From the NCBI RefSeq assembly GCF_008727755.1, contig NZ_CP044231.1, forward strand, positions 2,914,001 through 2,978,000: 64,000 nt of DNA, read 5' to 3'. Both the position numbers and the translations under genes were made by a program. The notes below the pieces were generated by a model. That model saw only the letters and a list, made by a program, of their open reading frames with translations, was not told the origin of the DNA and ran no database searches. Numbering within the stretch: the stretch's first letter is position 1; each line of letters begins with the position of its first letter. This DNA comes from Microbacterium caowuchunii. GTDB taxonomy: Bacteria; Actinomycetota; Actinomycetes; Actinomycetales; Microbacteriaceae. Below, one piece after another: positions 1-64,000 of the stretch.

Positions 1-510
1 GCCGGGCAGCGCGAGCGTCGCCACCCCGGATCCGGCCGCGGCCAGCAGTCCGTCGGAGTGGCCGTGGTAGTGCCCGGAGAACTTCACCAGCAGGTCGCGG
101 CCGGTGTATCCGCGGGCGAGACGGATCGCGGTCATCGTGGCCTCGGTGCCGGTCGAGACCAGACGCACCCGCTCCACCGGGGCGGCGGCGCCGACGCGCA
201 CGCGCTCGGCGATCAGCGCGGCCAGTTCGATCTCCGCCTCGGTGGGGGCGCCGAAGGACAGACCCCGGGATGCGGCGTCCTGCACGGCGCCGACCACGCC
301 CGGGTGCGCGTGACCGAGCAGAGCGGGACCCCACGAGGCCACGAGGTCCACGTAGGTGGTGCCCGCGGCATCCGTGACGTACGCCCCCTGTGCGGAGGCG
401 AGGAAGCGCGGCGCGCCGCCGACCGACCCGTAGGCGCGCACCGGCGAGTTCACCCCACCCGGGATCACCGCGCGGGCGCGGTCGAACAGCTCGTCGTTAC
501 GGTCGCTCAT
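1..510 (-). CDS. hemL: Glutamate-1-semialdehyde 2,1-aminomutase, C-terminus cut by window edge
   Basis: PLP enzyme that converts glutamate-1-semialdehyde to 5-aminolevulinate, the last step of the C5 route begun by HemA. The first 170 residues are present. They read [20 protein letters not shown] at the N-terminus and later contain [20 protein letters not shown] and [12 protein letters not shown], all hallmark aminomutase segments. The PLP lysine lies beyond the left edge. The ATG at 510 is preceded by AAGGAG nine bases upstream, which fixes the start. The gene is last in the visible hem series but is separated from hemB by about 240 bp with no clear feature, so it may have its own promoter. 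Confidence 0.95.
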
Positions 511-749
511 CCAGGTACTCCTTCATGTCTGAACACTCGTCGTCCCGTGGTGCCGCCGGGTTCCGCGACCCGACGCGGGGACTCCGCCGGTCGTCCGCAC
601 CGCGGCTTCCGCGCAGGATCGCACGAACCTCGCAGCATCCCCCGCGATCCGTGCGGAGTCGGCGCGCATCTGCGGGCTTCGCGCCGCTGCGCGCCGCCCG
701 GAGCCGCGGACGCACGACGCCACGACCCGCGGCCGCGCGCGACCCGCGG

Positions 750-1793
750 TCACAGCCCGTCGCGCAACCAACCCGCGGCCTCGGTGGCCCAGTAGCTGAG
801 GATCGCGTCCGCGCCCGCCCGCCGGACGCCGAGCAGCGCCTCCCCGATCGCGCCCCGCCGGTCGATCCAGCCGTGGGCGGATGCGGCCTCGATCATCGCG
901 TACTCGCCGGACACCTGGTACGCCCAGACGGGGACGTCGACGGCGGCCCGCACCTCCGCGAGGACGTCGAGATAGGGCATCGCCGGCTTGACCATGACGA
1001 TGTCCGCACCCTCGGCGACATCCGTCACCGCCTCCCGGACGCCCTCACGACCGTTCCCCGGGTCGAGCTGGTAGGTGCGCCGGTCGCCGGTGAGCTGCGA
1101 GTCCACCGCCTCGCGGAACGGACCGTAGAACGCCCCGGCGTACTTCGCGGCGTAGGCGAGCAGGATCGTGTCGGTGAATCCCGCCGCGTCCAGCTCGGCG
1201 CGCACGTGCGCGACCTGACCGTCCATCATCCCGGACAGGCCCAGCAGGTGCGACCCCGCCTCGGCCTGAGCGACCGCCATCGCGCCGTACCGCACGAGGG
1301 TGGCGTCGTTGTCGACGGCTGGGCCCACGCGCCCAGAGGCTCCGCGCGGCGCGCCAGCGCCGTGTGGAGTGGGCGTGGGGACGTCCCCGCGCAGGACACC
1401 GCAGTGCCCGTGGTCGGTGAACTCGTCCAGGCACAGGTCGGTCTGCACCACCAGCGCGTCCCCCACCTCCGCCACGACAGCGCGCGTGGCGACGTTCAGG
1501 ATGCCGTCCGGATCGTCCGCGGCCGAGCCCACCGCGTCCCGCACGGACGGGACGCCGAAGAGCATGATCCCGCCGACGCCCGCATCCGCCGCCTCGGCGG
1601 CGGCACGGCGCAGCGAGTCGAGCGAGTGCTGCACGACCCCGGGCATCGACCCGATCGGCAACGGCTCGGTCAGACCCTCCCGGACGAAGGCGGGCAGCAC
1701 GAGCTGCGAGGGGACCAGGTGCGTCTCGCGGACGAGCCTGCGCACCGCCGGCGACTGCCGGAGGCGGCGGGGCCGGTGCGTGGGGAAGGTCAC
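750..1793 (-). CDS. hemB: Delta-aminolevulinic acid dehydratase (porphobilinogen synthase)
   Basis: Condenses two 5-aminolevulinate molecules to porphobilinogen in the cytosol. The 347 residues include both Schiff-base lysine regions ([16 protein letters not shown] and [10 protein letters not shown]) and the metal-site segment [15 protein letters not shown]. In that segment one of the three cysteines of zinc-type enzymes is Asp, giving a mixed C-x-D...C site. The GTG start at 1793 overlaps the hemD stop as GTGA, implying translational coupling. Odd: the loop between [10 protein letters not shown] and DNDATL carries about 20 extra Pro/Gly/Ala-rich residues encoded by an imperfect palindrome (1324-1379). 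The enzyme should otherwise be intact. Confidence 0.95.
1324..1379. repeat. Imperfect palindrome inside hemB encoding an extra loop
   Basis: CCCACGC (1324-1330) pairs with GCGTGGG (1373-1379), and the exact centre of symmetry, 1351.5, falls on the palindrome GGCGCGCC (1348-1355). The stretch is translated in frame as a Pro/Gly/Ala-rich insertion in a surface loop of HemB. It may be a palindromic element inserted in frame, but the intermediate positions pair poorly, so this is tentative. Confidence 0.45.
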
Positions 1794-2608
1794 GGCAGGA
1801 ACTCGTCCGTGGCGTGCGGGAGGGCGAACTGGGAGACGGCCTCGATCAGCGCATCGACGGTCTGCCGGTCGGCGGTCACGTCGACGTCGAGCCCGGTCTG
1901 CCGCGCATCCTTGGCGGTCCGAGGGCCGATCGCGGCGATGACGGTGTCGGCGGGGATGTTCGGGAACTGCAGGTACACCTGCTCGGCGACCGATCCGCTG
2001 GTCACCAGGATCACGTTGATGCGTCCGGATGCCACATCGTTCGCGATGCGCTCGGTCACCGGCACCCCGACGGTGCGGTAGGCCACGACGCTACGGACGC
2101 GGTGACCCGCCTCGATGAGGCTCCGGGTGAGCACCGGCTTGGCGATCTCGCTGCGCAGGGTCAGGATGTCGCGGGGCTCGGGCTCCAGCGCGATCATCTG
2201 CTGGGCCATGCCCGCGGCGGAGTTGTCGCGCTCCGGCACGAGGTCGACCCGGTAGCCGGCCGCCTGGAGCGCCGCGGCGGTCGTCTCCCCCACCGCCGCC
2301 ACCTTCGTCTTGGCGGGGATGACGGCGCGGTACGCGGTGAGCACGTCGACCGTGGTCGCGCTCGTCATCGTGAGCCAGTCGAAGGCACCCGCGGCGAGAT
2401 CGGCGAGCGCCTTCTCGAGGGTTTCCTCGTCGTTCGTGGGAGCGAAGTTGATGAGCGGTGCGACGACCGGGACGGCACCCTTGGCGCGCAGTCCTGCGGC
2501 CACACCGTCACCCCACGGTCCGCCACGGGGGACCAGCACGCGCCAGCCCGCGAGGGGCTTCTCGGCGTCGGGCCGGTTCGATTGTTCGCGCATGGCTTCG
2601 GCTTTCAC
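1790..2608 (-). CDS. hemD: Uroporphyrinogen-III synthase
   Basis: Cyclises hydroxymethylbilane with inversion of ring D to uroporphyrinogen III. The protein has 272 residues and two alternating alpha/beta lobes. Visible family segments are WRVLVPRGG at the N-terminus, [22 protein letters not shown], the conserved [12 protein letters not shown], and [15 protein letters not shown] near the C-terminus. The family is weakly conserved, but length, these segments and position between hemC and hemB make the call firm. I chose GTG at 2608 because it overlaps the hemC stop (GTGA) and has GAGG eight bases upstream; ATG at 2593 is an alternative. Confidence 0.93.
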
Positions 2609-3588
2609 GGTGCAACCTCGGCTGCTCCACGGTCGAGCAGCTCGTGAGCGATGTCGTCCCCGGTGCGCCACGCTCGCGCGATCGGGTCCGCGTCGCCGGC
2701 AGCGTCCGCACCATCGCCGCTGCCCGGTTCCCCAGCATACCCGCCGCGCAGCACGAGGGATCGGTCGGCACCGAGCCGCTGCGAACCATCCGGGGAGTAC
2801 ACCACGGCTCTCACCCGGAGGATGCCGTCCCGCCACTGGGCGTGCACCCCGACGGGGGCATGGCATCCGGCGTCGAGTCCGGCGAGCACCGCGCGTTCCG
2901 CGGTCACCGCCACGCGGGTGGGAAGGTCGTCGAGGCGGGCGATCGCCTCGCGGAGTCCGTCATCCGCGTCCTCCCGGGTCTCCACGGCGAGCGCGCCCTG
3001 GCCGGGGGCCGTCGGCCACTCGCTCAGGCCCAGGGGTTCGCCGACGAGATCGGTGGGGTGTCCGCCGAGGCGGGCCAGCCCCGCGGCGGCGAGGATGACC
3101 GCGTCCAGCTCACCGTCGCGCACCCGCTTCATCCGGGAGTCGATGTTCCCCCTCAGGTCCTGGGTGCGCACCCGCGGGTTGCGGGTCGCGAGCTGGGCGA
3201 TGCGTCGCGGCGAGCCGGTGCCGACGACCGTGCCGGAGCGCAGCAGGTGCAGGGGTGTGCCGTCGCGGGTGAGGACCACGTCGCGCGCGTCCTCGCGGGC
3301 CGGGGTCGCCGCGATCACGAGGCCGGGGGCGGGCGCGGTCGGCAGGTCCTTCAGGGAGTGCACGAGCAGGTCGCACTCCCCGGCCAGGAGCGCCTCCCGC
3401 AGCCGGGTCGCGAAGACGCCGCGACCACCGAGCTCGGAGAGGGACGCACGGGAGACGTCCCCTTCCGACGTGATGGGGACGAGTTCCACGGGACGCCCGG
3501 CCACGGCGGCGAGGGCGTCCGCCACCTGCTGCGACTGCGCCGTCGCCAGGGCGCTCCGGCGGGTGCCGAGCCGGATGACGGCCTTCAC
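2605..3588 (-). CDS. hemC: Hydroxymethylbilane synthase (porphobilinogen deaminase)
   Basis: Polymerises four porphobilinogens into hydroxymethylbilane on a covalent dipyrromethane cofactor. In 327 residues one sees IRLGTRRSALATAQS at the N-terminus, HSLKDLPT with catalytic Asp81, GTGSPRRIAQL, LRGNIDSRMKR, WPTAPGQGALAVE, and the cofactor-binding Cys242 in LDAGCHAPVGV. Length matches the family. The GTG start at 3588 overlaps the hemQ stop as GTGA, part of a chain of such couplings running hemQ-hemC-hemD-hemB. The C-terminal domain holds a Gly/Asp/Ala-rich stretch (about residues 287-300) that looks like a loop expansion. Confidence 0.97.
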   Translation of the reverse strand: MKAVIRLGTRRSALATAQSQQVADALAAVAGRPVELVPITSEGDVSRASLSELGGRGVFATRLREALLAGECDLLVHSLKDLPTAPAPGLVIAATPAREDARDVVLTRDGTPLHLLRSGTVVGTGSPRRIAQLATRNPRVRTQDLRGNIDSRMKRVRDGELDAVILAAAGLARLGGHPTDLVGEPLGLSEWPTAPGQGALAVETREDADDGLREAIARLDDLPTRVAVTAERAVLAGLDAGCHAPVGVHAQWRDGILRVRAVVYSPDGSQRLGADRSLVLRGGYAGEPGSGDGADAAGDADPIARAWRTGDDIAHELLDRGAAEVAP

Positions 3589-4262
3589 GCCAGCACCTCC
3601 GGGATGTCGGATGTGTGGATCCTGCGTCCGGTGAAGAAGGGCACCTCCTCACGGACGTGACGACGCGCCTCCGTGTACCGGAGCTCGCGCATCATGTCCA
3701 CGAGGTCGGTCAGCTCGTCCGCCTCCATCGGCAGCAGCCACTCGTAGTCCCCGAGTGCGAACGACGCGACCGTGTTGGCGACGACACCGGTGAAGGCCGC
3801 CCCCTTGCGTCCGTGGTCGGCCAGCATCCGCCGACGGTCCTCCTCCGGGAGCAGGTACCACTCGTAGCTCCGCACGAACGGGTACACGCACAGCCATTCC
3901 TTCGCGCCGACCCCGCGGAGGAAGCCGGGCACGTGTGCGCGGTTGAACTCCGCGTCGCGGTGCACGCCCATGGCGTTCCATACCGGCAGCAGCGGGCGGA
4001 GCAGTGCGGTCCGGCGCAGTCGCCGGAGGTCCCGCTGCAGGTCCTCGGGGTCGGTGCCGTGCAGCCACACCATCAGGTCGGCGTCGGCACGCAGCCCGCT
4101 CACGTCGTAGAAGCCGCGCACAGTCACGCCGCCCGCCTCGATGTGCTCCACAATGGCGGCGAGTTCGGCGTCGTCCGCCTCGGTCACCGGGTTCGACGGG
4201 TCACGACGGAGGACCGCCCACAGCGTGTAATGCGCGGATGCGGTCTCGGGAACGGAATCCAT
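3585..4262 (-). CDS. hemQ: Coproheme decarboxylase (chlorite-dismutase-like HemQ)
   Basis: Converts coproheme to heme b by peroxide-dependent decarboxylation, the last step of the coproporphyrin-dependent pathway of Gram-positive bacteria. The 225-residue protein starts near SAHYTLWAVLRRD. It has SYEWYLLPEEDRRRML with the presumed catalytic Tyr, HGRKG with the presumed proximal heme His, and the typical LGDYEWLLPMEAD. Start ATG 4262 has a G-rich ribosome site (GGGGGAGAC) just upstream. It is the first gene of the coupled run to hemC, hemD and hemB. The coproporphyrin ferrochelatase gene (cpfC/hemH) is not in this window. Confidence 0.95.
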   Translation of the reverse strand: MDSVPETASAHYTLWAVLRRDPSNPVTEADDAELAAIVEHIEAGGVTVRGFYDVSGLRADADLMVWLHGTDPEDLQRDLRRLRRTALLRPLLPVWNAMGVHRDAEFNRAHVPGFLRGVGAKEWLCVYPFVRSYEWYLLPEEDRRRMLADHGRKGAAFTGVVANTVASFALGDYEWLLPMEADELTDLVDMMRELRYTEARRHVREEVPFFTGRRIHTSDIPEVLA

Positions 4263-4324
4263 GACCCCAGTCTCCCCCGGCACCACGCTGCGACCAAACA
4301 GGGTGGTGCCGCGACGAGAACGTG

Positions 4325-4597
4325 CTACCGCACGTAGAGCCGGACGGCCCCCCAGACGGCCACGCCGATGCCCACCGCGGCACCGACCACGGCGACGGCG
4401 GTCAGGACCGGTTCGGTGCGTGAGAAGTCACGGAGCTGGGCGACGCGCTTGTCGACGGCCCGGCCGGCGCGACGGGGCAGATTGCCCTTCTCCTCGATGG
4501 CCGCGAGCGCCGCCTTCAGCTCGGCACGGGCCTTCTCGACGGGATCGGTGATCCCGAGCGGGACGGCCGTGCGGGGCACGGGGACCGGAGCACTCAT
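4325..4597 (-). CDS. Small single-span membrane protein, DUF3618-like
   Basis: A 90-residue protein with an amphipathic, charged N-terminal half (DPVEKARAELKAALAAIEEK), a basic segment RRAGRAVDKRVAQLRDFSRTEP, and one C-terminal membrane span (VLTAVAVVGAAVGIGVAVWGAV) ending in RLYVR. This is the layout of DUF3618-type actinobacterial proteins of unknown function. It overlaps the upstream holin-family gene by ATGA. The three genes 4325-5431 form a coupled envelope-protein set inserted in the heme cluster. Partnership with the holin-family protein is inferred from the overlap; no reaction is suggested. Confidence 0.75.
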   Translation of the reverse strand: MSAPVPVPRTAVPLGITDPVEKARAELKAALAAIEEKGNLPRRAGRAVDKRVAQLRDFSRTEPVLTAVAVVGAAVGIGVAVWGAVRLYVR

Positions 4598-4995
4598 TCG
4601 CCCACCTCTTTCACGGCACGCACGTCTTCGGAGATCGAGATGGCCGGGTTCCCCTTGCCGATGCGCTTGAAGCGCAGGAAGCCCAGCAGCGCCAGCACGA
4701 TCGCGATCAGCAGCATCGCACCGAAGACCACCAGCGCGGACAGCCACACCGGCCACCACGACGACAGCCCGGCGATCACGAACGTCCCGAGCGCCGGTAC
4801 CGACCAGAAGAGGATGAACAGCGCACCGACGACCCAGCCGGTGCCGATGCCGGCGTCCTTGGCGGCCTTCGCCGCCCAGGCCTTGGCCGCATCCACCTCG
4901 GCGACGACCAGGTTTCGGACGAGTTCGGGGATCTCTCCGACGAGCGTCAGGAGACTCTCGTCGGACTTGTCGCGGAAACCTCGGGGCGTCGTCAT
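4594..4995 (-). CDS. Phage-holin-superfamily (DUF1469-type) membrane protein
   Basis: A 133-residue protein beginning MTTPRGFRDKSDESLLTLVG. An amphipathic N-terminal helix (EIPELVRNLVVAEVDAAKAW) is followed by two strong membrane spans (about residues 47-70 and 77-103) and a basic cytoplasmic tail. This matches the putative actinobacterial holin-X / DUF1469 family, which is common on actinobacterial chromosomes and is not itself evidence of a phage. ATG 4995 lies one base after the upstream gene's stop; its own stop overlaps the next start (ATGA). Function is unknown; a role at the membrane is all that can be inferred. Confidence 0.8.
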   Translation of the reverse strand: MTTPRGFRDKSDESLLTLVGEIPELVRNLVVAEVDAAKAWAAKAAKDAGIGTGWVVGALFILFWSVPALGTFVIAGLSSWWPVWLSALVVFGAMLLIAIVLALLGFLRFKRIGKGNPAISISEDVRAVKEVGE

Positions 4996-4996
4996 G

Positions 4997-5431
4997 TCAC
5001 TTCCCGCCGGCGGATGAGCCGCCACCGGCACGCTTGGCGGCGCCGGGACTGCGCGACCCGGCGCTGCGCGCACCTTCGGTCAGGTTCTTGACGGCCTTCT
5101 CGGCCGCCTCCGCGGACTTCTCCGCCGCGTCGGCGACCTCGTCCTTCACGTCGTCGCCGGCGTCGAGCGCGGCGTCCAGACGCTGGCCCGGGGTGCCCTT
5201 GGTGCTGGCGGCCTTGGTGACCTTCACCGCACCGTTCCACAGCGCGGAAGGCAGCGCCAGGAGCGCCGACTTCCCGAGGTCCTGCACCTTCGCGACCTGC
5301 TTCTGCACGGGTTCGAGGTTCCAGACCTTCTCGGCCTGCTCCTTGATCTGCTCGTAGCGTTCGCGCCCGGCACGGGTTCCGAGCACGTAGCCCGCGGCCA
5401 GTCCGATGACGAGTCCTGCCTTGCCCCTCAT
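4997..5431 (-). CDS. YtxH-like small protein with Lys/Ala-rich tail
   Basis: 144 residues. The N-terminus MRGKAGLVIGLAAGYVLGTR is a short hydrophobic segment with the glycine pattern of YtxH-type proteins. Next comes a charged helix (RERYEQIKEQAEKVWNLEPVQ) and a long Ala/Lys/Glu-rich helical region (VADAAEKSAEAAEKAVKNL) ending in Gly/Ser/Ala. It is first of the three coupled small genes and follows hemY by about 90 bp that hold two dyads. Likely membrane-anchored with a helical cytoplasmic domain. No enzymatic motif is visible. Confidence 0.75.
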   Translation of the reverse strand: MRGKAGLVIGLAAGYVLGTRAGRERYEQIKEQAEKVWNLEPVQKQVAKVQDLGKSALLALPSALWNGAVKVTKAASTKGTPGQRLDAALDAGDDVKDEVADAAEKSAEAAEKAVKNLTEGARSAGSRSPGAAKRAGGGSSAGGK

Positions 5432-5464
5432 GGGGTCTCCTCACGGTCGGTGGGTGGAGCTGAT

Positions 5465-5517
5465 CTGTGTCACAGCGTAGACCCGTATGCCGCAATCGGC
5501 ATCCGGTTGACAACCGG
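5465..5517. promoter_or_regulatory. Two adjacent dyads in the hemY/small-gene spacer
   Basis: ATGCCG-CAAT-CGGCAT (5487-5502) is directly followed by CCGGTT-GAC-AACCGG (5503-5517). A minus-strand hexamer TACGCT (5479-5474) is a possible -10 for the small membrane-protein genes. The pair could be an operator or a weak bidirectional terminator at the end of hemY. No U-tract follows, and the choice cannot be made from sequence alone. Confidence 0.35.
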
Positions 5518-5519
5518 GG

Positions 5520-7001
5520 TCACACCTGTGGTTCGCCGTGACCCCACAGCGCGGCCCGACGCACGCGGTCGGCCTCCTCGACGGCGTCCGGGACGACCTG
5601 GGCCAGTCCCGTGCCGGACAGCCACGCTCCGGTCGCGCCCAGACCCGGGATGGCGCGCACCGCACCCCGCGCGGCGGCGACCTCCGCGGCGCGGCCGAGG
5701 GCGGAGCCCGGCAAGGACTGCACGTACCGCTCACGATGCGCCCCGCGCAGCCGGTTCGCCTCCAACGGAACGCCGAGCAGCGCGGCGGCCTCCGTGAGGG
5801 CGAGCGCGGTGGCATCCTCGTCGCCGAGGTCCGCCGTCGCGGGGTCCTCACCCTGCGCACCGAAGGACACACGGACGACGTGCACGCCGTCGCCGACGGC
5901 GCGACGCACCCACTCCCATTTCGCGGTGACGTGGGTGAGGGCCTTGGCCCGGGACGAGTGGGGAACGGTGAGGACGCCGTTGCCGCGCGGGTGATCGTCC
6001 AGCGCCGGGGCGTCCAGCACGAGGGTCACGATCTCGACCACCGGGGCCGGTCCCGGTTCGGGATCCAGCGCGGGGACCACGGGGGACAGCAGCCGCCGCG
6101 CCTCCGCCTCGGGCACCGCGACGATCACGATGTCGGCGGTGAGCGCCTCCTCCGCGTCCGCGTCGGCCGGCGGCGCGAGGCGGACGCTCCAGCGCCCGTC
6201 CTCCGCGGGCGCGATGCCGATCACGGGCGCCTCGGTGCGCACCTCCGCGCCCAGATCCCTCAGGCGCGCGACCAGCGCGTCGATCAGACGCGCGATGCCG
6301 CCCTCGATCCCGGCGACCGCGCCGCCCGGGGCGACCTGTCGTTCACCGCGGAGTTCCGCGACCGCGCCGGTGAGCGAGCCGGTACGCGTCAGCGCTGCGT
6401 TCAGCCCCGGCGCCGCGAGGTCCACGTCGATGTCGTCCGGACGCGCGGAGTAGACCCCGCTCGTGACGGGGGCCACCAGGCGATCGAGCACGGCCCCGCC
6501 GAGACGCTTGCGCACCAGGTGCCCGAGACTGCGGTCGTGGCCGATGGTCAGCGGCGGCAGCAGCCGGTCGCGGTAGGCGCGCCAGGCCCCGCCCCAGCCG
6601 ATGATGCGCCGCACCTCGGGATCCCAGGGGTTGTCCGGGATGCCGAGCACCCCGCCCTTGGGCAGCGGCGCGGCGCCGCCACCGGGCAGTCCCGCCACCC
6701 AGGCGCCGTGCGCGGCGGGCGGGACGACGTCGCCGCCGAGACCGAGTTCGTCGACCAGCGCGCGCACCGTCCCGCCGCGCGTGGCGAAGCTCTCCGCGCC
6801 CACGTCGAGGCGGATGCCGGCGACGTCGGCGGAACGCACGAGTCCGCCGACGCGGTCCGACGCCTCGAGGAGGGTCACCGGCATACCCACCTTGGCGAGC
6901 TCCAGCGCCGCGACGAGACCGCCGATCCCACCGCCGACCACGACCGCGCGGGTCTCGCGCGCCTGCGACACGAGCCGGGCGAGCGGATCCGCCGCGCTCA
7001 C
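5520..7001 (-). CDS. hemY: FAD-dependent (copro)protoporphyrinogen oxidase
   Basis: Aromatises coproporphyrinogen III (in the HemQ pathway) or protoporphyrinogen IX with FAD and O2. The 493-residue protein has the dinucleotide motif [21 protein letters not shown] near residue 20, the amine-oxidase-type [16 protein letters not shown], the substrate-domain segment [18 protein letters not shown], and a C-terminal FAD segment ([20 protein letters not shown]). GTG 7001 overlaps the hemE stop (GTGA). Because hemQ lies in the same cluster, the physiological substrate is most likely coproporphyrinogen III (CgoX role); that is inference from pathway knowledge. Confidence 0.93.
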
Positions 7002-8098
7002 GCGGTCACCTCGTGCGCGAGGGCGACGATCCGGGTGAGCACGTCCGGGTCGGTCTCGGGAGGCACACCGTGACCGAGGTTCAGGATGTGGCTGCGCGCC
7101 GCGCGTCCCCGCTCGATCACGTCCCGCACGTGCGCCTCGACCACGTCCCACGGCGCCTGCAGCAGCGCCGGGTCGATGTTGCCCTGCACCGTGACGTCGG
7201 GTCCGAGCACGGCCGCCGCCGCATCCAGCGGGGTCCGCCAGTCGACGCCCACCGCGTCCGCGGTACCTTCCAGACGCATGTCGGCGAGCAGATGCGCGGT
7301 CCCCACCCCGAAGTGGATGCGCGGCGCGTCCGCGCCCGCGAGGGCCGCGCGCGAATGGGGCGCGACGAAGGCGCGGTAGTCCGCGACCGACAGCGATCCC
7401 GCCCACGAGTCGAACAGCTGCACGGCGGAGGCGCCCGCATCCGTCTGCGCGCGCAGGAACACGTGGGAGACGCGGGCGAGCCAGCCCGCGAGGTCGTGCC
7501 ACGCCCCCGGGTCGGCGTGCATCATGGCGCGGGCACGGAGATGCTCCTTGGAGGGGCCACCCTCGATCAGGTACGCGGCGAGGGTGAACGGCGCACCCGC
7601 GAAACCGATGAGGGGGGTGTCCCCCAGTTCGCCCACGACGATGCGCACGGCCTCGCGCACCGGCTCCGCGGCGGCGGCGACCTCGTCCGGATCGATCGCC
7701 ACGATCTTCGCCACGTCGGATGCGGTGCGCACCGGATCGGCGAAGACGGGGCCCCGTCCCGGCTCGATGACGACGTCGATCCCGGCCAGGCGCAGGGGCA
7801 CCACGATGTCGCTGAAGAAGATGCCGGCGTCGACCCCGTGCCGACGGACCGGCTGGAGGGTGATCTCGGCGGCGACGTCGGGGGTGAGGCAGGCGTCCAG
7901 CATCCGGGTGCCCACCCGCAGCTCCCGGTACTCCGGCAGGGAACGGCCGGCCTGGCGCATGAACCACACCGGGACCGGATCGATGCGTTCTCCGCGGATC
8001 GCGCGCACGAGCGCCGAGGCGTCGGGGCGGGGCGCGCCCGCGGACGCGGCGCCCGCGGAGGAGGGACCGGTGGACGCAGGAGACGGGGCGGCATTCAC
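6998..8098 (-). CDS. hemE: Uroporphyrinogen decarboxylase
   Basis: Removes four acetate carboxyls from uroporphyrinogen III to give coproporphyrinogen III. The signature [16 protein letters not shown] is seen near residue 43, then [33 protein letters not shown], and [18 protein letters not shown] near the end. The protein has 366 residues, slightly long because of a Ser/Ala/Gly-rich N-terminal extension of about 25 residues. GTG 8098 is preferred because GGGAGG ends eight bases before it; GTG 8104 would be too close to that site. It diverges from hemA across 90 bp, leaving room for two promoters. Confidence 0.95.
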
Positions 8099-8176
8099 CC
8101 GCACATCCTCCCATCCCACCCTGATCGCCTGCTCGGGGCGGCGGGAGCCTCCCGGCCGGGGCTCAGGGGGCGGGCG

Positions 8177-8182
8177 TAGACT
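8177..8182 (+). promoter_or_regulatory. -10 hexamer of hemA, leaderless
   Basis: TAGACT ends six bases before the GTG of hemA at 8189, with no Shine-Dalgarno sequence between. A start site at or next to the GTG would give a leaderless mRNA, a common actinobacterial arrangement. The same TAGACTGCCCGG string precedes a GTG upstream of eccD on the minus strand. Confidence 0.65.
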
Positions 8183-8188
8183 GCCCGG

Positions 8189-9502
8189 GTGCTGCTGTGT
8201 GTGAGTGCGAGTCACAAGACCGCGACGTTCGATCTGCTCGAACGGCTCAGCATCCACACCACTCGCATCGCCCCGGTGATCGCCGCGCACGACGAGTGCG
8301 TGCAGGGTGCCGTCGTCCTCTCGACCTGCAACCGCTTCGAGGCGTACGTGGAGATGGACGAGCCGGTCACCTCCGCGAGCACCGTCGGCCGGGAGGCCGC
8401 CCTCCTGGCCATCCAGAGCGCGACCGGCGTGCGGCCGGAGGAGCTCACCGGCTCCTACGAGATCATCACCGGCGACGCGGTCGCCGAGCACCTCTTCTCC
8501 GTCGCCTCCGGACTCGAGTCCGTCGTGGTGGGAGAGGGCGAGATCGCCGGGCAGGTGCGCCGCGCCCTCATCGAGGCGCGCGCCGACGGCACCACCTCGC
8601 CCGAACTCGAACGCCTCTTCCAGCGCGCCTCGGAGGCGCAGCGGGACGTGAAGAACGCGACCGCCCTCGGCCGGGCCGGGCGCTCCCTGGTGCGTCTGGG
8701 CCTCGACCTCGCCAGCAGCCGCTTCCCCGACTGGACGCGCCTGCGCGTGCTCCTGGTCGGTACCGGCGCCTACGCGGCCGCCACCCTGGCGGCGCTGCGC
8801 GACCGCGGCGTGACCGATCTCACGGTCCACTCGCCGTCCGGCCGCGGCGAGAAGTTCGCGCGCAAGCACGGCATCGGCTGGGCCGACGCCGACGCCTACC
8901 CCGCCGCCGCGCGGATGTCCGACCTCGTCATCACCTGCACGACCTCCGAGCACCACGTGCTGGACGCGGCCCTCCTCGGCGGCGGTGCGACCGACCCGGT
9001 CGACCGCTCCGACACGCAGGAGACCGGGCGTCGCCTCGTGATCGACCTGGGTCTTCCCCGCAACGTCTCCCCCGACGTGGCGACGGTCCCCTTCACGGAG
9101 CTGCTCGACCTCGAGACGATCCGCCTGCACGCGCCGCTGGAGGAGCTCCAGGCGACGGATGCGGCACGCGCGCTCGTGCAGGACGCGGCGCGCCGGTTCA
9201 CGGTGCGCGGCGAACGACGCACGGTGGCACCCGCCGTCGTGGCGTTGCGCTCGCACGTGTTCGAGATCCTCGAGTCCGAGATCGAACGCGCCCGCCTCAA
9301 AGGGGACGACGGACGCACCGAGCGAGCGCTGCGGCACTTCGTCGGCAGACTCCTGCACCTGCCCACCGCGCGGGCGCACGAGCTCGCCGACGCCGGTCGT
9401 GCGGAGGCGTACCTGGACGCCCTCGAGACGCTGCTCGGCATCCGTGTGGATGCCGTCGACGCCGATCTCGAGGCTGACGAGCGGGACGACCTCGCCGGCT
9501 GA
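8189..9502 (+). CDS. hemA: Glutamyl-tRNA reductase
   Basis: Reduces glutamyl-tRNA(Glu) to glutamate-1-semialdehyde, the first committed step of the C5 heme route. In 437 residues: [19 protein letters not shown] at the N-terminus, catalytic Cys47 in [26 protein letters not shown], the NADPH-domain Gly motif [16 protein letters not shown], and the C-terminal helical dimerisation region with [15 protein letters not shown]. The GTG at 8189 is supported by the adjacent -10 box rather than a ribosome site. It is transcribed divergently from hemE, so both ends of the pathway could be controlled from the 90-bp spacer. Confidence 0.96.
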
Positions 9503-9546
9503 CCCGACCGGATGCGGCCCGGCGCCGCCGATGGGACGATGGAGTC

Positions 9547-10122
9547 ATGTCCCTGCGCATCACCGACGATCCCGCCGCCGACGAGCTGCTCACGAACGAC
9601 CCCCTCGCCCTGCTGATCGGGATGCTGCTGGACCAGCAGGTCGCCATGGAGACCGCCTTCGCCGGGCCGTTGAAGATCCGGGACCGGATCGGGACGCTGG
9701 AGGCGGAGGAGATCGCCGGGTACGACCCGGAGCGGTTCGCGGCCGCCTTCGCCGAGACGCCGGCGGTCCATCGGTTCCCAGGGTCCATGGCTGCCCGCGT
9801 GCAGAAGCTGTGCGGTGAGGTCGCCGGCGCCTGGCACGGGGATGCCGCCGCGATCTGGACGGACGGCGACCCCGACGGTCCGACCGTCCTGAAGCGGCTG
9901 AAGGCACTGCCCGGGTTCGGCGAGCAGAAGGCGAAGATCTTCCTCGCCCTGCTCGGCAAGCAGTGCGGCTTCGCTGGGACGGGATGGCGCGAGGCATCGG
10001 CGCCCTACGGCGAGGAGGGCTCCTACCGGAGCGTCGCCGACATCGTCAGCCCGGAATCGCTCACCCGGGTGCGGGAGAACAAGCGCGCTGCGAAGGCGGC
10101 CGCGAAGGCCGCCACCGCCTGA
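9547..10122 (+). CDS. HhH-GPD-type base-excision-repair-like protein
   Basis: 191 residues with an N-terminal helical domain (ALLIGMLLDQQVAMETAF) and a helix-hairpin-helix element LKALPGFGEQKAKIFLALLGK (about residues 118-138), the DNA-binding core of HhH-GPD glycosylases. The Lys and Asp positions of classical bifunctional enzymes such as EndoIII are not evident and there is no iron-sulfur Cys loop. It therefore belongs to the short HhH-GPD group of unproven activity. A basic Lys/Ala tail ends the protein. GGAG lies just before ATG 9547. It follows hemA by 44 bp and could be cotranscribed with it. Confidence 0.8.
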   Translation: MSLRITDDPAADELLTNDPLALLIGMLLDQQVAMETAFAGPLKIRDRIGTLEAEEIAGYDPERFAAAFAETPAVHRFPGSMAARVQKLCGEVAGAWHGDAAAIWTDGDPDGPTVLKRLKALPGFGEQKAKIFLALLGKQCGFAGTGWREASAPYGEEGSYRSVADIVSPESLTRVRENKRAAKAAAKAATA

Positions 10123-10180
10123 CCTGGCCGCCGCGCGCCCGGCTGCCCGGCGAAGACCCGGCGGGAAGGGGGCGCCTGGG

Positions 10181-10186
10181 TACTCT
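10181..10186 (+). promoter_or_regulatory. -10 hexamer of the enolase-superfamily gene, leaderless
   Basis: TACTCT ends six bases before ATG 10193, without an intervening ribosome site: the same leaderless geometry as hemA. Confidence 0.6.
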
Positions 10187-10192
10187 GAGCGC

Positions 10193-11326
10193 ATGCCGCT
10201 CCCCGAGGACCTGCCCGCCGTCACCCTCGACGGCGTCGAACTGCGCGTGCTCCGCATCCCCCTCGTCAGCCCGTTCACGACCTCGTTCGGCACCGAGACC
10301 GAGCGGGAGGTCATCGTCGTGCGCGCGCTCACCCCGGACGGCGACGGATGGGGTGAGATCGTCACGCAGCAGGCCCCGCTGTACTCCAGCGAGTACACCG
10401 AGGGCGCCTGGGACGTGTCACGCCGCTGGCTGATCCCCGCTCTCCTCGATCGCGACCGGCTGACCCCCGGCGACGTCGGCGACGTGCTCACCCCCTTCGT
10501 CGGGCACCGGATGGCCAAGGCCGGTCTCGAACTGGCCGTGCTGGACGCCTCCCTGCGCGCCTCCGGCCTCCCGCTCGCGTCCGCCCTGGGGGCCGTGCAC
10601 GACCGGGTACCGTCCGGGGTGTCCGTCGGCATCCAGCGCGATCCCGCGGCGCTCGTGGACGCCGTCGCCGGATACCTCGCGGAGGGATACCGGCGGATCA
10701 AGATCAAGATCCGCCCTGGCCGTGACCTCGCCGACACCGCCGCGGTGCGGGCGGCGTTCCCGGACATCCCCCTGCAGGTGGACGCGAACTCGGCGTACAC
10801 CCTCGCGGATGCCGACCTGCTCGCGGGCCTCGACGAATTCGGGCTGCTGCTGATCGAGCAGCCGCTCCAGGAGGACGACCTCGTCGATCACGCCGCGCTC
10901 GCCCGGAGACTGCGCACACCCCTCTGCCTCGACGAGTCGATCACCTCCGCCAAGTCCGCCCGGGACGCGCTCGCGCTCGGAGCCGCCGCCGTGGTGAACA
11001 TCAAGGCAGGACGTGTCGGCGGGTATCTGGAGGCCGTCCGGGTGCACGACCTGTGCCGGGATGCCGGGGTGCCCGTCTGGTGCGGGGGGATGCTCGAGAC
11101 CGGCATCGGACGCGCCGCGAACGCCGCCCTGGCAGCCCTCCCCGGCTTCACCCTGCCCGGGGACGTCTCCGCATCCGACCGCTTCTACCGCCGCGACATC
11201 GTCACCGCGCCGATCGTGCTGGAGGACGGGTATGTGCGCGTACCCACGGGCCCGGGCCTCGGGATCGCGATCGACGCCGCGGAGCTCGACGACGTGACCG
11301 TCGCGCGCGAGGAGCTGCGCCGCTGA
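10193..11326 (+). CDS. o-Succinylbenzoate synthase / N-acylamino acid racemase-type enolase-superfamily enzyme
   Basis: 377 residues with the muconate-lactonising-subgroup architecture: N-terminal capping domain, then a TIM barrel. The active-site residues can be placed: Lys170 and Lys172 in RRIKIKIRPG, metal ligands Asp197 (VDANSAYT), Glu222 (IEQPL) and Asp247 (CLDESI), and Lys271 in VVNIKAGRVGG. This matches the OSBS/NAAAR family, in which enzymes may make o-succinylbenzoate for menaquinone, racemise N-acylamino acids, or do both. No other men gene is nearby, so the biological role is open. ATG 10193 is chosen from the leaderless promoter geometry. Confidence 0.85.
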   Translation: MPLPEDLPAVTLDGVELRVLRIPLVSPFTTSFGTETEREVIVVRALTPDGDGWGEIVTQQAPLYSSEYTEGAWDVSRRWLIPALLDRDRLTPGDVGDVLTPFVGHRMAKAGLELAVLDASLRASGLPLASALGAVHDRVPSGVSVGIQRDPAALVDAVAGYLAEGYRRIKIKIRPGRDLADTAAVRAAFPDIPLQVDANSAYTLADADLLAGLDEFGLLLIEQPLQEDDLVDHAALARRLRTPLCLDESITSAKSARDALALGAAAVVNIKAGRVGGYLEAVRVHDLCRDAGVPVWCGGMLETGIGRAANAALAALPGFTLPGDVSASDRFYRRDIVTAPIVLEDGYVRVPTGPGLGIAIDAAELDDVTVAREELRR

Positions 11327-11379
11327 GCGCGCAGCGGCGCCGGAGCCGACGACCCAGGGGACCTGCCTCCGGCGCGGAC

Positions 11380-11385
11380 TAGAAT
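11380..11385 (+). promoter_or_regulatory. -10 hexamer upstream of glyS
   Basis: TAGAAT is the best -10 match in the spacer. It lies six bases before an in-frame ATG at 11392 but about 67 bases before the GTG chosen for glyS. Transcription probably starts near 11392. Confidence 0.6.
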
Positions 11386-11452
11386 CGAAGGATGCGGCGC
11401 CCGGCTGCCGCATGTCTTCGCGCCTCCTCCCACCCGACCATTGGAGCCACCG

Positions 11453-12837
11453 TGGCCGAGCAGTCCCGTCTCGACAAAGTCATCGCCCTCGCCCGCCACC
11501 GCGGGTTCGTCTTCCAAGCGGGCGAGATCTACGGGGGCTCCCGCTCCGCGTGGGACTACGGCCCCCTCGGCACCGAGCTGAAGGAGAACATCCGGCGGCA
11601 GTGGTGGCAGACCTTCGTCCGCGGCCGCGGGGACATGGTGGGGCTCGACTCCTCCGTCATCCTCCCCAAGCGCGTCTGGGAGGCGTCCGGCCACGTCGCC
11701 ACCTTCACCGACCCGCTCGTGGAGTGCACGCAGTGCCACAAGCGCTTCCGCGCCGACAACCTCATCGAGGACTTCGAGGCGCGCAAGGGACGGCCCGCCG
11801 AGAACGGCCTGGCCGACATCCCGTGCCCGAACTGCGGCACGAAGGGGCAGTACACCGAGCCGAAGGCCTTCTCCGGCCTGGTGAAGACCTACCTGGGCGT
11901 CGTGGACGACGAGTCCGGCCTGCACTACCTGCGCCCGGAGACCGCGCAGGGCATCTTCGTGAACTTCTCCAACGTGCTCACGGCCAGCCGGAAGAAGCCG
12001 CCGTTCGGCGTGGGGCAGGTCGGCAAGGCCTTCCGCAACGAGATCACCCCGGGCAACTTCATCTTCCGCACCCGCGAGTTCGAGCAGATGGAGATCGAGT
12101 TCTTCACGCCGCCCGCCGAGGCGCACGAGTGGTTCGAGCACTGGGTGGAGGCCTGCTGGAACTGGTTCATCGATCTCGGCATCGATCCGGCCAACATGCG
12201 CCGGTACGACGTCCCGGAGGACGACCGCGCCCACTACTCCGCCGGGACGATCGACGTCGAGTACCGGTTCGGCTTCACCGGCAAGGAGTGGGGCGAGCTG
12301 ATGGGCGTCGCCAACCGCACCGACTACGACCTGAAGAGCCACTCCGAGGCATCGGGTCAGAGCCTGACCTACTTCGACCAGGCCAGCGGCGAGAAGTACA
12401 CGCCGTTCGTCATCGAGCCCTCCTTCGGCCTCACCCGCGCGATGATGGCGTTCCTCGTCGACGCCTACCGCGAGGAGGAGGTGCCGAACGCGAAGGGCGG
12501 CGTGGACACGCGCACGGTGCTCAAGCTCGACCCGCGTCTCGCGCCGGTGAAGGTGGCCGTGCTGCCGCTGAGCCGCAACGAGCGCCTCTCCCCCCTCGCC
12601 CGCCAGGTCGCCGCGGAGCTCCGGGGCGACTGGAACGTCGACTTCGACGATGCCGGCGCCATCGGACGCCGTTACCGCCGTCAGGATGAGATCGGGACGC
12701 CGTTCTGCGTCACGGTCGACTTCGACTCGCTGGACGACCAGGCCGTCACCGTGCGCGACCGCGACACGATGAACCAGGAGCGCGTCCCGATCGAGGGCCT
12801 GCACGCCTACCTCGCGGAGCGTCTGCGCGGCGCCTGA
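11453..12837 (+). CDS. glyS: Glycyl-tRNA synthetase (class II, homodimeric type)
   Basis: Charges tRNA(Gly). The protein has 461 residues. It opens [20 protein letters not shown] and [13 protein letters not shown] (class II motif 1 region), and has a zinc-binding pair of Cys motifs (CTQCHKRF and CPNCG). Further on are [20 protein letters not shown] (motif 2) and [21 protein letters not shown] (motif 3), followed by the anticodon-binding domain. GTG 11453 follows GGAG by about eight bases and gives the usual family N-terminus. An in-frame ATG at 11392, next to the -10 box, would add 20 residues if the transcript is translated leaderless; that extension has no conserved look. Confidence 0.96.
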
Positions 12838-12963
12838 GGGACGGCCCGCGCCCTGTGGACGGACGACCGGGCCACCCGGTCCGCTCGGTTAGCCTGGAGC
12901 GACGTCCGACCGGACGTGTCCGCGCGACCGGTGCGGACCGGACCAGATGAGGGTGGAACAGCC

Positions 12964-13956
12964 GTGAACGTCGATGCCAGCGTCGCGACCGTGCTGACCT
13001 GGCTGGCCGTCACCGTTGTGGTGATCGTCGCCGCAGGATGGCACATCTGGTACGCCCTGGGGCTCACCCGCGTGTTCGCGCGGCACGGGACGGATCGCTG
13101 GCGGGCGTGGGTGCCCGTGCTCAACGACGCCGAGGTGTTCCGTCTCGGGAGGATCGACCCGGTCAGGGCGGCGCTCCTGCTCGTGCCCGTCGTGAATCTC
13201 TACGCTCTCGTCCTCCGTGGCGTCGCCGCGCACCGGCTGGATGCGCGCTCGGGCCGCGGCGCCGGATGGGCCGTGCTCGCCGCGGTGCTCCCGCCGGTGT
13301 GGGCGATGCTCTCCGGGCATTCCCGTCCGGCGGCCGTCGGAGCGACCGAGTCCACCGCCCCGGAGTCCTCCGTGGACGCACCGCCGCCGGGTCTCGCCTT
13401 CCCCGCGCCGCCCGCTCCGAGCCCGATGCCGTCGGTTCCGGCGCCGGCGCTCGCGCCCGCCGCCGCCCCGGCGCGTCCCGCGCCGGCGGGGAGCCCTGCC
13501 CCGTCGGCGAGCCCTGCCCCGGTGGCGCCGCCCACGTCGGCACCGGTCGGCCCGGCCGACGAGCCCGCGCCGCTCTCCCGGCGCGCACGCCGTGATGCCG
13601 ACGACGCCACCGCGCTCGTGCGCGGCCCGGTCGGGTGGGCGCTGCAGCTCCCCTCCGGAGATATCGTCCTCCTCACTTCCCGGACCGTCGTGCTCGGACG
13701 GAACCCTCAGCCCACCGAGCCCGGCGTCCAGTACGTCCCGGTCAGCGACGACGGACGCACGGTCTCGAAGCACCATGCCCGCCTCCAGTGGGGTGAGCGG
13801 TCCTGGACCGTGACCGACCTCTCCTCCACGAATGGCGTCGCCGTCACGGATGCAGCGGGACGGGAGCAGCACGTCCCCGCCGACGGCACGGCTCCCGTGC
13901 TGGACCGGTTCGTTCTGGGGGACGCCGTCATCGTCCTGCAGCCCCCCTCGTCCTGA
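12964..13956 (+). CDS. Membrane protein with N-terminal DUF5684-like and C-terminal FHA domains
   Basis: 330 residues. Residues 7-28 are a membrane span. Then comes GTDRWRAWVPVLNDAEVFRL, typical of small actinobacterial DUF5684 regions, and a second hydrophobic pair near residues 70-120. A long Pro/Ala-rich linker (about 130-205) leads to an FHA domain (about 225-325) with TVVLGRNPQP, SKHHARL and SSTNGV, the phosphothreonine-binding loops. The linker architecture resembles the RDD-FHA protein at 24273. It stands next to the ESX locus with its end facing mycP, so a signalling or scaffolding link to secretion is possible but inferred. A -10-like TAGCCT lies at 12890-12895. GTG 12964 is preferred for its GGTGGAA site. 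Confidence 0.8.
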   Translation: MNVDASVATVLTWLAVTVVVIVAAGWHIWYALGLTRVFARHGTDRWRAWVPVLNDAEVFRLGRIDPVRAALLLVPVVNLYALVLRGVAAHRLDARSGRGAGWAVLAAVLPPVWAMLSGHSRPAAVGATESTAPESSVDAPPPGLAFPAPPAPSPMPSVPAPALAPAAAPARPAPAGSPAPSASPAPVAPPTSAPVGPADEPAPLSRRARRDADDATALVRGPVGWALQLPSGDIVLLTSRTVVLGRNPQPTEPGVQYVPVSDDGRTVSKHHARLQWGERSWTVTDLSSTNGVAVTDAAGREQHVPADGTAPVLDRFVLGDAVIVLQPPSS

Positions 13957-13987
13957 CCCTTCCGCGGAGTCCGGCGCCGACCTGCGA

Positions 13988-15301
13988 TCAGGAGCGGGGC
14001 GGGTCGTCCCCGTAGAGACCGCGACCGGCTCGCTGGGGCCCGGTCGCATCGAGCCGGCGACGCCGCGCGATGAAGACCCCGATCGCGCCGCTCGCAGCAA
14101 GCAGCACGAGACCCCCGATACCGGCCACGAGACCCAGGGCCATCGCCTCGGCATCCGGACCGGGGTCCGACACCACCCGCACGGGCTCCGCCGCCACGAC
14201 GGACGGGACCGGACGGGACTCTCCCACGAACGGACTCGACGGGCCGCGGATCCCGGCACCCGGGATCAGGGAGATCGCCTCGTAGGGCTGCACGACGCCC
14301 CACCCTGCGGCGTCGTCCCTGGCATCCGGGTCGGGGCGCACCGCCGTCGCGGCCAACCGGTACGCCCACTGCTCGGGGGACTCCGCGGGGTGGGCCGCCG
14401 CCACGAGCGCAGCCGCGGCGGAGACGTAGGCAGCGGCGAAACTCGTGGCCGGTACCTCGGCGGCGTAGGTGCAGTCCCCGCCCTGGTAGGACGTCGTGAC
14501 GATCTGCTGTCCCAGTGCGCTCACCGTGACGTGCGGACCGTGGATGCTGGCATCGGTCACCACGCCGCCGAGGTCCGCCGCGGCCACCCCGATCGCGCCC
14601 GGTGATCCGGCGGGGAAGCGGGGCCCGTCCTCGTCGCTCTCCTCGACCGCGAGGGTCGAGTCGCGGTTCCCGGCGCTGCCCACCACCAGGCTGCCGCGCG
14701 CCACGGCGTATGACACGGCCTCGCGCAGGGACGGCTCGTCCCGCGTCGTGCTCATCGAGACGTTGATGACCTGCGCTCCGGCGTCCGCGGCGTATCGGAT
14801 GCCGTCGGCCAGGCGCTGCGCGGTCGGCCCGAACCCCGCCTCGACCTGCTGGTTCTCCGTTCCGGCGAAAACCCGCACGGAGAGGATCGCAGCCTCGGGG
14901 GCGAGACCTTCGACGGACGAGCCGTCGATGCGCCGCGCCGCGATCTGACCGGCGATCGCGGTGCCGTGCCCGTAGACGTCGCTGAAGCCGGACGGATCCG
15001 TGCCGTCCGGCACGAGATTCACCCCGCCCACGACCGCGTCGACCAGGTGCGGGTTGGCGGCGTTCACGCCGGAATCGACCACGGCGACCGTGACGCCCGC
15101 CCCCCGCGTCACGGACCAGGCGAGCTCGCTCTGGGAGACCTCCAGCGCGGGCACCGTCTCGGTGATGCGGGTGGTGGCGGTGCACTGCGATTGCGCGGCG
15201 GCCCGCACCGGCTCGGCGGCCGTCGCACCGGCGAGCGGAAGGAGCGCCACGACGACGGCACCCGCCAGGGTCGCGGCGGCGAGTCGGGGCCGGACGCTCA
15301 T
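13988..15301 (-). CDS. mycP: Type VII secretion subtilisin-like protease (mycosin) 1
   Basis: Membrane-anchored S8 protease of the ESX machine. 437 residues: signal peptide (about 1-29), catalytic Asp76 (VAVVDSGV), His112 (GHGTAIAG), oxyanion Asn212 (GSAGNRDS) and Ser287 (PATSFAAAY), then a C-terminal span (about 385-407) with a basic RRRR stop. Cys40 and Cys277 could form a disulfide. All active-site residues are present. GTGA overlap is not seen here: ATG 15301 overlaps the eccB stop as ATGA, making eccD-eccB-mycP one operon. A second, divergent mycosin lies at 19398. Confidence 0.93.
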   Translation of the reverse strand: MSVRPRLAAATLAGAVVVALLPLAGATAAEPVRAAAQSQCTATTRITETVPALEVSQSELAWSVTRGAGVTVAVVDSGVNAANPHLVDAVVGGVNLVPDGTDPSGFSDVYGHGTAIAGQIAARRIDGSSVEGLAPEAAILSVRVFAGTENQQVEAGFGPTAQRLADGIRYAADAGAQVINVSMSTTRDEPSLREAVSYAVARGSLVVGSAGNRDSTLAVEESDEDGPRFPAGSPGAIGVAAADLGGVVTDASIHGPHVTVSALGQQIVTTSYQGGDCTYAAEVPATSFAAAYVSAAAALVAAAHPAESPEQWAYRLAATAVRPDPDARDDAAGWGVVQPYEAISLIPGAGIRGPSSPFVGESRPVPSVVAAEPVRVVSDPGPDAEAMALGLVAGIGGLVLLAASGAIGVFIARRRRLDATGPQRAGRGLYGDDPPRS

Positions 15302-16626
15302 TCCGCGTCCGTCTCGCCGGACGGGGAGCGACCCGCGGCCTCGGCCGTCAGGGCGGGTCCGGTCGCGAGCAGGTCGATCCAGACGTCCCCGGCCAGACCG
15401 ATGTCGGACACGGCGTATCCCAGCCGGTTGACCGTCTCCTCGTCCGCGCCGGGAAGGGGGAACGCCGTTCCCGTCGCGTCCACCAGGGTCACGATGCCGG
15501 TGCTCTGCGCGCCCCGTCCTCCGGCCCGAACCAGCGCACCGGTGCCGGGCTCCACGTGCACACCGGCGCGGATCTCCGCCCCGGCCGGCCGGGTCGCCAG
15601 GACGGTGTGCGCCTGCGCCCCGTCACCGACGAGGAGGGCGCAGGCGCGCTCGTCGGGGGCGATGGACCGGAAGCCGTCGACCGGCCAGTCCGCGCCGCCC
15701 GCGGGACGCGCCGTCGTCTCCAGCCCCGCGACCTCGGCGCCGGACACCTCGATCGCCTCGTCACCGCCCGCCTCGCCGAGCTGATACAGGCGCCAGGCCA
15801 GCGGCGTCAGCTCCGCGAGGGTGCCGTCGGACTGCACCAGGAACCGGTCGTCGTCGGGGGTGCCGCGGATGTGGACCACGTCCCCGGCGCGCAGGTCCGT
15901 GCCGGTGACGGCGGCGCCCGCATCCGCCACCACGATGGGGGCGAGCGGGGATCCCGGCGTGAACAGGTTGAGCCAGTCCGCGGGCACCTGGACCGGATCG
16001 AGCGCCGTGATGCCGGCGGCGCGCAGGATCGCGTCGCTGCCCTCGTCGACCGCATAGCTGCGCTCGCCGTCGATCACGAACCGGTCCCCGTCCGATTCCA
16101 CGACGACGGCCCGGCCGGCCGGTTCGGCGGAACCGCCCCCGATGCGCACGTCCACCACGGCGTCCTCGCCGACGCACGCGCTCCAGCCCGCGTTCCGGAG
16201 CCGCTCCGGTGCGGGGAGCTCATCGGGCGCGCCGACGATGCCGAGCGTCTCGCCGAGGCTCACCCCGTCCAGGTTCTGCTGGTCGGTCGAGATCACGGCG
16301 AAGTCGCTCGCCGGCAGCAGGAGGCGCGCACTCGCGGTGTTGATGACCGGGTGCAGCTTGCCGTCCACGGTCACGAACCGCGCGCCGGTGTCGCTGACGA
16401 GGATGAGTTTGCCGTTGTCCCACCCGTTGGGCAGCCCCGGTTTGATCAACCCCCAGAACACGCCCACCAGCACGACGGCGACGGTCAGGGCGATCGCAGC
16501 GATGACCGCCCGCAGGGGGGCGGTCGGCTCGAGCTCCTTGCCGCCCGGGGCACCGCTCACGAAGGCGGTGAGCAGACGTCGGCGCGAGAAGGTCTGCGCC
16601 TCGATGAGGTCGTTCTTGGTGGCCAT
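15298..16626 (-). CDS. eccB: Type VII secretion core protein EccB
   Basis: 442 residues. A cytoplasmic N-terminal segment (MATKNDLIEAQTFSRRRLLT, the EccB family start), one membrane span (about 39-60), and a large extracytoplasmic domain built of repeated beta units with Cys pairs. The protein contains GWDNGKLILVSDTGARFVTV and the motif LGETLGIVGAPDEL typical of the family. EccB forms the periplasmic part of the ESX pore with EccC and EccD. It sits 4 bp downstream of eccD and overlaps mycP. No ATPase function is expected: the ATPase claim sometimes made for EccB has no motif support here. Confidence 0.94.
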   Translation of the reverse strand: MATKNDLIEAQTFSRRRLLTAFVSGAPGGKELEPTAPLRAVIAAIALTVAVVLVGVFWGLIKPGLPNGWDNGKLILVSDTGARFVTVDGKLHPVINTASARLLLPASDFAVISTDQQNLDGVSLGETLGIVGAPDELPAPERLRNAGWSACVGEDAVVDVRIGGGSAEPAGRAVVVESDGDRFVIDGERSYAVDEGSDAILRAAGITALDPVQVPADWLNLFTPGSPLAPIVVADAGAAVTGTDLRAGDVVHIRGTPDDDRFLVQSDGTLAELTPLAWRLYQLGEAGGDEAIEVSGAEVAGLETTARPAGGADWPVDGFRSIAPDERACALLVGDGAQAHTVLATRPAGAEIRAGVHVEPGTGALVRAGGRGAQSTGIVTLVDATGTAFPLPGADEETVNRLGYAVSDIGLAGDVWIDLLATGPALTAEAAGRSPSGETDAE

Positions 16627-16630
16627 CGGG

Positions 16631-17971
16631 TCAGGCCAGCCCGGCCGCGATCACGGCGAGCGGCAGCAGGACGGCGACGACCACGAGCTCGGCGGTGTCG
16701 GCCAGGCGCGTCAGCCGGGTGCGGGCCTTCGGCGACAGGAGCGTCACCGTCACCACGATCACCGCGGCGGCCCCGATCGCCAGCATGAGGACGAGCCGGA
16801 GGCCCGGCTGGGCGAGTGAGGCGGTCAGACCCGCGACCGCGAGACCGAGCGTGCCGACCGCCATCACGGCCAGCACGTTCGCCCGCGCATATGCCTGACG
16901 CGAGGGGAACATCATGGCCACGAACGCCAGCACGCACAGGGCAGCGCCCACCGGCGAACCGGCGGCCACGAGCGGCGTGCCGACGATGACGGCGAGCCCG
17001 AGCGCCACGCGCAGGGCCACGAGGATCCGCTGGCCGCGCGCCGCGCGCCGCGCCACGTCATCGGCGTCGATGGGGACCGGGTCGTCGAACATCTCCGCGT
17101 CGCTCTGCGGGGAGACCACCCGGATGCGGGTCGAGCTCAGCACCAACCATGGCAGCGCCCCGCCGAGGGTGGCCACGACGCCGATCATGAGCGCGAACGC
17201 GCCGGTGCCGTCCCCCGGCATGATCGCCGCGAACAGGGCCGTGACGGCGATCACGCCGCCCAGTACCAGCGGCACGAGCTGCACGTCCGAGCCGTCCGGG
17301 AGGAGGGCGAGGGAGATCCCGGCGACGACGAGCATCCCGAGCCCTGCCGCGGCCAGGGGCCATCCCCACAGCGGGAGGTCGGCGGGGACAGCGAGGTACG
17401 CCGCGAGGGCCGCGAAGACCGCGGCGGCGATGCCGAGCCCCTGGCCGGCCTCGAGCTGCCCGAGCCGGCCGACCACCGCGGCCACGGTGAGCAGCGCCAC
17501 CGCTCCGCCACCGGCGATCAGCGCGCCGACCCCGAGGGCCGGGCCTGCTGCGAGCAGGAGGAAGGCGCAGACACCGAGCAGCGTAAGGCTGACCGCGAGG
17601 GCGGTGCGGGCGTTGTCCTGCGCCGACCAGGGCTTGTTCAGGCGGCCGGTCGCGTCGATCACCGCCTCGACGATGTCGTCGTAGACCCGCGGCTGGGCGA
17701 GGAGCCCGCCGCGCGCGAGGGTGAGCACGTCGCCGTCCTCCACGCCCTGCGGCGCGGCGCCCTGCGCGACGTCGAGGACGGTGCCGTCGGCCTTCTGCAG
17801 GGCGTAACCGGCGTACGTCATCGTCGGGTCGAGCACCCCCAGACTGCGGGCGAACCCGGGCATGAACTCGATCAGGGGAACCTGAGCCGGCACGCCGATG
17901 TCGAGACGCCTGCCCTCGCTCTGCACGGAGATTCGCAGCAGCGCACGGGGCGCGCTCATCGTCTGGGCCAC
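16631..17971 (-). CDS. eccD: Type VII secretion integral membrane protein EccD 1
   Basis: 446 residues: an N-terminal ubiquitin-like (YukD-like) domain of about 85 residues (LLRISVQSEGRRLDIGVPAQ at its start, EDGDVLTLARGG at its end), a linker with DDIVEAVIDATGRLNKPWS, then about eleven membrane spans. This is canonical EccD, which lines the ESX membrane complex. GTG 17971 has GAGGGGG about ten bases upstream. A GTG at 18025, five bases after a TAGACT box, would add 18 residues as a leaderless start and cannot be excluded. It is the first gene of eccD-eccB-mycP, divergent from the esx genes. Confidence 0.93.
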   Translation of the reverse strand: MAQTMSAPRALLRISVQSEGRRLDIGVPAQVPLIEFMPGFARSLGVLDPTMTYAGYALQKADGTVLDVAQGAAPQGVEDGDVLTLARGGLLAQPRVYDDIVEAVIDATGRLNKPWSAQDNARTALAVSLTLLGVCAFLLLAAGPALGVGALIAGGGAVALLTVAAVVGRLGQLEAGQGLGIAAAVFAALAAYLAVPADLPLWGWPLAAAGLGMLVVAGISLALLPDGSDVQLVPLVLGGVIAVTALFAAIMPGDGTGAFALMIGVVATLGGALPWLVLSSTRIRVVSPQSDAEMFDDPVPIDADDVARRAARGQRILVALRVALGLAVIVGTPLVAAGSPVGAALCVLAFVAMMFPSRQAYARANVLAVMAVGTLGLAVAGLTASLAQPGLRLVLMLAIGAAAVIVVTVTLLSPKARTRLTRLADTAELVVVAVLLPLAVIAAGLA

Positions 17972-18030
17972 GGTGCGGTTCCCCCTCGAGCTCGGCGTCG
18001 TCCGTAGGTGCGGTTCGAGTCGCACCGGGC

Positions 18031-18064
18031 AGTCTAGTTCGCCCGGATAGGGGGCAATTGCCCC
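18031..18064 (-). promoter_or_regulatory. eccD promoter with perfect 14-bp palindrome upstream
   Basis: On the minus strand TAGACT (18036-18031) is a good -10 for the eccD operon. Fifteen bases upstream of it is the perfect palindrome GGGGCAATTGCCCC (18051-18064), an AT-centred dyad unusual in this GC-rich spacer. Its location at the -35 region suggests an operator. The binding protein is unknown. Confidence 0.5.
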
Positions 18065-18132
18065 TTGTGCGTGTGTGGACGCGGTGTTTCGTCAATGTGA
18101 GAGAAGTCTCATCGCACACGCCTGTCAAGAGC

Positions 18133-18162
18133 TTGCGGGCGTGATCGCCGAGTCCATACCGT
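18133..18162 (+). promoter_or_regulatory. Candidate promoter of the esx (WXG100) operon
   Basis: TTGCGG (18133-18138) and TACCGT (18157-18162) are 18 bp apart, about 90 bp before the first WXG100 gene. A short dyad TGAGA-GAAG-TCTCA lies just upstream (18099-18112). This is the better of few candidates in an otherwise featureless 220-bp divergent spacer. Confidence 0.35.
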
Positions 18163-18249
18163 TTAGTCCGGTTGGTTCATACGCCTCCTCTCGTCGAGCG
18201 CGGCCGACCGACAGCAACGCCCATCGAACAGGGAAGAGGGGGGACACCC

Positions 18250-18564
18250 GTGGCAGACACGATCTCCGCTGAAGAGGGTGCGCTCAAGCGCGGCGCTCAG
18301 GCAGTGAACACGGCCAAGGCCGGCATCGACCAGCAGGTCAAGAAGGTCCGCGGCGAGATCGAACAGGTCGCCGGCTTCTGGACCGGCGCCGCAGCCGGTG
18401 CCTACACGCAGCTCATGCAGCGCTGGAACCAGGAGACGACGAAGCTCAACGAGGTGCTCGTCACTCTCGAGGACGCTCTGGCAGGAACCGAGCGCGACCA
18501 GGCGGCCTCCGAAGAATCACACCAGCAGACCATCTCCGGTCTCTCGTCGATGATGGGCTCCTGA
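18250..18564 (+). CDS. WXG100-family ESX protein, pair 1 member A
   Basis: 104-residue helical hairpin with Trp44-Thr-Gly46 (AGFWTGAAAG) at the turn. It is the typical size of ESAT-6-like secreted proteins. It lacks a C-terminal YxxxD/E signal, ending instead in SSMMGS, so it probably travels as a heterodimer with the next gene product, which has the signal. GTG 18250 is preceded by GAGGGGGG. The paralogous protein at 22141 has its Trp at the same residue number. First gene of the plus-strand ESX run. Confidence 0.9.
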   Translation: MADTISAEEGALKRGAQAVNTAKAGIDQQVKKVRGEIEQVAGFWTGAAAGAYTQLMQRWNQETTKLNEVLVTLEDALAGTERDQAASEESHQQTISGLSSMMGS

Positions 18565-18598
18565 CGCCTCGCGGCGCAGGGAAGAAAGGGTTTCGAAC

Positions 18599-18889
18599 AT
18601 GCAGTCGATGTCAGTCCGTCCGGAGCAGGTCATCGCCCTCGCCCAGCAGATCCGGGGCGGTGCCAACGGGATCAAGTCCCAGCTGGAGACGCTCGAGTCC
18701 GAGGTCGGCAAGCTCCGCGCCTCCTGGAACGGTGAGGCCCAGCACGCGTACGACGACGCGCAGCGCAAGTGGAACCAGTCGCTCATCGCGCTGAACACGC
18801 TGCTGGAGCAGATCTCGTCGAAGACCGAGGAGATCTCACAGGGATACGTCTCGACCGACAAGTCGGCCGCAGGGCGCTTCGCCCTCTGA
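18599..18889 (+). CDS. WXG100-family ESX protein, pair 1 member B, with YxxxD signal
   Basis: 96 residues: Trp43-Asn-Gly45 (ASWNGEAQHAY) at the hairpin turn and Tyr83-Val-Ser-Thr-Asp87 in the C-terminal tail, matching the YxxxD/E type VII export signal. GAAAGGG lies nine bases before ATG 18599. A second ATG at 18608 is possible but has a worse site. Follows member A by 34 bp and is expected to form its CFP-10-like partner. EccC's C-terminal ATPase domains are the likely recognition site for the tail, by family knowledge. Confidence 0.9.
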   Translation: MQSMSVRPEQVIALAQQIRGGANGIKSQLETLESEVGKLRASWNGEAQHAYDDAQRKWNQSLIALNTLLEQISSKTEEISQGYVSTDKSAAGRFAL

Positions 18890-18980
18890 CGCACGTCCTC
18901 TGCGGGTCGGCGGCCGGGATGCGTGCGCATCCGGCCCCGGCCCGCAGCTTCTGTTCCGACACATCCGGGGGATGACAGCA

Positions 18981-19394
18981 ATGCGAATCAGCATCGACGG
19001 GGAATCGGCCCACCACTATTCGTCGCGCCTGCGGCAGCAGACCGCCAGCATGCCGGACCCCGCCGCCGTGCGCGAGGTCGTGGGGAACCGGTCGGAGTCG
19101 GCCGCGGCGAACGTGACCGCGCGCCTGCAGAACGCGGCCCGCAGCATCGCGCGGCACACCGGGTACATCCGGGGGACCGTCGCGCAGAACGCCGAGGCGC
19201 TGACCGAGACGGTGGCCCAGCTCCAGGACACGGACCGGCTGAGCGCGAGCGAAGCGGCGAAGGGCACCGCGATCATCGACGGCATCGTCGTCAGCGAGAC
19301 ACCCACCGCTCCGCCTGCTGCGCCCGCCGCACCCGGCACGCCTTCGCAGACCGCCGGTTCCACCGGCTCCCCTATGCACGCCCGCGGCGTCTGA
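18981..19394 (+). CDS. Small helical type VII-associated protein of unknown function
   Basis: 137 residues starting MRISIDGESAHHYSSRLRQQ. The first 100 residues are predicted helical with heptad-like spacing (NVTARLQNAARSIARH, VAQNAEALTETVAQLQD), without a WXG motif. The last 35 are Pro/Ala/Thr-rich. Size and position, between a WXG100 pair and a mycosin, suggest an accessory secreted factor or chaperone. ATG 18981 has GGGGG nine bases upstream; ATG 18972 does not. The next gene follows after 3 bp. I do not recognise a named family. Confidence 0.7.
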   Translation: MRISIDGESAHHYSSRLRQQTASMPDPAAVREVVGNRSESAAANVTARLQNAARSIARHTGYIRGTVAQNAEALTETVAQLQDTDRLSASEAAKGTAIIDGIVVSETPTAPPAAPAAPGTPSQTAGSTGSPMHARGV

Positions 19395-19397
19395 GCC

Positions 19398-20720
19398 GTG
19401 TCCCGCACCTCCCCGGCATCCCTGCCATCCCGTCCGTCACCGCGTCGCGCCCGGCGCCTGCTGGTGGGTCTCGCGATCGCCGCGACGATGACCGCCGGCG
19501 CCGTGCTGCCCGCCCAAGCGAGTGAGAACGGCCAGTGGTGGTACGAGCTGTACGGCGTGCCCGCGGCGCACGCGGACGGATGGACCGGTGAGGGCGTGAA
19601 GGTCGCCGTCATCGACGCGGCGATCAATCCGGACCTGCCGGTCTTCGAGGGGGCGGACCTCACGGTCGACGAGACCCCGGTCTGCCTCGACAAGCCGGTG
19701 GTCAGCGCCGACTTCTCGCACGACGCCAACCACGGGTCGACGATCACCGCTCTGCTGATCGGCAACGGCGAGGGCGGGGGCGCCATCCGCGGGATCGCCC
19801 CCGACGCCTCGGTCACGTTCTACGGCTGGGGCGTGGGCGCTTTCGACGGCGAGGACGCCTGCCCGCTCCCCGCGGAGGTGGAGGAGCGCGGGCTGACCGG
19901 CGGCGGCTGGGCGCTGGAGCGCGCGATGGCCGACGGCGCGGAGATCGTCACGACCTCCATCGCCTCGTCCTCGTTCTCCGCGGCCGATGAGGAGGTCATC
20001 GCCCAGGCCATCGCCCGGGGGGTCGTCTTCGTCTCGGCCATCTCCAACGACGCCGCGGGGGATCCCCTCGCGAACTTCCCGAGTGCGTTCAACGGCGTGG
20101 TCACCGTGAACGCCTTCGACGTGGACGGGAACCTGCAGACCGACGCGCAGGGCACACCGGTCATCGACAACGAGGTGACGGTGGTCGCGGCCGGTGTCGA
20201 CATCGACACCGTCGGAACGGCGACGGGCGGCTGGGCGGACACCATCCCGGTCACGGGCTCCTCGCTGTCCGCGCCGATCGTCGCGGGGATGCTCGCCGTC
20301 ACGTCGCAGAAGTACCCGGAGGCGGGCGGCAACCAGCTCATCCAGTCCCTCATCCACAACACCTGGGCGGACGACCACGAACTCGAGTACGACCCGACCG
20401 GCGGCTTCGGATACGGCGCCGCGTCGCTCGGCCACCTCCTTCGTGTCGATCCCGCGCAGTACCCCGACGAGAACCCGATCATGGACCGCCGGTTCGGCGG
20501 GCCGTCCCTGGATCAGATCGCGCAGTATTCGTCCGAGGCACCGGCGGCGACGCCCTCCGCGGACCCCTCCGCCCCCACGGCCGACGAGGACGCGCCCGGC
20601 TGGGTCGTCCCGGTCGTCATCGGGGCCGTCGTACTGCTCATCGTGATCGTCGGCGCAGTCATCCTCACCATCGTCCTGGTGAGACGGAGCAAGAAGAACC
20701 CGAACGGAGGCACACCGTGA
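19398..20720 (+). CDS. Type VII secretion subtilisin-like protease (mycosin) 2
   Basis: 440 residues, secreted and anchored: a twin-arginine-containing basic N-terminus and signal peptide (about 18-42), S8 domain with Asp73 (VAVIDAAINPDL), His112 (NHGSTITALLIG), Asn217 (SAISNDAAG) and Ser289 (VTGSSLSAPIVAG), a Pro/Ala/Asp linker, and a strong C-terminal span (about 402-430) ending RRSKKNP. The triad is complete but the surrounding motifs differ from mycosin 1, so it is a separate lineage rather than a recent duplicate. GTGA overlap with the PPE-like gene downstream implies coupling, and a protease-substrate relation is an attractive guess. Confidence 0.9.
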   Translation: MSRTSPASLPSRPSPRRARRLLVGLAIAATMTAGAVLPAQASENGQWWYELYGVPAAHADGWTGEGVKVAVIDAAINPDLPVFEGADLTVDETPVCLDKPVVSADFSHDANHGSTITALLIGNGEGGGAIRGIAPDASVTFYGWGVGAFDGEDACPLPAEVEERGLTGGGWALERAMADGAEIVTTSIASSSFSAADEEVIAQAIARGVVFVSAISNDAAGDPLANFPSAFNGVVTVNAFDVDGNLQTDAQGTPVIDNEVTVVAAGVDIDTVGTATGGWADTIPVTGSSLSAPIVAGMLAVTSQKYPEAGGNQLIQSLIHNTWADDHELEYDPTGGFGYGAASLGHLLRVDPAQYPDENPIMDRRFGGPSLDQIAQYSSEAPAATPSADPSAPTADEDAPGWVVPVVIGAVVLLIVIVGAVILTIVLVRRSKKNPNGGTP

Positions 20721-22099
20721 GCGAGTGGGAGAACCGCCTGCGCAACCTGGCGCACGGGGGAGAGTCCTGGGACCTCCCCGCACAGGAAGAGTTGGATGCG
20801 GCGCTGGAGAGCCTGCGCCCGGTCCTGAGACGCGCCGCCACCGACCATGGCTTGACCGGCGAGTCCGGCCTCGCCGCCTCCGAGAGCCTCAGCGAGGCCG
20901 CGAAGGAGGCGGCCCGCCTGAAGAACTACCTCGTCCAGGTGAAAACCTACGTCGCGCGGGCGAACGAGCTCCGCCGCGACGCCGCGACCCGGCTCCAGGA
21001 ACTCGGCTCCGGCGGTCTCACCCCGGAGCAGGAGGCCCTCGTCCGGGGTGCGGCGACCGGTGCCACGATCCCGCTCGGACCGATCTCGATCATCGCCGGC
21101 GAGGGCGCCGTGCAGGCGGCGAACTGGTTCTTCGGCAATCGCCGGGAATCCCAGGCGCAGAAGGCCGTCGAGGAGATCAGCGATCGGCTGGACGGCTTGA
21201 CGGCGCCCGAACCGCTGGAGCCGCCGCCGCCCGTCGGTCCCGGGGGCACCGCGTACGACGGCCCGGAATACCAGCCCGTGCCCGTACCGCCGCCCGGCAA
21301 CCGCAGCTTCGAGAACTACCCCAACTTCAACGTGAACCCGATGGACCAGGGCTCTCCCGGATCCGGGGGCGGCGGGGCCGTGATCGTCCCCGTCCCCGGG
21401 CAGCCGCCCGTCCTGGTGCCGCAGCCGCCGGTGACCACCACGCCCACGCCGCCGGTGTTCCCGACGCCCACGACGCCCACGCCGCCGGTGTTCCCGACGC
21501 CCACGACGCCCACCGTGCCCGCACCCCCGGACCTGACGCCGGACGGCCCGATCTCCGGCGGTGTACCGGGCCCGGGCACCCAGGTGCCCTCCCCCGGTGG
21601 ACTCGGCGGCGGAACCGGCGGCCTCACCAGCGGACTCATCGCCGGCGCCGGCGGAGCCGCGGCACTCGGCGGGCTGGGCCGCGCGGCGGCCGCAGGTGGG
21701 TTGGGACGACTCGGCGGCCTCGGCGGCCTGGGCGGCGCGGGTGGCGCGGGCGGACTCGGCGGATCGGGCGGAGCCGGCGGGCTGGGTCGCGCCGGGGGCA
21801 TGGCGGGCGGGCTCACCGCCAACGCCGGCGGTGCCGGAGCCGGAGCCGGGTCCGGAACCGGCGGCGGGATGCTGGGCGCCCGCGGCGGCGGCGCGACCGG
21901 CGCGGCCGGTGCCGGCGCCGATGGCGGAGCGGGACGCGGCGGCACCGCGATGATGGGCGGCGGCGGCGCTCCGGCAGGGGCCGGCGGCCGGTCCGAGAAG
22001 CAAGGCCGAGGATTGGGCGGACCGATCGCCCCGAAGATCGAGGACGACGAGGACTTCGGCCCGCGCTCCGAGAACGCCGGCGCCGGGGGAAGGGACTGA
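20717..22099 (+). CDS. PE/PPE- or EspB-like protein: helical head, proline-rich linker, glycine-rich tail
   Basis: 460 residues. Residues 1-160 are helical and charged (SEWENRLRNLAHGGESWDLP at the start). Residues about 165-285 are proline-rich, with a tandem PPVFPTPTTPT repeat. Residues about 290-430 are dominated by Gly, Ala and Leu in GGLGG-type repeats, and the last 25 are acidic. No signal peptide or membrane span is seen. The layout resembles mycobacterial PE_PGRS/PPE or EspB substrates in form, not in demonstrable homology. The GTG start overlaps the mycosin-2 stop (GTGA) and has GGAGG upstream. Best guess: a substrate of this ESX system; unrecognised family. Confidence 0.75.
   Translation: MSEWENRLRNLAHGGESWDLPAQEELDAALESLRPVLRRAATDHGLTGESGLAASESLSEAAKEAARLKNYLVQVKTYVARANELRRDAATRLQELGSGGLTPEQEALVRGAATGATIPLGPISIIAGEGAVQAANWFFGNRRESQAQKAVEEISDRLDGLTAPEPLEPPPPVGPGGTAYDGPEYQPVPVPPPGNRSFENYPNFNVNPMDQGSPGSGGGGAVIVPVPGQPPVLVPQPPVTTTPTPPVFPTPTTPTPPVFPTPTTPTVPAPPDLTPDGPISGGVPGPGTQVPSPGGLGGGTGGLTSGLIAGAGGAAALGGLGRAAAAGGLGRLGGLGGLGGAGGAGGLGGSGGAGGLGRAGGMAGGLTANAGGAGAGAGSGTGGGMLGARGGGATGAAGAGADGGAGRGGTAMMGGGGAPAGAGGRSEKQGRGLGGPIAPKIEDDEDFGPRSENAGAGGRD
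21448..21513. repeat. 33-bp tandem duplication in the PPE-like gene
   Basis: Two perfect head-to-tail 33-bp units (21448-21480, 21481-21513), each encoding the 11-residue PPVFPTPTTPT. This marks the proline linker as length-variable. Confidence 0.9.
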
Positions 22100-22140
22100 C
22101 CGATGCACGAACGTCGAGCACAGATCTGTGAGGGGCAGTC

Positions 22141-22458
22141 ATGAGCAAAGAGATCTCCGCCGCCGAAGGGGCGCTGCGGCGCGGCGCCGAGGCCGTCGCG
22201 GGAGCGCACATCGACATCGCCGACAGCACCCGGCGCGTGCAGGCCGAGCTGGATCAGATCCTCTCGATCTGGACGGGCGACGCGGCACGCTCGTACTCCG
22301 AGATGATGCAGACCTGGACGAGCGGCGCGAACCGGATCAACGCGACGCTGGTCCACCTCGAGACCGCGCTGCGCCAGACCGAGCGCGATCAGAGCGCGCT
22401 CGAGGATCAGCACCGGTCCACCATCGGCGGACTCGGCGCGATGATGGGAGGAGAGTGA
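22141..22458 (+). CDS. WXG100-family ESX protein, pair 2 member A
   Basis: 105 residues, start MSKEISAAEGALRRGAEAV, close in pattern to pair 1 member A (MADTISAEEGALKRGAQAV). Trp44-Thr-Gly46 sits in LSIWTGDAARSY, and the C-terminus ends GLGAMMGGE without YxxxD. A GAGGGG site precedes ATG 22141. The resemblance in length, Trp position and tail to the protein at 18250 points to duplication of the whole WXG100 pair. Expected partner: the next gene product. Confidence 0.9.
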   Translation: MSKEISAAEGALRRGAEAVAGAHIDIADSTRRVQAELDQILSIWTGDAARSYSEMMQTWTSGANRINATLVHLETALRQTERDQSALEDQHRSTIGGLGAMMGGE

Positions 22459-22460
22459 CC

Positions 22461-22754
22461 ATGGGCGACCTCAGCATCTCCCCCGCGGCGTTGACGGCAT
22501 CGGCCGCCGAGCTCCGGCGGGAGAGTCAGCGGATCGAAGCGGCGCTGCGCAGCCTCGAGCAGGAGGCCGCCCGGCTCCGCGTGAACTGGGATGGCGCCGC
22601 CCGCGTCGCCTACGACAACGCGCAGCGGCAGTGGTCCGCGACGTTCGAGCAGATGAAGACGGTGCTCGGCAGCATCGCCGCCTCGACCGAGCAGATCGCC
22701 GACGGCTACGTCGAGACCGACCTCCATTCCGCGAAGCGCTTCACCCGGAGGTGA
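22461..22754 (+). CDS. WXG100-family ESX protein, pair 2 member B, with YxxxD signal
   Basis: 97 residues with Trp43-Asp-Gly45 (VNWDGAARVAYDNAQRQW) and Tyr83-Val-Glu-Thr-Asp87 in the tail, a YxxxD export signal at the same residue number as in the protein at 18599. GGGAGGAG lies before ATG 22461, only 2 bp after the previous stop. It is the second partner pair of the locus; whether pairs can exchange partners is unknown. Confidence 0.9.
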   Translation: MGDLSISPAALTASAAELRRESQRIEAALRSLEQEAARLRVNWDGAARVAYDNAQRQWSATFEQMKTVLGSIAASTEQIADGYVETDLHSAKRFTRR

Positions 22755-22769
22755 CCCGCCCGCGGCCGA

Positions 22770-22775
22770 TACGCT
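22770..22775 (+). promoter_or_regulatory. Possible internal -10 for the eccD2-FHA-eccC genes
   Basis: TACGCT lies in the 145-bp spacer after the second WXG100 pair and could start a transcript near 22782 that carries a short reading frame before eccD2. No matching -35 is seen. Confidence 0.3.
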
Positions 22776-22819
22776 GGGCGGACCGCGACGCCTGCTTTCC
22801 CCGGGGGGATGACACACCG

Positions 22820-22903
22820 ATGACCAGCGCCCGTGACGGAGTCGCCGCGCCCCGGCGCGCGCCGTCCGCCAGTGTGCCGCCGACGGAAGCCGCCGACCGG
22901 TGA
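22820..22903 (+). CDS. Possible 27-residue leader peptide coupled to eccD2
   Basis: ATG 22820 follows a GGGGGGAT run by about 10 bases and opens a 27-codon frame (MTSARDGVAAPRRAPSASVP, then seven more) whose TGA overlaps the GTG of the next gene as GTGA. The overlap style is identical to the coupled starts elsewhere in the window. The peptide has no recognisable function and may only deliver ribosomes to eccD2. It could be a chance frame. Confidence 0.3.
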   Translation: MTSARDGVAAPRRAPSASVPPTEAADR

Positions 22904-24276
22904 CGACCGAGGTGACCGAGCGCCGCCGCATCGCGATCGTCGACGGGACGCAGCGCCATGACCTGCTGCTGCCGCTCGATGCGACCCTGAACGAGGCGCT
23001 GCAACGCATCGGCGTCCGCCCCGAGGTCGGCCGCGACGTGCTGATGGAACGGGACGGGCGCGAGGTGAGCCCGCTGCTGCGGGCGGAGGAGGTCGCCGAC
23101 GGCACCGTCCTCGCCGTGGTGGATCTCTCCCTCCGGGCGGCGCCGCGCGCACGGCGTCGAGGCCCCGCGCCGGGCGACGGTCCCGGGGAGGCGATCGGGG
23201 CATGGTGGGCGGCTGTGGGCATCGGCGTGCTGCTGTGCGCGGTCTCGCTGTGGGCACCGTCGGCCTTCGATCCGGCTCTGCGCCTGGCCGTCGCGATCGT
23301 GGCCGGCATCGGTGCGACGCTCACCGGCCTGTTCTTCTCCGCGCGTGCCCGGTCGGCGCGCCCCGGCGGACATCCGGCCATCATCGCCGTCCTGCTCCTC
23401 GCGTTCGCCGCCGGGGTCACCGCGGTCCCGGCGTTCCCAGCGGCCACGACGACGCTGGCCGTCTTCGTGGGACTGCTCACGGCTGCGGTGCTCGCGGGTG
23501 TCCTCCGACTCGTCGCCCGGCCCGCAGCGCTCCGGGCGGAGTACGGCACGAGCACCGCCCTCCTGCTCACCCTCGCCATCGTCTGGGCCGTCGCCCTCCT
23601 GATGCATCTGGATGCCGGCGCAGCGGCGGCCGTCACCGTCGGGTTGACCCCCGTCGCCCTGCGGGTGCTGATGGCGAGCCTCGTCGACGTGCCGCCCGGC
23701 ATGTTCGTGGACTACGGGCGCTACCAGTCCACCCGCTGGAGCGTGCGGCAGACCCTGCCGGAGGAGATCACCTCGATCGGGACCTCGGACGCGCGGGAGC
23801 TGGTCGCCCGTTCCACGGGACGTCTCCTGGCCGGCACCTTCATCCTGAGCGTCGCGGCCGCCGCGTCCGCCCCGCTCGCCGTCCCCTCGTTCGACTCCTC
23901 GGACCCGCTCGTGATGGCAGGACGGATCGCGCTGGTGACGACGACGACGCTGGCTCTGCTCCTGGGCGCTCGGCGGTCCTCCATCGCGTTCCTGCGTTGG
24001 ATGCCGCGTTCCGCGGCCGCCGTGCTGGTGGTCGTCGCCGTGCTGGCCGCCACCCGCGACGCGGGCGAGCTGCAGATCACGGTGCTCGCCGGACTCTGCC
24101 TCGCGTTGGGCGTCGCGGCGGGATTCGCCGTGATCCCGGCGGGCCGTGGTGCGAACTCGCTGTTCTGGTCGAAGGTGGGCGACGTCGTGGAGTGGATCGC
24201 GATCGCGTTGTCCCTTCCGGCGGGGCTGCTCGCCGCCGATGCCATCGATACCCTGCGTGGAGTGATGAACGCATGA
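22900..24276 (+). CDS. EccD-like polytopic membrane protein 2
   Basis: 458 residues: an N-terminal ubiquitin-fold-like region (RRRIAIVDGTQRHDLLLPLD, then DGTVLAVVDLS near residue 75), a basic linker, and about ten to eleven membrane spans. It has the EccD plan but little of the sequence of the eccD at 16631. ESX membrane complexes contain two EccD copies per protomer, so a second paralogue could form a heterodimer or serve as a replacement for the missing EccE; both are inference. GTG 22900 lacks a strong ribosome site and overlaps a short upstream frame. Its stop overlaps the next start (ATGA). Confidence 0.75.
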   Translation: MTTEVTERRRIAIVDGTQRHDLLLPLDATLNEALQRIGVRPEVGRDVLMERDGREVSPLLRAEEVADGTVLAVVDLSLRAAPRARRRGPAPGDGPGEAIGAWWAAVGIGVLLCAVSLWAPSAFDPALRLAVAIVAGIGATLTGLFFSARARSARPGGHPAIIAVLLLAFAAGVTAVPAFPAATTTLAVFVGLLTAAVLAGVLRLVARPAALRAEYGTSTALLLTLAIVWAVALLMHLDAGAAAAVTVGLTPVALRVLMASLVDVPPGMFVDYGRYQSTRWSVRQTLPEEITSIGTSDARELVARSTGRLLAGTFILSVAAAASAPLAVPSFDSSDPLVMAGRIALVTTTTLALLLGARRSSIAFLRWMPRSAAAVLVVVAVLAATRDAGELQITVLAGLCLALGVAAGFAVIPAGRGANSLFWSKVGDVVEWIAIALSLPAGLLAADAIDTLRGVMNA

Positions 24277-25343
24277 GCCTGCCCCCGCTCGTCACCGGAG
24301 AGCCCGCATCCGTCGGCGCCCGGCTCGCCGCCTTCAGCATCGACGCGGCGATCGTGATCACCCTGACCGGAGCGGCGTGGGCCGTGACCGCCTCCGCGGT
24401 CTTCGGGCTCGCGATCGGCGCCGAGGCGCTCCTGGCCCTCTGGATCCTGCAGGCCCGCACGGGCGTCGGTCCCGGCAAGGCACTCCTGGGACTGCGGGTG
24501 ATCCGGGAGGACGCCCCGTACTCTCCGGGCGCCGGGCGCTCCTTCGTGCGCGGGTCCCTCGTCGCCCTCGGGGGCCTCGTCTTCGCCGTCGGCGCATGGG
24601 CGGTGCAGGCCACCGCCGCCTACGACCGGTCCGGCCTGCGGCGGTCGTGGGCGGACCGCGCCGCGCAGACCGTCGTGGTCGCCGTGCCGCGCAGGTCCCG
24701 GGACCCCCGGGGACCGCGCCACGGGTCGTCGGCGGAGCCGCTGTCGCTCCCCTCCCCCACCGTCGTCGCACGCCCCTGGTCGCCGGGCGCCGCGGGAGCG
24801 GCCCGCGCCGGGAACGCGTCGCCGGTGCAGGCCGCGCCGGAGTCCGCGGTCCCCCTCGCACCGCACTGGGGAGCACCCATGCCCGCAGCCGCGGCCGCGG
24901 TGCCCGCCGGCACCGACGTCGACACCACCGGGCAGCCCGCCGCGCGCCCCTCCGGCGCCGTGCCCCTGGTCCCGGACGGCGCGGAGGCCGTCCCCACGGG
25001 CGAGCTCCTCCTCGTCTTCGACACGGGTCAGCGGGTGCAGCTCCCCGTGCCGGTCGCGGTGAACCTGGGCCGGAACCCGGAGCAGACACAGCCCACCGAC
25101 GCGGTGCTCGTGGTGCACGACCCCGATGCGAGCGTCTCGAAGACCCATCTGCGGCTCGAGCACGACCGCTCGGGCACCTGGGTCACCGACGCCGGGTCGA
25201 CGAACGGGACCGACCTCATCGACGACGACGGCGCGGCACGCCCGCTGACGCCCCTGACCCGCACCTATGTCGACGACGAGACGCGCATCCGCATCGGGAA
25301 CCGCGTCTTCACCGTCAGCCGCCTGATCGGAGAACCCTCGTGA
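24273..25343 (+). CDS. RDD-domain membrane protein with C-terminal FHA domain
   Basis: 356 residues. An RDD-type membrane domain (about 10-135: ARLAAFSIDAAIVITLTG, PGKALLGLRVI) with three or four spans is followed by a Pro/Ala-rich linker (about 150-240) and an FHA domain (about 245-350) with NLGRNPEQ, SVSKTHLRLE and GSTNGTDL, the phosphothreonine-binding signature. Its coupling to both eccD2 and eccC (ATGA and GTG overlaps) argues for a direct role in the secretion complex, perhaps phospho-dependent control by a Ser/Thr kinase encoded elsewhere. Confidence 0.88.
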   Translation: MSLPPLVTGEPASVGARLAAFSIDAAIVITLTGAAWAVTASAVFGLAIGAEALLALWILQARTGVGPGKALLGLRVIREDAPYSPGAGRSFVRGSLVALGGLVFAVGAWAVQATAAYDRSGLRRSWADRAAQTVVVAVPRRSRDPRGPRHGSSAEPLSLPSPTVVARPWSPGAAGAARAGNASPVQAAPESAVPLAPHWGAPMPAAAAAVPAGTDVDTTGQPAARPSGAVPLVPDGAEAVPTGELLLVFDTGQRVQLPVPVAVNLGRNPEQTQPTDAVLVVHDPDASVSKTHLRLEHDRSGTWVTDAGSTNGTDLIDDDGAARPLTPLTRTYVDDETRIRIGNRVFTVSRLIGEPS

Positions 25344-28300
25344 GCAAGGGGCCACGCCTGGCACCGCCATCCGTACCCAGCGGCCGCATCGTCGTGCAGC
25401 CGCCGCCGGAGCTCGTGCCCAACGAGGGTGGCAGCAGCATGCTCACCTCGCTGCTGCCGATGCTCGGCAGCGTCGGCGCGATCGTGATGGTGACGATCTC
25501 GAACGCAGGTCCCACCGGATTCATCACGGGCGGGATGTTCCTGCTCTCGTCCCTGGGGTTCGTCGCCGTCAACGGATGGCGCCAGAAGGCGCAGCGCACC
25601 GCCCAGGTGCTCGGTAACCGCCGCGAGTACCTGGCGTACCTCGCCGAGCTGCGCGAGACGGTGCGCACCGCCGCACGCAAGCAGCGCCGCCACGGCGGGT
25701 GGATCACGCCCGCCCCCTCCGCTCTGCCGTTCATCGCGGAGGAGCGCACGCGCGTCTGGGAACGCCAGCCCGGAGACGAGAACTTCCTCCTCACCCGCAT
25801 CGGGACCGCCGATCAGCCGCTGTGCATCACGCTCGAAGCCCCCGAACTGCCGCCCTTGGCGCAGCTCGACCCGGTGGCCGCCTCCGCTGCGCACCGGTTC
25901 ATGCTCACGCACGAGGTGCAGCCCGCACTCCCCCTCGGGGTCACCCTCACCGATCACGCGAAGATCGAGATCGTGGGATCGGATGAGGAGGCCGTGCGCG
26001 CCCTCGCCCGGGCGATGGTCATCGGAGCCGCGACCCTGCAGGACCCCGAGGACGTCATCGTCGCGATCCTCGCCGGTGAGGCGCAGCTGCCCGCGTGGGA
26101 GTGGACGAAGTGGCTGCCGCATGCGCTCTCCTCCCGCGCCGCCGACAAGCTCGGCCCCGCCCGCCTGATCGCCTCGTCGCTCGACGATCTGGAGGACCTG
26201 CTCCCGGCCGGCCTGCGGGAGCGCCCGCGGTTCGGGCGCGGCGGCGGCGTCACCCCGCACGTGCTCCTGGTGGTCGACGGGGTGCGACTGCCGATCGGCG
26301 ACCCCGTGGTCGGCGGCGACGGGATGCTGGGCGTCACCGTGATCGAGCTGCCCAGCCGCTGGTCCGAGCTGGAGAACCCCGACGTCCTGCGCATCGCCAT
26401 GCCCGCCGCGGAGTCCGCGGACGCCGGGGCGGAGCTGATCGACCTCACGACGGGAGCGCGGCCCTTCACCCCGGACACGACGACGGTCGCCGAGGCCGAG
26501 GCCACCGCCCGCCGGCTGATGCCCCTGCACACCAACCCGACCGCTCTCACCGACACCGCATCCGCCCTGCAGGGTCAGCGCGAGCTCGTGGAGCTGCTGG
26601 GTCTGCCGGACGTCCGCGAGATCGACTTCGACCGCGCCTGGTCCGGACGCCTGGAACGCGATCGGCTGCGCGTGCCGATCGGGCAGGACACCGACGGCGT
26701 GCCGCTCATGCTCGACCTCAAGGAGGCGGCCCAGCAGGGCATGGGCCCGCACGGCGTGATGATCGGTGCGACCGGTTCCGGCAAGTCGGAGGTGCTGCGC
26801 ACCCTCGTGCTGGCGCTCGCACTCACCCACTCCCCCGAACAGCTCAACTTCGTCCTGGTCGACTTCAAGGGTGGTGCCACGTTCGCCGGCATGGCCGGGA
26901 TGCCGCACGTCTCCGCCATCATCACCAACCTCGGCAGCGAGCTCGCGCTCGTCGACCGCTTCCAGGACGCCCTGCAGGGTGAGATCGTCCGGCGGCAGGA
27001 ACTGCTGCGGGCGGCCGGCAACTTCGCGAACGTGTCGGACTACGAGAAGGCGCGCAAGGGCGGGCGCACCGATCTGGCGCCCCTGCCCGCGCTCCTGATC
27101 GTCGCGGACGAGTTCTCCGAGCTGCTGGCGGCCAAGCCGGAGTTCGTCGAGAGCTTCATCAACATCGGCCGCGTGGGCCGTTCCCTGCAGGTGCACCTCC
27201 TCCTCGCCTCGCAGCGTCTCGAGGAGGGCAAGCTCCGCGGCCTCGACACCTACCTGTCCTACCGGATCGGTCTGCGCACCTTCTCCGCGGCGGAGTCGCG
27301 CACGATCATCGGGACGCCGGACGCGTACACCCTGCCGCAGGAACCGGGGGTCGGTTATCTGAAGGCCGACACCGACAACCTGGTGCAGTTCAAGGCCGCC
27401 TACGTCTCCGGGACCCCGAAGACGAAGATCCGTGCCGGTTCCGCCACCGGCGCGGAGAGCACGGACGACGGCGCCCGGATCGAGCTGTTCACCGCCGCCC
27501 CGCAGCCCCTGGAGATCGTCGAGGAGAGCTCCCGGCCGGTGCGCGAGGACGTCCCGCAGCCGGCCGAAGAGCGCTCGACCTTCCAGATCGCGGTCGAGCG
27601 GATGTCCGGACGCGGCCCCGCCGCCCACCAGGTGTGGCTGCCGCCGCTGACCGACCCGGCATCGCTCGACGAGCTGATGGCGGACCTCGTCGAGGACCCG
27701 CAGCTCGGACTCGTCTCCCCCTCGTGGCGCGGCGCCGGCGCACTCACCGTCCCCCTCGGCATCGTCGACGTGCCGCTCGAGCAGCGCCGCGAGCACCTGG
27801 TGGTGTCCCTCGGCGGCGCGGCCGGCCACGTGGCGATCGTCGGCAGCCCGCTCAGCGGCAAGTCGACCCTCGCCCGCACCCTGGTGAGCGCGCTCACCCT
27901 GACCGGTACCCCGCAGGAACTCCAGTTCTACGTGCTCGACTTCGGTGGCGGCAGCTTCACCGGCCTGCAGCGGCATCCGCACGTGTCCGGGGTCGCCACC
28001 CGCACCGAGGCGGAAGCGGTCCGCCGCACCGTGGCCGAGGTGGAGTCCATCATCGACGAGCGGGAGGGGTTCTTCCGCAGGAACGGCATCGACTCGATCG
28101 ACACCTACCGCCTCCGCCGCAGCCAGGGCGTGGTGGACGACGGATACGGCGACGTCTTCCTCGTGGTCGACGGCTGGGCGACACTGCGGACGGAGTACGA
28201 GGCCCTCGAAGCCCGCATCCAGACCATCGCCGCACGAGGGCTCAGCTTCGGCGTCCACGTGATCGTCACGGCCAACCGCTGGCTGGAGATCCGGGCGAGC

Positions 28301-29311
28301 CTGAAGGATCTCATCCAGACCCGGCTGGAGCTGCGGCTGGGCGATCCGTCCGACTCCGAGATCGACCGCAAGCAGGCCGCCAACGTGCCGGCGGGCCAGC
28401 CCGGCCGGGGACTCAGCGCGAAGCGCCTGCAGATGCTGTCCGCGCTCCCGCGCATCGACGGGTCCTCGGACGTGGGGGCGCTCGTCGACGGGGTCGAGGA
28501 CATGATCGCCCGGGTGAGCGCGGCCTGGCGCGGCGCGCCCGGACCCAAGCTCCGCCTGCTCCCCGAGCACATCGAGCTCGACGAGCTCCGGACGGCGGCG
28601 GGCGCGGCCGACCCGCGGATCCTCCTGGGCGTGGACGAGGCGCAGCTCGCCCCGTTCGGCATCGATCCGGTCAAGGAACCGCACCTGTTCGTGTACGGCG
28701 ACTCCGGCATGGGCAAGTCCGCCTTCCTCCGCGGGGTCGCCCAGGAGATCATGCGGCGGTACGGCCCGAACGAGGCGAAGATCTTCGCCGTCGACTACCG
28801 CAGGTCCCTGCTCGGCGAGATCCCGAGCGATTACCTGGGCGCCTACCTCACCTCGCACGAGCCCGCCTCGAGCGGGATGGCGGAGCTCGCGGCGTTCTTC
28901 TCCGGCCGCATCCCCGGTCCCGACGTCACCCCGGAGCAGCTCCGGGACCGCAGCTGGTGGAAGGGCGCGGAGGGATTCGTTCTGGTCGACGACTACGACC
29001 TCGTGGCGACGAGCCAGGGGAACCCGCTCGCCGTGCTGCAGCCGTTGCTCGCCCAGGCGGGGGACCTCGGCCTGCACGTCGTCCTGACCCGCCGGACGGG
29101 AGGCGCGAGCCGCGCCGCTTACGACCCGATCATCCAGCGGTTCACGGACCTCGGCGTCACCGGCATCCTGCTCGGTGGCAGCCCCGAGGAGGGGCCGCTG
29201 ATCGGACGGGTGAAGGCCGTCCCGTCGGTGCCCGGACGGGCGCAGATCGTCAGCCGCGAGCAGGGCCTGATCACGGCGCAGCTCGCGTACTCTCCCCCGC
29301 GGCTGGGGTGA
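25340..29311 (+). CDS. eccC: Type VII secretion motor ATPase EccC (three FtsK/SpoIIIE domains)
   Basis: 1323 residues, single-chain EccC. Two spans (about 34-55, 58-78) and a DUF region precede three ATPase domains. Walker A motifs are GATGSGKS (476-483), GSPLSGKS (835-842) and GDSGMGKS (1120-1127). Domain 1 has a full Walker B, LLIVADEF with Asp590-Glu591; domains 2 and 3 read FLVVDGW and FVLVDDYD, lacking the catalytic Glu, as is usual for the substrate-binding domains. It powers export of WXG100 pairs and recognises YxxxD tails. GTG 25340 overlaps the RDD-FHA stop. In many ESX systems EccC is split into Ca and Cb; here it is one protein. Confidence 0.96.
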   Translation: MSKGPRLAPPSVPSGRIVVQPPPELVPNEGGSSMLTSLLPMLGSVGAIVMVTISNAGPTGFITGGMFLLSSLGFVAVNGWRQKAQRTAQVLGNRREYLAYLAELRETVRTAARKQRRHGGWITPAPSALPFIAEERTRVWERQPGDENFLLTRIGTADQPLCITLEAPELPPLAQLDPVAASAAHRFMLTHEVQPALPLGVTLTDHAKIEIVGSDEEAVRALARAMVIGAATLQDPEDVIVAILAGEAQLPAWEWTKWLPHALSSRAADKLGPARLIASSLDDLEDLLPAGLRERPRFGRGGGVTPHVLLVVDGVRLPIGDPVVGGDGMLGVTVIELPSRWSELENPDVLRIAMPAAESADAGAELIDLTTGARPFTPDTTTVAEAEATARRLMPLHTNPTALTDTASALQGQRELVELLGLPDVREIDFDRAWSGRLERDRLRVPIGQDTDGVPLMLDLKEAAQQGMGPHGVMIGATGSGKSEVLRTLVLALALTHSPEQLNFVLVDFKGGATFAGMAGMPHVSAIITNLGSELALVDRFQDALQGEIVRRQELLRAAGNFANVSDYEKARKGGRTDLAPLPALLIVADEFSELLAAKPEFVESFINIGRVGRSLQVHLLLASQRLEEGKLRGLDTYLSYRIGLRTFSAAESRTIIGTPDAYTLPQEPGVGYLKADTDNLVQFKAAYVSGTPKTKIRAGSATGAESTDDGARIELFTAAPQPLEIVEESSRPVREDVPQPAEERSTFQIAVERMSGRGPAAHQVWLPPLTDPASLDELMADLVEDPQLGLVSPSWRGAGALTVPLGIVDVPLEQRREHLVVSLGGAAGHVAIVGSPLSGKSTLARTLVSALTLTGTPQELQFYVLDFGGGSFTGLQRHPHVSGVATRTEAEAVRRTVAEVESIIDEREGFFRRNGIDSIDTYRLRRSQGVVDDGYGDVFLVVDGWATLRTEYEALEARIQTIAARGLSFGVHVIVTANRWLEIRASLKDLIQTRLELRLGDPSDSEIDRKQAANVPAGQPGRGLSAKRLQMLSALPRIDGSSDVGALVDGVEDMIARVSAAWRGAPGPKLRLLPEHIELDELRTAAGAADPRILLGVDEAQLAPFGIDPVKEPHLFVYGDSGMGKSAFLRGVAQEIMRRYGPNEAKIFAVDYRRSLLGEIPSDYLGAYLTSHEPASSGMAELAAFFSGRIPGPDVTPEQLRDRSWWKGAEGFVLVDDYDLVATSQGNPLAVLQPLLAQAGDLGLHVVLTRRTGGASRAAYDPIIQRFTDLGVTGILLGGSPEEGPLIGRVKAVPSVPGRAQIVSREQGLITAQLAYSPPRLG

Positions 29312-29320
29312 GAGCGCCGC

Positions 29321-29749
29321 TCAGTCGATGACGGTGAGCACCGCGTCCACGGTCTCACCCGCGGTCACCCGCGCGAAGGAGGCGGCCAGGATGCGGCGGA
29401 GGACGTCCGCATCCACCGCCCCCAGGTCGCTGAGGTAGAGGCAGCCGACACCGGTGCTGTGCACGCCGAGCTCGGCGAGGTCGGCGGAGTGCGCGTCGAT
29501 CCCGTCGAGGAGATAGATCGTGCAGGCACGCTTGCGCGGTGCGAAGCCGAGGATGGGTGAGTCTCCCTCGGTACCCGCCGGATACCGGTAATGGCAGGCT
29601 CCGAACCCGACGATGCCGCCGGCCCACAACTCCGGCTCGTGGCCGGTGACCTCGGACAGCAGGGCGCGCAGCGCTTCCGCGTCACGGCGGCGCGCTGCCG
29701 GCGTGACCTGGGCAAGGGTCGCGGCGACGTCGCCGCCCGTGCGATGCAT
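29321..29749 (-). CDS. DUF1801-domain protein
   Basis: 142 residues with the DUF1801/YdhG-like pattern: RRDAEALRALLSEVTGHEPE at the start, WAGGIVGFGACHYRYP, and ILGFAPRKRACTIYLLDG, then an alpha-helical C-terminus. Members are small cytosolic proteins of unknown activity, with a steroidogenic-like fold in solved examples. ATG 29749 gives the usual N-terminus; a longer frame to 29779 has no ribosome site. It converges on eccC with a 9-bp gap, so the two transcripts must overlap or stop very sharply. No strong terminator is seen. Confidence 0.85.
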   Translation of the reverse strand: MHRTGGDVAATLAQVTPAARRRDAEALRALLSEVTGHEPELWAGGIVGFGACHYRYPAGTEGDSPILGFAPRKRACTIYLLDGIDAHSADLAELGVHSTGVGCLYLSDLGAVDADVLRRILAASFARVTAGETVDAVLTVID

Positions 29750-29809
29750 ACCGCCAGTGTGGCAGAACCCACCCCGCACGCGGGAGCAGGCGGGCCGAGC
29801 GGGTGGACG

Positions 29810-30514
29810 TCAGCGGCTGAACAGGTATCCGCGCTCGTCGAAGGTGACGATCCGCAGGCCCTCGGCGAGGTGGCCGCGGATCTCGTCGCGGACGATGCGG
29901 CGCCACGTCGCGGCCGCGATGGGTGCCTCCGCCCGCATCCGCTCGATGTCCTCCGGCACGGCGACGGCGGCCGCGATGTCCTGCGGCGGCACCACCACGG
30001 CGCCGGGGCCGTCGAGGCCGGGAGCAGGGTCGCCGATGGACCACTCGACGAAGATCCGGTCGGTCTGGTCGCCCCGGTTCACGCCGTCGTCCATCGACCC
30101 GTAGTGATCGACCAGGTAGGCGGTCGCGCGCGCCCCCAGCACCCCGAGGTTGAAGCGGGCGTTGCGGCCGACGAGCGGGTCGAAGGTCCAGGTGATGCGT
30201 TCGATCCCGCGTTCCCGGGCCCAGTCCCGCTGATGCCGCTTCATGACCTTCCCCAGGCCCCGGCCGCGATGGGAGGACAGGATGCCCGTGACGTGCGAGT
30301 GCAGCACGAGGTCCGCGGGCGGTCCGAAGAAGCCGACGGACGCACCCACCATCCGCCCGTCCTCGTAGAGCCCCACCGCGTAGTTGCCCGCGTAAGCGAG
30401 GGCGATCAGCGTGTTCGACGGTACGGCGTCGTGGTCGCCCTGCCAGACGGCCCGCAGGACGGCATTCGCCTCGGCCACCTGCGCCGGCGTCTCGAGGGGG
30501 CGGATCTCGGTCAT
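29810..30514 (-). CDS. GNAT-superfamily N-acetyltransferase
   Basis: 234 residues. The acetyl-CoA-binding motif A is SSHRGRGLGKVMKRHQRDWA (about residues 79-98, R/Q-x-x-G-x-G/A form). Before it lies VGASVGFFGPPADLVLHSHV, after it ITWTFDPLVGRNARFNLGVLG, the last being typical of the COG3375-type predicted acetyltransferases. Substrate unknown. ATG 30514 is the only sensible start. It is divergent from the MFS gene across 194 bp, where a minus-strand TAGGGT near 30600 could be its -10. Confidence 0.85.
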   Translation of the reverse strand: MTEIRPLETPAQVAEANAVLRAVWQGDHDAVPSNTLIALAYAGNYAVGLYEDGRMVGASVGFFGPPADLVLHSHVTGILSSHRGRGLGKVMKRHQRDWARERGIERITWTFDPLVGRNARFNLGVLGARATAYLVDHYGSMDDGVNRGDQTDRIFVEWSIGDPAPGLDGPGAVVVPPQDIAAAVAVPEDIERMRAEAPIAAATWRRIVRDEIRGHLAEGLRIVTFDERGYLFSR

Positions 30515-30696
30515 GCGCCCGTATCCCGGGCGTCGTCTCGGAGCAGCTGACGTGCCGGCATGTCCCCTCCTGGAATCTCCGCGGGCCTACGCCGCCCACC
30601 CTACGACCCGCGGCGCCGCACCGAGGGGACGGCACGGATCCGGAGATGAAGGTTCCGCTGGGCGGTGCGGTGCGACCACCCCCCTGGTCTCGGAGA

Positions 30697-30702
30697 TAGC
30701 CT
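30697..30702 (+). promoter_or_regulatory. -10 hexamer of the MFS gene, leaderless
   Basis: TAGCCT ends six bases before ATG 30709, without a ribosome site between: leaderless geometry. Confidence 0.6.
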
Positions 30703-30708
30703 GATCGG

Positions 30709-32154
30709 ATGGCTGAACGGGATGAGAACAGGCGGAGGAAGCTCACCCGGATGCCTCGGCAGGGAGCGATCGTCGCCGTCCTCGCGATCGCCGGCATGGC
30801 GTCCTCCTTCATGTTCACGCTGGTCGTACCCATCCAGGCGAAGCTGCCCGAGCTTCTGGATGCGAGCCGAGACGACACCGCCTGGGTCATCACCTCGACG
30901 CTGCTCGCGTCCGCCGTGATCACCCCCATCGCCGGCCGCCTCGGCGACATGTACGGCAAACGCCGGATCGTCCTGGTGCTACTCGCCCTCCTCGTGCTGG
31001 GCTCGGTGATCGCCGCACTGTCGACGGGGATCATCGGCGTGATCGTGGGACGCACCCTGCAGGGGGCGGTCTCCGGTGTGATCCCGCTCGGCATCTCGAT
31101 CCTCCGGGACGTGCTGCACGAGAAACGCGTCGACCCGGCCATCGCCCTCATCAGCGCCACCCTCGGGGTGGGCGGGGCGATCGGCCTCCCGATCAGCGCG
31201 ATCGTCACCCAGTACGCCGACTGGCACGTCCTGTTCTGGCTGGCGGCCGGGCTCGGCGCGGTCGTCTTCGTCCTGGTGCTGTGGATCGTGCCGGTGAGCG
31301 TCCTCCGGACGGCCGGCCGGTTCGACCTCCTCGGCGCGGCCGGTCTCAGCGTGGGGCTCATCGGTGTGCTGCTGGCCGTGTCCCGCGGGAACGAATGGGG
31401 GTGGACCTCTCCCGCGATCCTGGGATGCGGACTGGGCGGGCTCCTCGTGCTGGGCCTCTGGGGCTGGTACCAGCTGCGGGTCCCGGACCCGCTGCTGGAC
31501 CTGCGCACGGCGGCACGCCCCGCCGTGCTGTTCACCAACATCTCCTCGGTCGCGATGGGATTCGCCCTGTTCACCTCGAGCGTGGCGTTCCCGCAGATGC
31601 TCGAGCTGCCGGTCGAGACGGATGCCGGCTTCGGCCTCTCCCTCGTGGCCGCATCCCTCATCGTGATGCCGTCCGGGCTCGTGATGATGGTCCTCTCCCC
31701 GCTGTCCGGACGCCTCTCCCGCACCTTCGGCCCCAAGCTCCTACTGGTGCTCGGGGCCATCGCCCTCGTCGCCGCGTACTCGTTCACCCTGCTGTTCGTC
31801 AGCGAGGTCTGGCACATCCTGGTCGCCAACATCCTGATCGGCTTCGGCATCGGCTTCGGCTACGCGGCCATGCCGATGCTCATCATGCGCTCCGTCCCGC
31901 AGTCCGAGACGGGTGCCTCGAACGGACTGAACGCGCTCTGCCGGGCGCTGGGGACCAGTACCGCGGCAGCCGTGATCGCCGCGGTGCTCGCCGGCAACAC
32001 CCGGCCGTTCGAGGGTGTCCCGATCCCCACCGCCGACGCGTTCCACCTGGCGTTCGTGCTCGGCGGCCTCGTCGCGCTGTTCGCCCTCGTCGTCGCGCTG
32101 CTCATCCCGAGCCGGCGCGATCCGCACGAAGCGCACCCCTCTCTGCCGCACTGA
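30709..32154 (+). CDS. MFS drug-resistance-type transporter (DHA2-like, 14 spans)
   Basis: 481 residues, about 14 membrane spans. The N-half shows the MFS motif A variant GRLGDMYGKRR after span 2, and RTLQGAVSGVIPLGISILRD in span 4-5 (motif C-like Gly/Pro pattern). The C-half contains SPLSGRLSRTFGPK. This is the EmrB/QacA-type proton-coupled exporter plan; substrate unknown. The basic N-terminus (ERDENRRRKLTRMPRQG) faces the cytosol. Start ATG 30709 is supported by the adjacent -10. It is followed 20 bp later by the POT transporter, which has its own -10. Confidence 0.88.
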   Translation: MAERDENRRRKLTRMPRQGAIVAVLAIAGMASSFMFTLVVPIQAKLPELLDASRDDTAWVITSTLLASAVITPIAGRLGDMYGKRRIVLVLLALLVLGSVIAALSTGIIGVIVGRTLQGAVSGVIPLGISILRDVLHEKRVDPAIALISATLGVGGAIGLPISAIVTQYADWHVLFWLAAGLGAVVFVLVLWIVPVSVLRTAGRFDLLGAAGLSVGLIGVLLAVSRGNEWGWTSPAILGCGLGGLLVLGLWGWYQLRVPDPLLDLRTAARPAVLFTNISSVAMGFALFTSSVAFPQMLELPVETDAGFGLSLVAASLIVMPSGLVMMVLSPLSGRLSRTFGPKLLLVLGAIALVAAYSFTLLFVSEVWHILVANILIGFGIGFGYAAMPMLIMRSVPQSETGASNGLNALCRALGTSTAAAVIAAVLAGNTRPFEGVPIPTADAFHLAFVLGGLVALFALVVALLIPSRRDPHEAHPSLPH

Positions 32155-32162
32155 AGCCGGAG

Positions 32163-32168
32163 TACCGT
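32163..32168 (+). promoter_or_regulatory. -10 hexamer of the POT transporter, leaderless
   Basis: TACCGT ends six bases before ATG 32175, again with no Shine-Dalgarno sequence, although only 20 bp separate this gene from the MFS gene. Confidence 0.5.
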
Positions 32169-32174
32169 TACCTC

Positions 32175-33668
32175 ATGAGCGAGGCGAAGGACGGCGACAC
32201 CGCCACTGCGGACATCTACGCGACCAGTTCCGACGGCGACACCCGGTTCTTCGGGCAGCCGTGGGCGCTCGCGCATGTGTTCGGCGTCGAGATGTGGGAG
32301 CGCTTCAGCTTCTACGGCATGCAGGGCATCCTGCTGATCTACCTGTACTACACCGCCGCCGAAGGCGGACTCGGCATCGACAAGTCCGTGGCGACCGGAA
32401 TCGTCGGCGCCTACGGCGGCGCCGTCTACCTCTCCACGATCCTCGGCGCGTGGATCGCCGACCGCCTACTCGGCTCGGAGCGGGTGCTGTTCTTCAGTGC
32501 GTGGGTCATCATGGCCGGGCACATCGCCCTCGCCCTCATCCCCGGGGTGCTCGGCGTCGGCGTCGGCCTGGTGCTGGTGGCGCTCGGCTCGGGCGGGCTG
32601 AAGGCGAACGCCACCTCCGTGGTGGGCACGCTCTACTCCGCCGAGGACACCCGCCGCGACGGCGGGTTCTCCCTCTTCTACCTCGGTATCAACCTGGGGG
32701 CCTTCTTCGGCCCCCTGCTGACGGGGCTCCTGCAGACCACGCTGGGCTTCCACTGGGGCTTCGGCCTCGCCGCCGTCGGCATGGGCATCGGCCTCATCCA
32801 GTACTCGATCGGCCGCAAGGGCCTTCCGGCCGCCGCGCGGATCGTGCCGAACCCGCTGCCCCGCAGCCGTTACGGGATGTGGGCGGGCATCGCCGTGGCA
32901 GGCGTCGCGGCGATCGTGCTGCTGACCGTGACCGGCGTCATCCGAGCCGACAACCTGGCACTCGTGGTGATCCTCGTGACGGTCGTCGCCGCCATCGCGT
33001 ACTTCGTGGTCGTGCTCTCCTCGCCCCGCATCGAACCGATCGAGCGGTCCCGTGTCTTCGCGTTCATCCCGCTGTTCATCGTGAGCGTCGGCTTCTGGTC
33101 GCTGTACCAGCAGCAGTTCACCGTGCTCACCATCTACTCCGACGTGCGCCTGAACCGCGACCTGTTCGGGTGGGAGATGCCGGTCTCGTGGGTGCAGTCG
33201 ATCAACCCCATCTTCATCATCATCCTGTCCGGCGTCTTCGCCGCCGTCTGGACCAAGCTCGGGTCCCGCCAGCCGTCCACGCCGGTGAAGTTCGGGCTCG
33301 GCGCGATCATCATGGGTGCCGCGTTCCTGCTCTTCCTCGTCTGGGCGAACGGGGGCGAGAACACCACCCCGCTGCTGGGCATCATCGGCATCCTGTTCGT
33401 GTTCACCGTCGCCGAGCTGTTCATCTCCCCGATCGGGCTGTCGGTGTCGACGAAGCTCGCCCCGGCCGTGTTCCACACCCAGATGATCGCGCTGTTCTTC
33501 CTGTCGGTCGCGCTCGGCACCGCGATCGCCGGCGAGCTCGGCAAGTTCTACGATCCGAACGATGAGGTGCCGTACTTCACCATCCTGGGCTTCGTCGCGA
33601 TCGCCCTGGGTGTCGCCCTCGTGCTCTGCGTGAAGCCCGTGCTGAAGCTCATGCGCGGCGTGCGCTGA
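32175..33668 (+). CDS. Proton-dependent oligopeptide transporter (POT/PTR family)
   Basis: 497 residues, about 14 spans. The family ExxER motif is present as EMWERFSFYGMQGILLIYL in helix 1. Then come GAWIADRLLGSERVLF (PTR2 signature region), GSGGLKANATSVVG, and FYLGINLGAFFGPL (second PTR2 signature). It imports di- and tripeptides with protons. The gene stands alone at the end of this run and meets the ABC importer genes head-on; a GC hairpin and a family A palindrome separate them. Confidence 0.93.
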   Translation: MSEAKDGDTATADIYATSSDGDTRFFGQPWALAHVFGVEMWERFSFYGMQGILLIYLYYTAAEGGLGIDKSVATGIVGAYGGAVYLSTILGAWIADRLLGSERVLFFSAWVIMAGHIALALIPGVLGVGVGLVLVALGSGGLKANATSVVGTLYSAEDTRRDGGFSLFYLGINLGAFFGPLLTGLLQTTLGFHWGFGLAAVGMGIGLIQYSIGRKGLPAAARIVPNPLPRSRYGMWAGIAVAGVAAIVLLTVTGVIRADNLALVVILVTVVAAIAYFVVVLSSPRIEPIERSRVFAFIPLFIVSVGFWSLYQQQFTVLTIYSDVRLNRDLFGWEMPVSWVQSINPIFIIILSGVFAAVWTKLGSRQPSTPVKFGLGAIIMGAAFLLFLVWANGGENTTPLLGIIGILFVFTVAELFISPIGLSVSTKLAPAVFHTQMIALFFLSVALGTAIAGELGKFYDPNDEVPYFTILGFVAIALGVALVLCVKPVLKLMRGVR

Positions 33669-33684
33669 CCCACCTGCCCCACCC

Positions 33685-33721
33685 GACGGCCCCACGGCGC
33701 CGGCCCGGCCGCCGTGCCGTC
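33685..33721. terminator. GC-rich hairpin between convergent transporter genes
   Basis: GACGGC (33685-33690) pairs with GCCGTC (33716-33721), and inside it CACGGCG (33693-33699) pairs with CGCCGTG (33710-33716; one base is shared between alternative stems). No U-tract. Likely helps end the POT transcript, together with the palindrome that follows. Confidence 0.4.
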
Positions 33722-33722
33722 A

Positions 33723-33806
33723 CGCACAACGGCGGAGACCCGGGCCGACACCCCGGCACGGATGCTGCCGGGCCGGGGTGTCGCCGATGATCTCCGCCGT
33801 TGTGCG
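33723..33806. repeat. Family A palindromic element, copy 1
   Basis: 84 bp. Outer arms CGCACAACGGCGGAGA (33723-33738) and its exact complement (33791-33806); inner arms CGACACCCCGGC (33746-33757) and complement (33772-33783). Shares the arms and the inner GGGGTGTCG with three other copies (54843, 58096, 61052), all in the same orientation. Lies between convergent genes. Confidence 0.9.
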
Positions 33807-33824
33807 CGGGCGGGAGGGGTGGGA

Positions 33825-34847
33825 TCAGCTACCGGTGCGCTTGCGGCGACCGAGGTAGGTGGACAGGCCGACGGCCGCGAGCAGCGCGGCACCGTTGAAC
33901 ACGTTCGACGCCCAGCCGCTCGCCCCCGACAGGGCCAGACCGCTCACCGACACCGACACGAAGATCGCGCCGACGATCGTGCCGATCACGTTGAAGAAGC
34001 CCGGACGGATGGCGGTCGCGCCCAGGAACACCGCGGCCAGGGCCGGGAACAGCAGCGAACCGCCGTCGATGGCGCTGGCGCTGCCCACCCGGGAGAGCTG
34101 CAGGACGCCCGCGCAGCCCGCGATGAAGCCGGCCACGATGAAGCTCCACCACACGTTCTTCGTCACCGGGAGGCCGACGAGCTTCGCCGCGGTGGCGTTC
34201 GATCCGATGGCGTACAGGGAACGGCCGAACGGCGTGTGCGTGAAGAAGTACCAAGCGATCGCCGCGATCAGCAGCGTGATGAAGAACACCACCGGGATGC
34301 CGAGCAGCCGCGTCGAGCCGAACTTGATGAGAGCGGGGTCGATCCCGCTGACGAAGGTCTGGCCCCCCGTGAACCAGCTCATGAGCCCGGCCAGCAGCAT
34401 CGACATACCGAGCGTCGTGACGAACGGGCTCATGTTGAGCCGGGTCACGAAGAAGCCGTTCACGACGCCCACCAGGGTGCCCAGCACGAGCGACACCACG
34501 ATCGACAGCCACAGGGGCAGCCCGAAGACCGACATCAGGCCGGCGGTCATGACCTGCGTCATGATGGCCACCGCGCCCAGCGAGAAGTCGAAGTACCCGC
34601 AGACGAGCGGGAACAGCGCGGCGATGGCGATCAGGGCGACGACGGCCTGGCTGCCCAGGATGACGTTGATGTTGTTCATCGTCGGGAACGACGCCGACGA
34701 CAGCGGGAAGAACGAGAAGAACGCGAACACGACGATCGCGAGCAGCGGCAGCGCGAAGCTCTCCAGCAGCCGGACCGGCGTGGGCGTGCGCTTCACCGGG
34801 ATGGAGACGGTCGCCGTGGAGGGCGGGGTGCTCGTCTGGGTGGTCAT
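33825..34847 (-). CDS. Sugar-type ABC importer permease (RbsC-like)
   Basis: 340 residues, about ten spans of the BPD_transp_2 (ribose/xylose) permease family: LFPLVCGYFDFSLGAVAIMT, TLGMSMLLAGL, FGRSLYAIGSNATAAKLVGL (the cytoplasmic loop contacting the ATPase), and LSRVGSASAIDGGSLLFPAL. It is last of a three-gene importer operon and its ATG overlaps the ATPase stop (ATGA). Because the whole operon lies in a catabolic island with its operator, the cargo may be an aromatic or glycoside-like compound instead of a simple sugar; inference only. Confidence 0.9.
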   Translation of the reverse strand: MTTQTSTPPSTATVSIPVKRTPTPVRLLESFALPLLAIVVFAFFSFFPLSSASFPTMNNINVILGSQAVVALIAIAALFPLVCGYFDFSLGAVAIMTQVMTAGLMSVFGLPLWLSIVVSLVLGTLVGVVNGFFVTRLNMSPFVTTLGMSMLLAGLMSWFTGGQTFVSGIDPALIKFGSTRLLGIPVVFFITLLIAAIAWYFFTHTPFGRSLYAIGSNATAAKLVGLPVTKNVWWSFIVAGFIAGCAGVLQLSRVGSASAIDGGSLLFPALAAVFLGATAIRPGFFNVIGTIVGAIFVSVSVSGLALSGASGWASNVFNGAALLAAVGLSTYLGRRKRTGS

Positions 34848-36454
34848 GGCGTTGCCTCCGTGGGGGCGTCGTGAACGGTTTTCTCGCGGAGGACCAGGCT
34901 GGTCAGCCCGTCCACGTCGAGGGTGCCGGCGGCGACCTCGTCGGAGATCCTGCCGCGGCTGAGGACGAGGGTGCGGTCGCACAGCGCGTGGATCTCACCG
35001 AGATCGCTCGAGGCGACGATGACGGCGCAGCCTTCGGCGGCGGCGGCGCGGATGATGGCGTAGATGTCGGCGCGGCTCATGACGTCGACGCCCTGGGTGG
35101 GTTCGTCGAGCAGGAGCAGGTCCGGCGTGCGCTGCATCCACCGGGCGAGGACCACCTTCTGCTGGTTCCCGCCGGACATCGAGGAGAAGAGGGCGTCCGG
35201 TCCGGCGACCTTGACGCCGAAATCGGAGATCAGGGCCTGCGCCGTGCTGCGCTCCCGCCCGCGGGGCATGAAGCCCTTCGACCAGTTCTCGGACAGCCTC
35301 GCCACCGCGAGGTTCTCGGTGACGGACTGGTCGGGGAACGCGGCCTCTCCGGCCCGGTCCTCCGGCACCAGCGCCACGCCCGCCGACATGGCGTCCCCGA
35401 TGGTCGCCGGCGCGTACGGGGCGCCGTTCAGCTCCATGCGTCCCGCCTCGGGCGCGTGTTCGCCGAAGATCATCTTGAGGATGCTGGAGCGGCCGGATCC
35501 GACGAGACCGGCGAGTCCGAGGATCTCCCCGCGGTGCACGGTGAGGTCGACGCCGCGCACCGGGCCGCCGCGCAGCCCCGAAACGGAGAAGACGGCCGTG
35601 CGCTCGGCGTGCGCCGCCTCGCCGGTGGGGCGCAGTGCCCGCACCGATCGGCCCGCCATGATCTCGATCAGCTCGTCCTCGGTGGGCGATTGGGCGACGA
35701 GCTCTCCGGCGACGCGGCCGTCGCGGTAGATCGTGTAGTCGTCGGAGACGGCCAGCACCTCACGGAGCCGGTGGCTGACGATGATGACCGTCTGGCCGAG
35801 TTCGGCACGACGGCGTACCCGCTCGAGGAGCAGCTCGGACTCCTGGGCCGCCAGGCGCGCGGTCGGCTCGTCCAGCACGAGCAGGAGCTCCTGCGACGCG
35901 TCCTGGTCCTGCAGCGCACGGGCGATGGCGACCATGGTCTGGTCCGAGGGGCGCAGGCTGCGGACGGGCGTGCGGGGGTCGACGTCCAGCTCGTACTCGT
36001 CGAGCAGGGCGGCGACGCGCGAGCGCAGGCCGCGCCAGTCGATGCGGGGGCCGCGCAGCGGATAGCCGTTGTCCAGGGCGAAGTTCTCCTCGATCGACAG
36101 GTCGTCGAACAGGCCGAGGTCCTGGTGCACGAAACGGAGTCCCGCGTGCTGGGCTGTCGCCGGCGTGTAGCCGCGCAGGTCGGTGGGGCGCCCGAAGATC
36201 TCGAGCTCGCCCGCATCCGCCGCGTACACCCCGGCGAGGATCTTGATGGTGGTGGACTTGCCCGAGCCGTTGCCCCCGAGGAGCGCGTGCACCGTGCCGC
36301 GGCGCACCCTCAGGGAGACGTCGTTGAGTGCGCGAGTGCCGGAGAAGTCCTTGCTGAGGTGACGGATGTCGAGCGCCAGGTCCGCGCCACCGGGCGTGCC
36401 GGGAGCGGCGGAGGTGTTCTCCGCCGCTCCCGGGTTCGTCATCGCGTCGGTCAC
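34844..36454 (-). CDS. Sugar-type ABC importer ATPase (RbsA-like, two nucleotide-binding domains)
   Basis: 536 residues. Domain 1 has Walker A GGNGSGKST and Walker B LLLVLDEPT, but its signature region reads RSLRPSDQTMVAIARAL, a degenerate C-loop. Domain 2 has the modified Walker A GLVGSGRSS usual in this family, a canonical signature SMSGGNQQKVVLARWM, and LLLLDEPTQGVDV. Energises import with the permease at 33825. GTG 36454 overlaps the binding-protein stop (GTGA); the in-frame ATG at 36442 is an alternative. Encoded between binding protein and permease, as in rbs-type operons. Confidence 0.92.
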   Translation of the reverse strand: MTDAMTNPGAAENTSAAPGTPGGADLALDIRHLSKDFSGTRALNDVSLRVRRGTVHALLGGNGSGKSTTIKILAGVYAADAGELEIFGRPTDLRGYTPATAQHAGLRFVHQDLGLFDDLSIEENFALDNGYPLRGPRIDWRGLRSRVAALLDEYELDVDPRTPVRSLRPSDQTMVAIARALQDQDASQELLLVLDEPTARLAAQESELLLERVRRRAELGQTVIIVSHRLREVLAVSDDYTIYRDGRVAGELVAQSPTEDELIEIMAGRSVRALRPTGEAAHAERTAVFSVSGLRGGPVRGVDLTVHRGEILGLAGLVGSGRSSILKMIFGEHAPEAGRMELNGAPYAPATIGDAMSAGVALVPEDRAGEAAFPDQSVTENLAVARLSENWSKGFMPRGRERSTAQALISDFGVKVAGPDALFSSMSGGNQQKVVLARWMQRTPDLLLLDEPTQGVDVMSRADIYAIIRAAAAEGCAVIVASSDLGEIHALCDRTLVLSRGRISDEVAAGTLDVDGLTSLVLREKTVHDAPTEATP

Positions 36455-37599
36455 TTGCCCCACGCTTCGAGGAACTTCGACTTCCAGTCGATGTTGCCGT
36501 CGTACGGTCCGGACTTCGGCATGTTGTGGTCCTTGTCGACCACCTGGACCGTCTGGCCGATGTACGCGACGTCCTCGCCGGCACGGGCGCGGATGGCGGT
36601 GTCCACGGAACCCCAGGACTCCCAGACCTGCGCCTGGCCGACGGTGGCCGTGATGCCGGGCTGACCGTTGCGGATCATGTCGAGCGCGCCCTCGGAGCCG
36701 AAGCCACCGACGACGACGAGCTTGTCCGCGAGGCCGGCCTGATCGATCGCTGCGGCGAGGCCGTTCACGAGGTAGCCGTCGGTCGGCATGACGAGCGAGT
36801 TCGCGTCGGGGTTGGCCAGGAGGACGCTGACGACCTTCTGGTTCAGGGTGCCGTCGGCACCCTCGGAGTCGGAGACGTCGACGACCTCGACGACCTCGCC
36901 GCCGCCGAGGGCCTTGAGCTCGTCCTGGAAGGCCGCGGTCACCATGCCGCCCCACGGGTTGCTGGTCATGTTCACCACGACGGTCTTCGGGTCGCCGTCG
37001 GTCTTGCCGAACACGTAGTCCGCCTGCAGCACGCCCATCGCCATGAAGGGGCTCGGCACAGGTGCGTCCTCGAGCCAGAGGCGCTGCGAGTCCCACAGCT
37101 GCGGGGAGCAGTCGTCCACGCCGCCGCCTCCGACGATCGTGATGCCGGCGTCCTTGGCCTCCTGGAACGCCGCGGCCGCGGCACTGCAGGAGATGCCGAC
37201 GGGGATGAGGACGTCGGCGCCGCCGGCCACCGCCTGGCGGATCGCCGTGGCGAAGCCCTCGGGGTTGAGCTTCCCGTCGACGATGGTGGAGTTCCATCCG
37301 GCCGTCTCACCAGCCTCGGCCATGAACGACGCGGGTGCGGAACAGGTCGCGATGGCCTCGCCGCACGACATGATGTAGAGGTTGAGCCCGTCCTCCGGTG
37401 CGACGGCGGCGAGCTCGGCCAGGTCGGAGCCGATGCCCTCGTAGGCGCGGTCGAGAGCGGCCTGTGCCTCGGCGCTGATCTCGGCTGCGGGTGCGGTGGT
37501 TTCCGTGGTGTCGCCGGCGTCGCCGCTGGAACAGGCGCTGAGGGCGAGTGCGAAGGCGGCCACCCCGGCCGCGATCGCGAACTTCTTCTGTGATCTCAC
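36451..37599 (-). CDS. Periplasmic-binding-type lipoprotein of the ABC importer
   Basis: 382 residues, type I sugar-binding-protein plan (Peripla_BP_4). The lipoprotein signal ends LALSACSSG with the lipid-modified Cys at about residue 23. Later: DGLNLYIMSCGEAIATCSAP, GGADVLIPVGISCSAA, and SLVMPTDGYLVNGLAAAID. It has several extra cysteines, unlike typical ribose-binding proteins. GTG 37599 follows AGGAG by eight bases. First gene of the operon; a regulon dyad lies 126-141 bp upstream (37725-37740) with a candidate -10 at 37690-37685. Confidence 0.9.
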   Translation of the reverse strand: MRSQKKFAIAAGVAAFALALSACSSGDAGDTTETTAPAAEISAEAQAALDRAYEGIGSDLAELAAVAPEDGLNLYIMSCGEAIATCSAPASFMAEAGETAGWNSTIVDGKLNPEGFATAIRQAVAGGADVLIPVGISCSAAAAAFQEAKDAGITIVGGGGVDDCSPQLWDSQRLWLEDAPVPSPFMAMGVLQADYVFGKTDGDPKTVVVNMTSNPWGGMVTAAFQDELKALGGGEVVEVVDVSDSEGADGTLNQKVVSVLLANPDANSLVMPTDGYLVNGLAAAIDQAGLADKLVVVGGFGSEGALDMIRNGQPGITATVGQAQVWESWGSVDTAIRARAGEDVAYIGQTVQVVDKDHNMPKSGPYDGNIDWKSKFLEAWGK

Positions 37600-37684
37600 G
37601 AGACACTCCTGCTGTGTCAGGAGGCGAGGACCGAGCTGTCGGCGCCTTCGCCTCTTCGGGTACTGGCTTCTATGCCAGCGCTTC

Positions 37685-37740
37685 ATCACACCAGGCCGCC
37701 GACGCGCGCGGAACGCAAGGGGCCCGATGGCTGCTATCGG
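37685..37740 (-). promoter_or_regulatory. Regulon dyad 1 and -10 for the ABC importer operon
   Basis: Dyad CGATGGCTGCTATCGG (37725-37740; GAT at 37726, ATC at 37736). Minus-strand -10 candidate TGTGAT (37690-37685) starts 42 bp from the dyad centre. A separate inverted repeat CTGGC-TTCTAT-GCCAG lies at 37663-37678. Confidence 0.6.
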
Positions 37741-37804
37741 CGAGTTCGATGAGAAGGGGCGCGGCCCCGCGGGGCGGAGGGCCACCGGGATAGCGCGGTG
37801 CGGG

Positions 37805-38584
37805 TCAGTCCGCGATGAGCGTCCCGCCGTCGATGACGATGTTCTGACCGCTCACGAACGCGCCTCCCCACGATGCCAGCCAGACGACCGTGGCCCCCAC
37901 CTCCACGGGGTCGCCGAAGCGCCCGAGCGGGGTCTTGGCCAGACGGACGGCGGCCGCCTGCGGGTCCGCGGTGATCGGCCGGGCGAAGTCGGTGGCGATC
38001 ACACCGGGCGACAGGGCGTTCGCACGGATGCCGCGCGGACCCCACTGCACCGCGATGTTGCGGGCGAGCTGGGCGTTCGCGGCCTTCGTCACGCCGTATC
38101 CGCCGATCACGCTGTTCCCGCGGAGTCCGGCGAGACTCGACATGACCAGGAAGGTGCCACCGCCGCCGTCCGCCATCACCGGGAGCGTGTGCTCGGCCAG
38201 CAGGGCGACCGATCGCACGTGCAGCTCGTACATCCGGTCGAGCCGGTCCAGCGGGTCGGGCGCCGCGGGGTCGTCCAGCGCCACCCCGGCGTTAGCGAGC
38301 ACGGTGTCGATGCGTCCCCACCGGGCGACCGTTCCGGCGACGAGATCACCGAGTGCACCGGCATCCGTGACGTCGCAGTCCACCCCGCTCGCGCTGCCAC
38401 CGGCGGCGGTGATCTCCTCCGCCGCGCGCCGTGGTTCGCTGCCGGCGAGCCCGGCGATCACGACGTGCGCCCCGGCGGCGGCGAGCGCGTCGGCGCATCC
38501 GCGTCCGATACCGGTCGCACCGCCGGTGACGATCGCCACCTGCCCTTCGCACGAGAACATGGCGTGCAGCGCGCTCTCGATCAT
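37805..38584 (-). CDS. SDR-family oxidoreductase 1
   Basis: 259 residues: NAD(P)-binding GGATGIGRGCADAL, NAGV (LANAGVALDD), catalytic Ser in MSSLAG, and Tyr-x-x-x-Lys in GGYGVTKAANAQ, with C-terminal DGGTLIAD. Classical short-chain dehydrogenase with all catalytic residues. GGGAGG lies seven to eight bases before ATG 38584. Expected to oxidise a secondary alcohol or reduce a ketone in the island's pathway; substrate not predictable. Preceded by a regulon dyad and a strong -10 candidate. Confidence 0.92.
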   Translation of the reverse strand: MIESALHAMFSCEGQVAIVTGGATGIGRGCADALAAAGAHVVIAGLAGSEPRRAAEEITAAGGSASGVDCDVTDAGALGDLVAGTVARWGRIDTVLANAGVALDDPAAPDPLDRLDRMYELHVRSVALLAEHTLPVMADGGGGTFLVMSSLAGLRGNSVIGGYGVTKAANAQLARNIAVQWGPRGIRANALSPGVIATDFARPITADPQAAAVRLAKTPLGRFGDPVEVGATVVWLASWGGAFVSGQNIVIDGGTLIAD

Positions 38585-38627
38585 GGTCGTCCTCCCGTCC
38601 CGCCGGGCGCTCCGGCGGACGTGCCTC

Positions 38628-38681
38628 ACGCTAGGGAGACGATGCGGGCGCGCGAAGCCTGCGGCCGGGATACCAGCCATC
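38628..38681 (-). promoter_or_regulatory. Regulon dyad 2 and -10 for SDR 1
   Basis: Dyad GATACCAGCCATC (38669-38681, minus strand GATGGCTGGTATC). Minus-strand -10 TAGCGT (38633-38628) begins 42 bp from the centre. The dyad lies just past the end of the LysR gene, so it serves SDR 1. Confidence 0.7.
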
Positions 38682-38696
38682 GCCCGTGCGTCCGCG

Positions 38697-39659
38697 TCAG
38701 CCGGCGGGCCGGTCGCCCCACCGCTCGGCCTCGGCGTCCGGATCGGTGTCGGAGCCGAACTCCACGCGCTCGGCGACGGTGCGGAGGATGCCGAGGAACC
38801 AGCGCAGCGCCGGCTCGTTCGTGCGGGACGGGTGCCAGAACGCGGACTCCACCAGGGTGGACAGCTGCAGCGGGATGCGGGCGATCTGCAGATCGAGATC
38901 GTCCGCGTACCGGTCGGCGAGACGCGCCGGGACGAACCCGAACATGTCGGTTCCGGACACGAGGAAGGGTACGGGCAGGAATCCCGAGACGCTGCGTGCC
39001 ACCGGCGGCCGGACGGATGCGGCGGCGAGCGCGTCGTCCGCGAACATCACGACGTGCGGGGCGAAAACGACCTGCACGTACGGAAGCTCGGCGAGGTCTT
39101 CGAGGGTCAGCGCACCGTCCTTGAGACGGGGATGATCACGCCGGACGATGCAGGTCATGGCGTCGGAGAACAGGGACTGACGCTTACCCGGCACGCCATG
39201 CGCGGCGGAGGCGATGGCGACGTCCTCGCGGAGGAGATCGACCGGTCCGATGTTGTTCAGTGACCCGAACTCGACCGAGACGCCGGGCGCCTCGGTCTCC
39301 AGCACCCGCAGCAGTGGGGCGGTCATGACGGACAGCGCGTAGTCGGATGCGGTCAGCCGGAACTGACGATCGCTCGTGAGCGGATCGAACAACGGCCGCA
39401 GGTTGAACGTCCGCCCGACCTCGATGACGGCCTCGCGCACGATCGGCTGGAGGGCGAGGGCGCGCGGGGTGAGGGTGAAGGTGCGGCCGCTGCGCACCAG
39501 GAGCGGGTCGTCGAGGAGTTTGCGCAGCTTGGCGACCGCCCCGCTGACGGCGGGCTGGGTCAGTCCGATCGCCTCGCCGGCCCGGGTGAGGCTGCGCTCG
39601 GTGAGGATCGCGTCGAAGACGACGATGAGGTTGATGTCGATGTCCCGCAGATCACCCAT
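38697..39659 (-). CDS. LysR-type transcriptional regulator 1
   Basis: 320 residues. N-terminal winged HTH (about 10-67: INLIVVFDAILTERSLTRAG, LTQPAVSGAVAKLRKLL) and a periplasmic-binding-like effector domain ending in a charged tail. The HTH and the DINLIVVFDAIL start are of the NodD/NahR-like subgroup, whose members activate aromatic catabolism genes with an inducer. Transcribed in the same direction as SDR 1, 15 bp upstream of dyad 2. It is one of two LysR candidates to bind the island's dyads. No dyad is seen directly before this gene. Confidence 0.93.
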   Translation of the reverse strand: MGDLRDIDINLIVVFDAILTERSLTRAGEAIGLTQPAVSGAVAKLRKLLDDPLLVRSGRTFTLTPRALALQPIVREAVIEVGRTFNLRPLFDPLTSDRQFRLTASDYALSVMTAPLLRVLETEAPGVSVEFGSLNNIGPVDLLREDVAIASAAHGVPGKRQSLFSDAMTCIVRRDHPRLKDGALTLEDLAELPYVQVVFAPHVVMFADDALAAASVRPPVARSVSGFLPVPFLVSGTDMFGFVPARLADRYADDLDLQIARIPLQLSTLVESAFWHPSRTNEPALRWFLGILRTVAERVEFGSDTDPDAEAERWGDRPAG

Positions 39660-39750
39660 GCTGTCGAATTCGCCCCTCCGCGCCCCGGACTCAGCATAGC
39701 CAACCGGCCCGCGCGCCCGCGGAGGGGCGGACGCACGGGACGCGGGCGGC

Positions 39751-40713
39751 TCAGAGGCGGTCGGGGCCGTAGGTGCGTCGCGCGCGCGGGACCGTGTGGC
39801 CGGGGCTCACCGTCTCGACGATGCGGTTCTCGATGCTGCCGAGCCCTTCCACCGTCATGGTGACGACGTCGCCGACCTGCAGCGGCGGCGGGTCGAGCTC
39901 TCCGGTACGGCTCCAGCGCTCGGACAGTGCACCGGTCGAGGCCGTGCCGCTGGCGAGCACGTCGCCGGCGCCGACCCACGCGTCCCGCGACGCGTGGACG
40001 AGCATCTCCTCGAACGACCACGACATGTTGCGGAGGTTGTCGGTGCCGATGACCTCCCCGTTGACGGACACGGACATCTCCAGGGCGAACCTGTCCCCCT
40101 CGCGGAACGGCTCCAGCTCCTCGGGGGTCGTGATCCAGGGGCCGAGCGTGTTGGCGAAGTCCTTGCCCTTGGCGGGGCCGAGACCGATGCGCATCTCCGC
40201 GCCCTGGATGTCACGGGCGCTCCAGTCGTTGAAGATGCAGTACCCCGCGATGTGCCCCGCCGCCTCCTCGATGGGCACGTCCCGGACCGTGTTCTTCACG
40301 ATGGCTGCCACCTCCAGCTCGAAGTCGAGCTTCCGGGTGAACGGCGGCATCGGGATGCCGGCGCCCGTCGGCACCACGGACCACGGGTTCATGAACAGGA
40401 ACGCGGGTGCCTCGTACCACTGCTCGGGGACGGTGCCGTCGCCCGGCTCGCCCTTCTTCATCCCCGCGATGTGGCCCTCGAAGGCGAGGAAGTCGCGCAT
40501 CGCACGCGGCTGCACGGGGACCGCGAAGGTGGCGTCCGGGATCGGCCTGCGCTGCTGCTTGCCCGCCCGCACCACGACGTCGCGGCGGACGTCGGCGGGC
40601 GCCTGCAGGAGCGCGAGGATGTCGGGGTCCCCGGGGAGGTCCTGCACGCAGCCGTGGTGGACGATGCCGGTGTGGGTGATTCCGTTCTCGATATAGCGCG
40701 CGAAGCGGGGCAT
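39751..40713 (-). CDS. Fumarylacetoacetate hydrolase-family protein 1
   Basis: 320 residues. FAH catalytic and metal-binding segments: RKLDFELEVAAIVKN (Glu-x-Glu metal ligands), YCIFNDWSARDIQ (Asp ligand region), GPAKGKDFANTLGPW and LASGTASTGALSERW. Such enzymes cleave C-C bonds in acylpyruvates or hydrate/decarboxylate ring-cleavage products. Its start overlaps the stop of the upstream monooxygenase-like gene by one base (TGATG). It is closely similar in plan to the FAH protein at 54942, so the island has two paralogues. Third gene of the cyclase operon. Confidence 0.9.
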   Translation of the reverse strand: MPRFARYIENGITHTGIVHHGCVQDLPGDPDILALLQAPADVRRDVVVRAGKQQRRPIPDATFAVPVQPRAMRDFLAFEGHIAGMKKGEPGDGTVPEQWYEAPAFLFMNPWSVVPTGAGIPMPPFTRKLDFELEVAAIVKNTVRDVPIEEAAGHIAGYCIFNDWSARDIQGAEMRIGLGPAKGKDFANTLGPWITTPEELEPFREGDRFALEMSVSVNGEVIGTDNLRNMSWSFEEMLVHASRDAWVGAGDVLASGTASTGALSERWSRTGELDPPPLQVGDVVTMTVEGLGSIENRIVETVSPGHTVPRARRTYGPDRL

Positions 40714-41006
40714 CACGCGTCCAGCGTCGTATAGAAGTCGCGCTGCCGGACCTCCAGTGCCGGGATTGCCTGTCCGAGCGCCCACTGCTCGAAGTGCGGA
40801 TAGGTGCCGTGCGCCTTGAAGGCCTCCTCGTCGGTGTAGACCTCGAAGATGCGGAAGACGTTCGGCTCCTCCGGGCTCTGGTAGGCCTGGTAGTAGATGT
40901 TGCCGGGCTCGTCCCGGGACGCCGGGGAGAGCTTCTCGAGCGCGTCGCGCACGGTGTCCTCCTGTCCGGGCTTGGCGGTCCAGGTCGCGCTGCATACGAA
41001 GGCCAT
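40713..41006 (-). CDS. Antibiotic biosynthesis monooxygenase (ABM)-domain protein
   Basis: 97 residues, a single ferredoxin-like ABM fold: FVCSATWTAKPGQEDTVRDA, YYQAYQSPEEPNVFRIFEVY, and DEEAFKAHGTYPHFEQW, the last being the typical His-containing ABM segment. Homologues (YgiN-like) oxidise quinols or act as small dimeric accessory proteins. AAAGGA precedes ATG 41006 by about eight bases. Middle gene of the cyclase-ABM-FAH operon; a quinol or catechol substrate would fit the neighbourhood. Confidence 0.88.
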   Translation of the reverse strand: MAFVCSATWTAKPGQEDTVRDALEKLSPASRDEPGNIYYQAYQSPEEPNVFRIFEVYTDEEAFKAHGTYPHFEQWALGQAIPALEVRQRDFYTTLDA

Positions 41007-41066
41007 GGGTGGTCCTTTCACGGGTGCGGATGGTGGGTGGGCCGGCCGGCGGGCGCCGGCCGGTGG

Positions 41067-41834
41067 TCATTCGTCGAAGATCGCGACCGCGCGGGTCCAC
41101 CCCGCGGACGCGCCGCGGACCTTGGCCGGGAAGCACGCGACGGTGAACCCGAACGGGGGCAGGTCCTCGAGGTGCTGCAGTTTCTCGATCTGGCAGTAGC
41201 CGACCTCGGCACCCGCCTTGTGCCCCTCCCAGACGATCGACGGATCGCCGGTCTCCTCGAACTGCCGCCGGTTGATGCTGACCGGGAGGTCCCAGCCCCA
41301 CGCGTCGGTACCGACCACGCGCACCCCCTGCCCGGTGAGGTGCAGGGTGGCGTCCCGGCCGAAGCCGATGCCGGTGTCGATGTAGTCGTCGCGCCCGTAG
41401 GCCGCGGCCGCGACCGTGTTGGCCAGGACGATGTCGAAGGGCTGCAGCTCGTACCCGATGCGCTCGAGTTCGGCGTCGATGTCGGCCGGGGTGACCAGGT
41501 GACCGCTGGGCAGGTGACGCAGATCGAGCTTGACCCCCGGGCGGAAGAACCAGTCGATCGGCACCTCGTCGATGGTCCATGCCCGCTCGCCGTTGTTCAT
41601 CGTCGGGTGGTAGTGCCAGGGCGCGTCGACGTGCGTGCCGGCGTGCGTGGTGATCGTCACGGTCTCCGCTGCGAGCCCCTGCTCGTCGAGCAGCTGGTCG
41701 GGGCGGATGCCGTACATGGCGTGCATGTCCGTCCGGCCGCCGATGTGGTCCTTGTACTCGATCTTGGGCCGGAGGAACGGCGGATCGACGGGGATCACAT
41801 CGTCGAGGGGCATCGACAGATCGACGAAACGCAT
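41067..41834 (-). CDS. Cyclase-family (kynurenine formamidase-like) metal hydrolase
   Basis: 255 residues with the signature HAGTHVDAPWHY (HxGTHxDxPxH, metal-binding), early DLSMPLDDVIPVDPPFL, and GYCQIEKLQHLEDLPPFGF near the end. This family includes arylformamidases and isatin hydrolases, which open amide or lactam bonds by metal-activated water. AAAGGAG lies eight bases before ATG 41834. First gene of its operon; a regulon dyad sits 66-78 bp upstream. Confidence 0.9.
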   Translation of the reverse strand: MRFVDLSMPLDDVIPVDPPFLRPKIEYKDHIGGRTDMHAMYGIRPDQLLDEQGLAAETVTITTHAGTHVDAPWHYHPTMNNGERAWTIDEVPIDWFFRPGVKLDLRHLPSGHLVTPADIDAELERIGYELQPFDIVLANTVAAAAYGRDDYIDTGIGFGRDATLHLTGQGVRVVGTDAWGWDLPVSINRRQFEETGDPSIVWEGHKAGAEVGYCQIEKLQHLEDLPPFGFTVACFPAKVRGASAGWTRAVAIFDE

Positions 41835-41858
41835 GAGAACTCCTTTGTCGGCGCCCCC

Positions 41859-41912
41859 ATCCTCGCCGGGCGCACACCGGGGCGACACCGCCCCCGGCCC
41901 ATGGCTGGCATC
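41859..41912 (-). promoter_or_regulatory. Regulon dyad 3 and -10 for the cyclase operon
   Basis: Dyad CATGGCTGGCATC (41900-41912). Minus-strand hexamer GAGGAT (41864-41859), a weak -10, begins 42 bp from the centre. Confidence 0.5.
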
Positions 41913-41982
41913 GGCCGGGGAGGGTGTCGGATCCGGCTCAGGCGGGGATACGCCCCCGCACCAACCCGTGCCCCGGTCCGGC

Positions 41983-42036
41983 CATGGGTTGCATCGCCGA
42001 GGACGATGGCCTCGGCAGCACCGGGAGCCGTACGCT
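41983..42036 (+). promoter_or_regulatory. Regulon dyad 4 and -10 for the aldehyde dehydrogenase
   Basis: Dyad CATGGGTTGCATC (41983-41995). Plus-strand -10 TACGCT (42031-42036) begins 42 bp from the centre, with nothing resembling a -35 hexamer 17 bp before it. Dyads 3 and 4 are 83 bp apart and serve the two divergent transcripts. Confidence 0.65.
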
Positions 42037-42073
42037 CGCCACGACTCACCCATCGACGCAGGAGTGTGCCCGC

Positions 42074-43450
42074 ATGCCCATCGCCACCGTCAATCCGTTC
42101 ACCGGCCGGACCGAGCAGGAGTTCGAGGCGCACGACGACACCGAGGTCGAACGGCGCATCGCCGCCGCCGACGCCGCGTACCACTCCCTCAAGGGGACGA
42201 CGTTCGCGGAGCGCGCGGGGTGGATGCGGGCGGCCGCGGACCTGCTGGAGGAGGACGTCGAGGAGCTCGCCCGCCTCATCACGGTGGAGATGGGCCGCCC
42301 GATCGCCGGCGCTCGCGCCGAGATCCTGAAGAGCGCCAAGGGCCTGCGTTTCTACGCCGAGCACGCCGAGGGGTTCCTCGCACCCGAGCAGCTGGCCGAC
42401 CCGGCGAGGGTGGGCGCCTCCGCCGCCGGCACCCGGTACGCCCCCCTCGGCGTCGTGCTCGCGGTCATGCCGTGGAACTACCCGTTCTGGCAGGTGCTGC
42501 GCTTCGCCGGCCCCGCACTGATGGCCGGCAACACCGGCCTGCTCAAGCACGCCTCCAACGTGCCGCAGGCCGCTCTGTACCTCGACACGCTCTTCGAGCG
42601 CGCCGGTTTCCCGACGGGAGCCTTCCATTCGCTGCTCATCCCGGCGTCCCGGGTGGAGAACGTGCTGCGGGATCCGCGCGTGAAGGCCGCGACCCTGACC
42701 GGTTCCGAGCCCGCCGGGCGCTCCCTCGCCGCGATCGCCGGATCCGAGGTCAAGCACGTCGTGCTGGAACTCGGCGGGTCGGACCCCTTCATCGTGATGC
42801 CGAGCGCGGACATCGAGCGCGCGGCCGCCGTCGCCGTCACCGCCCGCAACCAGAACAACGGGCAGTCCTGCATCGCGGCGAAGCGCTTCATCGTGCACAC
42901 CGACGTGTACGAGGAGTTCGTCCGCCGGTTCACCGAGGGCGTGGCCGCCCTCACCGTCGGCGACCCCCTCGATGCCGCCACGGACATCGGCCCCCTCGCG
43001 ACCGAGTCCGGCCGGAACGAACTGGCCGAGCAGGTCGCGGACGCCCTGGCCCAGGGCGCGACGGCCCTGACCGGAGGGTACGTCCCGGAGCGTCCGGGAT
43101 GGTTCTACGCGCCGACCGTGCTCACGGACGTGACACCCGCCATGCGGCTGTATCTGGAGGAGGCGTTCGGTCCGGTGGCGACGGTGCACCGGGTCGCGGA
43201 CCAGCAGGAGGCGCTGCGCGTCGCGAACGGGACGACGTTCGGTCTCAGCTCATCGGTCTGGACCCGCGACCCGGACCAGCAGGACTGGTTCGTGGGCGCC
43301 CTCGACGCCGGCGCGGTCTTCGTCAACGGCATGACCGCCTCTCACCCCGAGCTTCCCTTCGGGGGTGTGAAGGACTCGGGCGTCGGACGCGAGCTCGCCG
43401 CTGCCGGCATCCGGGAGTTCTGCAACCTGCAGACCGTGTGGAGGGCCTAG
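42074..43450 (+). CDS. Aldehyde dehydrogenase (NAD(P)-dependent, succinate-semialdehyde-type)
   Basis: 458 residues. Catalytic Glu232 (LELGGSDPFI) and Cys266 (NNGQSCIAAKR), the PWNYPFWQ cofactor region near residue 133, and the C-terminal ELPFGGVKDSGVGRE. Similar in plan to GabD-type enzymes, which oxidise short semialdehydes. In this island it could oxidise the semialdehyde produced by extradiol ring cleavage. AGGAG lies ten bases before ATG 42074. Single-gene transcript on the plus strand, with its own regulon dyad. Confidence 0.93.
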   Translation: MPIATVNPFTGRTEQEFEAHDDTEVERRIAAADAAYHSLKGTTFAERAGWMRAAADLLEEDVEELARLITVEMGRPIAGARAEILKSAKGLRFYAEHAEGFLAPEQLADPARVGASAAGTRYAPLGVVLAVMPWNYPFWQVLRFAGPALMAGNTGLLKHASNVPQAALYLDTLFERAGFPTGAFHSLLIPASRVENVLRDPRVKAATLTGSEPAGRSLAAIAGSEVKHVVLELGGSDPFIVMPSADIERAAAVAVTARNQNNGQSCIAAKRFIVHTDVYEEFVRRFTEGVAALTVGDPLDAATDIGPLATESGRNELAEQVADALAQGATALTGGYVPERPGWFYAPTVLTDVTPAMRLYLEEAFGPVATVHRVADQQEALRVANGTTFGLSSSVWTRDPDQQDWFVGALDAGAVFVNGMTASHPELPFGGVKDSGVGRELAAAGIREFCNLQTVWRA

Positions 43451-43460
43451 CGAAGCGCGG

Positions 43461-43502
43461 CGCGCGGGCGTGGCGGTGCGGCGCGCACCCCACGCCTGCG
43501 CG
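43461..43502. terminator. Hairpin between convergent ALDH and oxidoreductase genes
   Basis: CGCGCGGGCGTGG (43461-43473) pairs with CCACGCCTGCGCG (43490-43502) with one mismatch, loop of 16. Positioned to end both converging transcripts. No U-tract. Confidence 0.55.
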
Positions 43503-43504
43503 GC

Positions 43505-44419
43505 TCAGGGGATGACCACGATCTTCCCGGGGGCGTGCGCCCCCTCCAGCGCGGCGAAGGCGGCGACCACGTCGTCGAGCGGGTACGTCGCGGCGACCGG
43601 CGCCACGATGCGTCCGGCCACGATGTCCTCAGCGATCCAGGCCAGGTTCTCCGCCGTGCGCGCGGATCGCTCCGCCTCGTGCACGCCGAGCTGCTCCCCG
43701 GCGCCGTAGGCGGCGATGGCGACCATGCGTCCGACCGGGACGCCGAGTTCGACGCCCGCGTCGAGCGCGTCCCGGCCGTGGCAGTCGTAGACGGCGGTGA
43801 ACGGCGCGAACTCCTCCAGCCGCTCCGCCAGACCGTCCCCGTAGGCGACCGGTTCGATCCCCACCGATCGCAGCAGGTCGTGGTTGCGGGGCGAGGCGGT
43901 GCCCACCACCCGGGCGCCGGCGGCGCGCGCCAGCTGGGCGGCGAGGAAGCCCACCGCACCGGCGGCTCCGCCGACCAGCACGGTGTCGCTCTCGTCGACG
44001 GGGACCGTCACACGGCACGACAGCGCGGTGAGCGCGGCGACGTCGAGCCCTCCGGCGACCTCCGCGGGCAGCCCCTCGGGCCGCCGGGTGAGCTCGGATG
44101 CCGACGCCAGCACCCGCTCGCCGACCGCGCCCGCCGCCCGGCCCAGCACCTCGTCCCCGACCGTCACGGGCGATCCGTCCCAGTACACGGCACCGTCGCC
44201 GACGGCCTCCACCGTGCCCGCGAGGTCGCCGCCGATCCGGCGGGGGAAGGCCGCCTTCGTCGGGATGAATCCGCTGCGCACCTTGGCGTCGAAGGGATTG
44301 AGACCCGCCGCCCGGACCCGGACGGCGACCTTCCCGGGGCCGGGGGCGGCGTCCTCCACCTCGCCGACGTAGAGGACGCCCGGGTCCCCGGTCCGGTCGT
44401 ACAGGGCTGCGCGGCTCAT
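43505..44419 (-). CDS. Quinone oxidoreductase-type (zinc-free) MDR alcohol dehydrogenase
   Basis: 304 residues of the medium-chain reductase family: GroES-like N-domain (VRVRAAGLNPFDAKVRSG), GGDLAGTVEAVG, and the NADPH motif VLVGGAAGAVGFLAAQLARAAG. Catalytic zinc ligands and the structural Cys quartet are absent, typical of QOR-type enzymes that reduce quinones or enones. A perfect GAGGAGG site precedes ATG 44419. Likely cotranscribed with the two upstream minus-strand genes (gaps of 85 and 4 bp). Confidence 0.9.
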   Translation of the reverse strand: MSRAALYDRTGDPGVLYVGEVEDAAPGPGKVAVRVRAAGLNPFDAKVRSGFIPTKAAFPRRIGGDLAGTVEAVGDGAVYWDGSPVTVGDEVLGRAAGAVGERVLASASELTRRPEGLPAEVAGGLDVAALTALSCRVTVPVDESDTVLVGGAAGAVGFLAAQLARAAGARVVGTASPRNHDLLRSVGIEPVAYGDGLAERLEEFAPFTAVYDCHGRDALDAGVELGVPVGRMVAIAAYGAGEQLGVHEAERSARTAENLAWIAEDIVAGRIVAPVAATYPLDDVVAAFAALEGAHAPGKIVVIP

Positions 44420-44504
44420 GGATACCTCCTCGAGGCGCGCCCGAGGTGCGCCGGCTCATCGGTCTCGTGGCGAGCGTACTGAGCGGGGCCGCGCGCGACC
44501 AGCC

Positions 44505-45023
44505 TCAGCCGTGCTGGACGGCGATCTGCTCGGTCTCCAGCTGGACCGCCCATCCTTCGACGGTGCCCGCGTTCTCGAACTCCTCGATCTGCAGGATCCG
44601 CCGGCCGTGGTCCACGACGTGCGGCATGCTCGCGGTCACGAACGCGCTGACGCTCAGCCACGCGGACTCCTCGAAGGCGATGCCGTCGAAGACCAGCACG
44701 TTCGCGTCGATGATCTCGCGGGTCGCGACGGCGGCACGGGGGCTCGCCGCCGTCACCGCGCGGGCGCCGTTGACCTTGTTGGCCGCGACGACGCCGGCGA
44801 AGCCCTCGTCGACGACGAGGACCCCGAAGGAGTCGACCCCGGCATCCTGCTCCTCCACCACTGCGCGGGCGACACGGATGGCGAAGACAGGGTAGTCGTC
44901 GCCCGGGTCGAGGTCGTCGGCGCCGTGCCAGACGACGTCGAAGCCGGCGGCGACGGCGCGTGCCTCGAGCGCACGGCCGAGGACGTATCCGCCGTGGTCG
45001 GCGGCGAAGTGGATGCGGGTCAT
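44505..45023 (-). CDS. RpiB/LacA-LacB-family protein lacking the catalytic base
   Basis: 172 residues. The family N-terminus IHFAADHGGYVLGRALE and the segment GVVAANKVNGARAVTAASPR are clear, but the loop that carries the catalytic Cys in RpiB (VCGTGIG) reads VLVVDEGFAG. The mycobacterial-type Glu is also missing. It is therefore unlikely to work as a normal ribose-5-phosphate isomerase. It might act on an unusual sugar phosphate or have a new role. Starts four bases after the FAD oxidase gene, so it is cotranscribed with it. Confidence 0.8.
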   Translation of the reverse strand: MTRIHFAADHGGYVLGRALEARAVAAGFDVVWHGADDLDPGDDYPVFAIRVARAVVEEQDAGVDSFGVLVVDEGFAGVVAANKVNGARAVTAASPRAAVATREIIDANVLVFDGIAFEESAWLSVSAFVTASMPHVVDHGRRILQIEEFENAGTVEGWAVQLETEQIAVQHG

Positions 45024-45027
45024 GGTG

Positions 45028-46407
45028 TCACAGCTCCCAGTGGTTGCGGTTGAGGGTCTCGGGGTCGGCAGCGAGGTACCGCGCGAAGCGGCCCCCGGGG
45101 TCACGGTGGGCGATCACGGCCTGCAGGCGCTGGTAGGCCTCGTCGGTCATGAAGCGCAGCTGCCGGGTGGTGAAGTCGCTGTCACCCAGGTACTGTCCGG
45201 CCGTCACCGGCTGCACCTCGGCGAGGGCGGCAGCCATCCAGGCACGGTGGGCGTCCTCCTCGGCGGGATCCTCGTAGCAGCAGTAGGTCGCCACGTAGGC
45301 ACCGGTGTGCAGGGAGAACGCCATGTCCGGCAGCGGACGCGTGGGGGTGTTCGACATCCAGATGGAGAACGCCTTCTTCGCCGGCCGCTCCGTGAAGAGC
45401 GGGCGGATGCGTTCCACCACGTCGCTGGGCTCGCCCTCGAGCCAGACGTTGTCGGTGAGGTAGTGGTGGTCCTCGGGGTTCGCGCGCAGCTGCTCCTCCC
45501 GCAGCTCCGCGAGCGTGGCGGGGGCGGCGTCCTTCACGCCGATCGCCCGCGGCAGAGCCGGGTTCTCCCGGAAGACGTCGAGGGACGCCTGCGCGTGTTC
45601 GAGCGAGTCGCCGAAGGCGAGTCCGGTCACGACGAACCCGGGCTCGCCGTGCTCGTCCGGGAGGTGCTTGCCCACCACCACGATCTCGACATTGCCCGGG
45701 ATGCGGTGCGTGGCCTCGTACATCCACGTCATGACCTCGGTGAACTCCGCCGGGCGGAAGGCCTGCACCGTGTGCGCGATGCCGCCCGGCAGGGCACGGG
45801 TACGCAGGTGGAACCGGGTCACGATGCCGGGGAAGGCGGGACCGGCGCCGCGCGCCGCCCAGAAGAGGTCGGCGTTGTGCGACTCGTCGGCGCGGACGAG
45901 TTCGCCGTCGGCGGTCACGACGTCGATGGCGACGAGATTCTCCGCGGCCCAGCCCCAACCGCGTTGGTTCCAGCCCTGACCGCCCTGCAGCAGGAACCCG
46001 CCGATGCCGACGGTCGGGCAGTGCCCGCCGTTGAAGAACCGGCCGCGCTCCTCGAGGAACGGGCTGAGCTCCTCCCCGCCCTTCGTGGACGGGGTGGCAC
46101 GAACGATGCCGGTGGCCGCGTCGTAGTCGATCCCGCGGAAGTCGCCCAGATCGATGAGGAGCCCGCCGTCCCGGACGCTCCACGCCGCCCAGGCATGGCC
46201 GCCCGAGCGTACCGCGACCGTCCAGCCCTTCTCCGCGGCCAGGCGGACCCCGGCGAGGACGTCGTCCTCGGTGCGCGCGAGCAGGACCGCGTCGGGACGA
46301 CGGACGGGTCGGCGCGCGTTGAAGACGCGGCCGAGCACGACCTCGTCGAAGTCGTCGTCGGCGGGCGTCGCGAGCCTGCCGGTGAACGCGGGTGCGGTCT
46401 GGGTCAT
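45028..46407 (-). CDS. FAD-linked oxidase of the berberine-bridge-enzyme type (PCMH domain)
   Basis: 459 residues. FAD-binding PCMH domain with His71 (VRSGGHAWAAWS) and Cys130 (GGHCPTVGIGGFLLQGG), the pair that anchors FAD by two covalent bonds in BBE-type oxidases. The C-terminal BBE motif lies near NRNHWEL at the end. These enzymes oxidise alcohols, sugars or amines with O2. No secretion signal is seen, so it acts in the cytosol. First gene of the oxidase-RpiB-QOR set; a regulon dyad (46469-46481) and a -10 TAGGCT lie upstream. Confidence 0.9.
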   Translation of the reverse strand: MTQTAPAFTGRLATPADDDFDEVVLGRVFNARRPVRRPDAVLLARTEDDVLAGVRLAAEKGWTVAVRSGGHAWAAWSVRDGGLLIDLGDFRGIDYDAATGIVRATPSTKGGEELSPFLEERGRFFNGGHCPTVGIGGFLLQGGQGWNQRGWGWAAENLVAIDVVTADGELVRADESHNADLFWAARGAGPAFPGIVTRFHLRTRALPGGIAHTVQAFRPAEFTEVMTWMYEATHRIPGNVEIVVVGKHLPDEHGEPGFVVTGLAFGDSLEHAQASLDVFRENPALPRAIGVKDAAPATLAELREEQLRANPEDHHYLTDNVWLEGEPSDVVERIRPLFTERPAKKAFSIWMSNTPTRPLPDMAFSLHTGAYVATYCCYEDPAEEDAHRAWMAAALAEVQPVTAGQYLGDSDFTTRQLRFMTDEAYQRLQAVIAHRDPGGRFARYLAADPETLNRNHWEL

Positions 46408-46427
46408 CGTCGAACCTCCGTACCGTC

Positions 46428-46481
46428 AGCCTACGAATCGGCGCGGGCGCGGGCCACGCGCCCAGCGGGATACCAGGGATC
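46428..46481 (-). promoter_or_regulatory. Regulon dyad 5 and -10 for the FAD oxidase operon
   Basis: Dyad GATACCAGGGATC (46469-46481) overlaps the stop codon of the MFS gene. Minus-strand -10 TAGGCT (46433-46428) begins 42 bp from the centre. Confidence 0.65.
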
Positions 46482-47709
46482 AGGCGGAGAGAGGTGCGCG
46501 CGGGCGGAACGCCGCCCACCCGCACCACGCCAGGAGCGTGCCCACCGCGAGGATGACGGCGAGCGGCGTGAGATCGCCCGGGCCCCCCAGCACCGCCAGG
46601 GGGGAGACGAGACCGGCGATCGCGAACTGCACCGCCCCGACCAGGGCCAGCGCCGTCCCGGCCGTCCTCCGTAACTCGTGCACGGCCAGCGCCAGGCTCG
46701 GACCGATATAGAACCCGCAGGATGCGGCGATGAGGAAGAAGCCGGGCAGGACGAGCCACGCCGTCACCATCCCCGCAGCGACCGCGGCCACCACCAGGAC
46801 CACGCCGACGGTGAGGGCCGACAAGCCCAGCACCACGATCCGCTGAGGCTCCAGCCGCCGGGCGAGTCGCGCGGCGATCAGGCCCGCCACCACGACGCCG
46901 GCACCGTTGACGGCGAAGGCGCCCGCGTACCCCACGGGGCTGAACCCCAGCATCTCCTGGATCACGTACGGAGACGCCGCGATGTAGGCGAAGGTGGCCG
47001 CGAAGGCGAACCACACCACCAGCGCCCCGCACCAGAATGTGCGCGTCCGCGCCGCGGCGGCCACGGCGGCCGGCACCGCCCGGATCCCGCCTCGGACGCG
47101 GCGGGATCGGGGAAGGGACTCCGGCACCAGCACGGCGATGAACACGAACGACAGGGCGGCGAGGACGGCCATGCCCGTGAAGACGCCCCGCCATCCCCAC
47201 AGCAGCATCAGCGCCACACCCACGACCGGTGCGATCACGGGACCGAGGGCCATGGCGGAACCGAGCAGCGCGAATCCTCGGGTGAGCGCCGACCCGGTCT
47301 CGAGATCGGCCACCACCGCCCGCGCAACCGTCGCGCCGGCGGCGGCGCCGAAGCCCAGGACCAGGCACGCCAGCGTCAGGACCGGCAGCGAAGGGGCCAC
47401 CGCAGCGAGCAGCGAGAAGACCGCGAGGGCGGCGCTCCCGCCGAGCAGCGGCATCCGCCGTCCGATCGCATCGGACAGGGGTCCGGAGACCAACTGCCCG
47501 ACCGCCATCCCGATGGTCACGCCGCTCAGGGTCAGCTGGGCGGCGCCGGCGGAGACGGCGAACTCGCCGGCGATGCTCGGCAGCGCAGGCAGGAACGCGT
47601 CCGTCGCGAACGGTCCCAGCATGGCCAGCCCGCCGAGACCCACCAGCATCGGCGTGGTGAGCCCGGTTCGGGCGGGAGCGACGGAACGTCGCGGTGCGGC
47701 GCCCCTCAT
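46480..47709 (-). CDS. MFS transporter, Bcr/CflA-like
   Basis: 409 residues, 12 spans. Motif A-like GQLVSGPLSDAIGRRMPLL after span 2 and GFGAAAGATVARAVVADLE in span 4-5 (motif C region) place it in the DHA1/Bcr-CflA group of proton-coupled exporters. Within a catabolic operon it may export a toxic intermediate. ATG 47709 overlaps the SDR stop (ATGA). Last gene of the dioxygenase-SDR-MFS operon. Confidence 0.9.
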   Translation of the reverse strand: MRGAAPRRSVAPARTGLTTPMLVGLGGLAMLGPFATDAFLPALPSIAGEFAVSAGAAQLTLSGVTIGMAVGQLVSGPLSDAIGRRMPLLGGSAALAVFSLLAAVAPSLPVLTLACLVLGFGAAAGATVARAVVADLETGSALTRGFALLGSAMALGPVIAPVVGVALMLLWGWRGVFTGMAVLAALSFVFIAVLVPESLPRSRRVRGGIRAVPAAVAAAARTRTFWCGALVVWFAFAATFAYIAASPYVIQEMLGFSPVGYAGAFAVNGAGVVVAGLIAARLARRLEPQRIVVLGLSALTVGVVLVVAAVAAGMVTAWLVLPGFFLIAASCGFYIGPSLALAVHELRRTAGTALALVGAVQFAIAGLVSPLAVLGGPGDLTPLAVILAVGTLLAWCGWAAFRPRAPLSA

Positions 47710-48470
47710 CCGAGCACGGACCCGCCACCGTCGACCACCAGGTTCACTCCCGTGATCCAGGCGGCCTCGTCCGAGGCGAGGAACACGGCCGCACTGACCA
47801 CGTCGGCCGGCTGTCCCACCCGCCGGAGCGGGATGCGGTCCCAGGTGGCCCGCAACGCGGGCGGCGGATCCTCGACCAGGAAGGTCGTGGCCGGCGTCTG
47901 GATGAACCCCGGCGAGATGCACACCGCACGGATGCCGTGCGGGCCGCCTTCCACGGCGAGCTGCTGGGTGAGGTTGATCACGCCGGCCTTGGCGGCGCCA
48001 TGGGCGTTCTGCGGCATGAACTCCACACCGCGGGTGCCGGCGATCGAACCGATGTTCACGATGACCCCGCCGCGAGCCTTGAGGTGCTTCCAGGCGGCGC
48101 GCACGGCGTAGAACACGATGTTCAGCTCCATGCCGATCGCGAAGTCCCAGTCCTCCACGCTGATCTCGTCGATCGCGCCGAACCGCTGGATGGAGGCGTT
48201 GTTGTAGAGGATGTCGATGCCGCCGTGAGCGGCGGCCGCCTCGTCGATCCACGCCGCCACCGCCGTCGCGTCACCGGCATCGACGGGCGCGGAGCCGGTG
48301 ACGGCGCCGCCGACCGCGCACGCCAGATCGATCGTCTCGGTCAGCGCCCGCTCGTCCAGGTCGCATCCCACGACGTGCGCGCCCTCGGCCGCGAACCGCA
48401 GCGCCGCCTCACGGCCCATCCCCCCGCCGATACCCGTGATCAGCGCGGTCTTCCCCTCGAGCCGCCGCAT
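47706..48470 (-). CDS. SDR-family oxidoreductase 2 with catalytic Tyr replaced by His
   Basis: 254 residues: cofactor motif TGIGGGMGREAAL, NNAS (LYNNASIQRF), Ser in GSIAGT, and C-terminal GVNLVVDGGG. The position of the catalytic Tyr-x-x-x-Lys reads His-Gly-Ala-Ala-Lys (MPQNAHGAAKAGV), confirmed from the codon CAT on the coding strand. Everything else is intact. The protein may use His, have lost activity, or act on a special substrate. Second gene of the dioxygenase operon. Confidence 0.88.
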   Translation of the reverse strand: MRRLEGKTALITGIGGGMGREAALRFAAEGAHVVGCDLDERALTETIDLACAVGGAVTGSAPVDAGDATAVAAWIDEAAAAHGGIDILYNNASIQRFGAIDEISVEDWDFAIGMELNIVFYAVRAAWKHLKARGGVIVNIGSIAGTRGVEFMPQNAHGAAKAGVINLTQQLAVEGGPHGIRAVCISPGFIQTPATTFLVEDPPPALRATWDRIPLRRVGQPADVVSAAVFLASDEAAWITGVNLVVDGGGSVLG

Positions 48471-48508
48471 CGTCCTCCCCCAGCCTCGTCTGCTGCCGTG
48501 CGGCGCGG

Positions 48509-49444
48509 TCAGACCGGCGGAGCGACGAACAGGCCCTTGTCGATGTCGTTGAACGACTCGCGCGCGACGAGCTCACTCATCACGGCCGCGGTGCCCCACT
48601 GGTCCTGTGTGGACAGGTGGGAGATGTCGTGGCGGCCGGGCGTCCAGTTCTTCTCGTCGAGCACCTGCAGCTCGGTCGTGTACTCGATCGTGTTGCCGGC
48701 GGGCGAGAGGAAATAGGCGAACGTGTTGTCGCCCGCGTTGTGCCGGCCCGGTCCCCAGATCATGCGCGCCCCGGAGCGCAGGATCTTGCCCGCGCCCCGC
48801 ATCCATTCCTCGATCCCGCGCATCTCGAACGAGAGGTGGTGCAGCGAGTGGTGCGGCCCGGTCGCGATGGCGATCGAGTGGTGGTTCGGGTTGCACCGCA
48901 TGAAGTGCATCATGTCCGTGCCGTCGGGACGCACCAGCGAGTCCGAGATCGTGAAGTCGAGGTGGTCGACGTACCACTGGGCGGTCCGGTTCAGGTCGGA
49001 CGAGTTGAACACGAAGTGCGACAGCTGCGCCGGGATCGGCTCACGCTCGCGGATCTTGCGGGCCTCGCGCTGCTGATAACCGGTCGAGAACTCCAGGACC
49101 CGGCCGTCGCCGTCGAACACCCGGAAGCCGTAACCGCCGCTGAACCCGGTCAGCTCCTGGGGCTCGTGCACGAACTGCACGTCCTCGGCGCGCAGTTTGT
49201 CCGCGAGCGCGTGGATGTCGGCACGGTCGCGCACGCCGAAACCGGCCAGATCGATGCGCTTCTCGTCACGGCGCAGCCGCAGGATGAACGGCTCGGAGGA
49301 CCCCTCGGCCGCGAGGTAGGTCAGACCGTCCTCGGAGTGCGCCTCGGTCAGGCCCCAGTGCCGGATGAAGAAGTCGCGCTCCTCCTCGTAGTCGGGAACC
49401 GCCAGCGCTGCGTAGCGCAGATGGGAAACGAGCCGCTCAGTCAT
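48509..49444 (-). CDS. VOC-superfamily extradiol (catechol 2,3-) dioxygenase
   Basis: 311 residues in two VOC repeats, type I extradiol plan. Expected Fe(II) ligands: His143 (LSHFVFNS), His202 or 203 (HHSLHHLSFEM), Glu254 (NTIEYTTEL). Catalytic outer-sphere His positions lie in the CNPNHHSIAIA segment. It would open a catechol ring next to the diol. ATG 49444 has GAAGGAAGG upstream. First gene of its operon; dyad 6 and -10 TACATT are upstream, so ring cleavage is part of the putative regulon. Confidence 0.92.
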   Translation of the reverse strand: MTERLVSHLRYAALAVPDYEEERDFFIRHWGLTEAHSEDGLTYLAAEGSSEPFILRLRRDEKRIDLAGFGVRDRADIHALADKLRAEDVQFVHEPQELTGFSGGYGFRVFDGDGRVLEFSTGYQQREARKIREREPIPAQLSHFVFNSSDLNRTAQWYVDHLDFTISDSLVRPDGTDMMHFMRCNPNHHSIAIATGPHHSLHHLSFEMRGIEEWMRGAGKILRSGARMIWGPGRHNAGDNTFAYFLSPAGNTIEYTTELQVLDEKNWTPGRHDISHLSTQDQWGTAAVMSELVARESFNDIDKGLFVAPPV

Positions 49445-49495
49445 CTTCGACCTTCCTTCGGGGATGCAGGTGGGTGCGCAGGGCGCGACTCCATG

Positions 49496-49548
49496 AATGT
49501 ATGACGCCGCGCCCACGGCGGCCATGCGTGGTCCGGATACCATGCATC
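49496..49548. promoter_or_regulatory. Regulon dyad 6, shared by dioxygenase and LysR 2
   Basis: Dyad GATACCATGCATC (49536-49548). Minus-strand -10 TACATT (49501-49496) starts 41 bp from the centre and would serve the dioxygenase operon. On the plus strand TACCAT (49538-49543) lies inside the dyad, six bases before the GTG of LysR 2: a leaderless promoter buried in the operator. Confidence 0.65.
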
Positions 49549-49549
49549 T

Positions 49550-50467
49550 GTGGCTAACGGTGATCCGGATCTGAACCTGCTCATCGCGCTGCGCGCCCTC
49601 TTGGAGGAGGCGAACGTCACCCGGGCGGGTGAACGCATCGGCCTCGGCCAGTCGACCATGTCCTCGGCCCTGGCCCGGTTGCGCACGGTGTTCCAGGACG
49701 AGTTGCTCGTCCGGGTGGGCCGGGACTACGAGCTCACCCCGCTGGCCCGCGAGATCCTGCCCCAGGTCCAGCTCACGCTGCCCCTGCTCGCGCAGGCGCT
49801 GGGGCAGGACGAGCTCTTCGACCCGGCCACCAGCCGGCGCCGCTTCAGCATCCAGATCTCCGACTACGCGGCGATCGAGCTGCGCCCGCTGTTCGACCTG
49901 GCCTCCGCCGCCGCACCGGGCGTCCGGTTCGATTTCCTGAAACTGCCCCCCGAGCCGACGGATGCCGAGCGGCACCTGCTCGCCCATGACTTCGTCGTGC
50001 TGACCCCGGGTATCGGCATCCACGCGGAGGGGTTCGAGGTGCTCCGCGACGAGTACGTCGTGGTCGCGGACCGCGACAACCCCCGTGTGGCCGACGGCAC
50101 GATCTCGGAGGCGGACTTCCTCGCGAGCCCCTTCATCCGCTGCGACTTCGGCCGAGCGCACGTCATGCCGATCGAGCGCCGGCTGCATGAACTGGACCTG
50201 CACCCCCGCGTGCGGGTGACCACGTCCACCCTCGTCTCCGTCCCGTTGATCGTCGGCGGGACCGACCTCATCGGACTGGTCCCCCGTCGCCTCGTGGAGC
50301 GGAACGCGGCGGTGACCGGGACGGTCGCCATCCCCACGCCGTTCGACCCGGTCGAGCTGATCCTGCGCATGTGGTGGCACCCCGCCCACACGCACGATCC
50401 CGCCCACGCGTGGTTCCGCGAACTCGCCGCCCGGACGCTCGCCCCGGGCGCGACCGTGCCTTCCTGA
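49550..50467 (+). CDS. LysR-type transcriptional regulator 2 (NodD/NahR-like)
   Basis: 305 residues: HTH region DLNLLIALRALLEEANVTRA and GLGQSTMSSALARLRTVF (residues about 7-60), then an effector domain. The DLNLL start is typical of the NodD/NahR/PcpR subgroup. The GTG at 49550 is preceded directly by dyad 6, so the protein would repress its own leaderless promoter while activating the divergent dioxygenase: a classical LysR arrangement. It is the more likely of the two LysR proteins to bind the dyads. Confidence 0.93.
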   Translation: MANGDPDLNLLIALRALLEEANVTRAGERIGLGQSTMSSALARLRTVFQDELLVRVGRDYELTPLAREILPQVQLTLPLLAQALGQDELFDPATSRRRFSIQISDYAAIELRPLFDLASAAAPGVRFDFLKLPPEPTDAERHLLAHDFVVLTPGIGIHAEGFEVLRDEYVVVADRDNPRVADGTISEADFLASPFIRCDFGRAHVMPIERRLHELDLHPRVRVTTSTLVSVPLIVGGTDLIGLVPRRLVERNAAVTGTVAIPTPFDPVELILRMWWHPAHTHDPAHAWFRELAARTLAPGATVPS

Positions 50468-50471
50468 TCAT

Positions 50472-50527
50472 CCGATAGCAGGCATCGGACCGGCCGATGG
50501 GCGGCACGGACCCGGCGCCCCTAGCGT
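50472..50527 (+). promoter_or_regulatory. Regulon dyad 7 and -10 for the monooxygenase operon
   Basis: Dyad CCGATAGCAGGCATCGG (50472-50488), the most symmetric copy with 5-bp arms. Plus-strand -10 TAGCGT (50522-50527) begins 42 bp from the centre; no recognisable -35. Confidence 0.7.
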
Positions 50528-50535
50528 CTTCCCCA

Positions 50536-50553
50536 GGGTGCGGTGTCGCACCC
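50536..50553 (+). promoter_or_regulatory. Hairpin at the 5' end of the monooxygenase mRNA
   Basis: GGGTGCG-GTGT-CGCACCC, perfect 7-bp stem with a tetraloop. It would form within a few bases of the predicted transcript start, ahead of the ribosome site, and may protect the mRNA 5' end. Confidence 0.5.
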
Positions 50554-50570
50554 GGAAGTGGGAGACGAAG

Positions 50571-51698
50571 ATGTCGGTTCGGAATGTGCTCATCGTCGGC
50601 GGTGGATTCACCGGCCTCACCGCCGCGATCGCGCTGGCACAGCGCGACGTGAAAGTGACCCTGGTGGAGCGCGCCAAGGCGTGGGCCCGCGTCGGTCACG
50701 GCCTGACCATCCAGGGCAACGCCCTGCGGGTGTTCCGCGAGCTCGGCGTCCTGGACGAGATCCTCGAGAAGGGCCAGCCGGAGAACTCCCTCACCCTCTA
50801 CTTCGCGGACGGCCGGGTGATGGCGGAGATGCCGACCCCGCGCACCGGCGGCGAGGACCTGCCCGCGACCATCGGCGCCCTGCGCCCCGATCTGCACGAG
50901 ATCCTCGTGCAGAAGGCCGAGTCGCTCGGCGTGGAGATCCGCCTCGGCCGCGAACTGGTCTCGTTCGACCAGCAGGCGGACTCCGCCACCTCCGTGCTCT
51001 CCGACGGCACGACCGAGACGTGGGACCTCATCATCGTCGCCGAGGGGATCAAGTCCAAGACGCGTCCCGCGCTCGGCATCACCGAGGACCGCGCACCCTC
51101 GGGGCTGGGCATCTGGCGAGCGGTCACCTCGCGTCTTCCCGAGATGACCGGCGGGATCGCCTACCCGTTCGAGGACGACGGCGGCGCCTACAAGGTGGGC
51201 TACACCCCGGTGAGCGCCGACCAGTGCTACATCTTCGTGCTCTGCCGACCGGAGCGCACGGACAACGGCCTGCCGGACTGGCAGGAGGTCAAGCGCCTCA
51301 TGGCGAACTTCCACGGCCCGTTCGACTACCTGCGCGAGTCGATCACCGAGGACACCTTCCTGAACTTCCAGGAGATCGAGTGGATCTTCGCGACGGACAC
51401 CTGGCACCAGGGGCGTGTCGTCGCACTCGGCGAGGTCGTGCACGCGGTTCCGCCGCTGATCGCCCAGGGCGCCGCGCAGTGCGTGGAGGACTCCCTGCTG
51501 TTCGCGGAGTACGTCACCCAGGAGGGCGACCTCGAGGAACTGCTGAACGCGTTCGAGGCGCGCCGCATCCCGCGGGTGAAGGGCGTCGTCGACGCCTCCC
51601 TGCAGCTCGCGCACTGGGAGCTGAACCCGGGCACCCCCGGTGCCGACCCCGGACGCGTCATGGGTCAGGCGCTGATGGCGCTGGTCCCGGCTCCGTGA
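50571..51698 (+). CDS. FAD-dependent aromatic-ring monooxygenase (salicylate-hydroxylase-like)
   Basis: 375 residues of the group A flavin monooxygenases: Rossmann VLIVGGGFTGLTAAIALAQR at the N-terminus, RPDLHEILVQKAE (DG-motif vicinity), and GRVVALGEVVHAVPPLIAQG for the second FAD-binding motif. In that motif Asp of the usual GDAAH is Glu288 (GEVVH), a conservative but unusual change. Hydroxylates a phenolic or pyridine ring with NAD(P)H and O2, probably making the substrate of the extradiol dioxygenase. GGGAGA precedes ATG 50571. First of a five-gene plus-strand operon. Confidence 0.9.
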   Translation: MSVRNVLIVGGGFTGLTAAIALAQRDVKVTLVERAKAWARVGHGLTIQGNALRVFRELGVLDEILEKGQPENSLTLYFADGRVMAEMPTPRTGGEDLPATIGALRPDLHEILVQKAESLGVEIRLGRELVSFDQQADSATSVLSDGTTETWDLIIVAEGIKSKTRPALGITEDRAPSGLGIWRAVTSRLPEMTGGIAYPFEDDGGAYKVGYTPVSADQCYIFVLCRPERTDNGLPDWQEVKRLMANFHGPFDYLRESITEDTFLNFQEIEWIFATDTWHQGRVVALGEVVHAVPPLIAQGAAQCVEDSLLFAEYVTQEGDLEELLNAFEARRIPRVKGVVDASLQLAHWELNPGTPGADPGRVMGQALMALVPAP

Positions 51699-52237
51699 GC
51701 CGGTTCCGCACCCCGCGTCGCATCGTCACCGGGCACGACGCGGCGGGGGTCTCGGTCGTCGTCAGCGACGCCCCCGTCCCCGTCACGCGGGAGCTCCCCC
51801 AGGACGGGGTGGCCTTCCACGAGGTGTGGGAGACGGCCGGTGCACCGGCGGCGATCGGCGCGGCCTTCACCGACCCGACGATCGGGGAGATCACCGTCCC
51901 GCCGCCCGTCCGGGGCACCCGCATCCGGATCAACGAGTTCCTGCCGGGGCACCTCGACGCCCGCGGCCTCCAGTCGCCCGTGCACCGCACCGAATCGATC
52001 GACTACGGCATCGTGCTGGAGGGGGAGATCACCCTCGTGCTCGACGACAGCGAGGTCACCGCGCGCGCCGGCGACATCGTCGTCCAGCGGGGCACCGACC
52101 ACGCGTGGGCCAACCGCGGCGAGGACGTCGCCCGGGTGGCGTTCATCCTCGTGGACGGATGCTTCGGCGCGGACGTGCTCGAGGTGCTCCCCGAGGACGT
52201 CCGCGACGGGCTGATGCTGCACGGACCCCAGGGCTGA
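51695..52237 (+). CDS. Cupin-domain protein
   Basis: 180 residues. The cupin barrel is in the C-terminal half: SIDYGIVLEGEITLVLDDSE (motif 1 without the full HxH set) and GDIVVQRGTDHAWANRGED (motif 2 with His). Metal ligands are partly present (His in HRTESIDYG, His in DHAW). Similar proteins accompany ring-cleavage operons, some with dioxygenase or isomerase roles. GTGA overlap with the monooxygenase. Exact function unknown. Confidence 0.85.
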   Translation: MSRFRTPRRIVTGHDAAGVSVVVSDAPVPVTRELPQDGVAFHEVWETAGAPAAIGAAFTDPTIGEITVPPPVRGTRIRINEFLPGHLDARGLQSPVHRTESIDYGIVLEGEITLVLDDSEVTARAGDIVVQRGTDHAWANRGEDVARVAFILVDGCFGADVLEVLPEDVRDGLMLHGPQG

Positions 52238-52245
52238 GCCGGACC

Positions 52246-52665
52246 ATGCACGTCGACCACATCGGTGTCTCCGTCGGGGACCTGGACGCGCAGCGGGACT
52301 GGTACCAGCGCGCCTTCGGCTTCCCGACGGCGCGGCCGTTCGAGATCGCGCCGGTCGGCCTGCGGGGCGTCTTCCTCCTGGGTCCCGACGACATCGCCAT
52401 CGAGCTGCTGGAGCGGCGCGGTTCGGCCTCCGTCCGCGGTGCCGCCGCGACGCCGCCGGACGCGCTGCTGGACCGCGGCTGGGCGCACGTGTGCCTGCGG
52501 GTGGACGACCTCGACGCCGCGTTCGCCCAGGTGGTCGCCGCCGGCGCCACCATCCTCACCCCGCCCGGGGATTCGCCCGAACCCGGGGTGCGCTTCGCTT
52601 TCGTCACCGACCCGGAAGGCAATCTCATCGAACTCCTGGACCGTCCCGGACCGGTGCGCGCATGA
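52246..52665 (+). CDS. VOC-superfamily protein (single domain)
   Basis: 139 residues: MHVDHIGVSVGDLDAQRDWY at the start and a second beta-alpha-beta unit WAHVCLRVDDLDAAFAQVVA, ending FVTDPEGNLIELLDRP. His4 or His5 region, His in AHVCL and Glu in NLIELL are likely metal ligands. Glyoxalase/methylmalonyl-CoA-epimerase-like fold. May isomerise or cleave the ring-fission product. Its stop overlaps the SDR start (ATGA). Confidence 0.88.
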   Translation: MHVDHIGVSVGDLDAQRDWYQRAFGFPTARPFEIAPVGLRGVFLLGPDDIAIELLERRGSASVRGAAATPPDALLDRGWAHVCLRVDDLDAAFAQVVAAGATILTPPGDSPEPGVRFAFVTDPEGNLIELLDRPGPVRA

Positions 52666-53501
52666 TCGCGGCATCCTCCCCGCAGGGCGCGGGCGGCGTC
52701 GCGCTTCCGGGGCTCTCCGGCAACCTCTTCGTCGTCACCGGTGCCGCCGGGGGCCAGGGCGCGCAGGAGGCGCTCCTGCTCGCCGCGAACGGTGCCGACG
52801 TCATCGCCGCCGATGTACGGGAGGACGCCCCCGACCTGCGGGCCGCGGCGGACGGCCTGCCGGGGTCGGTGACCTACCGGCGCCTGGACGTGACGTCCGA
52901 GGAGGCGTGGCAGGACCTCGCCGACTCCCTGGCCGGGCGTGCGGTGAAGGGACTCGTCAACAATGCCGGCGTGACCCAGCGCACCCGCATCGGCGACGTC
53001 GTCCGCGAGGACTGGGACCGCGTCCTCTCGATCAACGTCACCGGCCCCATGCTGGGCATCCAGGCCCTCCTCCCGCTCATGGGCCCGGGTTCCTCGATCG
53101 TGAACATCGGCTCCGCCGCAGGGCTCACCGGGCATTACACCGCCGCGTACACGACCAGCAAGTGGGCGCTGCGCGGCCTCACCCACTCGTGCGTGACGGA
53201 GCTCGGGCCCCGCGGCATCCGAGTGAACATCGTCCACCCGGGGTACATCCGCACCGAGATGACCGCCGACGCGCCCGCACCCTTCCTGGACGCCAACGTG
53301 ACGATCGCGCCGCTGCACCGCGGCGGCGAGCCCGAAGAGGTCGCCAACGTCGTGGTGTTCCTGCTCTCGGATGCGGCCGCCTACGTCACCGGCGCCGAGA
53401 TCGGCGTGGACGGCGGGCAATTCCGCTCCGGCGTCGCCACCTTCCTCTCCGAGGCGGTGCGCTCCGCGCAGCATCCCACCGCGTCCGCACTCCCCCACTG
53501 A
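52662..53501 (+). CDS. SDR-family oxidoreductase 3
   Basis: 279 residues: TGAAGGQGAQEALLLAANG cofactor motif, NNAG (LVNNAGVTQRT), Ser in IGSAAGL, and Tyr-x-x-x-Lys in AYTTSKWALRG, with the C-terminal GAEIGVDGGQFRSG. All catalytic residues are in place. Likely a dehydrogenase step of the operon pathway. The C-terminus is about 15 residues longer than usual and Ser/Ala/His-rich. Fourth gene of the operon. Confidence 0.92.
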   Translation: MIAASSPQGAGGVALPGLSGNLFVVTGAAGGQGAQEALLLAANGADVIAADVREDAPDLRAAADGLPGSVTYRRLDVTSEEAWQDLADSLAGRAVKGLVNNAGVTQRTRIGDVVREDWDRVLSINVTGPMLGIQALLPLMGPGSSIVNIGSAAGLTGHYTAAYTTSKWALRGLTHSCVTELGPRGIRVNIVHPGYIRTEMTADAPAPFLDANVTIAPLHRGGEPEEVANVVVFLLSDAAAYVTGAEIGVDGGQFRSGVATFLSEAVRSAQHPTASALPH

Positions 53502-53541
53502 CCTTCCCCCGACCAGCAGTACCCCCGAAGGAGCTCTCCCT

Positions 53542-54720
53542 ATGTTCATGTACTACCCGACCAACTACGTGTGGAGCATGGCGGTCGTCGCCTCGCTCAA
53601 CAACGGTGGCTTCATCGACGAGGTCGACAAGGCCGCCCGCCCCGTGCTCGAGGCGTCCCAGCAGGGCGACGACGTGGGTACCGAGCTGCTGTACGCCTCC
53701 TGGAAGGCCGTCGCCGACCGCCTCCTCGCCGCCGCCCAGACCGACGAGGCACGCGGCTGGAAGCTCTCCGCATCCGACAAGTACTACCGCGCGGCGCTGT
53801 ACACCTCGCAGTCCGAGCGACTGCAGTCCCCGAAGTGGGAGGGCCGCAAGGCCGCGTACCAGCAGTCGATCGACCTGCTGCTCAAGCACGTGGAACTCGG
53901 CGGCGTGCCGCTGACCACGGTGGACGTGCCCTACAAGGGCGACGACGCGCCGGCCGGGTCCGCCCTGCCGGGCTACTTCTACCGGGCGCCCGGGGACGGG
54001 CCGCGTCCGCTCATCGTGATGTGGAACGGCCTCGATTCCACCAAGGAGATGATGTACACCTCCCGGTTCCCGCAGCAGATGGCCCGCCGGGGCATCTCGG
54101 TGCTGATGATGGACCCGCCCGGATCCGGTGAGGCGCTGCGCATGCGGGACCTGCACGCCCGGTACGACACCGAGGTGTGGGCCGCATCCGTCATGGACTG
54201 GGTCGAGGAGAACGCCGCGGAGCTCGGCGTCGACCCGAAGAAGGTCGGCCTGGTCGGCTGGTCGCTCGGGGGCTACTACGTCCCGCGCGCCGCCGCGTTC
54301 GAGAAGCGCATCGCCCTCGCCGTCGCGTGGGGCGCGAACTACGACTGGGCCGCCGTCCAGGAGGCGCGTCGCCGCCGCGAGGGCGAGAACCCCGTGCCGC
54401 ACTACTGGGACCACGTCTACTGGGTGTTCGGCGCGAGCGACGAGGCGGACTTCCTCGAGAAGACGAAGAACATGCGCCTGGAGGGCGTGGTCGACAAGAT
54501 CACCGTGCCCTTCCTGGTGACCCACGGCGAGGGTGACCGGCAGATCCCGGTGAAGTACGCGTACGACGAGTACGAGGCCGCGGTGAACTCCCCCAAGCGC
54601 GAGCTGCGCATCTTCACCCAGGCGGAGGGCGGCGCCGAGCACATCGGCATCGACAACCTGGAGTACGTCGGCGAGTTCACCGCCGACTGGATCGCGGAGA
54701 CGTTCGCCGAGCTCGGCTGA
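53542..54720 (+). CDS. FrsA/DUF1100-type alpha/beta hydrolase (aryl-ketone C-C hydrolase-like)
   Basis: 392 residues. An N-terminal helical cap (about 1-125) precedes an alpha/beta-hydrolase fold. The nucleophile is Ser241 (VGWSLGGYYVPRA), the acid Asp332 (GEGDRQIPV) and the base His367 (GGAEHIGID). The plan matches 2,6-dihydroxypseudooxynicotine hydrolase of the Arthrobacter nicotine pathway, which splits a C-C bond in an aryl ketone. Similarity is in architecture; the substrate is not proven. AAGGAG precedes ATG 53542. Last gene of the operon, followed by a strong terminator. Confidence 0.88.
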   Translation: MFMYYPTNYVWSMAVVASLNNGGFIDEVDKAARPVLEASQQGDDVGTELLYASWKAVADRLLAAAQTDEARGWKLSASDKYYRAALYTSQSERLQSPKWEGRKAAYQQSIDLLLKHVELGGVPLTTVDVPYKGDDAPAGSALPGYFYRAPGDGPRPLIVMWNGLDSTKEMMYTSRFPQQMARRGISVLMMDPPGSGEALRMRDLHARYDTEVWAASVMDWVEENAAELGVDPKKVGLVGWSLGGYYVPRAAAFEKRIALAVAWGANYDWAAVQEARRRREGENPVPHYWDHVYWVFGASDEADFLEKTKNMRLEGVVDKITVPFLVTHGEGDRQIPVKYAYDEYEAAVNSPKRELRIFTQAEGGAEHIGIDNLEYVGEFTADWIAETFAELG

Positions 54721-54727
54721 CCCCACG

Positions 54728-54769
54728 AAAGACGGATGCCGCGGCCCTGAGGTCGCGGCATCCGTCTTT
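54728..54769 (+). terminator. Strong terminator hairpin after the hydrolase operon
   Basis: AAAGACGGATGCCGCG (54728-54743) pairs perfectly over 16 bp with 54754-54769, loop of 10, ending in TCTTT. The best intrinsic terminator in the window. Confidence 0.85.
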
Positions 54770-54842
54770 CTGCTCGCCCTTCTGGGGCACCGCCCGCGCC
54801 CGCCGTCCCCCGCGCGCGCACGCGCCGCCCGTCCCCCGCGCG

Positions 54843-54926
54843 CGCACAACGGCGGAGATCCCCCCTGACACGCCGGGGCCCTGGTGGGAGCCGCGGGGTG
54901 TCGGGCAGGATCTCCGCCGTTGTGCG
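54843..54926. repeat. Family A palindromic element, copy 2
   Basis: 84 bp. Outer arms CGCACAACGGCGGAGATC (54843-54860) and its exact complement (54909-54926); inner GGGGTGTCG as in the other copies. Located between convergent genes, after the terminator. Confidence 0.9.
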
Positions 54927-54941
54927 GAGGGGCGGTCCGAC

Positions 54942-55907
54942 TCAGCGGTGCCGCAACCGCGGGCGCGTCCGGGCCCGGGGGATGGCCGGCGCCGGCACGC
55001 GCTCACCCACGACGTTCACGATCTCCCCGACGCCCTCGATCAGCATGCGCACCTCGTCACCCGGCTCCAGCGGCGGGAGGGCGCTGCCGCGGCCCCACAG
55101 CTCGCCGAGGCATCCGCCGTTGCCGACGGTGCCCGAACCCAGCACGTCACCGGGCACGACGACGGAGTTGCGTGCCGCGTAGGCCACGAGCTCGGGGAAG
55201 GGCCAGCCCATGTTCGACACGAGGTCCTCGCCGACGAGCGCCCCGTTGACGTACACCTCGGCCCGCACGGCCAGGAAGCCCTCGCCGTCGAGGTACGGAT
55301 CCAGCTCGTCGGCGGTGACGATCCAGGGCCCCAGCGTCATCCCGAAGTCTTTGCCCTTCGCCGGCCCCAGCCGCACCTTCATCTCCCGCGCCTGCAGGTC
55401 CCGAGCCGACCAGTCGTTCATCACGGTGTAACCGAAGATGTGGGATGCCGCCGCATCCACGTCCAGGTTCTCCCCGGTCGAGCCGTCGACACCGCCGATG
55501 ACGGCGGCCAGCTCCAGCTCGAAATCGAGACGTCGCGTCTCGGGCACCGCGACGACGTCGCCGGTCGCGCGCACCGTGTGCGGGTTCGTGAAGTAGAAGG
55601 TCGGCGCCTCGTGCCATTCGGCCGGCACGTCGCTCTTGCCCTCGACGCCGGCGCTGACCCCCTCGACGTGCTCCTCGAAGGCCACGAAGTCACGGATCGT
55701 GGTCGGGACGAGGGGCGCCAGCAGACGCACCTCCGCCAGCGGGACCCCGGTCTCCTGCCTCGCGCGCTCGAAGAGGCTGCGGGCCGCGGCCACTCCGCCC
55801 CGCAGGACCTCCGCGACCGTCAGCGCGTCCGGGAAGGGGATCACGGCACCCTCGGAGACGAAGCCCTCGCCCGTCGCTCCCTCGTGGTCCCACCGTGCGA
55901 TCTTCAT
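54942..55907 (-). CDS. Fumarylacetoacetate hydrolase-family protein 2
   Basis: 321 residues. FAH segments: RRLDFELELAAVIGG (metal-binding Glu pair), YTVMNDWSARDLQ, GPAKGKDFGMTLGPW, and LGSGTVGNGGCLGELWGRG. Closely parallels the FAH protein at 39751 in length and motifs, so both probably act on related acylpyruvate-like substrates. Follows the MBL gene by 66 bp that include a GTC/GTG-rich simple repeat (about 55922-55952). Second gene of the MBL operon. Confidence 0.9.
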   Translation of the reverse strand: MKIARWDHEGATGEGFVSEGAVIPFPDALTVAEVLRGGVAAARSLFERARQETGVPLAEVRLLAPLVPTTIRDFVAFEEHVEGVSAGVEGKSDVPAEWHEAPTFYFTNPHTVRATGDVVAVPETRRLDFELELAAVIGGVDGSTGENLDVDAAASHIFGYTVMNDWSARDLQAREMKVRLGPAKGKDFGMTLGPWIVTADELDPYLDGEGFLAVRAEVYVNGALVGEDLVSNMGWPFPELVAYAARNSVVVPGDVLGSGTVGNGGCLGELWGRGSALPPLEPGDEVRMLIEGVGEIVNVVGERVPAPAIPRARTRPRLRHR

Positions 55908-55973
55908 CCGTGCTCCTTCGTCCTGGTCGTCGTCGTGGTCGTGGTCGTCGGCAGCATGCCCGGCGCCGTCGCG

Positions 55974-56888
55974 CTACGCATGGCAGGAGAGCGGGCGCGA
56001 TCCGTTGTACTCGTACATGTCCTGCCACGCCGCCGCGAAATCGGGGTGGCCGCCGTCCAGCTCGGCGAGGACCCGGTGCAGGTTGCCGACGATGCGCTCG
56101 GTCTCCGCGAGCTCCGCGAACCTGCCGAGATCCAGACCCCGCGCCGCCTCCGCCGCGGTGAGCCCCCGCGCGTGGGCATCGGCGGCCGCACCCATCAGGA
56201 ACCGCAGATAGTCCGCGACCGGCTCGAAGAGCTCGGGTCCGCCGACGGGCCCGTGCCCGGGGACCACCGTGGCCGGCTCGAGCGCGGCCATCTGATCGAG
56301 CGCCCGCAGCCATCCCGCGGGCGAGCCGGACAGCACGAAGGGCGTGCCCCCGTGGAAGACGAGGTCCCCCGTGAACAGCACCCGCTCCTGCGGGAGCCAG
56401 ACGAACGCGTCGCCCGGCGTGTGGGCGGGCCCGCCCGGGTGGCGCACCTCGATCCGCTGATCGCCCGGCGCGATCGTCAGGGACTCGTCGAAGACGATCG
56501 TGGGCAGACGGGGCTGCACGTCACCCTGTACGTAGGGATCGAAGATGTGCGCGGCCATCGCGTGCGGGCGACGGAGGTCCGCCGCGACCGTCCGGTGCGC
56601 GATGATCTCGGCATCCGGGAGCAGGGATGCGCCGTTGCAGTGGTCGGGGTGGGAGTGCGTGAGCACCACGCGGCGCACCGGGGAATCGGTCACGCCGGAG
56701 ACGGCGCGCAGGTAGTCACGGGTGCGCTGCTCCGTGGAGGTGACATCGATGCTCGTCGCCCCGTCGGGGCCGTCGATCAGCCCCATGTTGTTGATCATCC
56801 AGCCGCCGTCGGGCTGGATGTACGCCCATACCCGGTCGGCGATCTGCTCCATCCGGGGCGCGGCATCCCGAGAATTGTCCTGAGCCAT
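55974..56888 (-). CDS. Metallo-beta-lactamase-fold hydrolase
   Basis: 304 residues with the metal motif HSHPDHCNG (HxHxDH, about residues 78-83), a further His in VRHPGGPAHTPGD, Asp in FTGDLVF and His in VPGHGPVGG: a full two-metal MBL site. Members act as lactonases, thioesterases or hydrolases. In the island it may hydrolyse a lactone or thioester intermediate. Start ATG 56888; dyad 8 lies about 100 bp upstream. Confidence 0.88.
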   Translation of the reverse strand: MAQDNSRDAAPRMEQIADRVWAYIQPDGGWMINNMGLIDGPDGATSIDVTSTEQRTRDYLRAVSGVTDSPVRRVVLTHSHPDHCNGASLLPDAEIIAHRTVAADLRRPHAMAAHIFDPYVQGDVQPRLPTIVFDESLTIAPGDQRIEVRHPGGPAHTPGDAFVWLPQERVLFTGDLVFHGGTPFVLSGSPAGWLRALDQMAALEPATVVPGHGPVGGPELFEPVADYLRFLMGAAADAHARGLTAAEAARGLDLGRFAELAETERIVGNLHRVLAELDGGHPDFAAAWQDMYEYNGSRPLSCHA

Positions 56889-56947
56889 GAGCGTGGAGCC
56901 TCCTGCGACGGTGAAAGACCCGGCCGTCGTCGGCCGGGGGACGCTCC

Positions 56948-57001
56948 ATCGTGTCAACGCCGCCGGGGCTCGGCAATCCGGAATCGGCCATGACTCGTAT
57001 C
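56948..57001 (-). promoter_or_regulatory. Regulon dyad 8 and weak -10 for the MBL-FAH operon
   Basis: Dyad CATGACTCGTATC (56989-57001), the least conserved copy. Minus-strand hexamer CACGAT (56953-56948) begins 42 bp from the centre. Confidence 0.45.
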
Positions 57002-57065
57002 CGTCCCGCGGATGGGTCTCCCCTCCCGCGCGCCCGTCGTCCCCGCGCCCCCGTCGTCCCCCATC

Positions 57066-57138
57066 CCGCGAGACTGCATCCGCAGCACGAGACGGACCGT
57101 GCCACGCGCGGTCTCGTGGCCAGCGTGCAGTCTCGCGG
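57066..57138. repeat. Family C palindromic element (single copy)
   Basis: 73 bp with outer arms CCGCGAGACTGCA (57066-57078) and complement (57126-57138), and inner arms CACGAGAC (57086-57093) and complement (57111-57118). Same nested layout as family A but different sequence. Part of a 323-bp gene-free stretch (56889-57211) that also holds dyad 8 and a short GGCGGAC-type simple repeat near 57172-57197; nothing else is seen there. Confidence 0.8.
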
Positions 57139-57211
57139 AGAGGACGGGTCGCGGGCGGCGGGCGGTCGGCGGACGGCGGACGGCGGACGGGCGGCGTCGC
57201 GGCGGTGCCCG

Positions 57212-58003
57212 TCAGCGCAGGCGCAGGTCGGTGTCGATGGCGGATGCGGTGGCCAGCAGGCGCGGCAGGTGGTTCTCGACCACGTCCGCCACGCTGCCGC
57301 GGGTGGCGCTCGTGGAGACGTTGATCGCCGCCACGACCGTGCCGTCGCGGCCGTGCACGGGGGCCGCGATGGATCGCAGCCCCGGCTCGAGCTCCCCGTC
57401 CACGAGCGCCCAGCCGCGCGCGCGCACTGCATCCAGCTCGGCGCGCAGGTCGCCCGGCTCCGTGAGCGTGCGGTCGGTGAGGTGCAGACGTGCGGAAGCG
57501 TCGAGCGCGCGATCGCGTTCGGCATCCGGGAGCCCCGCGAGCAGCACGCGCCCCATGCTGGTCGCATACGCGGGGAAGCGGGTGCCGATCGTGATGCTGA
57601 CGCTCATGATGCGCCGCGTCGCCACGCGTGCGACGTAGACGATGTCGGTACCGTCCAGGACGGCCGCCGATACGCTCTCCTCGACCGCGCGGGACAGCGT
57701 CTCCAGGTGCGGTTGCACGATCTCCGGCAAGGACAGTGCGGAGAGGTAGCTGAAGCCGAGTTCGAGCACGCGCGGCGTCAGCGCGAACAGGCGCCCGTCG
57801 CTGCGGACGTAGCCGAGCGCCTCGAGCGTGTGCAGGAATCGGCGCGCCGCGGCCCGGGTGAGGCCCGTGCGCCGGGCCACATCACTGAGCGAGAGGTCCG
57901 GGTTCTCCGCGTCGAAGGCGCGGATGACCGCGAGCCCGCGGGCGAGCGACTGGACGAACTCCCCGGATGCCGCGGCATCCGCCGCCGGTGATCCCTGAGT
58001 CAT
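57212..58003 (-). CDS. IclR-family regulator (PcaR/PobR-like)
   Basis: 263 residues. N-terminal HTH (about 15-75: FVQSLARGLAVIRAFDAENP, LTRAAARRFLHTLEALGYV) with the Arg-rich recognition helix typical of Pca/Pob regulators, then the IclR effector domain (RVLELGFSYLSALSLPEIVQ, ATSMGRVLLAGLPD). Such proteins control protocatechuate and beta-ketoadipate genes with beta-ketoadipate or protocatechuate as inducer. Placement between the island and pcaFJI fits that role. A matching palindrome, GTTCGC-TGT-GCGAAC, lies before pcaI. Confidence 0.9.
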   Translation of the reverse strand: MTQGSPAADAAASGEFVQSLARGLAVIRAFDAENPDLSLSDVARRTGLTRAAARRFLHTLEALGYVRSDGRLFALTPRVLELGFSYLSALSLPEIVQPHLETLSRAVEESVSAAVLDGTDIVYVARVATRRIMSVSITIGTRFPAYATSMGRVLLAGLPDAERDRALDASARLHLTDRTLTEPGDLRAELDAVRARGWALVDGELEPGLRSIAAPVHGRDGTVVAAINVSTSATRGSVADVVENHLPRLLATASAIDTDLRLR

Positions 58004-58095
58004 GACCCCATCCTCTCCCGCCCCGTCATTCCACCCGCATCCGCCCTGCCCGCCCCTGCCCGGGTGCCCGCCGGCCCGCCGGCCCGGCCCTCCCC

Positions 58096-58177
58096 GCACA
58101 ACGGCGGAGATCCTCCCCGGCGCGCCGGGCGTCCGGGCTCGGTCCCGGGGTGTCGCGCCCGATCTCCGCCGTTGTGC
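58096..58177. repeat. Family A palindromic element, copy 3
   Basis: 82 bp. Outer arms GCACAACGGCGGAGATC (58096-58112) and exact complement (58161-58177), inner GGGGTGTCG. Lies downstream of pcaF and upstream of the IclR gene. Confidence 0.9.
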
Positions 58178-58183
58178 ATCGGA

Positions 58184-58243
58184 TAGCCGGGCCGCGGGCG
58201 CACGGGTAGCCGGGCCACGGACGCACGAGTAGCCGGGCCGCGG
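58184..58243. repeat. 23-bp tandem repeat next to family A copy 3
   Basis: Units starting TAGCCGGGCC at 58184, 58207 and 58230 (2.6 copies, few mismatches). Occupies the spacer between the palindrome and the pcaF stop. Confidence 0.8.
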
Positions 58244-58275
58244 CGCCGGGGATGCGGCACGAGCCGCGGCGCGGG

Positions 58276-59445
58276 TCAGCGCTCCAGCACCACGGCCAGA
58301 CCCTGACCCACCCCGATGCAGATCGCCGCGACCGCGACACCTCCGCCACGGCGGGCGAGTTCGTGCGCCGCGTGACCGATGATGCGGCCTCCGGAGGCAC
58401 CGAGCGGGTGACCGATCGCGAGGGCTCCGCCGTGGATGTTCAGCTTCGCGGGATCCAGGTCGGGCCATCCCGCCAGGCAGGCGAGGGACTGCGAGGCGAA
58501 CGCCTCGTTGAGCTCGACGAAGTCCACATCCGCCCACGTCTTGCCGGCCCGCGCGAGCGCCTTGTTGGCCGCCTCGATGGGGGCGATCGGGAACTGGTCC
58601 GGGTCGACCCCGTGCGCGCCGCGGCCGGCGATCCGCGCCAGCGGCTCACCCTCCAGCACACCCTCCCCGGCCAGGAGCACGGCGGATGCCCCGTCGTTGA
58701 TCGACGAGGAGTTGCCCGCGGTCACGGTCCCGTCCTCGGCGAAGAGCGCCTTGAGACGGGCGAGCTTCTCGACGGAGGTGTCGTCGCGGATGCCTTCGTC
58801 GCGGGCGAGCTCGGCACCGGGCACCTGCACGATCTCACCGTCGTACACGCCCGCCGCCCAGGCCTCGGCGGCCAGGCGGTGCGAACGCACGGCGAACTCG
58901 TCCTGCGCCTCGCGGGAGATCCCCCACTCGCCGGCGATCTTCTCGGCGGATGCGCCGTTCGAGATCGTCCAGTGCGTCGGCAGCGCCTTGTTGATCATCC
59001 GCCAGCCGATGGACGTGTTCCACATCGTCTGGTTGCCCACCGAGGGCCACGGGCGGGGCGACTTCTCGACGACGAACGGCGCACGGCTCATCGACTCGAC
59101 GCCGCCGGCGAGCACGATCTCGGCATCCCCGGACTCGATGGCACGCGAGCCCTGGACGACGGCCTCGACCGAGGACGCGCACAGCCGGTTCACCGTGACC
59201 CCCGTGACGGACGTCGGGAACCCGGCGAGCAGCGCCCCGAAGCGTGCGACGTTGCGGTTGTCCTCCCCCGCCTGGTTGGCGTCACCGAAGATGACGTCGG
59301 CGATGCGGGCGGGGTCGAGTCCGGTGCGTTCGACCGTCGCCTTCATCACGAGGGCGGCGAGGTCGTCGGGACGGGTGCCGGACAGGGCGCCGCCGGCACG
59401 GCCGAACGGGGTGCGGACGGCGTCGTAGATGTAGGTGGAGGTCAT
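58276..59445 (-). CDS. pcaF: Beta-ketoadipyl-CoA thiolase
   Basis: 389 residues, thiolase fold. Catalytic Cys89 (VTVNRLCASSVEA), His in AIGHPLGASGGRI and Cys in AAICIGVGQGLA. It cleaves beta-ketoadipyl-CoA to succinyl-CoA and acetyl-CoA, the last beta-ketoadipate step. The conserved RTPFGRAGGALSGTRPDDLA start and NSSSINDGASAVLLA agree with PcaF/PaaJ-type thiolases; placement next to pcaIJ selects pcaF. ATG overlaps the pcaJ stop (ATGA). Third gene of pcaI-J-F. Confidence 0.93.
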   Translation of the reverse strand: MTSTYIYDAVRTPFGRAGGALSGTRPDDLAALVMKATVERTGLDPARIADVIFGDANQAGEDNRNVARFGALLAGFPTSVTGVTVNRLCASSVEAVVQGSRAIESGDAEIVLAGGVESMSRAPFVVEKSPRPWPSVGNQTMWNTSIGWRMINKALPTHWTISNGASAEKIAGEWGISREAQDEFAVRSHRLAAEAWAAGVYDGEIVQVPGAELARDEGIRDDTSVEKLARLKALFAEDGTVTAGNSSSINDGASAVLLAGEGVLEGEPLARIAGRGAHGVDPDQFPIAPIEAANKALARAGKTWADVDFVELNEAFASQSLACLAGWPDLDPAKLNIHGGALAIGHPLGASGGRIIGHAAHELARRGGGVAVAAICIGVGQGLAVVLER

Positions 59446-60170
59446 CGGTCGTTCCCTTCATCGGATGTCGCGGACGGGCCCACGCGCCCGGGGGCTGCGG
59501 ATACCGCACCGGCGTCGGGCACGGGGACCGTCGCATCGATCAGGTCGAGTCCGGTCAGTTCCCGGAGCTCGGCCACGGTGTTGTCACCGAACAGCTCGCG
59601 GACGGCGAAGCCATCCGGTGTCACGTCGAAGACGGCGTGGTCGGTGTAGACGCGCGAGACGCAGCCGACACCGGTCAAGGGGTAGGTGCACTCGGCGACG
59701 AGCTTCGATCCGCCCGTCTTGGTGAGGAGGTCCGTCATGACGTAGACGTCCTTCGCGCCGATCGCGAGATCCATCGCGCCACCCACGGCCGGGATCGCCC
59801 CCGGTTCGCCGGTGGACCAGTTGGCGAGGTCGCCGTTCTGCGCGACCTGGAACGCGCCCAGCACGCAGACGTCGAGGTGTCCCCCGCGCATCATCGCGAA
59901 CGAGTCCGCGTGATGGAAGTACGCGGCGCCCGGGAGAGCCGTCACGGGCTGCTTGCCGGCGTTGATCAGATCGGGGTCGATCCGCCCCGGCTCGGGGGCC
60001 CGCCCCATCCCGAGCAGACCGTTCTCGGTGTGCAGGATGATCTCCTCATCCTCCGGCAGGAAGTTCGCGACGAGCGTCGGGGCGCCGATGCCGAGGTTGA
60101 CGTACGAGCCCTCGGGGATGTCGGCGGCGATGCGCGCGGCCAGGTCGTTGCGGGAGATCCGGGTGGTCAT
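59442..60170 (-). CDS. pcaJ: 3-oxoadipate CoA-transferase subunit B
   Basis: 242 residues: GSYVNLGIGAPTLVANFLPE and the catalytic-Glu motif ILHTENGLLGMG, then MRGGHLDVCVLGAFQVAQNG. Forms a heterotetramer with PcaI and transfers CoA from succinyl-CoA to beta-ketoadipate via a glutamyl-CoA intermediate. ATGA overlap with the pcaI stop. A short Ala/Pro/Ser-rich C-terminal tail follows the conserved domain. Confidence 0.95.
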   Translation of the reverse strand: MTTRISRNDLAARIAADIPEGSYVNLGIGAPTLVANFLPEDEEIILHTENGLLGMGRAPEPGRIDPDLINAGKQPVTALPGAAYFHHADSFAMMRGGHLDVCVLGAFQVAQNGDLANWSTGEPGAIPAVGGAMDLAIGAKDVYVMTDLLTKTGGSKLVAECTYPLTGVGCVSRVYTDHAVFDVTPDGFAVRELFGDNTVAELRELTGLDLIDATVPVPDAGAVSAAPGRVGPSATSDEGNDR

Positions 60171-60925
60171 CGTGCGTCCTCCTTCGCTTCGGATGCGGCC
60201 GCCAGCGGGCGACCCTCGATGTCGACGCCGCCGACGAACTCCCCGTCGCGCAGCCATGCCCGCTCACCCACGGCGACGACGCGGTCGACGAAGATGCCGG
60301 GGGTGACGACGGTCTCGGGAGCGAGCTCGCCGAGGGGCACGATGCCGTCCACCTGCACGATGGTGGTCGTCGCGGCGGTGGCCATGATCGGCCCGAAGTT
60401 CCGGGCGGTCTCGCGGTAGACCACATTGCCCCAGCGATCGGCGCGAAGCCCGCTCACGAGCGCGAAGTCGGCCTTGATGGGGTACTCGAGCACGTAGGTA
60501 CGCCCGTCGATCTCCCGGGTCTCCTTGCCGTCCGCGAGCTGCGTGCCCACACCGGTGGGCGAGAAGAACGCACCGACGCCCGCACCGGCGGCGCGGATGC
60601 GCTCGGCGAGGTTGCCCTGCGGGACGAGTTCCAGCTCGATCTCCCCTGCGCGGTAGAGACCGTCGAAGACCCAGGAGTCGGACTGGCGGGGGAAGGAGCA
60701 GATGATCTTGCGGACGCGCTTCTTCGCGAGGAGTGCCGCGAGACCGAGGTCGCCGTTGCCGGCGTTGTTGTTGACGATGGTCAGCTCGCTCGCACCCTGC
60801 GCGATGAGAGCGTCGATGAGTTCCACGGGCTGGCCGGCGCGGCCGAACCCGCCGATCATGACGGTGGCACCGTCGGTGATCCCTGCGACCGCGGCGTCGA
60901 CGTCCGGGACGGTCTTGTCGATCAC
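60167..60925 (-). CDS. pcaI: 3-oxoadipate CoA-transferase subunit A
   Basis: 252 residues: DGATVMIGGFGRAGQPVELI (CoA-transferase 1 signature), VNNNAGNGDLGLAALL, GAGVGAFFSPTGVGTQLADG and ETARNFGPIMATAA. Partner of PcaJ. GTG 60925 has GAGGAGG about six bases upstream. First gene of the operon; a candidate IclR operator and the family A copy 4 lie upstream. Confidence 0.95.
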   Translation of the reverse strand: MIDKTVPDVDAAVAGITDGATVMIGGFGRAGQPVELIDALIAQGASELTIVNNNAGNGDLGLAALLAKKRVRKIICSFPRQSDSWVFDGLYRAGEIELELVPQGNLAERIRAAGAGVGAFFSPTGVGTQLADGKETREIDGRTYVLEYPIKADFALVSGLRADRWGNVVYRETARNFGPIMATAATTTIVQVDGIVPLGELAPETVVTPGIFVDRVVAVGERAWLRDGEFVGGVDIEGRPLAAASEAKEDAR

Positions 60926-60942
60926 GCATCCTCCTCGAGAGT

Positions 60943-60957
60943 GTTCGCTGTGCGAAC
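60943..60957 (-). promoter_or_regulatory. Candidate PcaR (IclR-type) operator before pcaI
   Basis: GTTCGC-TGT-GCGAAC, a perfect 15-bp palindrome 18 bp before the pcaI start. Its form GTTCG-N5-CGAAC recalls the GTTCG-type sites bound by Pca/Pob IclR proteins. The IclR gene at 57212 is the obvious binder. A possible minus-strand -10 CATGAT lies at 60973-60968. Confidence 0.6.
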
Positions 60958-61051
60958 GTGCGTCCGCATCATGAACACAGGATACGCCCGGCGGATGCCG
61001 AATGCCACCCCTCCACGCGCCGGGTCCGGCGGCCCCATCTGGATTCGGGCG

Positions 61052-61135
61052 CGCACAACGGCGGGGATCCCGCCCGGCGCGCCGGGTTCCGGGAGCCGCC
61101 GACGGGGTGTCGCGGGTGATCTCCGCCGTTGTGCG
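61052..61135. repeat. Family A palindromic element, copy 4
   Basis: 84 bp. Left arm CGCACAACGGCGGGGATC (61052-61069) pairs with 61118-61135 with one G-T. Inner GGGGTGTCG present. Together with the 48-bp repeat it fills most of the 381-bp gene-free stretch 60926-61306. Confidence 0.9.
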
Positions 61136-61190
61136 CGGGAGGTGTGCGGCGGAGCGGGCGCCCGTGCGGGGGACGCGCCGGAGCGGGCCG

Positions 61191-61310
61191 TGCGATCAGC
61201 CGCAGGCGGGTCACGGCGGGGCGGGTCACGGCGGGGCGTGCGATCAGCCGCAGGCGGGTCACGGCGGGGCGGGTCACGGCGGGGCGTGCGATCAGCCGCG
61301 GGCGGGTCAC
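61191..61310. repeat. 48-bp tandem repeat at the end of pcaC
   Basis: Two identical 48-bp units (61191-61238, 61239-61286) and half of a third (61287-61310) that includes the pcaC stop codon. Each unit has an inner repeat of GGCGGGTCACGGCGGG. No spacers, so not CRISPR. Confidence 0.85.
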
Positions 61311-61705
61311 GCCTCCGAGTAGACGTCCTTCGCGATCCGGAAGGCCGTGTTGGCCGCGGGCACACCGCAGTAGATCGCCGACTGCAGGATCACCTCGACG
61401 ACCTCCTCCTGCGTCAGGCCGTTGCGCAGCGCCGCACGCAGGTGCATCGCCAGTTCCTCGTGGTGACCGAGCGCGATGAGCGCCGTCAGCACGGCCACCG
61501 AGCGCTCACGCCGGCCCAAGCCGGGACGCGACCAGATGTCCCCCCAGGCATAACGGGTGATCAAATCCTGGAAGTCCGCCGTCAGCGGCACGGTCCCGGC
61601 GACGGCGCGGTCCACGTGCTCGTCGCCGAGCACCGCCCGGCGCACCTGCATCCCCTGGTCGTAGCGCTGCTCGTCGCTCAGTCCGGCGCCGTCGGGTCGG
61701 GTCAT
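61307..61705 (-). CDS. pcaC: 4-carboxymuconolactone decarboxylase
   Basis: 132 residues, AhpD/CMD fold: SDEQRYDQGMQVRRAVLGDE, FQDLITRYAWGDIWSRPGL, LTALIALGHHEELAMHLRAA and VEVILQSAIYCGVPAANTAF, the standard PcaC segments. Converts 4-carboxymuconolactone to beta-ketoadipate enol-lactone. AAAGGA lies before ATG 61705. Separate PcaC and PcaD genes here, not the fused PcaL seen in some actinobacteria. Last gene of pcaB-D-C; its stop is inside a 48-bp tandem repeat. Confidence 0.95.
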   Translation of the reverse strand: MTRPDGAGLSDEQRYDQGMQVRRAVLGDEHVDRAVAGTVPLTADFQDLITRYAWGDIWSRPGLGRRERSVAVLTALIALGHHEELAMHLRAALRNGLTQEEVVEVILQSAIYCGVPAANTAFRIAKDVYSEA

Positions 61706-61728
61706 GGGATCGGTCCTTTCGGGGCGGA

Positions 61729-62502
61729 TCAGAGGCTGTCGAAGAAGGCGCGGAGGGCGGATGCGGTCGCCGCCGGCTGCTCGGCCGGCGGCAGGTGCGC
61801 CGCATCCTCGATCACCGCGACGGCACCCCGCTGGACGCCTTCGGCGATCTCGACGGCCTTCGCCTCGGGCGCGACCTGGTCGGCTCGTCCCCAGATCGCA
61901 CGAACGGGGACGCGTATCTCGGCGAGACGGTCGCGTACGTCGTAGGCCGCCAGCGCCTCGCAGCACAGGGCGTATCCCTCGTCGTCGGCGCCCTGCAGCG
62001 CGTGCAGGAGGCGGCCGCTGAGTTCGGGCTCACGCTCGATCGAGCCGGGGGCGAACCACCGCTGCGCCGACCCGATGATGAGCGAGGACGTGGACTGCGC
62101 GCGCACCTGCGCGGCGCGCTCGTGCCACGCCGCCGGATCCCCGAGCTGCGCGCCCGAGGCGACGATGGCCGCGCCCGAGAGGAGCTCCGGATGCCGCAGG
62201 GCGAGCTCGAGGCCCACGGCGCCACCCAGGGATACGCCCGCGTACAGCATCCGGTCCGCGCCGAGGCCCCGGACGGCCTCCGCGACGGCGTCGGCGAGGT
62301 CGGCGACGGTGAAGGGGGCGGTCGGGGCGGGCGAATCGCCGTGCCCGGGGAGGTCCCAGGCGACGACGCGGTACCTGTCGCTCAGGAGCGGCGCCGTGGT
62401 CTCCCACAGGATCGCGGAGGTGCCGAGTGACGGCCCGAGTACGAGCAGCGGCGCGTCGGCCGCGCCGACGACCTCGGTCAGGGCGATCTGCGGAACGGTC
62501 AC
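61729..62502 (-). CDS. pcaD: 3-oxoadipate enol-lactonase
   Basis: 257 residues, alpha/beta hydrolase. Nucleophile Ser in YAGVSLGGAVGLE (G-x-S-x-G), Asp in IWGRADQVAPEAK and His in IEDAAHLPPAEQP form the triad. Early oxyanion-loop segment LGPSLGTSAILWE is typical of PcaD. Hydrolyses beta-ketoadipate enol-lactone to beta-ketoadipate. GTG 62502 overlaps the pcaB stop (GTGA); GGAGGA sits seven bases upstream. 23 bp before pcaC. Confidence 0.95.
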   Translation of the reverse strand: MTVPQIALTEVVGAADAPLLVLGPSLGTSAILWETTAPLLSDRYRVVAWDLPGHGDSPAPTAPFTVADLADAVAEAVRGLGADRMLYAGVSLGGAVGLELALRHPELLSGAAIVASGAQLGDPAAWHERAAQVRAQSTSSLIIGSAQRWFAPGSIEREPELSGRLLHALQGADDEGYALCCEALAAYDVRDRLAEIRVPVRAIWGRADQVAPEAKAVEIAEGVQRGAVAVIEDAAHLPPAEQPAATASALRAFFDSL

Positions 62503-64000
62503 GTCAGTCCTCCGGTTCGGTGGGATTCGTTGTTGTCCGGCCGGTTCTCGGGATCCGCCGGGCGGGCCTCGGGATCCGCCGGGCGGGCCGCGGGATCCGC
62601 CGGGCGGGCCTCGGGATCTGCCGGGCGGCCCCCGGCAGAACTCCTGCGATCCGCGGGGGCTACGGGGGTATCCGCCCGGAAAGGTGGTGGTTCTGCAGGA
62701 GTTGTGCCGCCTCCTGCCGCAGCACCGGCCCCAGCCACCCCGGCGGTACCACCCCCGGGACCCGGACCACCCGCGGCACCGGCCCACGACCCGGCGCCGC
62801 CGCCGGCGGCACCAGCTCCGGCAGAACTCCTGCGATCCGGGGGGTCTACCGGGGCGTCCCCGCCGTCGAGCGGCTGTTCTGCAGGAGTTGTGCCGTCCGT
62901 AGCCGCGGCACCGGAGCCGACAGACACCTCGGCCGCCGCACCGCCACCCGCACGCTGGCCGAAACGGCCACCCGCGCCCGCACCGCCACCCGCAGCAGCA
63001 CCCGGGTCGGGGTCAGGGTCGCGGATGCCGCGTTCCTCACCGAGGGCGGCGAGCAGATCGCGCACGGCGGCGTCCGTCAGCGCACCCGCGGCGCCCGTGT
63101 ACTGCGCGGGATCAAGCAGCACGTCGACACCGTCCGCCGGATGCGCCGCGCCGGGCAGGGGATCGACCGCCGCCTCCAGCGCCTCGACGACGAGGGCGCG
63201 CAGGTCCCCACCCCGCCCGGTATCGGCGACGATCTGCGCCACCACGTCCTTGCCGAGCAGCGGCGTGAGGACGAGCGACAGCCGCTCCGACACGATGAGC
63301 CCCTCGGTGAGCCCGAGGTTCCGCGCGACGGCGTCGCCGTCGACGCGAAGGCCCGCGACGAGCCGCGCCGCCGTCGCCGTCGCGCCGAGCGCGAGACGCA
63401 GGAGTTCGCGCAGCGTCGGCCATTCCGCGTGCCAGGCCCCGTCCGGACGCTCGTCTGCGGCGAATGCCGCGGCCAGGTGCACCGTGGCCGCGAGGTTGGG
63501 GGCTCGCAGCGCCGCGGAGCGGATGAGGACGGATGCGGCGGGATTCTGCTTCTGCGGCATCGCGCTCGAGCCGCCACCGGTGCCCTCGGCCAGCTCGCCG
63601 ATCTCGGTGCGGCTGAGCGTGGCGACGTCGGTCGCCATCTTGCCCACCGCGTCCACGGTCTGCACGAGGGCGTCGGCGAGTTCGGTGACCGGCCATCGCG
63701 TGACGTGCCAGGGGGCGTCCGGCGCGGCGAGACCGAGCTCGGCGGCGTAGGCGGCGGGCAGTTCCGCGGCCGCCTCCGTTCCGCCGATCTCGACGAACGA
63801 GGCGAGCGTTCCCCCCGCTCCGCCGAGCTGGGCGGGCAGGGCGGCCAGCGTCTCGTCGAGCCGGAGCCGGGCCCGGCTCACCGCGCGCAGCCACCCGGAG
63901 GCCCGCGCGCCGACCGTGGTGGGCACGGCGTGCTGGGTCAGGGTGCGGGCGGCGGCCACCTCGTTCCGGTGCGCGGCCGCGAACTCCGCCAGGTGCTGCT
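62499..64000 (-). CDS. pcaB: 3-carboxy-cis,cis-muconate cycloisomerase, N-terminus cut by window edge, with low-complexity tail
   Basis: 500 codons are visible; the N-terminus lies off the right edge. Fumarase/aspartase-superfamily segments: HAVPTTVGARASGWL, and the signature GGGSSAMPQKQNPAASVLI. It cyclises 3-carboxymuconate to 4-carboxymuconolactone. The conserved domain ends near LLAALGEERG; about 170 further residues are Pro/Ala/Gly/Asp-rich and include two translated family B palindromes (ending DRRSSAG) and a RPADPEA-type repeat. Such a tail is not known for the family and looks acquired. pcaHG probably lie upstream, outside the window. Confidence 0.93.
   Translation of the reverse strand, partial: QHLAEFAAAHRNEVAAARTLTQHAVPTTVGARASGWLRAVSRARLRLDETLAALPAQLGGAGGTLASFVEIGGTEAAAELPAAYAAELGLAAPDAPWHVTRWPVTELADALVQTVDAVGKMATDVATLSRTEIGELAEGTGGGSSAMPQKQNPAASVLIRSAALRAPNLAATVHLAAAFAADERPDGAWHAEWPTLRELLRLALGATATAARLVAGLRVDGDAVARNLGLTEGLIVSERLSLVLTPLLGKDVVAQIVADTGRGGDLRALVVEALEAAVDPLPGAAHPADGVDVLLDPAQYTGAAGALTDAAVRDLLAALGEERGIRDPDPDPGAAAGGGAGAGGRFGQRAGGGAAAEVSVGSGAAATDGTTPAEQPLDGGDAPVDPPDRRSSAGAGAAGGGAGSWAGAAGGPGPGGGTAGVAGAGAAAGGGTTPAEPPPFRADTPVAPADRRSSAGGRPADPEARPADPAARPADPEARPADPENRPDNNESHRTGGLT
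62548..62626. repeat. Short tandem repeat encoding RPADPEA units in pcaB
   Basis: Four near-identical units of GGATCCGCCGGGCGGGCC type (about 21 bp each), translated on the minus strand as RPADPEA, RPADPAA, RPADPEA and RPADPEN. In frame, at the very end of pcaB. Confidence 0.8.
62633..62709. repeat. Family B palindromic element, copy 1 (inside pcaB)
   Basis: 77 bp. CGGCAGAACTCCTGC (62633-62647) pairs with GCAGGAGTTGTGCCG (62695-62709) at 14 of 15 positions. Translated in frame as a TTPAEPPP...DRRSSAG segment of the PcaB tail. Confidence 0.85.
62819..62895. repeat. Family B palindromic element, copy 2 (inside pcaB)
   Basis: 77 bp, same arms (62819-62833 with 62881-62895), 186 bp (62 codons) from copy 1 and so in the same reading frame; translated as TTPAEQPL...DRRSSAG. 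The middle of the element differs from copy 1. Confidence 0.85.

Follow-up and report, generated by a model that had tools for sequence, protein, structure and literature searches.

The nod box, the operator of the rhizobial NodD system, is described as a 47-bp box with ATC-N9-GAT palindromes (PMC5596368), and we parse the search pattern given in the Methods of PMC4782375 as ATY-N9-RAT-N7-ATY-N9-RAT. The canonical LysR site is presented as a T-N11-A box near -65 (PMC4834489, PMC5603801). Among catabolic systems, ThnR of the tetralin pathway is a single LysR with a reported direct effect on four promoters or more, including a close divergent pair (PMC4834489); PnpR and PnpM are two LysR proteins with a common binding region at one promoter (PMC5603801); and FdeR, of flavonoid (fde) catabolism in Herbaspirillum, is described with an intergenic operator of 60-bp footprint, shared with an aromatic catabolic operon (PMC10799723).

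The island studied here lies in the window, i.e. the whole 64,000-nucleotide stretch of Microbacterium caowuchunii DNA that was analysed. Like ThnR, it would form a multi-promoter LysR regulon, yet the primary ThnR sites are given as centred at -64 or -75/-76 (PMC4834489), whereas the island core lies at about -54 everywhere, counted from inferred starts. As with PnpR/PnpM, two LysR regulators may serve one catabolic pathway; the RBS reported for the former is GTT-N11-AAC (PMC5603801), while the island pair is kept over many genera. With FdeR the likeness is in layout, operator grammar aside: the operator between a LysR gene and its neighbour is shared with a catabolic operon (PMC10799723). 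The nod box is matched by the half-site array of distant loci, and NodD2 of NGR234 by LysR2, which is 50% identical to it in the HTH region and 30% over the full length. However, the window sites keep the inner dyad only, at times with one outer half-site, and, unlike in the NodD regulon, eight copies stand before catabolic operons. Nodulation families were absent from the listed Pfam and NCBIfam matches of the island genes scanned.

The original prediction proposed a single regulon over the island operons, with a LysR-type activator and eight dyads, each with a -10-like hexamer at 42 bp from the dyad centre in seven cases and 41 in one. All eight dyads and their hexamers were recovered in place (Table 1), with AT-N7-AT invariant in 8/8. 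The comparative evidence (27 related loci, outer half-sites, distant arrays) supports an island-wide regulon under a putative LysR-type activator acting at a fixed distance, apparently a nod-box-type switch serving a breakdown pathway.

Table 1. Dyads, -10-like hexamers, outer half-sites and LysR genes of the island (window positions; matches of dyads are to GATRSCWGSYATC)
Feature	Position	Strand	Remarks
Dyad 1	37726..37738	-	exact GATRSCWGSYATC; 5' of ABC importer operon (SBP-ATPase-permease)
TGTGAT, -10-like, +42 of dyad 1	37685..37690	-	
Outer half-site ATC, N9 before dyad 1	37748..37750	-	
Dyad 2	38669..38681	-	exact; 5' of SDR1
TAGCGT, -10, +42 of dyad 2	38628..38633	-	
LysR1, companion of LysR2	38697..39659	-	Pfam HTH_1 and LysR_substrate above cut-offs
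Dyad 3	41900..41912	-	one mismatch; 5' of cyclase-ABM protein-FAH1-LysR1 operon
GAGGAT, -10-like, +42 of dyad 3	41859..41864	-	
Dyad 4	41983..41995	+	three mismatches; 5' of ALDH
TACGCT, -10, +42 of dyad 4	42031..42036	+	
Outer half-site GAT, N9 after dyad 4	42005..42007	+	
Dyad 5	46469..46481	-	one mismatch; 5' of FAD oxidase-RpiB-zinc ADH
TAGGCT, -10, +42 of dyad 5	46428..46433	-	
Dyad 6	49536..49548	-	one mismatch; between divergent VOC dioxygenase (-) and LysR2 (+, GTG at 49550)
TACATT, -10, +41 of dyad 6	49496..49501	-	
LysR2, likely dyad reader (predicted)	49550..50467	+	Pfam HTH_1 and LysR_substrate above cut-offs
Dyad 7	50474..50486	+	exact; 5' of FAD monooxygenase-VOC2-SDR3-alpha/beta hydrolase
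TAGCGT, -10, +42 of dyad 7	50522..50527	+	
Outer half-site GAT, N9 after dyad 7	50496..50498	+	
Dyad 8	56989..57001	-	three mismatches; 5' of MBL-fold gene and FAH2
CACGAT, -10-like, +42 of dyad 8	56948..56953	-	
Outer half-site ATC, N9 before dyad 8	57011..57013	-	

When the dyads were oriented to their downstream operons, the mean -10-like score was highest at +42, at 5.0 against 2.75 for the offset in second place; the dyad at 49536 had its own peak at 41 (TACATT). The unit also recurs in orthologous islands: a dyad with a -10 at 41-43 was found in 75 of 271 gene upstreams tested (74 distinct) from 27 related loci, two of which come from one contig (L046, L057); upstreams were filtered by at least 45% identity and an alignment start by residue 25, and related genomes are non-independent samples. 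Permuted matrices gave a mean of 1.7 of 271 and a maximum of 58, the high counts presumably being permutations that nearly restore the motif. It is mainly operon-first genes that carry the unit (FAD monooxygenase, 18/22; VOC dioxygenase, 15/24; ABM, 9/12; cyclase, 6/7; ALDH, 7/14; FAD oxidase, 8/19), and in the same 27 loci it was found in 0/80 upstreams of six usually internal genes (RpiB, 0/13; zinc ADH, 0/12; VOC2, 0/21; SDR3, 0/20; FAH1, 0/12; permease, 0/2). One of three ATPase upstreams in relatives also bears it, as do only 5 of 22 SDR2 upstreams, none of ten LysR1 upstreams and, unlike window dyad 2, none of seven SDR1 upstreams. A homologue of the MBL gene was absent from all 27 islands, with a single one in L071.

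Over 83 dyads of relatives, offset 42 scores 2.16 and offsets outside 41-43 average -5.93 (sd 0.78). Identity is 0.31-0.46 in the spacer versus 0.71-0.85 in the dyad; the dyad-to-hexamer spacing is kept while the spacer sequence diverges. The weak hexamers of the window gain support from these loci, since TGTGAT lies at 42 before SBP in L057, as at dyad 1, and CAGGAT is found at three of six cyclase sites (the others being GAGTAT, TTGGAT and CATGAT). At ALDH sites of relatives the first dyad base, C, is kept in 7/7 and TACGCT in 5/7; TACATT, at 41 in dyad 6, stands at 42 in L044, L045 and L052. The divergent VOC dioxygenase and LysR2 pair is likewise kept, with the shared dyad that lies at 49536 in the window.

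Outer half-sites are enriched around the dyads. Over the 110 sites described below, ATC at -18 was the top of 42 offsets (count 11 vs a mean of 2.1) and GAT at +16 the top of 32 (12 vs 1.7), the 23 exact rows including four both-direction repeats; in a scan of symmetric offsets over these sites, the next-best one (26 at 42) is the position of the -10. ATC-N9-GAT (T-N11-A) boxes are enriched over the relatives and present in 4/8 window sites, distal or proximal, two of them distal. The original prediction took a centre near -54 as the LysR geometry, which departs from the canonical box near -65; it would fit as the centre of a longer array whose ATC-N9-GAT boxes are centred at -65 and -43. Within the window the array ATC-N9-GAT-N7-ATC-N9-GAT is never complete, with two or three of the four half-sites present (one outer half-site in 4/8 dyads, both in 0/8), and its sites miss the rhizobial 46-base nod-box pattern by 14-22 mismatches of 31. 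The tetramer reading of the window thus rests on the relatives. The absence of a clear -35 at the good -10 copies was also part of the original prediction and holds in part: T at +19, compatible with a -35 or with a nod-box remnant, is found in 64% of 110 sites (a set that leaves out dyads inside annotated matches and counts some palindromes in both directions), so that the -35 is not entirely absent. Four dyads have a CGATG nearby, on varying sides, which is the outer half-site.

Whole arrays are found at distant LysR2-like loci, in the genera Nonomuraea, Actinomadura and Streptomyces. AT-N10-GAT-N7-ATC-N10-AT, with the outer half-sites scored as AT only, lies 5' of 22 of 52 distant LysR genes against a resampled mean of 0.015 (here and below, resampled controls come from a first-order Markov model and differ from exact shuffles). 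The nod-box pattern itself was matched with fewer than 10 mismatches of 31 at 28 of the 52 loci, including one Bordetella bin (L122), while the minimum of 260 resampled controls was 10; the remaining 24/52 did not pass this threshold. The best locus has two mismatches (29 of 31 positions), and the 26 best of the 52 span 2-8. The same scan recovers the boxes in two rhizobial control records with nodD genes. The relatives suggest that the dyad is the core of a nod box.

In our view, each of the eight dyads is likely to form the inner pair of half-sites in a LysR operator of the nod-box type, on which a LysR2 tetramer would act at fixed phase. One operator copy would stand in this phase before each of eight island operons, with a LysR tetramer, most likely LysR2, centred at -54. 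Of its two dimers, the distal one would occupy the ATC-N9-GAT box at -65 and the proximal one that at -43, beside a poor -35; recognition would rest on the inner dyad, because this clade has mostly degenerate outer half-sites. In the presence of an inducer, presumably aromatic or phenolic, the tetramer would bring RNA polymerase to the -10, whose first base is 42 bp away from the centre. The tetramer at 49536 would also lie over the lysR2 start, as in the usual LysR autorepression.

Both regulators have the N-terminal HTH_1 and C-terminal LysR_substrate domains of the LysR family. They have their closest solved chains in common, 2uyf/1uth (E of 1e-39 for LysR2 and 8e-36 for LysR1), whose titles say no more than 'regulatory protein' or 'LysR-type regulatory protein' and which we take to be DntR; together with the aromatic catabolic context, this likens them to what we presume is the DntR/NahR subfamily. 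The two were proposed as readers on an equal footing, and here they separate: GAT-N7-ATC lies 5' of 14/28 LysR2 orthologues and 0/26 LysR1 orthologues (among the 81 distant upstreams scanned, L004 at least belongs to LysR2 of the window itself), making LysR2 the likelier reader. That LysR1, or a mixed LysR1/LysR2 tetramer, reads the dyads instead of LysR2 alone seems to us possible but rather unlikely. LysR1 does accompany LysR2 in the genomes tested: among 150 family genomes, the seven with LysR2 at 49% or more are precisely those with LysR1 at no less than 50% identity (E of 1e-60 or lower), and LysR1 also occurs in 18/18 further LysR2-bearing genomes (16 at 49-86%, two distant at 42%), a test covering the genomes of 18 of 79 loci. 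The genes are adjacent and divergent in five distant loci, and the recognition helix of LysR1 retains the QPA core of NodD, where island LysR2 proteins have QST or QSS. Yet, besides the asymmetry in upstream dyads, 20 of the 22 distant loci with a full array have no LysR1-like gene in the stretch fetched. A heterodimer is not supported by half-site asymmetry either, because mixed GATA/GATG half-sites are not in excess (47/110 vs 53.7 expected). Against our main reading, GAT-N7-ATC and ATC-N9-GAT were both absent between the LysR1/LysR2 pairs of L069, L070, L071, L074 and L077. A three-half-site array was not found at Sphingomonas L119, a LysR1-like locus with VOC dioxygenase, cyclase and FAH1 homologues. 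A further LysR of this genome, its third (C1:233769-234632), was considered and set aside: a single GAT-N7-ATC, at 233772, falls within the edge of its match, and the 2.6 kb read contain no ATC-N9-GAT.

Alternatively, a regulator from some other family, such as GntR or IclR, could act from -54 as a dimer on a compact site of 13 bp. In the island sites nothing apart from the -10 is as strongly conserved as the inner dyad, and a PcaR/PcaU-type IclR gene lies in ORF 57212-58537. But the motif is continuous with the nod-box-like arrays of LysR2-like loci and, as far as their flanks were fetched, the 27 islands contain no homologue of the IclR gene, which has weak matches (33% and 27%) in two larger stretches; we regard this reading as quite improbable.

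The dyad is not equally frequent at unrelated sites. Exact GATRSCWGSYATC occurs at three places in the 3,262,719-bp genome, all of them in the island (reversed control: 0), and with one mismatch at 33 places (reversed control: 10), seven of them in the island, i.e. six dyads and a coding match at 40300. A regulon reaching outside the island was rejected, since 0/26 of the one-mismatch places outside it in the whole genome carry TANNNT at 41-43; the best composite score among them is 19.0, with TCCTAT. Ranked by composite score, the eight dyads (15.0 to 24.5) take the first eight places in the window, but the weakest are not beyond chance singly, because the top scores of 20 resampled windows range from 10.5 to 19.3. 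That palindromes and GC-poor hexamers were simply selected by eye is a coincidence we practically discard: the hexamers were chosen after being seen, GAT-N7-ATC by itself is frequent in the window (31 places vs 11.6 expected) and the relaxed dyad with up to two mismatches is not enriched (14 vs 9.5 expected; 10/100 shuffles reach 14), but the mean of 5.0 was reached by 0/5000 random site sets (maximum 3.62) and by 0/5000 sets with each site moved 2-30 bp (maximum 4.25), and the unit recurs in relatives never seen when the prediction was made.

A wider reading, which we put forward tentatively and a little short of probable, is that the nod box would not be a rhizobial invention: it would belong to an ancient clade of LysR regulators, whose operator also works in the aromatic catabolism of free-living Actinomycetota, such as the three genera above. 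In Microbacteriaceae and neighbours it would have shrunk to GAT-N7-ATC in step with a helix change from QPAMSAA to QSTMSSA, and copies of it would have been placed, always in the same phase, before the operons of a catabolic island under a constant LysR pair, which perhaps forms a mixed tetramer that responds to a plant phenolic. What may surprise more is the presence of nod boxes outside rhizobia, tying an operator known from symbiosis to catabolic LysR operators of actinobacteria. About 100 predicted promoters with one geometry are a natural data set for how LysR tetramers position RNA polymerase, and they predict the regulon of an uncharacterised pathway and give a sequence rule for finding its counterparts.

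The island pathway is probably aromatic. Searching plasmids with the island sequence yielded three small, uninformative matches. The FAD monooxygenase has 798 homologues, with generic names among the 120 listed, and is nearest to 2-methyl-3-hydroxypyridine-5-carboxylic acid oxygenase; the hydrolase is nearest to 'Yellowish-green 1-like protein' and 2,6-dihydroxy-pseudo-oxynicotine hydrolase, the dioxygenase to the unnamed 3b59 and the oxidase to EncM.

All eight dyads of the original prediction lie where it had placed them, as a check of the sequence confirmed, and each faces a gene whose candidate start codon lies beyond the hexamer (importer SBP, SDR1, cyclase, ALDH, FAD oxidase, VOC dioxygenase, FAD monooxygenase and an MBL-fold gene). 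AT-N7-AT is invariant among them; the match to GATRSCWGSYATC is exact in three, with one mismatch in three and three mismatches in two. The fixed hexamer distance was borne out too: scoring offsets 10 to 109 (bp from dyad centre to first base of a -10-like hexamer) gave a single clear peak, at 42, reached by 0/5000 randomly placed and 0/5000 jittered site sets. With a composite matrix (dyad plus hexamer) the same eight sites took the top eight scores in the window, 15.0 to 24.5, against up to 10.5 to 19.3 in resampled windows; built on these very dyads, the matrix is circular for the window, not for relatives. Counting against the prediction, the dyad word itself (≤2 mismatches) shows no enrichment across the window (14 vs 9.5 expected, with 14 reached by 10 of 100 shuffles). 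A whole-genome scan, proposed along with the prediction, found the exact consensus three times, always inside the island. One-mismatch places number 33, seven of them in the island, and none of the 26 outside has TANNNT at 41-43. Since the exact consensus occurs in 93 of 150 family genomes (commonly 0-2 copies, up to 8), the unusual feature is the placement of the dyad, not the word count.

Positions of dyads, regulators and related features in the window and in loci of relatives
Feature	Location	Position	Remark
Dyad	window	37726	one outer half-site, upstream
Dyad	window	38669	
Dyad	window	41900	
Dyad	window	41983	one outer half-site, downstream
Dyad	window	46469	
Dyad	window	49536	
Dyad	window	50474	one outer half-site, downstream
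Dyad	window	56989	one outer half-site, upstream
LysR1 gene	window	38697-39659	
LysR2 gene	window	49550-50467	
Genes adjoining island	window	57212-60925	PcaR/PcaU-type IclR regulator, thiolase, two CoA-transferase subunits
Dyad centre	L071	13667	TAGCGT at 42 one way, TACCTT at 43 opposite way
Dyad centre	L062	5820	-10-like hexamer at 42-43 on either side
Dyad centre	L060	13965	-10-like hexamer at 42-43 on either side
Dyads	L049	20184, 20235	51 bp apart between divergent operons
Nod-box-like sequence	L170	G174:C2:220571	elsewhere in an actinobacterial genome
Nod-box-like sequence	L178	G172:C61:294303	elsewhere in an actinobacterial genome

The geometry recurs in relatives. Of 150 family genomes, 7 have a LysR2 orthologue at 49% identity or above. 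Scanning named genomes left 79 loci, of which 27, from Microbacterium, Leucobacter, Tersicoccus, Pseudolysinimonas, Agromyces, Rhodoluna, Aurantimicrobium, Demequina and other bins, served as orthologous islands. In these 27 islands, 75 of the 271 genes tested are preceded by a dyad with a -10 at 41-43 (74 of these upstreams being distinct), and operon-first genes prevail among the carriers: FADmono 18/22, VOCdiox 15/24, ABM protein 9/12, cyclase 6/7, ALDH 7/14, FADox 8/19, SBP 2/2, SDR2 5/22, MFS 2/6, LysR2 2/29 and ATPase 1/3. The combination was found upstream of no usually internal gene (RpiB 0/13, ADHzn 0/12, VOC2 0/21, SDR3 0/20, FAH1 0/12, permease 0/2, LysR1 0/10), nor of SDR1 (0/7), FAH2 (0/5) or the hydrolase (0/5) of relatives. 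The offset is 42 in 61 of the 75 units, 43 in nine and 41 in five. Among 83 dyads picked regardless of hexamer, offset 42 scores 2.16 and the next best -3.52, while all but 41-43 average -5.93 (sd 0.78). Pairwise identity is 0.31-0.46 in the spacer vs 0.71-0.85 in the dyad, so that distance is kept more than sequence. Promoter-specific quirks are inherited: ALDH dyads of relatives begin with C in 7/7 cases and have TACGCT in 5/7, cyclase hexamers read CAGGAT in 3/6, and the SBP hexamer TGTGAT is common to L057 (a Microbacterium fluvii locus) and the window. In three loci (L071, L062 and L060) hexamers flank one dyad on both sides, which apparently then serves two divergent promoters. Paired dyads between divergent operons, 83 bp apart in the window (41900 and 41983) and closer in L049, possibly loop or cooperate.

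The prediction had also read a centre near -54 as LysR geometry. Canonical LysR sites, according to PMC4834489 and PMC5603801, have T-N11-A boxes near -65 and a second site near -35; the core sits one helical turn off, and this part stands if the dyad belongs to a longer, nod-box-type array, which our data suggest. According to PMC5596368 the nod box contains ATC-N9-GAT palindromes, and the search pattern given in the Methods of PMC4782375 we parse as ATY-N9-RAT-N7-ATY-N9-RAT, with AT-N7-AT central. If the island dyad is its middle, ATC is expected at -18 and GAT at +16. Both proved to be the top offsets across 110 oriented sites, of which the window contributes 8 and relatives 102: ATC occurs there 11 times (average 2.1 for 42 offsets) and GAT 12 times (average 1.7 for 32 offsets). 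One exact outer half-site is present in 23 rows, four being repeats of a site counted in both directions, and both together in 0/110; scored as AT alone, outer half-sites number 39/110, while the remaining symmetric offsets average 7.1 (sd 4.8). T at +19 (64% of sites, vs 20% for the mirror A at -19) may be what is left of a -35, or else the T that follows the outer GAT of a nod box. Assuming a start 12 bp past the hexamer's first base, boxes of outer plus inner half-site would have their centres at -65 and -43. At the dyads we infer binding, a tetramer, activation, transcript starts and an inducer.

Full arrays occur at distant loci. Upstream of 52 LysR genes about 32-46% identical, the array (outer half-sites scored as AT) was found in 22 cases against 0.015 in resampled sequences, and GAT-N7-ATC in 25 against 3.3. 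When spacings 3 to 15 were compared, only GAT-N7-ATC (29/81) and ATC-N9-GAT (35/81) stood out, the next reaching 9. The published pattern matched 28/52 distant loci with fewer than 10 mismatches of 31, the minimum being 10 among 260 resampled controls. Matches of 2-8 mismatches precede a LysR2-like gene in Nonomuraea, Actinomadura, Streptomyces and other actinobacteria (loci L096, L098, L093, L087, L078, L073, L079 and others), the best being two Nonomuraea loci (L096 and L098, 2 mismatches). In the rhizobial control records, two in number (L168, L169), the same scan recovered boxes with 1-5 mismatches, and the NGR234 box (L168) is identical to that of L096 at 34/46 positions. Genome-wide, a variant pattern gave one or two copies in 8/10 actinobacterial genomes and its reversed control none. 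At many of these distant loci, genes homologous to FAH2, the VOC dioxygenase and the FAD monooxygenase of the island lie on the opposite strand.

LysR2 and LysR1 share their closest solved relatives, chains 2uyf/1uth/1utb, which we take to be DntR. GAT-N7-ATC lies between 150 bp upstream and 20 bp inside the gene in 14/28 LysR2 vs 0/26 LysR1 orthologues, and at four loci of relatives (L044, L045, L046, L067) 8 bp separate the dyad centre from the estimated start of lysR2. A LysR1-like gene is absent from the fetched stretch in 20/22 distant loci with the array. LysR2 is therefore favoured as reader of the dyads. LysR1 occurs in exactly the same 7/150 family genomes and in all 18 of the additional genomes tested, with 49-86% identity in 16 of them and 42% in two, and the two genes are divergent neighbours in five distant loci, so LysR1 looks like part of the system. 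Half-site statistics gave no sign of a mixed LysR1/LysR2 dimer. Distant LysR2-like proteins have a NodD-like recognition helix (QPAMSAA or similar), and the altered one of island LysR2 (QSTMSSA) is in line with an operator cut back to its core.

Multi-promoter LysR regulons are already known (ThnR). What appears new, as far as our searches reach, is a single fixed geometry throughout an island, a nod-box-type operator pared down to the inner dyad, and the occurrence, in free-living actinobacteria, of nod boxes at catabolic LysR loci; for the last, the titles and abstract openings listed from mostly open-access literature showed nothing on the subject. The island substrate is probably aromatic, given the extradiol-type VOC dioxygenase, FAD monooxygenase, ABM protein and FAA hydrolases. 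The genes adjoining the island at 57212-60925 have no dyad among the best 20 composite matches. In Microbacterium fluvii, a single contig carries two LysR2-type genes, accompanied by gene sets that bear dyads (L046 and L057), at a distance of about 15 kb from each other.
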